35,595 nucleotides of DNA from Nitrospinaceae bacterium (GTDB lineage: Bacteria; Nitrospinota; Nitrospinia; Nitrospinales; VA-1). A program made the translations under genes and the position numbers. A model generated the notes under the pieces. The model had not been told where the DNA came from, made no database searches, and saw only the letters and a program-made list of their open reading frames with translations. The DNA lies in the NCBI GenBank assembly GCA_029261675.1, contig JAJDBA010000142.1, positions 1 through 35,595 of the forward strand. The letters run 5' to 3'. Of this stretch, positions 1-35,595 are shown one piece after another (positions within the stretch are counted from its first letter, which is position 1; every line of letters begins with the position of its first letter).

Positions 1-19
1 TCTAAAAACGGACGGGGAA

Positions 20-137
20 CTAAAGGCAGAGTTGCTGGGTATCTCACAGCACACACGGGATTTCGCTACCGCTGCTTCCTTCCGGACCTGACGGATTTCA
101 CAAAGCCATGTTGCGTGAGGCCCAACAAAACTGCCCA
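20..137 (-). ncRNA. ffs: Bacterial small SRP RNA (4.5S RNA)
   Basis: Reverse complement contains the conserved SRP core GTCAGGTCCGGAAGGAAGCAGCGGTA, flanked by pairing arms (GGGCAG...CTGCC; GTTG...CAAC). Ends are approximate. Confidence 0.92.
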
Positions 138-328
138 AAATTTTTTCCCTCTAACGAGGGGAGGTAATTTCAATAACAATTAACAAACGCCAGCTTGGCT
201 AAAAAAACATATTGCCTCTGCGACGAACAACCCTATTACAAGGGGAGAAATTTTAATCGACTATATTAAAAAGCGCAACACCCATAGCTTACTTGACGGG
301 TGCTAACCTTTGCCTCCACGGTTCGTAG

Positions 329-418
<90 letters not shown>

Positions 419-573
419 CTCAAGTACTCTAAATTTTAATGAAAAAAGGTCGAGACAACGTCGTTATTATCGGACTCACGACGTTTTACCCGACCCAAAA
501 TCGTACTGGCATTTTAGATTTATCCGGCAAAATATTCAATCTTTATATGCTCAAGCATTCCCGCAAAATTTTC

Positions 574-936
574 TCATGTCATCATATCTTTGGGGGTCAA
601 TATCCCCAGAACATTGCTCCCTTCAGTCACAGCAATATGCTTTATTCTCTTCCTTTGCATCATCTCATTGGCATCACTTCGGGTCAGGTAATGGTTTATC
701 GTGATAAGGGGTTTGGACATTACAGAATCGACTTTAGTGGTTTTCGGGTCTAATCCCTTAGCCATAACCCTTTTTACTAAATCCGATGTAGTGATGATTC
801 CAACTGATTCTTCATTTTGCTTAACCAGCAGGCAACTCACTTTTTTTTCTTCCATCTCTTTCGCTGCCTCTTCAACGCTCGCATCAGCATTAACACTCAA
901 GACAGGTGTGGACATGAAATCCTTAATTATCTCCAT
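574..936 (-). CDS. Two-CBS-domain protein
   Basis: 120 aa with two CBS-like repeats (MSTPVLSVNADASVEEAAKEM...GIITTSDLVKRV; VMSKPLITINHYLTRSDANEMM...GILTPKDMM). Confidence 0.88.
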   Translation of the reverse strand: MEIIKDFMSTPVLSVNADASVEEAAKEMEEKKVSCLLVKQNEESVGIITTSDLVKRVMAKGLDPKTTKVDSVMSKPLITINHYLTRSDANEMMQRKRIKHIAVTEGSNVLGILTPKDMMT

Positions 937-1130
937 AGTTCTTTTTCCCTTTTAAATTTTCCTGTACTTAGAAGATAACAGTTTCGATAAAATTATTCAA
1001 AAAAGAGTCGGTTTTTTGATTTTGAGAAAACCCGATGGTAAAGGTTATGTAGACCTGTGAATGCAGTAACCTCAATGAATTAAGATAAATAGCTTATAGA
1101 TGAGAGATGGTAGAATAGGAAAAAAAAGAG

Positions 1131-1204
1131 TGCGCCCAGCAGGACTCGAACCTGCGACCTACGGTTCCGCAAACCGTCGCTCTATCCAGCTGAGCCATGG
1201 GCGC
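1131..1204 (-). tRNA. tRNA-Arg(GCG)
   Basis: Reverse complement GCGCCCATGGCTCAGCTGGATAGAGCGACGGTTTGCGGAACCGTAGGTCGCAGGTTCGAGTCCTGCTGGGCGCA folds as a full cloverleaf. Anticodon loop TTGCGGA; CCA not encoded. Confidence 0.93.
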
Positions 1205-1229
1205 CTAATTTTTTTAATTATGTATTATA

Positions 1230-1847
1230 TCAGGAAACATCGGCAGGGATATAATCCATTAACTGCAATGCAAATTCATCGTGCTCAAATGCGTACATTG
1301 TCGGGTATTTAGCAAAAGCCCAACCTTCAAATAATGTTTTTCCATTTTCCTCAACTACCAATCGAACCGCAGGGTTCGTCAATTCATTTCCCTTCGAAGA
1401 ATAGCTTTTTTGCGTCATAACAAAGTTTGGCATGAAAGGCCCTACCGTAACTTTAATTGCAGACCCATCCAGCTCAAAACTATCTCCCAAAGAAACCGTT
1501 TTCATCGAGTTTCTTGACTCATCGATTTTATTACGGACCATGATTTTGACTGCTTTCCACTGGCCTTCCACCTCTTGAGGAACTACTATCCCTCGATTAA
1601 TTTTAACACCTTCTTTTACCCCAGGATGAGTCTCGTCTGGGGCTGCCTGCTTTTCGGAATAAGCAGGTTTGGATCCCGATCCTTCATATTTAGGCACATC
1701 AACATCACTGATTTTTTTAGCCTGGGGTAGTGGTGTATCACTATCGCTACTCCCACCACAACCAATGAGCAATGTAACTGCAACCACTAAAGCTAATCCT
1801 GTTTTTCGAATTTTTATAAACTTCAAAATAACCTTCCTTTGCAGCAA
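1230..1847 (-). CDS. Lipoprotein with DUF2155-like C-terminal domain
   Basis: Lipobox-like VTLLIGCGGSS near the N-terminus. C-terminal GKTLFEGWAFAKYPTMYAFEHDEFALQLMD resembles DUF2155. Confidence 0.7.
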   Translation of the reverse strand: MLQRKVILKFIKIRKTGLALVVAVTLLIGCGGSSDSDTPLPQAKKISDVDVPKYEGSGSKPAYSEKQAAPDETHPGVKEGVKINRGIVVPQEVEGQWKAVKIMVRNKIDESRNSMKTVSLGDSFELDGSAIKVTVGPFMPNFVMTQKSYSSKGNELTNPAVRLVVEENGKTLFEGWAFAKYPTMYAFEHDEFALQLMDYIPADVS

Positions 1848-1851
1848 ATAG

Positions 1852-1942
<91 letters not shown>

Positions 1943-2007
1943 ACAATAATTATTCAGTGTCTATTTTCAAAACTTGTTAAATAATCAACAACCCTTACAG
2001 CAAGTAA

Positions 2008-2093
2008 TGGCGGAGGGAGTAGGATTCGAACCCACGGAACTTTCGTTCAACGGTTTTCAAGACCGCCGCCTTAAACCACTCGGCCATCCCTCC
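2008..2093 (-). tRNA. tRNA-Ser(TGA)
   Basis: Reverse complement GGAGGGATGGCCGAGTGGTTTAAGGCGGCGGTCTTGAAAACCG...GGGTTCGAATCCTACTCCCTCCGCCA. Anticodon TGA. Confidence 0.94.
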
Positions 2094-2193
2094 TGAATAT
2101 TTTTGGACTGCGCTTATATTTATCTACTTGTAGAAAAAAGTCAAGCGCGCTATTTTCAGGGTTTAAGCTTTATAAATCAAGTAGAACTCGATA

Positions 2194-3471
2194 TCAAGTG
2201 GATAAAACCTCGCGCCCCTGTAAATAAGGTCGTATGGCTTCTGGGACGGTAACGGTTCCATCAGCATTTTGATAGTTTTCCAATATCGCCACAAACAACC
2301 TACCTGCCGCTAGACCTGATCCATTCAACGTATGAACAAACTCCGGTTTTCCTCCCGTTTTCTTTTTACATCGTATTTTTGCGCGACGTGCCTGGTAATC
2401 TATAAAATTAGAACAAGACGATATTTCTCGATAAGTATTCTGACTGGGCAACCATACTTCCAAGTCATAAGTTTTCGCTGCTGAAAACCCTAAGTCCCCC
2501 ACACATAACTCCATAACACGATAATGCAAATTCAATTTCTTTAAAATTAATTCCGCATTTTGCACCAGTTTCTCCAGTTCCGTGTTTGAATCTTCGGGTT
2601 TGGAAAATTTTACCAGTTCCACTTTGTCAAACTGATGTTGCCGAATCAATCCCTGAGTATCTTTCCCATAAGAACCTGCTTCCCGTCTAAAACAAGGGGT
2701 GTAAGCCGCATAACAAACAGGAAGAGATTCTTCTTCAAGAATCTCATCTCTATGAAAATTTGTAACAGGAACCTCCGCTGTAGGGATAAGAAAAAGCGGA
2801 TCGTTTTTCATAGCAAAGAGTTCTTCTCCAAACTTAGGCAATTGGCCTGTGCCCAATAAGCTTTCCTCGTTGACCAGAAAAGGCGGATAGAGCTCTTCAT
2901 ATCCATTTTCCTGAGTCTGTACATCAACCATGAAGTTAATCAAACCCCTTAGCAATGCAGCGCCCGCACCTCGGTAAACAGCAAATCTCGCCCCAGAAAT
3001 TTTGGCGGCTCGCTTTAAATCTATTAGTCCAAGCTTTTCACCTAGTTCAACATGGTTAAGAGATTCACCTGTAAAATCAGGCTTGGTTCCCCATTCTCGG
3101 ATAAACCTATTGCTGGATTCATCAACACCATCAGGAATATTTTCATCTGGTAAATTAGGAATGCCCAGCAATTTCTCATGGATGATGGTTTCTAATCCTT
3201 CGACTTTTTCATCTAATTCTTTTATGAAAACATTCAGGTTTTTTACTTCATCCATTTGTTTGGATGCATCTTGTCCTTGCTGTTTAAGCTTTCCAACTTC
3301 TGCAGAAAGTTTCTTTTTTTTATTTTTAAGCTGTTCAGATTCCTGAAGACCTTCTCGCCTTTCTTCCTCTTGCCGTAACAAGTCGTCTAAATCAGGAAAT
3401 TTTCCATTGCGACGTTCGAGACCCGTTTTTACAACCTGAATATTTTCGCGGATAAATTTTATATCTAACAT
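2194..3471 (-). CDS. serS: Seryl-tRNA synthetase
   Basis: 425 aa. N-terminal coiled-coil arm, class II motifs ([75 protein letters not shown]). Confidence 0.98.
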
Positions 3472-4271
3472 TATCTTTTCTTTTCAATCCTTTTTTCTAT
3501 TCCCACTAATTTCATTTTCAATATTGAAGGAAACGAGTATTGCCCTTCTAAAGCCTTGAAACGGTTATAGGCATCTTGAAGATGACCTTCTTCTTCCAAA
3601 CAAGATGCAACCACAAAGTCCATTTCTGATTTAAATCGACTATTAGAATATTCCAGGTTGAAATGCCGGTATTGCTCTCTCGCTTCCGGGCAACGGTTAA
3701 GAGCGTAAAGAATTTCTATGATCTTAAATTTTGTTTCCTCAGCCCAAGGACTTTTCGGGTAATTTTCAAGAAGGATCTGTAGTTCCACCAAGGCTTGTTC
3801 ATAATTTTGTTTTTTATAATAAATGGAAGCAATTCTATATTGGTGGTCACCATCCGATTGTTCTTTTTTGTAAAAATTAATCAGGTTCTGATATTCAATG
3901 ATAGCTTGATCGTAATCCTTTAAACCAAATTCGGCTATTTCTGCGATATATTTCTGCGCGTCATAACTAAACGGCCCCTGCCGGTTCATTTGCCGAACTT
4001 CCTGAAAATAATTGAGCGCTCGGGTACTGTTATCCAAACTGAAATGATGGATTTCACCCATTCTGAAAAGAGCTTCTTCGGCTTTTGGTCCCGAAGGGTG
4101 TTCTTTTAACACTTCGTTTAATAGTTCGAGCGCGCTGTGGTTGTGCCCCTGGATCCATTCTTCATTAGCTTTATCAATTAACGGGTCATTTTTTTCACCA
4201 CAGGAAACCAGAAAAAACAAGGCAGAAAATAAAATAGATAGTATTAGGGCGGGAAAAACTTTTTTATACAT
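3471..4271 (-). CDS. TPR-repeat lipoprotein (BamD/YbgF-like architecture)
   Basis: Signal peptide/lipobox ([10 protein letters not shown]) followed by TPR-like repeats. Confidence 0.75.
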
Positions 4272-4299
4272 ATTTTAAAAAACGAAACCTCAGTTTGTT

Positions 4300-6732
4300 T
4301 TATTCAACCAGTTTTTCGACGCTCACAACCTGATTCGAGTCGCCAGTTCCAACCAGTCTAACTCCCTGGGTATTGCGACCAATAACAGAAATCTCATTGA
4401 CCTTCATTCGAACAATATTTCCATCAGAGGTGATAACTAAAAGCTCATCGCTTTCGGTTACTTGTTGGATGCCCACAACTGTACCAATTTTTTCATTACA
4501 TCGAATAGTCATAACTCCCAGCCCGCCTCGCCCCTGAACAGGGTACTCTTCCAACCGAGTTCTTTTTCCGTAACCATTGGAGGTTACAGTAAGAAGCATA
4601 TTACCGGGGTGCACAATTTCAGCTCCAACCACGAGATCATCTGCCTTCAAACGAATTCCCCTCACCCCTCTTCCCGTTCGACCAATGGGGCGAGCTTCCT
4701 TTTCAGAAAAGCGAATTGAAAACCCTTTTGCAGTTGCCAGCAAAATATCGCTTTCTCCATCACATAATTCAGCACCAATCAGTCGATCTCCATCATCAAT
4801 GGTCAAGCCGATAACCCCTCCCTGCCTGGGTTTGCTGTATGCCATTAATGAGGTTTTCTTTACAATTCCACGTTCCGTGGCAACCATTACAAACTTATCC
4901 TCTTCAAACTCCCGAACAGATAAAATACTGGCAATCGATTCACCTGGCTGCAAGTTCAATAAGTTGGCAATGGACTTTCCTTTCGCAATCCGACTTGCAT
5001 CTGGAATGGAAAAAACCCGTAACCAATGAACCTTACCTAAACTGGTAAACACGAGAAGATGGCTGAGTGTAGAAGATATAAAAAGTTTTTCAACAACATC
5101 TTCTTCTTTAAGATCCATTCCACGAATCCCTTTACCACCACGTCTTTGAGCCCTATAGTTATCAACAGAATGACGCTTGATATAGCCACTACGGGTATAA
5201 ACCACCACGGTATCTTCATCGGCGATCAGGTCTTCCATAAGAAGATCCCCTTCATCCGTTTCTGCTATCTCTGTTCGCCGTCCCTCGTTATACTTGGTCT
5301 TTATTTCAACCAACTCATCCCGAATGATTTTTAATTTAACCCCTTCATTAGCCAAGATATAAAGGTATTCTTCTATCTTTTTGCGGATGTCCTCTAATTC
5401 ATCAACAATTTTCTGCCGTTCTAAACCCGTCAAGCGTTGCAATCTCATTTCAAGTATTGCTTTTGCCTGAATTTCTGACAGGGCAAATGTAGACATGAGG
5501 CCTTCTCGCGCAGATACAGGGTCCTCCGCATTACGGATGAGCTTCACCACTTCATCTAGATTATCCAGAGCGATTTTTAAACCCTCCAGAATATGTTCCT
5601 TTTCTCTGGCTTTTTTAAGATCATATTCCGTTCGAAGAGTTACAACTTCTTTTCGGAACAAAACGAAGTAGCGCAAAAACTCTTTCAGATTTAAAACTCT
5701 AGGTTGCTGGTTAACCAAAGCAAGGAGAATTACCCCAAAGGTATCCTGAAGCTGAGTATTTTTATAAAGGGTATTCAACACAACCTGCCCCATCACACCC
5801 TTCTTTAACTCAACAACAACCCGAACCCCATCACGGTCTGACTCATCTCTTAAATCTGAAATTCCTTCCAGTTTTTTGTCTCTCACTAGCTCGGCTATTT
5901 TTTCAACCAAACGAGCCTTGTTAACTTGGAAAGGCAATTCGTTAATTATGATCCTTTCCCGATCTCCCTTTTCCATTGTTTCAATTTCTGCACGGCCTCT
6001 TACGCGGATTATTCCACGCCCCGTTTTGTAGGCAGAAACGATCCCATTTCTCCCCTGAATGATTCCGTGAGTGGGGAAGTCTGGACCTTTCACAATTTGT
6101 AAAAGATCATCAATCGAACATTCCGGCTCCTCAATAACGTGAATGGCCGCATCCACAACTTCTACCAAATTATGTGGCGGAATATTAGTAGCCATGCCAA
6201 CAGCAATTCCTGAAGATCCATTTACTAAAAGATTAGGAAAGCTAGCTGGAAGAACAGAGGGTTCTTTCGTTGACTCATCGTAGTTAGGAATGAACTGAAC
6301 GGTTTCTTTTTCGAGGTCACGCAACAACTCGCCGGTAATCTCCTGCATACGGATTTCGGTATAACGCATCGCAGCGGCGGAGTCTCCATCAATGGAACCG
6401 AAGTTACCCTGACCATCAATCAGAGGATTTCTTAGAGAAAACTCCTGAGCTAGGCGAACAATAGTGTCATAAACAGCCTGATCACCATGGGGATGATATT
6501 TACCAATAACATCACCAACGATTCTCGCTGATTTTTTGTATGGCTTATTAAAAACGTTTCCCGTTTCATGCATGGCAAACAAAACACGGCGATGTACCGG
6601 TTTTAAACCATCTCTGATATCCGGTAGAGCACGACCAACGATTACGCTCATCGCGTAATCAAGGTATGCACTTTTCATTTCATCATCAATGTTTATCGGG
6701 TCGATCGTTTCCGGCATCAATTTGCCTTTCAA
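4300..6732 (-). CDS. gyrA: DNA gyrase subunit A
   Basis: 810 aa. [44 protein letters not shown], and GyrA C-terminal repeats including QRRGGKG(I). Confidence 0.98.
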
Positions 6733-6757
6733 AGAAAAAAATTTTAAAAACTAATTA

Positions 6758-9376
<2,619 letters not shown>

Positions 9377-9409
9377 TTAACTAATAAAAAAAAGAACCCT
9401 GTTACTAAC

Positions 9410-9445
9410 TAGTAGTAGTAGTAGGGCCTGAAAGTATGTGGAAAA
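9410..9445 (-). promoter_or_regulatory. Putative oriC core: DnaA box, GC cluster, DnaA-trio
   Basis: Minus strand 5'-TTTTCCACA (9445-9437), then TACTTTCAGGCC, then (CTA)5 (9424-9410), in the dnaA-gyrB intergenic region. Further DnaA-box-like sites at 9523-9531 (TTTTCCCCA, minus) and 9579-9587 (TTTTTCACA, plus). Confidence 0.65.
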
Positions 9446-9591
9446 ACAGTCTAAGTTCCCAATTTAAAAGGTAGATTTTATAGAAGAAGTTGTTATTAAT
9501 AATGCTGCATTTTTAGTAAAGGTGGGGAAAACTTTTACTGCTTGGATTATACCTTATTTTAACTGTTTTTATAACCTGTTTTTCACATGTT

Positions 9592-10962
9592 TTATACAGT
9601 TTTTCCCTCTTCTATAAGGCTTAAAATTTCACGGATGGATGCCTGTAAATCATTGTTTTCTTTGATACTTTTTGATATCTTTTTGTGAGAGAAAATAACC
9701 GTTGTGTGATCCTTTCCTCCAAACTGTCTTCCTATTTCAGGAAGTGATGATTTAGTGTGTTCTCGGCATAAATACATGGCTATTTGACGAGTTGTAGAAA
9801 TCTCTCGGGTACGCCTTTTTGACTTCACATCTGATACCTTTATATCGTAATAAGAGGCCACCGTTTTGAGTATATTTTGAATGGTAAAGTTCCTTGTTTT
9901 ATCAAATGTGAAATCTTTTAGAACTTCCTTAGTGAGTTCAAGGTTGAGCTCTCTATGTGTAAAAGAGGAATAAGCAATAATTCTTAATAGAAACCCTTCA
10001 AGCTCACGAATATTTGATTTGATATTGCTGGCAATGAATATTGCTACATCTTGTGGGATCGTTTTTTTGTGGAACTCGGCTTTTTTATATAAGATCGCAA
10101 CCTTGGTCTCAAGGTCGGGAGTATTAATATCAGCAATTAGCCCTGACTCAAATCTGGACCTCAAACGTTCTTCCATATTGTGAATATCTTTTGGATATCT
10201 ATCGCTTGAGATAACAACCTGTTTATGTGATTCGTAAAGGGTATTAAAAGTATAGAAAAACTCTTCCTGCGTCCTTTCCTTTCCAGCGATAAACTGGATA
10301 TCATCAATTAATAAAACATCAAGAGGCCTATATCGTTTTCTGAAATAGGGCATTTTATCTTTTTTAATTGATTCAATAAGGTCGACGGTAAAGCTCTCCG
10401 CTGAAATATAACGAACTCTCGAACCTGGATTGTTTTGGCAAATATTATTACCAATGGCGTGTAAAAGATGAGTTTTACCAAGTCCCACCGCCCCATAAAT
10501 AAATAAAGGGTTGTAAGCTAAAGCCGGATTATTTGCTACAGCTAAGGCAGCGGCGTGTGCAAACTGGTTGCTGGAACCAACGATAAAATTGGCGAAATTA
10601 TATTTGGGGTTTAATGTTTTAGTGCAAGGCTCAGGTTCTAAATCTCGCCCAATAGGTTGTGGTTCTTCAACAATAACAGAGCTTTTATTTTGTTGCCCCA
10701 TTTGGGCGCTTTTTTCAGAATCTATGCAGAAATCCACAAGAATGGGTTCATCCGATACGGTTTTCAGTGTGTTTTCAATCAATTCCCGATAGTTTTCGAT
10801 TAAGCATTTTCTATAAAACTGGTTGGGAACCGCAATTGTTATCAGGCCATTATCTAAGTTGCGTGGATAGGTCGGCGAAAACCAGGTTGCATAGCTATCA
10901 GGAAGAATGCTTTCCTCAATTTTTTCCAAACACCTTTTCCAAATAGCTTCTTTGGCTTCCAT
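9592..10962 (-). CDS. dnaA: Chromosomal replication initiator protein DnaA
   Basis: 456 aa. NPLFIYGAVGLGKTHLLHAIGN (Walker A), DVLLIDDIQFIAGKERTQEEFFYTFN, C-terminal DNA-binding signature GRQFGGKDHTTVIFSHKKI. Confidence 0.98.
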   Translation of the reverse strand: MEAKEAIWKRCLEKIEESILPDSYATWFSPTYPRNLDNGLITIAVPNQFYRKCLIENYRELIENTLKTVSDEPILVDFCIDSEKSAQMGQQNKSSVIVEEPQPIGRDLEPEPCTKTLNPKYNFANFIVGSSNQFAHAAALAVANNPALAYNPLFIYGAVGLGKTHLLHAIGNNICQNNPGSRVRYISAESFTVDLIESIKKDKMPYFRKRYRPLDVLLIDDIQFIAGKERTQEEFFYTFNTLYESHKQVVISSDRYPKDIHNMEERLRSRFESGLIADINTPDLETKVAILYKKAEFHKKTIPQDVAIFIASNIKSNIRELEGFLLRIIAYSSFTHRELNLELTKEVLKDFTFDKTRNFTIQNILKTVASYYDIKVSDVKSKRRTREISTTRQIAMYLCREHTKSSLPEIGRQFGGKDHTTVIFSHKKISKSIKENNDLQASIREILSLIEEGKTV

Positions 10963-11373
10963 AAATAATCGGAGTAAATAAAACGTTAATGGGGGGGATA
11001 TGAAGGATCAATATATAAAATGGGAGTCATAAAAGCAACATCAAAAACTCGAGACTAAAAACAAATCACTCAACCTGTGTATTAACAAAAGTTTTTGGAT
11101 GAAAATTTTTTAAAATTTTCCATCGGTTGACCTTCAAATAACTTTTCCCTCAACACTTCCCTTTTCACTAAAAAAAACCTTATTTTTCCAAGGGTTTAGA
11201 AAATTAGTACGTTCCCCTTAATTACATATAGTAAGGGGATGCTTAAACATTCTTTTTTCATAAAGAAAACTTCAACATTCAGAAGGGTTTCTTTAGCAAA
11301 TAAAAAAAGAAGCCCATTTTTACAACTTATCCCCCCAACCCTTTGCGTAAAGGTTTGAATCCTGCCTCCACAT

Positions 11374-11394
11374 GGGCCGGATATTTTCCGGCCC
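11374..11394 (+). terminator. Strong GC hairpin between dnaA and the phage-like cluster
   Basis: GGGCCGG-ATATTTT-CCGGCCC perfect 7-bp stem. The closest T-run downstream is at about 11411, so its function as a terminator is uncertain. Confidence 0.4.
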
Positions 11395-11429
11395 GCCCTT
11401 CTTAAAACCATTTTTTTCTAGGATATTTT

Positions 11430-11663
11430 ATGAGTTGGTTTATTGGTAAAAAAACGTACATCGTCTCGATCTTAATGCTTTTTGTGTCATCGATTAATTT
11501 AATCACCGGAGATATTTCTCTTAACGAGTTTATATCCAGCGATTCGATGTCGCTTTTGCTGGAGGCGATGGGACTTTCTGCATTAAGAGCGGGAGTAAAA
11601 CAAAATCAGAAGGAAATGATTCATGAAGTGGTTAAAAAAATTAACTTCCCTCATGCAGGATAG
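11430..11663 (+). CDS. Small membrane protein, possible holin-like phage protein
   Basis: 77 aa, one predicted TM segment (YIVSILMLFVSSINLITG) plus a second hydrophobic stretch. First gene of the phage-like cluster. Confidence 0.5.
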   Translation: MSWFIGKKTYIVSILMLFVSSINLITGDISLNEFISSDSMSLLLEAMGLSALRAGVKQNQKEMIHEVVKKINFPHAG

Positions 11664-11670
11664 GTTTTTT

Positions 11671-12024
11671 ATGACTTTGGAACTGTTTAGAACATTAACT
11701 CCCTGGGTAACTTCTTTTGCCATATTGATTCTTGGAATTGTTGGCTGGTTCGTTCGCTGGATGATTGGGGAAAATAATAGAAGGCTGAATGAGTTTAAGC
11801 AAAACCTGGAAGATATGGAAAATATCATTAGAGAACTGGAACGAACAAGACAAGAGGATCAAAAATATATTTTTGAACAATATGTCGATAAAAAAGCTTT
11901 TTATATTGCCGTTGGCAAAACAGAAGGGCTTATTACAAGAATCTTCAAGCAATTGAACGAACTGAATAAATCAGTCAATCAGATTGTGGGAGCTTTGAAT
12001 GCTGGAGAAAAAAAAATTGCCTGA
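11671..12024 (+). CDS. TM plus coiled-coil phage-associated protein (DUF2730-like architecture)
   Basis: Likely start at the internal Met (MTLELFRTLTPW). N-terminal TM, then a long charged helix. The ORF opens at 11623. Confidence 0.45.
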   Translation: MTLELFRTLTPWVTSFAILILGIVGWFVRWMIGENNRRLNEFKQNLEDMENIIRELERTRQEDQKYIFEQYVDKKAFYIAVGKTEGLITRIFKQLNELNKSVNQIVGALNAGEKKIA

Positions 12025-12463
12025 ACCTGTTTCAACAAGTCTGAACGAGCTCTCAAAACTAATCATAGAACTGGAAAAAAATAAAAAAATAGTACAGGAA
12101 CTGATCAAACAATCACCGGATGATTTGAAAAGTCATCGTGTTTATTGTGCTTATACCGGGAAAATCAGTGACGTTCTAAAACTAAAAATACAAATGGAAA
12201 AAATAGACCCTTCGCGTCTGCTATCTGAGGCTCTTCAGGCAATTGCAATTTATTTAGCTGAAAATGATGAAATTTCCGCAGCGCATTATATCGGTGACCA
12301 TGTTGAAGAAATTGAGGAAAAAGTAATACGGCAATGGTTGAAATATCAGGAAATCGAAAAAACAAATCAGGACGAACCACAGAAAAAAGAATTAAAGAAA
12401 GTCTCAAACCTTTTGGAAAAAGAAGCACCGAACAAAAAGAAAGGCATAAAGAAAAAGCACTGA
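11999..12463 (+). CDS. Hypothetical helical protein, positional candidate for terminase small subunit
   Basis: 154 aa, helical and charged, directly upstream of the terminase large subunit. Confidence 0.4.
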   Translation: MLEKKKLPEPVSTSLNELSKLIIELEKNKKIVQELIKQSPDDLKSHRVYCAYTGKISDVLKLKIQMEKIDPSRLLSEALQAIAIYLAENDEISAAHYIGDHVEEIEEKVIRQWLKYQEIEKTNQDEPQKKELKKVSNLLEKEAPNKKKGIKKKH

Positions 12464-13926
12464 ACGATCTAAAGTTTTTTGCAAAACATTATTTTCCTCA
12501 TCATCTTACGGAAAATTGTTCAGCAATGCATAAAGAAATGTTCATACATTTTCAGGAACAGATCCTAGAATCAGAACTTTCAGGTAAAGGTAGCAAAGAA
12601 GCATTGGCCGCTCCTCGTGGAAACGCAAAATCAACCATAACATCTTTGATTGTTCCACTTTGGAGCATTGTTGGTTCCAGGAAAAAATTTATCGTCATCA
12701 TTTCTGATACCTCAGAACAAGCAGAAGAATTCCTCGAACAGATCAAAGCAGAACTGGAAGCTAATGAAAGACTGATTGAAGATTTTCCTGAAGCTTGTGG
12801 GTCTGGCCGAACATGGAAGGCTTCGAAACTTGTAACGGGAAATGGAATAGCCGTTCGCTGCTGGGGAAAAAGAAAACGTTTGCGAGGCGCTCGGCATGGA
12901 AACCGCAGACCCGATCTCGTGATCTGCGATGATTTGGAAGATGATGAAAACATTGATTCCCCGGAACAACGAGAAAAAGACAGAAAGTGGTTTTTTAAAG
13001 CGGTCATGAAGATTGGGGGTCGTTATACCGTCTACATTGTTGTTGGAACCGTGCTTCATTACGATTCCCTTCTCTCACGACTATTAGTCCGGCCTGGATG
13101 GCGGGGGAAGAAATGGAAAGCAGTTATTAAATGGTCTTCTTCGAAACTTTGGCAAAAATGGGAGGCATTTTACACCTCACGAACTATTGATGCGGAGAAG
13201 AAAGCGGAACTTTTTTTTAATAAAAATAAAAAGGAAATGTTAAGGGGCACAAAGGTTCTCTGGCCTGAAGGTGAACCTTATTATTATTTGATGACCATGC
13301 GGGTTTCTGATGGTCCTGCATATTTTGATTCTGAAAAACAAAATGAACCCGTAAATCCAGACGACTGTCTCTTTCAAGAGGAATGGTTTCAGTTTATTCC
13401 CGAACCGATCTTGGTAGATCAAAACAGCCGATTTTATTGCGCGGTCGATCCTTCGATGGGTTCTGCTTCCAAAAAAGCAGACCCTTCAGCCATTTTAGTT
13501 GGCGCAGTTAATTCAGATGGCATCATCGATATTATTCAGGCTGATATTCAAAAACGTCACCCCGATTCAATTATGGAAGCGTTATTTAATTATCACAAAC
13601 AATATAGGTTCGAACGGATCGTTATTGAAGAAGTTCAATTTCAACAATTATTTAAAGACCTGGTACTAAAAGAGGGAACTCGGAGAAAACTATACCCACC
13701 TGTGGAAGGGGTGAGACCCATCAACGATAAAACATTGCGGATATCCAAATTACAACCGCATGTAAAAAATGGACTCATTCGGTTTCGTAATAATCAAACC
13801 CTACTTTTGGATCAATTGAAGTATTTCCCAAAGGCTAGCCACGATGATGGGCCCGATGCTTTGGAAATGTTATTCAATTTAATTGCTTCCGGTTTTTCAG
13901 GACCCCGCATCCGTAGAGTGGTTTGA
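12334..13926 (+). CDS. Phage terminase large subunit
   Basis: Walker A-like AAPRGNAKST, Walker B RPDLVICDDLEDDENI, nuclease-type FYCAVDPSMG...DPSAILVGA and late acidic DDGPDALEMLF. Start uncertain, since the first 43 codons overlap the upstream ORF. Confidence 0.92.
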   Translation: MVEISGNRKNKSGRTTEKRIKESLKPFGKRSTEQKERHKEKALNDLKFFAKHYFPHHLTENCSAMHKEMFIHFQEQILESELSGKGSKEALAAPRGNAKSTITSLIVPLWSIVGSRKKFIVIISDTSEQAEEFLEQIKAELEANERLIEDFPEACGSGRTWKASKLVTGNGIAVRCWGKRKRLRGARHGNRRPDLVICDDLEDDENIDSPEQREKDRKWFFKAVMKIGGRYTVYIVVGTVLHYDSLLSRLLVRPGWRGKKWKAVIKWSSSKLWQKWEAFYTSRTIDAEKKAELFFNKNKKEMLRGTKVLWPEGEPYYYLMTMRVSDGPAYFDSEKQNEPVNPDDCLFQEEWFQFIPEPILVDQNSRFYCAVDPSMGSASKKADPSAILVGAVNSDGIIDIIQADIQKRHPDSIMEALFNYHKQYRFERIVIEEVQFQQLFKDLVLKEGTRRKLYPPVEGVRPINDKTLRISKLQPHVKNGLIRFRNNQTLLLDQLKYFPKASHDDGPDALEMLFNLIASGFSGPRIRRVV

Positions 13927-13953
13927 TGTTTTGAGTTTGCGAGTAAAAATTCA

Positions 13954-14157
13954 GTGGAGAAAACTATGAAAAATGCTTGTCAATTTATGGTTCAAGAAAG
14001 TTCTAGACGGAAAATTTGTGTTTTAAAAAATATGGAACCTCCTATGAGAGAATTTGAATTTTGTGACAGCCTGGAAGATCCCTTTATTGAAAAACTGGTT
14101 AAGCAAATTGAGCAAGTGAATCGGTTTCATAATTGTTTTGAGGTAGAAACATTTTAA
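13954..14157 (+). CDS. Hypothetical protein
   Basis: 67 aa ORF between the terminase and spike genes; no recognised domain. Confidence 0.4.
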   Translation: MEKTMKNACQFMVQESSRRKICVLKNMEPPMREFEFCDSLEDPFIEKLVKQIEQVNRFHNCFEVETF

Positions 14158-14330
14158 AAACCAATCTTGCGACAAATAAATCTGCATCTCTTCAGGTTGT
14201 TTAGGATTCTATATTTGTATGAGAAAGTTTAAACCTCCTCTTACTTATTGCAAGTATGGAATTCTTTACAACTACTTTTTTAATTTATAAAAAACGTTTT
14301 AAAAATATCAAAAAAATTGAGGAAAAAAAT

Positions 14331-14627
14331 ATGGCACAAAACGCATTATTAGGATCAAGCCGATGGAGAGATAAGTATTCCCAGCAAGGACTGGAAAGCC
14401 CTCCGGTACATTGGGAGTCGGTTACCCCACATGCTGTGAATGAATTGTCACGGGTATGTCGAGTAATTTATTGCGGTGTTTCCGGTGACTTGGAAGTTCA
14501 AAATATTGAGGGTGAAGTAATTATTTTTAAAAACTGCCCTGCGGGATATGAGGCAAAAGGATTTTGGGTGCGAGTGGGTAGCAACTCATCAGGGTCTTCC
14601 GCTGGCGATTATTTGGCAGGCGAATAA
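14331..14627 (+). CDS. Head-spike-base-like protein (RcGTA rcc01079-like family)
   Basis: VTPHAVNELSRVCRVIYCGVSGDLEVQNIEGEVIIFKNCPAGYEAKGFWVRVGSNSSGSSAGDYLAG follows the pattern of spike-base proteins (xRALYVGxxGDVxVxxxxGxxVxFxxVPAGxxxPVRVxxVxxxGTTAxxIxA). The ORF opens at 14256. Confidence 0.55.
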   Translation: MAQNALLGSSRWRDKYSQQGLESPPVHWESVTPHAVNELSRVCRVIYCGVSGDLEVQNIEGEVIIFKNCPAGYEAKGFWVRVGSNSSGSSAGDYLAGE

Positions 14628-15412
14628 TGATTAAATTTGCAAGCCTGTCGCAAACGGCAACAAGTAGTAGATCTTTATCGGGTTCTCTGATCATTTCCAG
14701 TGATGCCAGAAAAATTTTCAAGGTGGATAAAAATGGGAATGAAATTGCAAACTCTATTCCTGTCAGTGCATTTTCAACAGTCAATCCACCACCCGATGGA
14801 TTGGCGTTAGATCCTTCTGATAATACGTTGTGGATTTCTACCGAACATAATAGCAGTGGCACAGCTAGCGACATTCGCGTATGGAATATTGATTTTGATA
14901 CGGGTTCACCCATCAGTTCATTTGGTGTTAATGAGTTTGATCCTTCTGCGTCTCAAATCGAAGGTATCTGTGTTGATCCCTGGGACTTCACACTTTGGTT
15001 GGTAGCAGATGGTCCGGGTACCATTAATCTCTACCATTTACAGAGAAATGGAGGTTTGATCCAGACTTATAATCTTTTTTCATTTGGTATTACTAGCCCA
15101 CAGGACTTATGTATCGATCCTGTTTTGCAGCGTATTATCATTACCGATAACCAGCAGAACTCTCTTTACTTTTTTGATTTGGGTATTAGTTTGGTCAATT
15201 CGGTAGTGATGGATCAACTGGATCCAATTCCTACTTCCTTGCAAGGTATTTCTTACGACCCGAGCAATGGGTTCTACTGGATAACCTATTATCAGCCTGA
15301 AGACTGGGTTGTATTAGTTGATCGGGAAGGACGACCTCAACATAAATTTTCTAATACAAACTATACAAATATTTCTTATGCCAACCCGACGGGTATAGCG
15401 GTTGGTTTGTGA
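14627..15412 (+). CDS. Beta-propeller (NHL/SdiA-regulated-like) protein, putative capsid spike or adhesin
   Basis: 261 aa with repeated blade-like motifs (DGLALDPSDNTLWISTE; EGICVDPWDFTLWLVAD; QDLCIDPVLQRIIITDN; QGISYDPSNGFYWITYY). Confidence 0.65.
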   Translation: MIKFASLSQTATSSRSLSGSLIISSDARKIFKVDKNGNEIANSIPVSAFSTVNPPPDGLALDPSDNTLWISTEHNSSGTASDIRVWNIDFDTGSPISSFGVNEFDPSASQIEGICVDPWDFTLWLVADGPGTINLYHLQRNGGLIQTYNLFSFGITSPQDLCIDPVLQRIIITDNQQNSLYFFDLGISLVNSVVMDQLDPIPTSLQGISYDPSNGFYWITYYQPEDWVVLVDREGRPQHKFSNTNYTNISYANPTGIAVGL

Positions 15413-15454
15413 AATATTTTTTAAAAGTTTGATAAACCTTTTTCTTTTAAAAAT

Positions 15455-16657
15455 ATGAAATTTTTCGATTGGTTCAAAAGTATCAATAAAAAAGAAAGTG
15501 CCGCTACTCGGGCCATGACTTTATGGGTACCGGGAGGGCAAGGGGTTTCTCCAAAAACAGATTACAGTTCTTTGGCAAAAGAAGGGTTCATGCAAAACAG
15601 TGTACTGTTTTCTTGCGTGAAAGAAATTTCCTCTGCTGTAGCCGGGGTTCCCTGGTTGCTGTTTCGGCGATCTTCAAATGGAGAACGCCGTGAAGTCTTA
15701 CAACATCCCTTGCTTGACTTGATTGAGCGGCCTAATCCTCTGCAGGGAAAATTTGAATGGATCGAATCTGCTGCCAGTTTTCTTTATTTATCCGGGAATG
15801 CCTATTTGGAATCTGTTGGCTCTGGAGACCGTTCTGGCATGCCAAAAGAACTTTATGTTTTGCGGCCTGATCGTATGCGTGTTGTTCCTGATCCGATTCA
15901 TTTTGTGGGTGGATATGAATATACCGTTTCGGGACGCAAGGTTAAGTTTTCCTCCGATAAAATTCTTCATCTCAAACTGTTTCATCCGCTGGATGATTGG
16001 TATGGCTTGTCTCCGGTGCAGGTAGCGTCTTTGGCGATTGATAAATTAAACAGTGGCGATAAATGGAATTCTTCATTATTGCAGAATGCGGCGGTTCCTT
16101 CAGGCGCATTGACTTGTAAGCAGCGTTTAACGGATGAACAATTTGAACGGTTGAAAACCGAAATGCGGCGGCAGATTCAAGGGGTTAACAATGCCCGTGA
16201 ACCGTTGTTATTAGAACAGGATCTTGAATGGAGGGAACTTGGAATTTCCCCAAAGGATATGGATTGGATTGAAGGTTTGAAGATGAGCGCCTTACAAGTT
16301 GCGCAGGTTTATAACGTACCGCCAGAGCTGATTGGCTTGAGTCCGGCGACTTACCAAAACCGTAAAGAAGCTCGTAAGGCGTTGTACACCGAGGTTATTT
16401 GTCCGTTTCTAAATCGTTTTCGGGATGCACTTAATAACTGGCTGGTGCCTCATTTTGGTGAAAACCTTTTACTGGATTACAACAAAGACGGTATAGAAGC
16501 TTTATCTGAAGACCAGGAGGCGTTGTGGAATAGAGTCAATCAGAGCGAGTTTTTAACGTTAAATGAAAAACGCCGTATGGTCGGTTTCGATGATGTTGCT
16601 GGTGGTGATCAGATTTCGCTGCGTTCACAAAATAATTTTAATACTGAAGGTGAATGA
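15455..16657 (+). CDS. HK97-type phage portal protein
   Basis: 400 aa. VKEISSAVAGVPWLLFRR, HPLLDLIERPNP, DDWYGLSPVQVASLAID, VAQVYNVPPELIGL, LNEKRRMVGFDDVAGGDQ. Confidence 0.95.
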   Translation: MKFFDWFKSINKKESAATRAMTLWVPGGQGVSPKTDYSSLAKEGFMQNSVLFSCVKEISSAVAGVPWLLFRRSSNGERREVLQHPLLDLIERPNPLQGKFEWIESAASFLYLSGNAYLESVGSGDRSGMPKELYVLRPDRMRVVPDPIHFVGGYEYTVSGRKVKFSSDKILHLKLFHPLDDWYGLSPVQVASLAIDKLNSGDKWNSSLLQNAAVPSGALTCKQRLTDEQFERLKTEMRRQIQGVNNAREPLLLEQDLEWRELGISPKDMDWIEGLKMSALQVAQVYNVPPELIGLSPATYQNRKEARKALYTEVICPFLNRFRDALNNWLVPHFGENLLLDYNKDGIEALSEDQEALWNRVNQSEFLTLNEKRRMVGFDDVAGGDQISLRSQNNFNTEGE

Positions 16658-16660
16658 TCT

Positions 16661-17335
16661 ATGAAAGAGATTAAATCGTTTCCATTCAAAATGGACGCTA
16701 TTAATGATGCTGGAGAGTTTTGTGGTTATGCTTCCACATTTGGGTCTATCGATCTGGGTGGTGACGTGGTGGAAAAAGGCGCTTATAAAAAAACACTGAT
16801 TGAGAGTAAAGGGCGATTCCCGATTCTCGACCACCACGATCCCACCCGTCAAATTGGTTGGAATGTTGAAGCGCATGAAGATGAACGTGGGTTATTTGTT
16901 CGCGGGTTACTCGATCTCAATGTTACTGCCGCACGCGAACGTCATAGTTTGATGAAGATGGCGCAAAGTATTGGCGGAAAAACTGGACTCTCTATTGGCT
17001 TTCGAGTCATTAAAGAAGAGGCAGATCGTAGTCGTCCAGAAATCCGTCGATTGAAGGAAGTTCAATTAATGGAATACAGCGTTGTCACATTTCCGATGAA
17101 CCAGCAGGCAGGGATCATCAGTGTGAAATCCAAAGAAGAAATGATCGGCCAGTTTTTGAAAAATGCTGTAGGAATGGATCCCCGGCAGACCCGATTAGTG
17201 ATCCGCAATTTAAAATCACTCCTTAAAAAAGAGCCGGGTAAACCCCACTCATGGACAAAAGGAGCCGATTATCAGGATGCCAGAATGCTTCGGCGCTCTC
17301 TGCGCCAACTATTGAATGCCGTAAAAGAGGCATAA
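16661..17335 (+). CDS. HK97-type prohead protease
   Basis: GYASTFGSIDLGGDVVEKGAYKKTL, PILDHHDPTRQIGW, GLSIGFRVIKEE, EYSVVTFPMNQQAGI: peptidase U35/S78 signatures. Confidence 0.95.
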   Translation: MKEIKSFPFKMDAINDAGEFCGYASTFGSIDLGGDVVEKGAYKKTLIESKGRFPILDHHDPTRQIGWNVEAHEDERGLFVRGLLDLNVTAARERHSLMKMAQSIGGKTGLSIGFRVIKEEADRSRPEIRRLKEVQLMEYSVVTFPMNQQAGIISVKSKEEMIGQFLKNAVGMDPRQTRLVIRNLKSLLKKEPGKPHSWTKGADYQDARMLRRSLRQLLNAVKEA

Positions 17336-17457
17336 TCTACTAAAAACAACTAATTTTGCCCTCGTTTGTCCCCAAAAAATATTGAAAAGGTTCCTTATTA
17401 TATAGGGATTATTCATGGGGGTCAAACGGGGGGTTTCTTTTTGAAGGAGAATGAATT

Positions 17458-18654
17458 ATGGAAGAGATCAAACAGCTTGTGGAAGAGCTCAATCAAGCCT
17501 TTCTGGAGCACAAAACCAAAAATGACCAACGGTTATCTGAAATTCAGAAAAAGGGGTATGCCGACCCGGTTCTGGAGGAACAGGTAGATTGCATTGCAAA
17601 GGAAATCCAGAGCCTTACCGAGGTTAAAGAACGTATTGAGAAAGTTGAAACGAAACTGAATCGTCCTGGAATGGGCCTAGGGGAAAATGAAAAATACGAC
17701 CCTCATTCACAAGCAAGAAAACAAGCTGTGGTGCATTACTTGCGAAAAGGGGAAGGGTTATTGTCGGCTGAAGAGGTCAAGCTTCTTTCTTCAGACAGCG
17801 ACCCGGATGGGGGTTACTGGATGACTCCAGACATTTCTGAGCATGCAGTACAGAAAGTTTTTGAAACTTCTCCTATGCGCAACCTGGCAACGGTGGAAAC
17901 GATATCTACCGATGCTTTGGAAATTCCTGAAGATCTTAACGAAGCGGACAGTGGTTGGACGAGTGAACGTGCGTCTCGGCCTGAAACCAATACGCCGCAG
18001 ATCGGTGTACGTCGAATTCCTGTTCATGAACTTTATGCAATGCCGAAAGCAACACAAACATTGCTAGACGATTCACGCATCGATGTTGAAATGTGGTTAT
18101 CGATGAAGATTGCCGACAAAATGTCGCGCATCGAAAACGCTTCGTTTATCAACGGTGATGGAACAGGAAAGCCACGAGGTATTCTTACCTACACGGCAGG
18201 TATGACAAATCCGGGTGAAGTACAGCAAATCAATAGCGGTAATGCCAGCTCATTGACTGCTGATGGACTACGCACGCTCTTCTATGCTTTGAAAAGTCCA
18301 TACATCCCTAATGCAAAATGGTTGATGTCGCGTAGTGCTATTGAAGAAGTTTCTAAGCTGAAAGATTCCAGCGGTTCTTATATCTGGCAGCCGGGATTTC
18401 AAGAAGGTGAACCGCAAACCTTGCTCGGTCATGCAATTGAACGTATGGAAGATATGCCACAAGTTGCAGCTAATTCCCTGTCGGTTGCATTTGGTGATTT
18501 CAGTCAAGCTTATACCATCGTTGATCGTATGGGCCTGCGTGTGCTTCGCGATCCATTCAGCTCGAAACCGTTCGTTTTGTTTTACACAACTAAACGCACC
18601 GGTGGAGATGTGACGAATTTCGAAGCCTTCGCTATCCAAAAAACCGCCGCATAA
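17458..18654 (+). CDS. HK97-fold major capsid protein
   Basis: N-terminal coiled-coil delta-like domain, then DPDGGYWMTPDISEHAVQKVFETSPMRNLATVETIS, INGDGTGKPRGIL, LLGHAIERMEDMPQ, AFGDFSQAYTIVDRMGLRVLRDPFSSKPFVLFYTTKRTGGDV. Confidence 0.96.
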   Translation: MEEIKQLVEELNQAFLEHKTKNDQRLSEIQKKGYADPVLEEQVDCIAKEIQSLTEVKERIEKVETKLNRPGMGLGENEKYDPHSQARKQAVVHYLRKGEGLLSAEEVKLLSSDSDPDGGYWMTPDISEHAVQKVFETSPMRNLATVETISTDALEIPEDLNEADSGWTSERASRPETNTPQIGVRRIPVHELYAMPKATQTLLDDSRIDVEMWLSMKIADKMSRIENASFINGDGTGKPRGILTYTAGMTNPGEVQQINSGNASSLTADGLRTLFYALKSPYIPNAKWLMSRSAIEEVSKLKDSSGSYIWQPGFQEGEPQTLLGHAIERMEDMPQVAANSLSVAFGDFSQAYTIVDRMGLRVLRDPFSSKPFVLFYTTKRTGGDVTNFEAFAIQKTAA

Positions 18655-18687
18655 GTGGCTATCCACCAATGGCAATAGAAAGCAACG

Positions 18688-18758
18688 CCCCCCCAACCTC
18701 CCCTTATCAGGGGAGGGGTTTTAAAAACTTCCCCCTGATAAGGGGGATTGAGGGAGTT
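18688..18758. repeat. Imperfect long palindromic intergenic repeat
   Basis: CCCCCCCAACCTCCCCTTATCAGGGGAGGGGTTTTAAAAACTTCCCCCTGATAAGGGGGATTGAGGGAGTT; the arms are imperfect reverse complements. Confidence 0.8.
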
Positions 18759-18788
18759 ACTGATTAAAAAATATTTTCGGAGAAACAA

Positions 18789-19168
18789 ATGAGAGATATT
18801 AAAAATAATTTTGATGCGGTCAATTCTATTGATCCTGATGATTACACGGCTGATGTAAATGGAGCGGGGATAGACCTCCGCGCATTTGACGGATCGGCCG
18901 TGGTGTTCAGTGTTGGTACTGTCACCGATGGAACACATACACCGAAGATTCAGGAGTCGGATGACAATTCGAACTGGAATGATGTAAATGCAAGCGATCA
19001 AGAAGGTTCATTGGTTGATTTGGCCTCTGACACCAATCAACGGGTTGGATACAAAGGCAGCAAACGCGCTACCTTCGCTCTGTTTTGACCATTGCGGGTG
19101 CTACCACAGGTGCCCAGGTAGCGGCGTTGGTGGTTCGCGGAATTCCACATCATGTTCCTGTTATTTGA
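18789..19168 (+). pseudogene. Phage head/tail protein with an apparent frameshift near 19065-19070
   Basis: Frame 0 ends ...GYKGSKRATFALF* (19088). The alternate frame from 19070 reads YLRSVLTIAGATTGAQVAALVVRGIPHHVPVI* to 19168, the C-terminus expected for such proteins. Junction is AAACGCGCTAC. Confidence 0.7.
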
Positions 19169-19228
19169 TCCTACATTTTCTCTTTTCCGGTTTTCCGGGA
19201 AAGGGTGAAATCTTTCTGGGAAAAAATT

Positions 19229-19438
19229 ATGAAAATTAAAATGCTCAAAACCCGGCAGGGATCTCCCGATGGTATTTCGGTTGTTACCTATTGCGCTGAT
19301 GACGTTGTTGATATTCCCGATGAACTTGCAATAGTTTTTCTTCGCAAACGCTGGGCCAAGAAAAATGAAACCAAAAACTTGTGCAAGGCTCCAGAAAATA
19401 AGAGAGCCAAAACTCGAAAAAAAACGGTTAAAAAATAA
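19229..19438 (+). CDS. Small hypothetical phage protein
   Basis: MKIKMLKTRQGSPDGISVVTYCADDVVDIPDELAIVFLRKRWAKK with a basic tail. Position fits a small head-completion accessory gene. Confidence 0.5.
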   Translation: MKIKMLKTRQGSPDGISVVTYCADDVVDIPDELAIVFLRKRWAKKNETKNLCKAPENKRAKTRKKTVKK

Positions 19439-20073
19439 TGGCCTTAAAAATAAAAACGCCTCCTCTTATAGAACCGGTTACCCTTGCTGAAGTCAAAAGC
19501 CTGCTGCGTATTGATGATGGTGACGATGATACTTTGATTTCTTCAATGATTACGGCAATTCGTCAACGAGCTGAGGAATGGACGCGCAGATCTTTTTTAA
19601 CGCAAACCTGGACGCTTTGGTTAGATGAATTTTCTTTCCGGCCTGGGAATACGCTAAACAAATTGAATGGGCGGGTCATTATCATTCCTCGACCTCCTAT
19701 GCAGTCGGTTGTTCATATAAAGACCTACGATAGTGATAATTCCACGGCAACTTTTGATGCCAGTGACTATTTTGTCGACACTGCACCTTCTCCGGGAAGG
19801 GTCGCCTTGAATGACAACAGTTCCTGGCCTACTTCGCTGAGAAAATTCAGCGCGGTTGAAGTCGAATTCATTGCAGGTTATGGATCGACTGCCAGTGATG
19901 TGCCTGAAGGAATCAAACAAGGTATGTTGCAATGGATAAAACTGTTGTTTGCTAATAAATCAAAACTGTATGAATCGGATGAATCGACTCTAGGGTTATT
20001 AGAGATGAACCAAATACCGATTCCACCTTTGGTGATGATGCTTTGGGAACCTTATAGGTTGGTACAACTTTAA
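19438..20073 (+). CDS. Head-tail connector (gp6-like)
   Basis: PPLIEPVTLAEVKSLLRIDDGDDDTLISSMITAIRQRAEEWTRRSFLTQTW is a classic connector N-terminus. Confidence 0.9.
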   Translation: MALKIKTPPLIEPVTLAEVKSLLRIDDGDDDTLISSMITAIRQRAEEWTRRSFLTQTWTLWLDEFSFRPGNTLNKLNGRVIIIPRPPMQSVVHIKTYDSDNSTATFDASDYFVDTAPSPGRVALNDNSSWPTSLRKFSAVEVEFIAGYGSTASDVPEGIKQGMLQWIKLLFANKSKLYESDESTLGLLEMNQIPIPPLVMMLWEPYRLVQL

Positions 20074-20093
20074 TATTTTAACTGGATTCAAAT

Positions 20094-20567
20094 ATGTCCC
20101 TCTCCATTGAGTTTGACTCGTTTGAAAAAATTAAAAAGCTGTTTAAAAATCTGTCACTGGGGATGAAAAATGTGGCAAGCGAAACAGGTCGCCAGCTTAC
20201 CAATGAGGCCGAACATTTTGCAAAAGATCGAGTTCGTTCTCCCAGTCGTAAACCTGGAAGAGGGAGTGGGGCATATTTTCAGTCCATTCAATCCAGCTTT
20301 AAAGACGATCGAGTTTCTTTTACTGGTAATTTGAAAAGCGACTCTCCCATTGCTGGAATTATTGAGTTTGGCAGCCAGCCTCATATCATTCGTCCAAAAA
20401 ATAATAAACTTTTGTTCTGGTCGGGGGCCAGGCATCCGGTGAAGGAAGTGAAGCATCCGGGAACGCCAGCCTTTAGGGTTTTGGGAGATGCAGTAGAAGA
20501 AGCCTCGTTACAAACAGGTGAAATATTTGAAAAAGCTCTTAAAAAACAATTTGGAGACAATCGGTGA
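20094..20567 (+). CDS. HK97 gp10-like head-tail joining protein
   Basis: 157 aa. AGIIEFGSQPHIIRPKNNKLLFW...VKHPGTPAFRVLGDAVEEA is the gp10 family pattern. Confidence 0.85.
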   Translation: MSLSIEFDSFEKIKKLFKNLSLGMKNVASETGRQLTNEAEHFAKDRVRSPSRKPGRGSGAYFQSIQSSFKDDRVSFTGNLKSDSPIAGIIEFGSQPHIIRPKNNKLLFWSGARHPVKEVKHPGTPAFRVLGDAVEEASLQTGEIFEKALKKQFGDNR

Positions 20568-21034
20568 CCGATTATACGGCTTTGGGTAACGCCATTAAAA
20601 CGACTTTGCAAAACGATATCTGGATAGGGAACAACGTTCAAACGATTGAAACCCATAAACGCGGATTTTCGATTCAGGATGAAAAAGATGCGCGGTTTTT
20701 TTCCACAGATGATCTTCCGGCCATTGCCATTGTTCCTAATTCAGAAGGCAAACAGCAGGAATTGCAAACGACAAATGAAATAAGAGAAACCGTTCCTGCG
20801 CAGGTAGTGGCGGTGACACGGCAACGCAACGCACAATCGGGTATAACTGCCCATCATACATTTCTTCAGAATATTGAACGGGTTTTGGAAAAACAAAAAA
20901 CCTCTGTCAATAATCTGGGCATTGATGCTTTTGTTCAAAGTGTCAACACCACTGAGGAACAATTTAAAAAAGGGGAATATTATTATTTTATTTCTACTTC
21001 TATCGCACAAATAGAACTGACCACTTCTTTCTAA
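20564..21034 (+). CDS. Phage tail terminator/completion-like protein
   Basis: 156 aa between the gp10-like and tail tube genes, with a 4-bp overlap with the upstream gene. Confidence 0.6.
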   Translation: MTDYTALGNAIKTTLQNDIWIGNNVQTIETHKRGFSIQDEKDARFFSTDDLPAIAIVPNSEGKQQELQTTNEIRETVPAQVVAVTRQRNAQSGITAHHTFLQNIERVLEKQKTSVNNLGIDAFVQSVNTTEEQFKKGEYYYFISTSIAQIELTTSF

Positions 21035-21090
21035 CCCCACAAAGTGGGGTTAATTTCCCGTGGCTTGCCACGTCTGTTAAATAAAAATAT
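21032..21090 (-). repeat. Dispersed palindrome-rich repeat, copy 1 (inverted relative to 26783-26842)
   Basis: Reverse complement ATATTTTTATTTAACAGACGTGGCAAGCCACGGGAAATTAACCCCACTTTGTGGGGTTAG matches copy 2 at roughly 50 of 60 positions by eye. Confidence 0.8.
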
Positions 21091-21178
21091 TTTTGGGATA
21101 CCCCGTCTACTCGTGGCGGGGTTGTTCAATAATAAAAATTGCAAGGGCGCTCTACTCTTGCGGCTTGAGGAAAATTTT

Positions 21179-22222
21179 ATGACAACCAAACGAATCACCA
21201 CAGGGTGGCGCGGGTTTTCTACAGCAAAGGAATCCGCTTATGGAACTCCGACAGCTCTGGCTACCGCCTTCAATTTTGAAGGACCGATCACCGATGTTCA
21301 GCCCAATGAAATACAAACCGATGAAAATGAAATAACCGGACTCAATGAACTAGCGATGCAGGAAATTCTCAATTGGAAACTCGACGGCAGTCATCAACAG
21401 CGCGCTATGCCACATAACATGGCTCATTTCCTATCGATGGTTATGGGTAAAGTGACCACCGATCAGCCAGATAATACTAATGACCCCACCGTGTATCGGC
21501 ACTATATCGAGCGTGATTTAGTGAACATTGTATTGCCTTCTTTGACAATGGTGGAATATGACGGAATCGCCGCAAAACGTTTTAGTGGATTGTTCGGGAA
21601 ATCCGTAAAAATTAGCGGTGAACGTGGGGATTTTGTGAAACTCGAAGCTCAGTTCGGCGGTATGGGTAAAGAAGAATCCAATTCAGATTCCAAACCTACT
21701 GTTGCGGGAGAATCTTATCTGCGTTACGGCGATGTTAATTTTATCCGTGGAGGATCGCTTTCTGGGTCTGTTGGTAGTGGTGACTTGGCTGTTGGCGGTT
21801 CTCCCACTTCGCTGCAAGGAGATTTGCAATCGTTTGAATGGACTATCGATAACCAGGCACAAACCATTTATGAAATGGGTGACAGCAGCAGTTATGTATC
21901 TCGGGTGGAGCGTGGTGATAAATTCAATCAGAGCTTATCCGCAGTATTTGAAATGCAGGACGATACTCATAAAACGGGACTGATCAATGGCAGCGAATAT
22001 GTGATGAATATACCGATTACTGGAGCTGTAATTGCAGATGGAGTGGGATCTTATAATTTCTCCTGCGATATTATTTTTCCTAAAGTGGTTTATAAAGAAG
22101 CCAAAAAAGACCGAGATGGAGAAATCGTTACAGTGAACGCAGAATTTCAAGTACTTGAAGATACAACCTATGGTTCTGTGATTGTAAAAATCATCAACGA
22201 ACAGGCCGCTTACTTAAGCTAA
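21179..22222 (+). CDS. Phage tail tube protein
   Basis: Likely start MTTKRITTGWRGFSTAKESAYGTPTALA; the ORF opens at 21044 inside repeat sequence. The family-like pattern GFSTAKESAYGTP and its position support the call. Confidence 0.75.
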   Translation: MTTKRITTGWRGFSTAKESAYGTPTALATAFNFEGPITDVQPNEIQTDENEITGLNELAMQEILNWKLDGSHQQRAMPHNMAHFLSMVMGKVTTDQPDNTNDPTVYRHYIERDLVNIVLPSLTMVEYDGIAAKRFSGLFGKSVKISGERGDFVKLEAQFGGMGKEESNSDSKPTVAGESYLRYGDVNFIRGGSLSGSVGSGDLAVGGSPTSLQGDLQSFEWTIDNQAQTIYEMGDSSSYVSRVERGDKFNQSLSAVFEMQDDTHKTGLINGSEYVMNIPITGAVIADGVGSYNFSCDIIFPKVVYKEAKKDRDGEIVTVNAEFQVLEDTTYGSVIVKIINEQAAYLS

Positions 22223-22239
22223 TAAAAGGAGATACCCGA

Positions 22240-22635
22240 GTGAAAGTTAATTTGAACCCAGGTGTTACAAATATAGAAATCCCTTACGGAGAAGTGAAAG
22301 TGGTGCTGGTGTTGAGGAGTACCTCCTCTGAAGAATTTTGTCATTTTTTAAAGTCGCGTTTTAAGTTTGGAACAGGCGGTGGTGTCATGGAAGACCAATC
22401 TTCATCTGCACGCATTGATTTTATTGATCAATTATTGCTCGACATTAAAGTTAAAGATAAAGAGGGAAATATTGGCGAAGCCGTTTTTACAGATTCCGAA
22501 AGTGGAGAAGAAAAACCTTTAACCCCTGAGACTCCCGATTGGAAGAAATATGTGTTGCCGTCTTTCAAGCACGCGGCGGCTGTTGTTTTTGAAGGGGTCA
22601 GCGCAAAAATGGAAAACGCCGTTTTAAAAAACTGA
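22240..22635 (+). CDS. Tail assembly chaperone, short form (G-like)
   Basis: 131 aa after the tail tube gene with a GTG start. Ends in slippery sequence TTTTAAAAAAC followed by TGA. Confidence 0.7.
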   Translation: MKVNLNPGVTNIEIPYGEVKVVLVLRSTSSEEFCHFLKSRFKFGTGGGVMEDQSSSARIDFIDQLLLDIKVKDKEGNIGEAVFTDSESGEEKPLTPETPDWKKYVLPSFKHAAAVVFEGVSAKMENAVLKN

Positions 22636-22922
22636 TCAGCTACTTTCAGGACAATGTGCCCGAGCTGGAAGTAGCGTACCAAAATTTTTTAAATCGAGTT
22701 TATGAAGAAACGGATAATCCCGAATGGAATATTGAAAACCACCCGACACGAAAAATTCTATCTCGTTATACAAATGGTTTCCGAAACTGGGTGAACTATC
22801 TTGAAAGTATGCTTTTACTTAAAAAGGGTGGCTATCCGTTTGGCAAGAACGACTTGGATATTGTGGATTGGAAAGCCTTGGCTTTGATGGAGCAAATTCA
22901 AGGTAAAAGCCAACAGATTTGA
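22626..22922 (+). CDS. Tail assembly chaperone T-like extension, expressed by -1 frameshift (GT-like fusion)
   Basis: After -1 slippage on A AAA AAC (22626-22632), the frame continues CTG ATC AGC TAC TTT CAG GAC AAT GTG CCC... into the 88-aa ORF 22656-22922. Confidence 0.7.
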   Translation, partial: KKLISYFQDNVPELEVAYQNFLNRVYEETDNPEWNIENHPTRKILSRYTNGFRNWVNYLESMLLLKKGGYPFGKNDLDIVDWKALALMEQIQGKSQQI

Positions 22923-22931
22923 ACAGGTAGT

Positions 22932-23210
22932 TTAAAAAATTTTTTTAAAAAAGTTGAAATAATAAACTGTTAAAGAAATATAAAATCCAAAATGAGGTAG
23001 CCAGGCCCAAACGGGTGGGGGTGTATCGCTATTGAACCATTCACTATTATTAGGAAAAATGATAACTAAACTTATAAGCGAAACAATAGCCATTGCCTTC
23101 ATCCAGAATTCATTTTTTGGTGCGGGTTCTTTTATACCGCACCGTGGGCAAAATAAAGCTTCTTGGGCGACTTGCTTTTGGCAGTTTTTACAGGGAAAGA
23201 GGAAGTTCAT
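22932..23210 (-). CDS. Zinc-ribbon plus TM protein
   Basis: FPCKNCQKQVAQEALFCPRCGIKE (CxxC-x12-CxxC), then two hydrophobic segments. Confidence 0.75.
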   Translation of the reverse strand: MNFLFPCKNCQKQVAQEALFCPRCGIKEPAPKNEFWMKAMAIVSLISLVIIFPNNSEWFNSDTPPPVWAWLPHFGFYISLTVYYFNFFKKIF

Positions 23211-23306
23211 TTTTTGTTTGAATAATTAGTTAATGGTTGAAAAATATTCTGTGAAATATATTAATTTATAGTTTCGCAAAGAAATACTCTATTGAGTTCG
23301 ATCTAA

Positions 23307-23702
23307 TTATTTTTGGTGGAGGTACCATACCCAACCGCATAAATTTATTATCAAAAATATATTACCTAAAAATTCGAAAAAGGGACTCCAGCGAAACCAG
23401 ACATCGTAATTTGCTATCAATAAAAATGTAAATAAAATTTGAGAAACAAATATATTGGTTTTTAGGTTTTCCTGGATGTCTGGATTGCGGATACCACAAT
23501 TTGGACATACATAAGCTTTTTGGAATACATCGGTTTCACAAGTTCTACAAGGTATTAAGGGGCTTGTGATTTTAGTTTTTCCTAATGAAGAGCTGTCTAA
23601 GTTACTTTGGACGATTTTAGGAATGGGTATTCCGCAGTTGGGACAGGTCACGGCTTTATCACTGATTTCTTTTCCGCATTCTTTACAGGGAGTTAATGGC
23701 AT
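23307..23702 (-). CDS. Double zinc-ribbon plus TM protein
   Basis: PCKECGKEISDKAVTCPNCGIPIP and PCRTCETDVFQKAYVCPNCGIRNP, then TM segments. Confidence 0.78.
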   Translation of the reverse strand: MPLTPCKECGKEISDKAVTCPNCGIPIPKIVQSNLDSSSLGKTKITSPLIPCRTCETDVFQKAYVCPNCGIRNPDIQENLKTNIFVSQILFTFLLIANYDVWFRWSPFFEFLGNIFLIINLCGWVWYLHQK

Positions 23703-23750
23703 TTATATTAGGTAATTTATTAAAAAGGAATTTACTTTTTATGGCATATA

Positions 23751-24046
23751 TCATTTAACAAAAATTGAAAAAAGCAATACTAGAACCACCATTGAAAAAA
23801 ATATATTAAATAGTGTATTGCATTCATGACAGGGGAAATAGGTTCCACAGGTGTCACAAAACCTTTGTCCATATTTTATTGAAGTACGGCACTTTCTACA
23901 GAAAACGGGAAGGGGCTTAAAATATAGCCCCTTAGATTTTTCGGGGGGGGGTATTTCATCCGCGGGATAGGTATCCCGCAGTTGGGGCAAGTCACGGCTT
24001 TATCACTGATTTCTTTTCCGCATTCATTGCATGGAATCAAGGCCAC
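23751..24046 (-). pseudogene. Double zinc-ribbon plus TM protein, split by a C9 homopolymer
   Basis: A GTG start at 24046 gives (V/M)ALIPCNECGKEISDKAVTCPNCGIPIPRMKYPPP in one frame. ORF 23751-23990 carries PPPEKSKGLYFKPLPVFCRKCRTSIKYGQRFCDTCGTYFPC plus TM in another. They meet at poly-C9 (poly-G on plus, 23943-23951). Confidence 0.65.
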
Positions 24047-24118
24047 CTAGCTAAACTCCTTTTTGATTAAGAAAAGGAAGAAGACAATAAAATCATATTT
24101 TATTCAGAGCTATAGCAA

Positions 24119-24229
24119 TCAGAACCATGTGCCGCAATGAACACAAATGGAATGTCTTTCTTTTACTTTGCCTTTGCATTTTCTACATAAGTCTTCGTTG
24201 TCGTTGATGAACCATTGCCAGAGTGCCAT
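24119..24229 (-). pseudogene. Truncated tandem copy of the 24234-24437 zinc-ribbon gene
   Basis: Encodes MALWQWFINDNEDLCRKCKGKVKERHSICVHCGTWF*, nearly identical to the first 36 residues of the neighbouring gene. Confidence 0.75.
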
Positions 24230-24233
24230 AGAG

Positions 24234-24437
24234 TTAACTGGAATAAAATTCAATTATATAGAGCAGTACAATTACTAGAATAAGAACAACAAATGTAAGG
24301 GTCCTTTTATTTGCTTCAGTGCAAGGGAACCATGTGCTGCAATGAACGCAAATGGAATGTCTTTCTTTTACCTTGCCTTTACATTTTCTGCAAAGATCGT
24401 CATTGTCATTGATGAACCATTGCCAAAGTGCCATGGG
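24234..24437 (-). CDS. Zinc-ribbon plus TM protein
   Basis: MALWQWFINDNDDLCRKCKGKVKERHSICVHCSTWFPCTEANKRTLTFVVLILVIVLLYIIEFYSS. Internal Met start inferred from the paralogous copy; the ORF opens at 24476. Confidence 0.72.
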   Translation of the reverse strand, partial: PMALWQWFINDNDDLCRKCKGKVKERHSICVHCSTWFPCTEANKRTLTFVVLILVIVLLYIIEFYSS

Positions 24438-24492
24438 ATGCCCTGAAAAATTCTGTTTACCTTGATTATATAACAAAAATTTGGATTAAGGA

Positions 24493-25650
24493 TTGAAAAT
24501 GGTTACTTCGACTACGGTTAATACAAAAATTATTGTAAATTTTGAAGATAAATTTACTGAAGCGGCCTGTCAGGCTGTTGAAACTTATAGGAAATGCCTG
24601 GAGAATGCCTTCAAACTTCAAAAACAAACTCCATCTTCATTTTTGGAAAATGCAACGAAAGGGATTGAGCAATTTTCTAAATCGGTAAATGGGTTTAAAA
24701 AAGATAGTGATCAGGTTTTGCGAGAAATGGTTCGGATCCAAAAACAAAGTGAAGAAGCCGCGCCATCGGTAGATCTTTTTTCACAAGCCTTTGCAAGGCT
24801 TGAAGAAGATGCGATTAAAGTAAATACTATTTTATTGGGATTAGCCATCCCAACTGCAATTGTGGGGTTTATTGCTCTTCCTCCTCAAATACAGACTGTA
24901 ATGGCATCTTTAACTCTTTTATATGCCACTTGGAAAATAGGCCAAAGTTTGCCTGAGTGGAGAGTGAGAGATAAACCGATTGATGAATATTTAAAAACGG
25001 TGAGCGATTCCTTTGAAAACCTTGCCAGCGCAAAGCCTCTTGAGCTGCAAATTATTTCTCAGGATATTTCTGTGCAGTTGAGCGAGGTCGAAAGGCTTAA
25101 AAGACAGTTTGAAGCACAAAGAGGGCTTTTTCTTCACTTGAATCTGGACGATAAAGCAACGGATGAAGCTTTAAATGTTCGTAATAAACTGGAAAAGACT
25201 TTTAAAGACCCTATCACTCAAATTATAAAAGTTGAAGAAGTACAAGCTAGGATGACTTTTAGAAAATCACCGAATCCATCAGATTTAGGCGACAGTGGTG
25301 GTGATTCTTCTGGTAGTTCCAGCGGATCGGGTGACTCTGGTGGTGGTTTTGATGGTTCTTCTGTCAATCCGGGTGGATTTGATACTTTCCCTTCGTTTTC
25401 TGCAGGTATTGACCGCGTGCCCCGCGATATGCTGGCGATGATCCATAAAGACGAAACGGTTCTCACCAAAAGCGAAGCGGAAGAGCGGCGGCGTGGCAAC
25501 TCGGGTGGGCTGGCTATTCAACGTGTGAGTATTAATATGAATATGCCCGACTCTTTTAATCCTTCAAACATGAAACGGCAAGATTTTCGTCAGTTCGCTA
25601 TGAAGTTGCAAGACGAATTGCACCGCCTCGACAGAAGAAGGTCCTTATAA
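24493..25650 (+). CDS. Short tail tape-measure protein
   Basis: 385 aa. N-terminal helices, hydrophobic segment (LGLAIPTAIVGFIALPPQIQTVMASLTLLYA), Gly/Ser linker, C-terminal FSAGIDRVPRDMLAMIHKDETVLTKSEAEERRR typical of tape-measure C-termini. Confidence 0.7.
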   Translation: MKMVTSTTVNTKIIVNFEDKFTEAACQAVETYRKCLENAFKLQKQTPSSFLENATKGIEQFSKSVNGFKKDSDQVLREMVRIQKQSEEAAPSVDLFSQAFARLEEDAIKVNTILLGLAIPTAIVGFIALPPQIQTVMASLTLLYATWKIGQSLPEWRVRDKPIDEYLKTVSDSFENLASAKPLELQIISQDISVQLSEVERLKRQFEAQRGLFLHLNLDDKATDEALNVRNKLEKTFKDPITQIIKVEEVQARMTFRKSPNPSDLGDSGGDSSGSSSGSGDSGGGFDGSSVNPGGFDTFPSFSAGIDRVPRDMLAMIHKDETVLTKSEAEERRRGNSGGLAIQRVSINMNMPDSFNPSNMKRQDFRQFAMKLQDELHRLDRRRSL

Positions 25651-25756
25651 CGGCTAACCGCCGTTGGCTATTGGTCGATTCCCATAAAGCAGAAGGTATC
25701 ATCAAGCCTTTAACTTTAGGTTTGCTCCTTGTTAGAGAGTCCTTTGTATAACTTTG

Positions 25757-25964
25757 TCATCCTTCGATGAACTCAGGATGACGATTTAAAAATCCTTCAA
25801 ATGCGTGTCATGCTGAGCCGTCACCCTGAGCTTGTCGAAGGGTGAAGAATCTCGTCATTGCAAATACTTCTACAGGTTCCGTTAAGTAACCCAGAATAAA
25901 CTTTGATGCAGGTGTTCACGAGGCAATCTGGATCGCCGCGCTCGTTTCACTCACTCGCGATGAT
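25757..25964. repeat. Cluster of host-type dispersed intergenic repeats
   Basis: GTCATCCTTCGATGAACTCAGGATGAC (25757-25783), CACCCTGAGCTTGTCGAAGGGTG (25823-25845) and GAGGCAATCTGGATCGCCGCGCTCGTTTCACTCACTCGCGATGA (about 25919-25964) resemble common intergenic repeats. Confidence 0.7.
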
Positions 25965-26030
25965 GTTCTGTGTTTAAAGGGATTAATCGTTTAAAAAAAT
26001 AGTGAAAAATTTTGAATTTGGAGTTTGGTT

Positions 26031-26405
26031 ATGAGTTTTGGTTTTTATTTTCCAACTAAGGCAGCGCCTACGGCTCAATGGGTGCCTGCTACTTTGCCGG
26101 ACCACCCGGCGGTTGAACCTGTAGATTTTCCTGAACAGATCACTTCGGTTACTTCTGGCGGTACGCTATATGTCCAGGAAAAAGGCAATAAACTGGAGAC
26201 GTTTTCGCTTTCTTTCAGTCGCGTCAGTCAGACGGATCGAGACTCGGCATTGGCGTTTTTCGAAGCGGTTAAAAAATCGTTCAACAGTTTTGAATATGAA
26301 GATAGAACCGGGGCCTTGCACACGGTTCGGTGGATGAACCTTTTCGATTTCCAATTGGTTGTTTTTGGAAAATATTCGGGATCGATTGAATTACGCAAAC
26401 AATGA
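26031..26405 (+). CDS. Phage tail protein
   Basis: MSFGFYFPTKAAPTAQWVPATLPDHPAVEPVDFPEQ...FFEAVKKSFNSFEYEDRTGALHTVRWMN resembles small distal-tail proteins by content and position. Confidence 0.55.
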   Translation: MSFGFYFPTKAAPTAQWVPATLPDHPAVEPVDFPEQITSVTSGGTLYVQEKGNKLETFSLSFSRVSQTDRDSALAFFEAVKKSFNSFEYEDRTGALHTVRWMNLFDFQLVVFGKYSGSIELRKQ

Positions 26406-26418
26406 GTAACAGGAGACA

Positions 26419-26739
26419 GTGATGATGGATTGGAGTACTTGCAAGTTAGAAGATTTTTCGCTTGAAGTCGATGTAGAAGAAATTCAAGAAATTGGACAAC
26501 GACAAATGTTCCCGGTACGGGTTTTTTATAAAGACGGGTCTCTTGCTTTTCTTACATCGGTTCCTATTCGATCGGAATTTTATTTGCAACTTCGGCAACG
26601 AGAAGACTGGAAAGAAAAATTAATGACGATTTTAAACCAACGTGTAAAAAATGAAATCGCTGAAAAGATTCGTTGCCAACAAATGGCCATCGATGACAAA
26701 TTGGAGTTTATGGAGTCGGGCCGTAACACCATCGTTTGA
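26419..26739 (+). CDS. Hypothetical phage tail-region protein
   Basis: 106 aa ORF between two tail genes; no clear domain. Confidence 0.5.
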   Translation: MMMDWSTCKLEDFSLEVDVEEIQEIGQRQMFPVRVFYKDGSLAFLTSVPIRSEFYLQLRQREDWKEKLMTILNQRVKNEIAEKIRCQQMAIDDKLEFMESGRNTIV

Positions 26740-26782
26740 AAATTTTTAAATGAACGCCCTCAAGGAAATGAGTATCCAAAGA

Positions 26783-26842
26783 ATATTTTTATTTAACAGG
26801 CGTACCAAGCCACTGGTAATTAAACCCACTTTGTGGGATTAA
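26783..26842 (+). repeat. Dispersed palindrome-rich repeat, copy 2
   Basis: ATATTTTTATTTAACAGGCGTACCAAGCCACTGGTAATTAAACCCACTTTGTGGGATTAAG; see copy 1. Confidence 0.8.
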
Positions 26843-26848
26843 GGTAAT

Positions 26849-29740
26849 TTGATGAGAACTGATTTTACGACAGGGTTCACCAACGCACGGAACAAAAAAG
26901 CCAATGCACCTTTGAACCTATTGCAAATTGATTGGCCTCAGATGAATGGACTGCCTGCGCTTACTCTTCGTTTGACAGATCGCAGCGGTATCCAAATTGA
27001 CGGGAATGATTGGTATCCGTTGGTCAAGGACATGGGCAATATTGACCGGCTCGTTTCTGCGGATCGTTTGACTGCCAACTCGGGTACCAGCCTCTCTGTT
27101 GAAGTTGTAAATATTCCGGTGGATTTATTCGGTAACGATAAACGGTTTTCGCATCTTTTTCGTAACCGTCCGCCTGAAGCGGCGACGGTCAAAATCTATC
27201 AGTGGTTTGCAGGGGAGGGTCTGGTTGGTTCTGATTTTGCTGAAATTTTTGTTTCTCGGATGGGGGATCCCATCGCTTACGATGAGTCGACTTGCTCTTT
27301 TGATTTGGTAGATATATCAGAAAGCTATGGTTCGGGTGTATTAGGAAATGCTTTGAAGCTTGAAGATTACCCGGATGCGCCGGAAGATTCTGTAGGAAAA
27401 ACCAAGCCTATTGTGATTGGTTCGGTTGAGGATGCTCCTGGTATTTTAGTAAGAAAATCTCAGCAGACGGTGTTGACTTCGGTAGCGGTGCCTGGTGGAA
27501 CGATTTTAACGGTTGCTACCACTGATAAATTTCCACCTTCAGGAACATTGATTGTTAATGATGATGAAGTGGACTACACAAGCATCAACTCCACCCAGTT
27601 TTTGGGTTGCAGTGGCATCAATGAATATCATTATGCCGACGATGCGGTTTTGGAAAAGGTTTCGGACCATCGGTATTTATTCAGTGATCCGGCATATCCC
27701 ATAAAACAAATCAGTAATGTGAAAGTGGGCGGGCATCTGGTGGGCTCTTCAGATTATTCTACTAGCCTTATGCAGGGCGAGGTGGTGTTTAGCTCTAAAC
27801 CCAAAAAATCTGATTCTATAGATACTAAATTTCTTCAAGCTCAGAATGATCAGGTAGGTGCTGGGAACAATGCTGGGAGCCCGACAAACGCGACTCTTCC
27901 TAATAGTCCAACGAATTACGCTAGTATTAACCAGAGCAATAGAACCCTTTCATTAAAACAAACCGATAACTTGCCTAATATTGGAGAAATCGGAAAAGTA
28001 TTTTTGAGGGTAGAACATTTTGTTGAAGAAAAACTGCCTAACGATAGCTTGACAGCCCATATTACAGGAGTGGGGCAGGTTGGAACTTTATCTGCCCCTG
28101 CGGTGGATGACGTTGTGGTTGCAAGTGGCACCACGGACATCACTCACACCCACCTGGATACACTTGGTTTTCCGATTAGCGACCCTCAACATCAGCATAT
28201 CGAAGCGTTGCCACCGAAGATCACGCAAAGTGCATTGTCTGGTGTGGGAGGGATGCAGATCTACTTAAATTCAGGGCAAACGCACACAATCACTTTTCCC
28301 GACCCTGGTCCCGGCACTTGGGCAACAGTAGAATATGGAATTGCGTTTGAATGGGGAGGGACAGTAATAGGTGGATCTTATCAAGCCGTTACTGCAACCT
28401 CACAATGTAATTCCGGATTTGGATATTTGCTTTGGAATAGGAGCGGAATAACGCAGACCTATACCACAGGTGGAAATATTGATAACGATTGTAATGTTAT
28501 CAAGATCAATCATAACACCAGCAATATCAATATGTATATTCGATCTGCAACGCGAGTGATTACGATGGCAACTCCTAATCCGGTTTCAACGCAATCTACA
28601 AATATTTCTACTTCCAAGACAGGTGGGCTTTCTCCACATTCCTCTAATTCAAGTGTTAATTCCACGGCAGAAAAAGCGACACGGAGCGTTGTTGATTTGT
28701 TTGACATTACCTCTCATGTGAACGGCGACTGGAACTGGTTTGAAAATCGCGAAAGCCAGGTTCAATACAATGGGTCGAGCGATGGACGTACGGCCTTCGT
28801 TGTTCATCTGGCTTATGAAATTGAATATGCGCGCCGTCGGATTGAGTTTACTGATGAAGTATCCGCCCAAATTGAAGGAGTCAAAGATGATGGGAGTATT
28901 ACAGGTGTTGCCGATTCTTTAATAGAACGCCCAGATCATATTTATAAATGGTCAATCATGAATGGTTTGAATTTGGATTCTTCTGTTATTGATAGCGCTT
29001 CAATGAGTCAGGCAGGAACCTTATTTGATAACTCGGGTTATTTGCTGGGGGGTATTGTGAATGAAAAAATTTCTTATTTAGATTTATGGCAAAGATGGGG
29101 GAAAGAGTGTCGAGCTTATTTTTATTGGGATCTAGGAAAAGCAAAAATTCTTTTTCGTCCTTTGAATTTATCTACAACAGCTACCGTTGCGGATAAAATA
29201 ATTCCTGGCAATATGGTTTTGGTTGATCCAAATGGTGTGGTTGAATTTAATGTGACGAGAAACCCTATTAATAATGTTGTGAATAAGTTGGACCTTAAAT
29301 ATAACCGAAAATGGACCGGAGATGACTATCAGGCAGTTGAGAGTTTGGTTGATTTAGAATCCCAAAATAAGTTTGGTATAAAAGAAAAACCAGGTGAATT
29401 TGATTTTAACTGGATTCGCAATCAGCCCATGGCTGTGGATATTGGGAATTTCTATTTGCAAGAGTTTAAAGAGCCACGGGATGTTTACGAAATTGGATTG
29501 CTTCTGGACAATATGGAAATTGAAAAAGGGGATATTCTTGAGGTCAACCCTCCGATAAATGAGCTTGATAAAGTTCACGCTCTTGTTCTGGGATCGGGAC
29601 GAGTGGTGGGTTCGGGTATTGAACAGAGAATGGATACTATAAAAATTGTTGCGAGGCAAATGGGAGGCGTTGTTGGAAATGAAGGGTTTGGTTTGCAGGT
29701 TTTTGGAACAAGTGGATTTGCAGGGGTTGAAAGAAATTAA
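26849..29740 (+). CDS. Large tail hub / host-specificity protein
   Basis: 963 aa. N-terminal TDFTTGFTNARNKKANAPLNLLQIDWP...LTLRLTDRSGIQIDGNDWYPLV tail-baseplate type, KPIVIGSVEDAPGILV, a fibre-like middle, and a C-terminal hub-like part. Confidence 0.7.
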   Translation: MMRTDFTTGFTNARNKKANAPLNLLQIDWPQMNGLPALTLRLTDRSGIQIDGNDWYPLVKDMGNIDRLVSADRLTANSGTSLSVEVVNIPVDLFGNDKRFSHLFRNRPPEAATVKIYQWFAGEGLVGSDFAEIFVSRMGDPIAYDESTCSFDLVDISESYGSGVLGNALKLEDYPDAPEDSVGKTKPIVIGSVEDAPGILVRKSQQTVLTSVAVPGGTILTVATTDKFPPSGTLIVNDDEVDYTSINSTQFLGCSGINEYHYADDAVLEKVSDHRYLFSDPAYPIKQISNVKVGGHLVGSSDYSTSLMQGEVVFSSKPKKSDSIDTKFLQAQNDQVGAGNNAGSPTNATLPNSPTNYASINQSNRTLSLKQTDNLPNIGEIGKVFLRVEHFVEEKLPNDSLTAHITGVGQVGTLSAPAVDDVVVASGTTDITHTHLDTLGFPISDPQHQHIEALPPKITQSALSGVGGMQIYLNSGQTHTITFPDPGPGTWATVEYGIAFEWGGTVIGGSYQAVTATSQCNSGFGYLLWNRSGITQTYTTGGNIDNDCNVIKINHNTSNINMYIRSATRVITMATPNPVSTQSTNISTSKTGGLSPHSSNSSVNSTAEKATRSVVDLFDITSHVNGDWNWFENRESQVQYNGSSDGRTAFVVHLAYEIEYARRRIEFTDEVSAQIEGVKDDGSITGVADSLIERPDHIYKWSIMNGLNLDSSVIDSASMSQAGTLFDNSGYLLGGIVNEKISYLDLWQRWGKECRAYFYWDLGKAKILFRPLNLSTTATVADKIIPGNMVLVDPNGVVEFNVTRNPINNVVNKLDLKYNRKWTGDDYQAVESLVDLESQNKFGIKEKPGEFDFNWIRNQPMAVDIGNFYLQEFKEPRDVYEIGLLLDNMEIEKGDILEVNPPINELDKVHALVLGSGRVVGSGIEQRMDTIKIVARQMGGVVGNEGFGLQVFGTSGFAGVERN

Positions 29741-29784
29741 CAATGGATAAAAAAGTTTGAATATAAAATCTTGGAGATTAATGA

Positions 29785-30246
29785 ATGGCTAATACTTTCA
29801 CAGCAAATTTGAACCTGGCTATACCCGATCCGGGAGATCTAAATTGGGAAAATGAATATTCAGATTTATCAAACGCGGTTGATGATTTGGGTAACCTATT
29901 ATGCTTTAACGTTACCGTTCACGATGCTGCTGTTGACGGAACGGTTTTCTTTGATGGATTCATTCCCCAAGAAACTATTTCAGTCCGGGCTATAGGTATT
30001 TTTGCACTTATCCCTCCAACAGGACAAGACTTGATGGTTGATATTGTAAAAAATTCAACGGTACAAAGTAATGAAGGGATTTTGACCGATGGGAGCCAGT
30101 TTGAAAAAACTTCTCTTGGGACAACAATAACTTTTTCCAATAGTGATCGATTGGGTCTCAAATTTACTCAGGTGGGGTCTACCAATGCAGGGGATAAACT
30201 TGTCGTTACGATTTATTTTCAAAAAGAAGCCATTGCTGCGGCTTGA
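29785..30246 (+). CDS. Tail appendage/fibre-like protein
   Basis: MANTFTANLNLAIPDPGDLNWENEYSDLSNAVDDLG is a common start of tail-end proteins; the rest looks beta-rich. Confidence 0.55.
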   Translation: MANTFTANLNLAIPDPGDLNWENEYSDLSNAVDDLGNLLCFNVTVHDAAVDGTVFFDGFIPQETISVRAIGIFALIPPTGQDLMVDIVKNSTVQSNEGILTDGSQFEKTSLGTTITFSNSDRLGLKFTQVGSTNAGDKLVVTIYFQKEAIAAA

Positions 30247-30261
30247 ACAAAAAATATTAGT

Positions 30262-30687
30262 TTATTGGGATGAAGCCAAAAACTTTTCAATAATTTCACG
30301 AATTTGTGTAACGACCTTTTTTATTTCCAAGGGTTTGGTAATGATTCCGTTCATCCCACCTTTTAAATAGTTTTCGTGGTCTCTTTGCTCATTGTTTGCG
30401 GTCATTGCGATTATGGGAGTTGGGCGACGGGAGGTATCGGAAGATTCGAACTCCCTTATTTTTTGGGTTGATTCTAACCCATCCATCACAGGCATATGGA
30501 TATCCATAAGAATTACATCAAAAGAATCCTTTTGAAAAGCTTCATATGCCTCAAGACCATTTTCTACCGCAGTGATGTCGTGGCCTCTCTTTTTCATTAA
30601 TTTGGTAGCCAATGCCACGTTAACGGCAGTGTCATCTGCCAGTAAAATTTTTAGTGGAGGGCCATTATCTTTTTTCTTTTCTTCCAT
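30262..30687 (-). CDS. Receiver-domain-only response regulator
   Basis: KILLADDTAVNVALATKLMKKRGHDITAVENGLEAYE...DVILMDIHMPVMDGLE...IIAMTANN...ITKP: complete CheY-like receiver, no output domain. Confidence 0.93.
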   Translation of the reverse strand: MEEKKKDNGPPLKILLADDTAVNVALATKLMKKRGHDITAVENGLEAYEAFQKDSFDVILMDIHMPVMDGLESTQKIREFESSDTSRRPTPIIAMTANNEQRDHENYLKGGMNGIITKPLEIKKVVTQIREIIEKFLASSQ

Positions 30688-30749
30688 AATAGATATTATG
30701 CCCCACTTGGATTCGTTGTAAAACTAAAAAATGCAAAGGGATATAGGAA

Positions 30750-31643
30750 TTACAGCTCTTTCCAGGCACCGATTACCCGGCCTACAATGGGATCTGGATT
30801 TTCATCCAAATTGATGATTTGTACTTGGGAGAGTGGATTGATAGGTCTTAGGATTAGTAGGTTTTGCTGTCGTTCTAAATATTTGGCAGTTAAACCGCTA
30901 TCGTAAAAAATTGCGAATATTCTATTTTTGGATAGTTTTTTGTCGTCACGGTCGATGACGACAATGTCCCCTGAGTGGAGCATGGGTTCCATGGATTCCC
31001 CATCGACTCGGCTTGCTACCAAATTTTTTCTTTTTCCCGCAGCACGGATATGAAGAAGAACATAATCTTCAATATTATTTTCCTGAATAATAGGGTGGCC
31101 CGCTGCTATGGAAGAGTCTGTTAGGGGTATCGATACATAATCTTCGCTTTTAATTGATGGGACTGCTGACATGCTTTCGGGTTGAAAAACTTTAAGTTCA
31201 GGAATTTGCACAGGAGCTGAATTCCCTTCTTTAATCAACTCATGCGGGGGGATGTTCATTTTTTCTGATAGGTTACTTAACAAATCCGAGGTTATGGGCC
31301 AGCTTCCATTTTCATAATATTTTAGAACCTGAGGAACCATACTCAGATGTCGACCAAATTCTTCAAGGGACCAGTCATTCTCTTTTCTATATTTTTTTAA
31401 TTTTTTGCCGACAATCTGGTTGATGGGTGTGAGTGAATCTTTACCCGTTATCAGCCAACTCAGATTAAGTCGAAAATGATTTGCTATTTTTTCCAGAGTT
31501 ATTGAATCGGGTGGCCCACTATTTCTTTGATAGCTTTTCCTGAAGTTTTCATAATTTAGACCCACTTGGCGACAAAATTCGGCCAGATTATCGCTTCCCG
31601 GTAAAACTTCTATTCTTTCCCATATCCTATTTTTATTTTGCAT
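30750..31643 (-). CDS. XRE-family repressor with S24 (LexA/CI-like) autoprotease domain and two HTH regions
   Basis: N-terminal HTH-like (NLAEFCRQVGLNYENFRKSYQRNSGPPDSITLEKIANHFRLNLSWLITG), second XRE HTH (GKKLKKYRKENDWSLEEFGRHLSMVPQVLKYYENG), S24 site VDGESMEPMLHSGDIVVIDR and catalytic-Lys region SGLTAKYLE. Confidence 0.88.
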   Translation of the reverse strand: MQNKNRIWERIEVLPGSDNLAEFCRQVGLNYENFRKSYQRNSGPPDSITLEKIANHFRLNLSWLITGKDSLTPINQIVGKKLKKYRKENDWSLEEFGRHLSMVPQVLKYYENGSWPITSDLLSNLSEKMNIPPHELIKEGNSAPVQIPELKVFQPESMSAVPSIKSEDYVSIPLTDSSIAAGHPIIQENNIEDYVLLHIRAAGKRKNLVASRVDGESMEPMLHSGDIVVIDRDDKKLSKNRIFAIFYDSGLTAKYLERQQNLLILRPINPLSQVQIINLDENPDPIVGRVIGAWKEL

Positions 31644-31650
31644 CGAAAAA

Positions 31651-31712
31651 GCTTGACAAGTTGAGACATATGTCCCATATTGATATTCGGTTATGTAAAT
31701 ATTGTCCCTATT
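31651..31712 (+). promoter_or_regulatory. Candidate operator/promoter region of the repressor switch
   Basis: TTGACA (31653-31658) with CATATT 17 bp downstream. TGTCCCATAT (31671) and TGTCCCTATT (31703) repeat at 32-bp spacing; GACATATGTC palindrome between them. Confidence 0.45.
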
Positions 31713-31949
31713 CCGAAACGTGCTGGTGTATTTTATTAATTCGGAATTAGAATAAAGTTTTATCTATAGAGTGAAAGCTCCCTAAAATAATAGGCCTAAA
31801 TTATAACATTATTAATCTGTAATGTTTAAATTGGCTGACTAATTTTATAGATATAAAAAATACTCTATACCAAATTAATAGATAGTAGAAATAAAATAAA
31901 TTTTGTATTAAATTTGTTGATTTTAATTTTCCATTGATGGAGGCATTTC

Positions 31950-32387
31950 ATGGCAAAAATTCAAATTAAAAATATTCTATTAAAACAACATAATACTAAG
32001 CCAAAGAATTTTTTAAAGGAGTGTCGACAGGAAAAATTTTTTCTTGAAAATGGAGAAGAGATTCAACGAGGTTGTGGTTTGACGGGATTGTACAGAACGG
32101 ATGTTGGGTGGAGATGCCTTTACTGCGGAAACTATTTATATCAGAAAAAATCACCATTAGACGCTTTATGGTTTCATTTTCGAATGGGACGGGAGTATTG
32201 GAAAATTTCAGTTTCTCAGGATAAAGTTTTCATTAACGGTGTCCCTGTGTCGGGGTTACCTGATTCTTTACCTCGAAAACTTATTTCTGATTTATCCGAG
32301 CCTCGCCCACCAAAGTGGTTTCCATACTTTGTTTCTTATGAAGGATTTCAATTTAAAAAATATTTGGAGAAATACTGGAATGGCTGA
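31950..32387 (+). CDS. Hypothetical protein with zinc-ribbon-like motif
   Basis: 145 aa including GVGWRCLYCGNYLY-like motif (VGWRCLYCGNYLYQKK) and upstream CGL. First gene divergent to the repressor. Confidence 0.55.
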   Translation: MAKIQIKNILLKQHNTKPKNFLKECRQEKFFLENGEEIQRGCGLTGLYRTDVGWRCLYCGNYLYQKKSPLDALWFHFRMGREYWKISVSQDKVFINGVPVSGLPDSLPRKLISDLSEPRPPKWFPYFVSYEGFQFKKYLEKYWNG

Positions 32388-32727
32388 TTCTTGCAGAGTT
32401 TTAGAGGTGGAAGAAAACCTATTAGATAAAGGCGATTACCATTTAAGTTATTTTTCGCCGGATGACCTTGAGACCTTGCGGAACTATCAGGGGTTTCATG
32501 ATGATTCATTGGAATTTAAATCCCCGGATGAATATTCCTATCTTAAAGAGCAATCCATGGACATTGGCGATATGGGGTTGACCGATCGCCAGATTGTTGC
32601 CGTGTCTCTTGTTTTTTATGGAGGGATTAAGAAAAACCTGGCCGCGAAAATAATGAATATTAGTAGCGCGGCTTTAAGGGGACATATTAAGGCCGGGTTG
32701 AAGAAGATAGGTGATATATTAAAGTAA
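32380..32727 (+). CDS. Sigma-70 region-4-like HTH protein (putative activator)
   Basis: MADSCRVLEVEENL...GLTDRQIVAVSLVFYGGIKKNLAAKIMNISSAALRGHIKAGLKKIGDILK. ATG overlaps the stop of the previous gene (ATGGCTGA). The ORF opens at 32239. Confidence 0.6.
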   Translation: MADSCRVLEVEENLLDKGDYHLSYFSPDDLETLRNYQGFHDDSLEFKSPDEYSYLKEQSMDIGDMGLTDRQIVAVSLVFYGGIKKNLAAKIMNISSAALRGHIKAGLKKIGDILK

Positions 32728-32827
32728 AGGCAAACAGTTCTTTTTAGTTTTGGTAAAAACTTTTTATATTTAAAATTCGATGCGATAATAGGGCAATGAT
32801 ATATCGCATCTATTGGAAAATCCTGTT

Positions 32828-33613
32828 ATGAAAATAGTCGTTTGCATCAAGCAAGTCCTCGACACTGCAGCTGAAATCCAAATTCAGGATGACAAAATTG
32901 TTTCCCCTGGTAGCCCACTGATCATGAACCCTTATGATGAGTTTGCTGTTGAGGAAGCGGTTTGTATTAAGGCCGCTTTACCAGAGTCCGAGGTTACCGT
33001 TATTTCGCTGGGCCCAGATAGTGTGAAGGAAACGCTGAAGAGGGCTTTGGCTATGGGAGCTGATCGGGCTATTCATATTTCCGATCCTTTATTTACAGGA
33101 TTGGATCATTCTATAGTCGCAAAGGTTCTGGCAAAGGCGATTCAAAAAAATTCCTTTGATTTGGTTCTCTGTGGCCGGCAGGCGGTAGATGATGATATGG
33201 CGCAGACCGGCCCTGCGTTAGCCGTGTTGCTGGATATACCATTCGTAACCGTTGTAACTAAAATTCAATTTTCTGAAAATTTTGAAACAGCGGATATCAC
33301 GCGACAGGTTGAAGGTGGATGTGAGACCCGTAAAAGTATGTCCTTGCCCTTTCTTGTAACTTGCCAAAAAGGATTGAATGAACCGCGATTGCCCTCTTTA
33401 AAAGGGATAATGGCGGCAAAGAAAAAAGAGATTCAAATTCTTAGCGCTACTGATCTGGAATTGGATGCGCAGTTTCTTGACCCCAAGAATAACCTGCTGC
33501 ATCCGATAAATCTCTCCTTGCCTCCTGAAAGAAAAAAAGGAATAATTCTGGAAGGCGAAGATATTGCTAAACAGTTGGCTACCATTATCCGTGAAGAAGA
33601 AAAGATCATTTAA
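32828..33613 (+). CDS. etfB: Electron transfer flavoprotein beta subunit
   Basis: MKIVVCIKQVLDTAAEIQI, MNPYDEFAVEEAV, CGRQAVDDDMAQTGPALA, LPSLKGIMAAKKK. Confidence 0.96.
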   Translation: MKIVVCIKQVLDTAAEIQIQDDKIVSPGSPLIMNPYDEFAVEEAVCIKAALPESEVTVISLGPDSVKETLKRALAMGADRAIHISDPLFTGLDHSIVAKVLAKAIQKNSFDLVLCGRQAVDDDMAQTGPALAVLLDIPFVTVVTKIQFSENFETADITRQVEGGCETRKSMSLPFLVTCQKGLNEPRLPSLKGIMAAKKKEIQILSATDLELDAQFLDPKNNLLHPINLSLPPERKKGIILEGEDIAKQLATIIREEEKII

Positions 33614-33633
33614 TTTTATAAGGCTTTGCCAAA

Positions 33634-33811
33634 AATGAATGAAACGTCAACATCGAGTGAGCAAAATTTTTTCCAAAAAAATAAAGCAAAGTTTGGGTTG
33701 GGAGCTCTTGTTGCTTACGTCCTTCTTCTTGGGCTAGGTACTATAGGAGAAATATGGGAGATCGAGTGGATTCTGGATCTACCTCTGTTCCGGCCTCCCG
33801 GTAAGTATTGA
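33634..33811 (+). CDS. Small single-TM protein between etfB and etfA
   Basis: MNETSTSSEQNFFQKNKAKFGLGALVAYVLLLGLGTIGEIWEIEWILDLPLFRPPGKY. Confidence 0.55.
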
Positions 33812-33951
33812 TAAAAAATTAGTACATAAATGGCGAAGCCTAAAAAGGCTTATTAAATTTATACCTGTTTTTCTCCCTCCTTCATTTTTCTCCGTTGTAG
33901 TTTTCCCGTCGCTAGGTTATCCTTCATTCTTTTCAAGCTCAAACCATTTTT

Positions 33952-34944
33952 TTGGAGTATCCGTTGGAAAGTGAAATTACCATCATCGTTGTCGTTGAAC
34001 ACGATCAAAGCGGAATCAAACCGGTCACCTATGAGCTTCTCAACGCGGCCAGAAAACTGGCTGATACCGGAAAAATAATTGCTCTTTATTTCGCCGGTGC
34101 AGAAGAAGCGGATGAATCGACATTGATTCATCATGGGGCGGATGAGGTTCGTATTTGTATTCATCCAGATTATCATCAATACATTCATGAGACTTATGAG
34201 GCTGGGTTACTAAACGAGATCGAAAAAATTAAACCTGATATTGTCTTGATGCCTGCTTCCAATAGCGGAAAAGAGCTGTCAGCTGCAGTTGCCACTCGTC
34301 TGGGTGTAGCTTTGGCAACGGATTGTATTGATCTTCAGCTTTCTTTGGAGGGTGAAGTAACTATCAAGCGGCCTGTGTTCGCCGGAAAAGCCTATTCGCA
34401 GTGTAAATTGGGCGGATCCAAGCCTTATTTGATTACTTTGCGTCCTAATATTTTTCGTGGTGAGGGGGCAGATGAGACCCGAAATGGCGAAACTGTAAGA
34501 GAAAAAATCAGCCTGCCGGATTTTTTAAATCTCGAGCTTACCCGTGAAGTGGGGGCCAAACTTGATATTACAGAGGCCCGAATAATTGTTTCTGGCGGAT
34601 TGGGTATGCAGGGCCCTGAAAATTTCAAGCTATTGGAAGACCTGGCCGAGGTTCTGGGTGCGGCGGTCGCGGCTTCCCGACCGGTTGTGGATAATGGCTG
34701 GCAGGAATACTCGCATCAAGTAGGGCAAACGGGAAGAACCGTCTCACCCGATTTATATATTGCCTGCGGTATGTCCGGTGCTGTGCAACATCTAGCAGGC
34801 ATGTCTTCTTCCCGCTGCATTGTTGCCATTAATTCCGATCCAAATGCTGCCATATTTTCTGTTGCAGATTATGGCATTGTTGGGAATGCGCTGGAAATAG
34901 TCCCTTTGCTGACCCAGGAGTTCAAACGCATTCTAGAAGGTTGA
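33952..34944 (+). CDS. etfA: Electron transfer flavoprotein alpha subunit
   Basis: FAGKAYSQCKL...ITLRPN, SGGLGMQGPENFKLLEDLAEVLGAAVAASRPVVDNGW...QVGQTGRTVSPDLYIACGMSGAVQHLAGM. Exact start uncertain. Confidence 0.97.
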   Translation: MEYPLESEITIIVVVEHDQSGIKPVTYELLNAARKLADTGKIIALYFAGAEEADESTLIHHGADEVRICIHPDYHQYIHETYEAGLLNEIEKIKPDIVLMPASNSGKELSAAVATRLGVALATDCIDLQLSLEGEVTIKRPVFAGKAYSQCKLGGSKPYLITLRPNIFRGEGADETRNGETVREKISLPDFLNLELTREVGAKLDITEARIIVSGGLGMQGPENFKLLEDLAEVLGAAVAASRPVVDNGWQEYSHQVGQTGRTVSPDLYIACGMSGAVQHLAGMSSSRCIVAINSDPNAAIFSVADYGIVGNALEIVPLLTQEFKRILEG

Positions 34945-34956
34945 ATTTTTTTAAGC

Positions 34957-35583
34957 ATGAATGATATTTTAGAAGATCCCCGCCTGAGCCTAAATGCGGA
35001 TGCCCCCTCCGAATTGATTGAGACGCAGCTTAACTCTTACCTTGATCTGCTAGTTAAGTGGAATCGAAAGATAAATCTTACCTCAGAAAAAACCCCCTCT
35101 GAAATTTTACATCGCCATATTTTTGATTCGTTGCAATACGCCAGGGTTATATCTCCAGCCGACCAAGTAATGGATATTGGTAGCGGGGCGGGTTTTCCTG
35201 GAATTCCTTTGAAGATTATTTATCCTCGTCTAGTTCTCACCTTGGTGGAGAGCCAGAGAAAACGTTGTAGTTTTCTTGAGGCTGTGGTCTCCAATTTGGT
35301 TCTGCAGGATGCGCGTGTGATCAACGAAAGGGCCGAAAAAATTTCACCGGAGCCGAGGGTAGGTGTGGTTATTTTGCGAGCGGTTTCCGATATTAAGAGC
35401 TGTCTTGATCTGGCCGTGCGGTTTTTGGGCAAGGGGGGAAAGGTTGTTTTAAAAAAGGGCCCTGAGGAAAACATGACGGCAGACCCACCGCATGGCAAAT
35501 TTTCCCTCATCGAGGAAGTTGGGGTCACCGGTTATAATGGTAAGAAGTCCAGCCTTCTAGTATTCGAAAAATGTTCCACGTGA
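34957..35583 (+). CDS. rsmG: 16S rRNA (guanine527-N7)-methyltransferase
   Basis: LDLLVKWNRKINLTSEKTPSEILHRHIFDSL, VMDIGSGAGFPGIPLKI, LVESQRKRCSFLEAV, RAVSD. Confidence 0.96.
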   Translation: MNDILEDPRLSLNADAPSELIETQLNSYLDLLVKWNRKINLTSEKTPSEILHRHIFDSLQYARVISPADQVMDIGSGAGFPGIPLKIIYPRLVLTLVESQRKRCSFLEAVVSNLVLQDARVINERAEKISPEPRVGVVILRAVSDIKSCLDLAVRFLGKGGKVVLKKGPEENMTADPPHGKFSLIEEVGVTGYNGKKSSLLVFEKCST

Positions 35584-35587
35584 AACA
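35572..35587 (+). promoter_or_regulatory. parS: parS (ParB-binding centromere site)
   Basis: TGTTCCACGTGAAACA matches the bacterial parS consensus TGTTNCACGTGAAACA and overlaps the rsmG stop codon. Confidence 0.85.
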
Positions 35588-35595
35588 TTTGCAAT

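Follow-up and report, generated by a model that had tools for sequence, protein, structure and literature searches.

What does an almost complete set of phage head and tail genes do beside dnaA in a member of the Nitrospinota, the phylum to which some abundant marine nitrite oxidisers belong? The genes lie in a window of 35,595 nucleotides (the whole stretch of DNA that was analysed) from a Nitrospinaceae bacterium, contig JAJDBA010000142.1. Profile searches identified positions 11430-30246 as a near-complete gene set for an HK97-type head and a short non-contractile tail. An earlier note had proposed a gene transfer agent (GTA) or a domesticated particle. The domesticated particle is strongly supported by the comparisons described below, and a GTA is the best reading of what it would do. 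The locus is thus read as a domesticated phage locus, most likely acting as a GTA and derived independently of RcGTA, with a probability of about 0.7.

Gene content and extent of the cluster

On one flank, dnaA (9592..10962, minus strand; Pfam Bac_DnaA) is divergent from the cluster, and gyrB, gyrA, a TPR gene and serS follow beyond it on the minus strand. The cluster genes are on the plus strand unless stated otherwise. The first, g1 (11430..11663), encodes a small membrane protein that may be holin-like, judging from its size, hydrophobic segment and place; profile searches gave no family match, and it is conserved (43-87%) at the equivalent place in the order. Gene g2 (11623..12024), conserved in three families, encodes a putative spanin- or holin-like protein with one membrane segment and a coiled coil, with weak PHROG matches that include an Rz-like spanin. 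Directly before the terminase large subunit (TerL) lies g3 (11999..12463), a candidate small terminase. Its all-helical product is conserved across the order, HR and W being invariant, and has a confident helical core in the predicted structure, with no fold or profile match to known small terminases. TerL itself (12334..13926; phrog_38 3e-116) has intact catalytic residues (Walker A PRGxAKST, Walker B, nuclease D372 and HDDGPDA, all invariant). Its best phage match is to D3112-like Mu-type phages (42%), which package DNA by a headful mechanism.

The slot between terL and the portal gene is variable. It holds g5s (13954..14157), a small accessory ORF recognised only in a few relatives, an accessory gene for a tail-fibre-like protein (14256..14627; phrog_12296 5e-6), strong only in genus g1 and present as weak fragments in genus g8, and a gene for an accessory NHL/beta-propeller protein (14627..15412; PF01436 4e-5) found only in genus g1. 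These are followed by the portal (15455..16657; PF04860 4e-81), the S78 prohead protease (16661..17335; PF04586 1e-24) and the HK97-fold major capsid protein (17458..18654; PF05065 7e-82). Two small conserved proteins come next, the virion-type g11 (18789..19088; phrog_5707 9e-17) and g12 (19205..19438), the latter conserved in three families. The head-tail connector, or adaptor (19438..20073; phrog_442 5e-26), and a gp10-like neck or tail completion protein (20094..20567; phrog_5 8e-10) lead over to the tail.

The probable tail terminator (20564..21034) is assigned by position and conservation (41-92%). The tail tube gene (21179..22222; PF18906 4e-14) probably starts at 21179 and not at 21044, as conservation suggests. 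Two putative tail assembly chaperones (22240..22635 and 22656..22922) are placed by position and travel with the tape-measure module. The tape-measure protein (24493..25650) is short (385 aa) and fast evolving, and is recognised by position and a very weak phrog tape-measure match; near full-length relatives are found at 27-40%. The distal tail protein (26025..26405) is conserved in the order and has weak matches to DUF2460 (0.008) and TIGR02217 (the Rcc01695 family; 0.075). A small tail-tip protein, g26 (26419..26739), lies between the distal tail and hub genes in three families and in a prophage-like region, L251. The tail-tip hub (26849..29740; 963 aa) folds like the siphophage tail-tip proteins lambda gpJ, T5 pb3 and JBD30 (Foldseek E 1e-11 to 6e-6), and its relatives match baseplate PHROGs. 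The last structural gene (29785..30246) encodes a tail appendage that is conserved in the order (26-79%) and is a candidate receptor binder. No tail sheath was found in the cluster.

Profiles for TerL, portal, protease, capsid, connector, neck and tube, together with the hub fold, thus bear out the near-complete head-tail set described in the earlier note, and the structural unit measures ~19-20 kb. The unit does not end at 30246. It reaches 31643, because a receiver-domain response regulator gene (30262..30687, minus strand; PF00072 6e-26), syntenic in families f1, f2, f3 and f4, and the gene for a repressor with two XRE-type HTH domains and an S24 domain (LexA/CI-type; 30750..31643, minus strand; PF00717 2e-17) belong to it. 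Host-type repeats do occur in the intergenic gaps (18700-18745; 21032-21101/26772-26841; 25824-25842), and the last of these is present at 4 sites in the genome. Two other features in the earlier description fell away. None of the genes in the window looks frameshifted, since they align essentially over their full length with relatives. The supposed foreign cassette consists of four zinc-ribbon membrane protein genes (22932..24476, minus strand), and since similar genes recur beside the tape-measure gene in several other genera, they are a resident part of the cluster, a resident moron.

Descent, selection and loss within the order

The locus has the order gyrA-gyrB-dnaA, cluster, response regulator and S24 repressor, etfBA-rsmG, and this site is constant in three families of the order. 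The cluster is single-copy in 28 relatives within the order and is located beside dnaA wherever the contig is long enough. Its identity tracks kinship, with 93-96% within the genus, 68-86% within the family and 60-68% in other families. The cluster tree and a host tree from dnaA and gyrB have 20 of 22 splits in common, where 2000 shuffles of the labels never gave more than 3; the patristic distances correlate with r 0.96 and the ratio of total tree lengths is 0.97. Nearly all cluster genes have a dN/dS of 0.02-0.3, and selection on head, portal and TerL genes is at least as strong as on the tail genes.

Losses can also be followed in place. Ragged remnants are present at the cluster site in five genomes (G010, G029, G032, G034 and G058), dnaA adjoins etfB without any cluster gene in three others (G005, G015 and G022), and G025 retains a lone intact capsid gene. 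The cluster is dispensable, because it is absent from many members of the family. In family f2, the clusters are without tube, terminator, neck and tape-measure genes, and their head and tail-tip genes are still under purifying selection. Taken together, the single copy at a fixed site, the matching trees, the low dN/dS, the intact terminase and the remnants in place strongly support a vertically inherited, selected and domesticated phage cluster. Its mother-to-daughter transmission goes back to an early stage in the evolution of the order, and the genes have been maintained in a workable state.

An ordinary temperate prophage, or a cryptic remnant common by chance, is a highly improbable alternative. 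All structural genes are phage-type, and the same order also harbours L251 (genome G050, contig C12), a prophage-like region whose tail module is related. Against this reading stand the fixed locus in three families, the congruent trees, the purifying selection and losses that are ragged and not precise. No PF00589 integrase-type recombinase is encoded on the cluster contig (there are 11 matches elsewhere in the same genome), and neither a replication gene nor an endolysin could be recognised within the cluster, in line with what had been noted before. No usable att repeat was found either. A long-range direct repeat does span the cluster (11180-11202 and 30319-30341; 23 nt, 83%), but one copy lies inside the response regulator gene, and the regulator genes that the loss lineages keep, together with their appendage remnants, do not fit excision at this repeat. 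In the relatives that were scanned, no tRNA lies beside the cluster on either flank. A recent insertion is contradicted by these results, and the long residence suggested earlier stands.

In a split or parasitised phage, the structural cluster would serve a mobile element elsewhere in the genome, which would provide the replication functions and be what the particles actually carry. The several integrases on other contigs, and the distant tail module that the cluster has in common with the G050 prophage, would suit such an arrangement. However, no partner element was identified, and a cluster that is inherited vertically and repeatedly lost fits poorly with service to a mobile element. This arrangement is very improbable.

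Proposed packaging, release and control

Conservation of the TerL catalytic residues and the portal points to DNA packaging. In the GTA reading, g3 and TerL would package host DNA into small heads in headful fashion, which is proposed because the cluster has no gene for replicating or excising phage DNA. The products of g1 and g2 may help to lyse the producer cell, and the short non-contractile tail would deliver the DNA to kin. The locus was compared with the published definition of GTAs (PMC9662315): the particle proteins derive from a tailed phage, the genome is fully endogenised (no integrase on the contig and a fixed locus in three families), and inheritance is mostly vertical with host co-diversification (20/22 splits, r 0.96). 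RcGTA packages ~4 kb (PMC9662315), a length that the cluster (~19 kb) far exceeds.

Two other roles for a domesticated particle can be weighed against the same genes. One is structural or otherwise unrelated to DNA, such as the delivery of proteins or service as a storage shell. The reduced clusters of family f2 and the lone capsid gene in G025 would suit it, but the conserved TerL residues and portal speak against it, and it is considered improbable. The other is a PBSX-like particle that packages host DNA and serves to kill competitors, not to transfer genes. PBSX of Bacillus, a defective phage that is likewise conserved, packages host DNA, is controlled by a repressor and does not propagate itself, and the complete tail and variable accessory genes of the cluster would suit killing. 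Bacteriocin activity is documented for a PBSX-like particle (PMC8347963). However, no toxin or immunity gene was recognised, and the f2 clusters have lost tube and tape measure while their heads stay constrained, which is odd for killing driven by a tail. The constraint on head, portal and TerL, at least equal to that on the tail, also counts against killing, although it alone does not separate the two readings. The killer particle is therefore regarded as unlikely, though it carries some weight. A tailocin, which would be a tail without head genes, was rejected, because the cluster has portal, capsid, protease and TerL genes and all four are constrained.

The proposed master switch of the GTA is the S24 repressor, whose AAG, Ser217 and Lys254 are invariant. 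Its gene is present in 11 of the 15 cluster-bearing genomes of the family versus 0 of the 24 cluster-less ones, and was lost together with the cluster. The repressor would silence the promoter region from which dnaA and g1 diverge, the adjacent receiver protein may be the host input to it, and DNA damage or a similar signal would lead to repressor self-cleavage. No operator common to the dnaA-g1 and S24 upstream regions was found.

The cluster is located at the chromosomal origin: GC skew, sampled in 20-kb pieces, changes sign at the locus in two single-contig relatives. DnaA boxes (TTATNCACA with one mismatch) are not in excess, with 40 found versus 36 expected, and therefore it is GC skew together with gene context that places the origin here. 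A bolder and rather doubtful extension is that the cluster and dnaA are driven from one divergent intergenic region, so that particle production would be tied to replication status and DNA damage, that the packaged DNA would be biased towards origin-proximal sequence, and that the f2 agent would be a tube-less, podovirus-like particle still under selection.

Comparison with known systems

Within the order, a comparison is offered by L251, whose tail module is homologous to that of the cluster (terminator 31%, tube 42%, distal tail 40%, hub 33%, appendage 29%). It differs in having other head and terminase genes, a 572-aa tape measure and another locus, and is phage-like and not a domesticated cluster. 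The likeness to PBSX-like prophages is that of conserved, repressor-controlled particle genes without self-propagation; in contrast to those, the Nitrospinota cluster is without a recognised endolysin or killing function and is conserved across families of an order. BaGTA of Bartonella (type II GTAs) is likewise a domesticated phage cluster linked to replication, and is associated with run-off replication (PMC2697382). The Nitrospinota cluster, however, lies directly at the ordinary origin of the chromosome, and no origin of phage descent was identified there.

RcGTA has the gene order TerL, portal, protease, capsid, connector, neck, terminator, tube, tape measure, distal tail and hub, and the order in the Nitrospinota cluster is similar. 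With the alphaproteobacterial type I GTAs (Rhodogtaviriformidae), the cluster also has a short non-contractile tail and vertical inheritance in common. The closest solved structures are the RcGTA portal (Rcc01684, 6e-77), capsid (Rcc01687, 5e-74) and adaptor (Rcc01688, 9e-5), and tube, hub and distal-tail profiles gave no RcGTA match among solved structures. Capsid and portal resemble those of RcGTA, but a common clade with RcGTA is rejected for them (p-AU 0.00012), which makes this an independent domestication. The resemblance to RcGTA that the earlier note had pointed out reflects related phage ancestors. The bias towards cheap amino acids reported for RcGTA-like proteins is absent, carbon per residue being not below that of phage homologues in a rough test with no GC-content correction. 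Control differs as well, with an S24-type repressor in place of the GafA/CtrA regulation of RcGTA, and so does the phylum.

A limited literature search on GTAs in Nitrospinota found nothing relevant, which does not prove their absence. IMG/VR lists parts of such clusters as viral. Among GTAs with known genes, the 2022 classification distinguishes three groups that arose by separate exaptations (PMC9662315), and the Nitrospinota cluster, if the reading as a GTA is true, would be a further lineage beyond these. It would lend itself to natural comparisons of what makes cells retain GTAs and under which circumstances they lose them. Its features are a different switch, recurrent losses that have been placed on the host tree, a tube-less derivative, and a fixed location beside the origin, whereas the GTA clusters of Rhodobacterales are located near the terminus (PMC9836097).

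Gene content and probable control of the locus

The window represents a contig (C142) from a metagenome-assembled genome of the Nitrospinota (Nitrospinaceae), whose named relatives nearly all belong to that phylum. In the window, serS, a TPR gene, gyrA, gyrB and dnaA lie in that order on the reverse strand of the left flank, followed from 11430 by the phage-type cluster on the forward strand. A receiver-domain response regulator gene (RR) and an XRE-S24 repressor gene (S24) are located on the reverse strand at 30262-31643, beyond which the electron-transfer flavoprotein genes etfB/etfA and rsmG form the right flank. In profile searches with the window proteins, TerL, portal, S78 protease, HK97 capsid, connector, neck protein and tail tube gave clear scores, and the distal tail protein was assigned through a weak match to the Rcc01695/DUF2460 family; the terminator, chaperones, tape measure and appendage were assigned by position. 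The hub (963 aa), modelled with moderate confidence (mean pLDDT 69), has a predicted fold like that of the lambda, T5 and JBD30 tail-tip proteins. On the opposite strand, four small zinc-ribbon membrane proteins (22932-24476) accompany the tape-measure gene across genera. The earlier note had described a head-tail cluster without integrase, replication gene or endolysin, and this description holds: no integrase-type recombinase was found on the window's contig, the 11 matches in this genome being elsewhere, and no replication gene or endolysin was recognised in the cluster.

TerL has kept the Walker A, Walker B and nuclease acidic residues in common with phage JBD26; among phages, D3112-like Mu-type phages match it best (42%). 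RcGTA, an alphaproteobacterial type I gene transfer agent (GTA), has been argued to derive from a headful-packaging phage (Esterman et al., PMC7947584), and by analogy such an ancestor is plausible for the Nitrospinota cluster. The helical protein g3, which overlaps terL and is conserved in the order, is a candidate small terminase; profile and fold searches gave no support for it as a known small terminase.

The S24 protein combines two HTH segments with a peptidase domain. Across 12 sequences, three elements of that domain do not vary: the cleavage-type IAAG, the serine of SMEP and the lysine of LTAKY. In the window's family, S24 was found in 11 of 15 cluster-bearing genomes versus none of the 24 cluster-less ones (Fisher p 8e-7, shared ancestry ignored); among the four cluster-bearing genomes that lack it are fragmented assemblies and one genome that is only 59% complete. 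Given this co-occurrence, it is very likely the cluster's own repressor. As in the LexA/CI family, it may respond to DNA damage. The first cluster gene, g1, is divergent from dnaA across a gap of ~470 bp. Shortly 5' of g1, a hairpin (GGGCCGGA-N-TCCGGCCC, 11355-11402), possibly a leader terminator, recurs in most close relatives compared and, in the host genus g1, has a tRNA 3'-end-like stretch ahead of it.

Distribution and descent

A capsid search of 148 relatives revealed cluster-type copies, one per genome, in the genus (93-96% identity), the family (68-86%) and two further families of the order (60-68%); the only match outside the order was distant (34%). TerL showed much the same distribution. 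When loci were fetched and all window proteins mapped, the cluster adjoined dnaA wherever the contig was long enough, with RR, S24 and the etfB/etfA/rsmG side coming next in families f1 (the window's), f2 and f4 where that end was covered. Family f3 (G048) has kept RR and S24 alone; there, they lie near dnaA (L173:1382-4370) with the head-tail genes gone and a small holin-like ORF and a 325-aa ORF in the gap. In both single-contig genomes sampled (G011 and G047), the sign of the GC skew flips at the cluster, and the locus is therefore at the replication origin; a DnaA-box cluster was not found.

In 25 genomes, a host tree (dnaA+gyrB) and a cluster tree (TerL+portal+protease+capsid) had 20 of 22 splits in common, versus three at best in 2000 label shuffles; patristic distances correlated at 0.96, and total tree lengths were nearly equal. 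dN/dS was mostly 0.02-0.3 across the cluster, with capsid, portal and TerL close to dnaA/gyrB. Two of the checks proposed in the earlier note, synteny and dN/dS, came out in its favor, the cluster occupying the same dnaA-side locus in many relatives from three families rather than being absent from all close kin. Cluster-less relatives hold varied remnants in place: g1 and g2 only (G029), g2, g3 and a piece of TerL (G010), g1-g3 and TerL with a broken S24 (G058), 28 residues of the appendage and RR (G032), RR and the end of S24 (G034), or RR alone (G026); in G005, G015 and G022, etfB is the next recognised gene after dnaA. The cluster was lost by ragged deletion at a single site and not by clean excision. 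On this evidence, it is close to certain that the particle locus derives from a phage, is old and under selection, and has been inherited vertically.

Elsewhere, a genome of the window's family (G025) carries a lone, full-length HK97 capsid gene (L188:14872-16071, contig C1) near polysaccharide genes, with 59% identity to the window's and no TerL match in the genome. IMG/VR "viral" contigs L058-L068, with 66-96% identity to the cluster, are probably pieces of host chromosome that have been classified as viruses.

Variation in the tail genes

The tape measure, the fastest-evolving cluster gene, forms one module with the chaperones and opposite-strand zinc-ribbon genes; it follows the tube in most genomes, while others have all or part of it between terL and portal. 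In host genus g14 (L095:10362-16820, L254), ~6-7 kb of non-phage genes between terL and portal encode a cytochrome c-like protein, membrane proteins and a 740-aa protein. In f2 clusters (L093, L095, L101, L103, L187, L067), nothing separates the connector from the distal tail gene. In five genomes of two genera and an IMG/VR fragment, the locus yielded no neck, terminator, tube, chaperones or tape measure, and the only tube homologue found elsewhere in those genomes is that of the G050 prophage. The f2 head and tail-tip genes have dN/dS of 0.03-0.27. These lineages either produce tube-less particles or have tail parts beyond recognition. The G050 prophage-like region (L251, G050:C12:11000-30999), representing a phage relative within the order, has a tail module distantly homologous to the cluster's (25-42%), with a GpA-type terminase and lambda-type portal judged by size and sequence appearance.

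Comparison with known particles

A GTA is the best single explanation, at a probability of about 0.7: the cluster shows three of the six features by which GTAs are defined (PMC9662315), and the other three are experimental in kind. The rival readings are a PBSX-like killing particle and some other use of the particle. The earlier note had compared gene order and the short tape measure with RcGTA. Among solved structures, portal (6e-77), capsid (5e-74) and adaptor (9e-5) of RcGTA are the closest, a resemblance that points to related phage ancestors rather than a place in its clade. By sequence, RcGTA is no closer than phages; in the capsid+portal tree, the Nitrospinota set forms one branch (support 100/100) whose sister is IMG/VR contig L070, and RcGTA is placed among phages. 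A joint Nitrospinota and RcGTA clade was rejected (p-AU 0.00012), with the caveat that RcGTA has a long branch and unusual composition. The tube and hub profiles matched no RcGTA structure. On these grounds, the best reading is that a related phage head, with a different tail, was domesticated independently. The cluster also differs in position, being at the origin; the GTA clusters of Rhodobacterales are found close to the terminus (PMC9836097).
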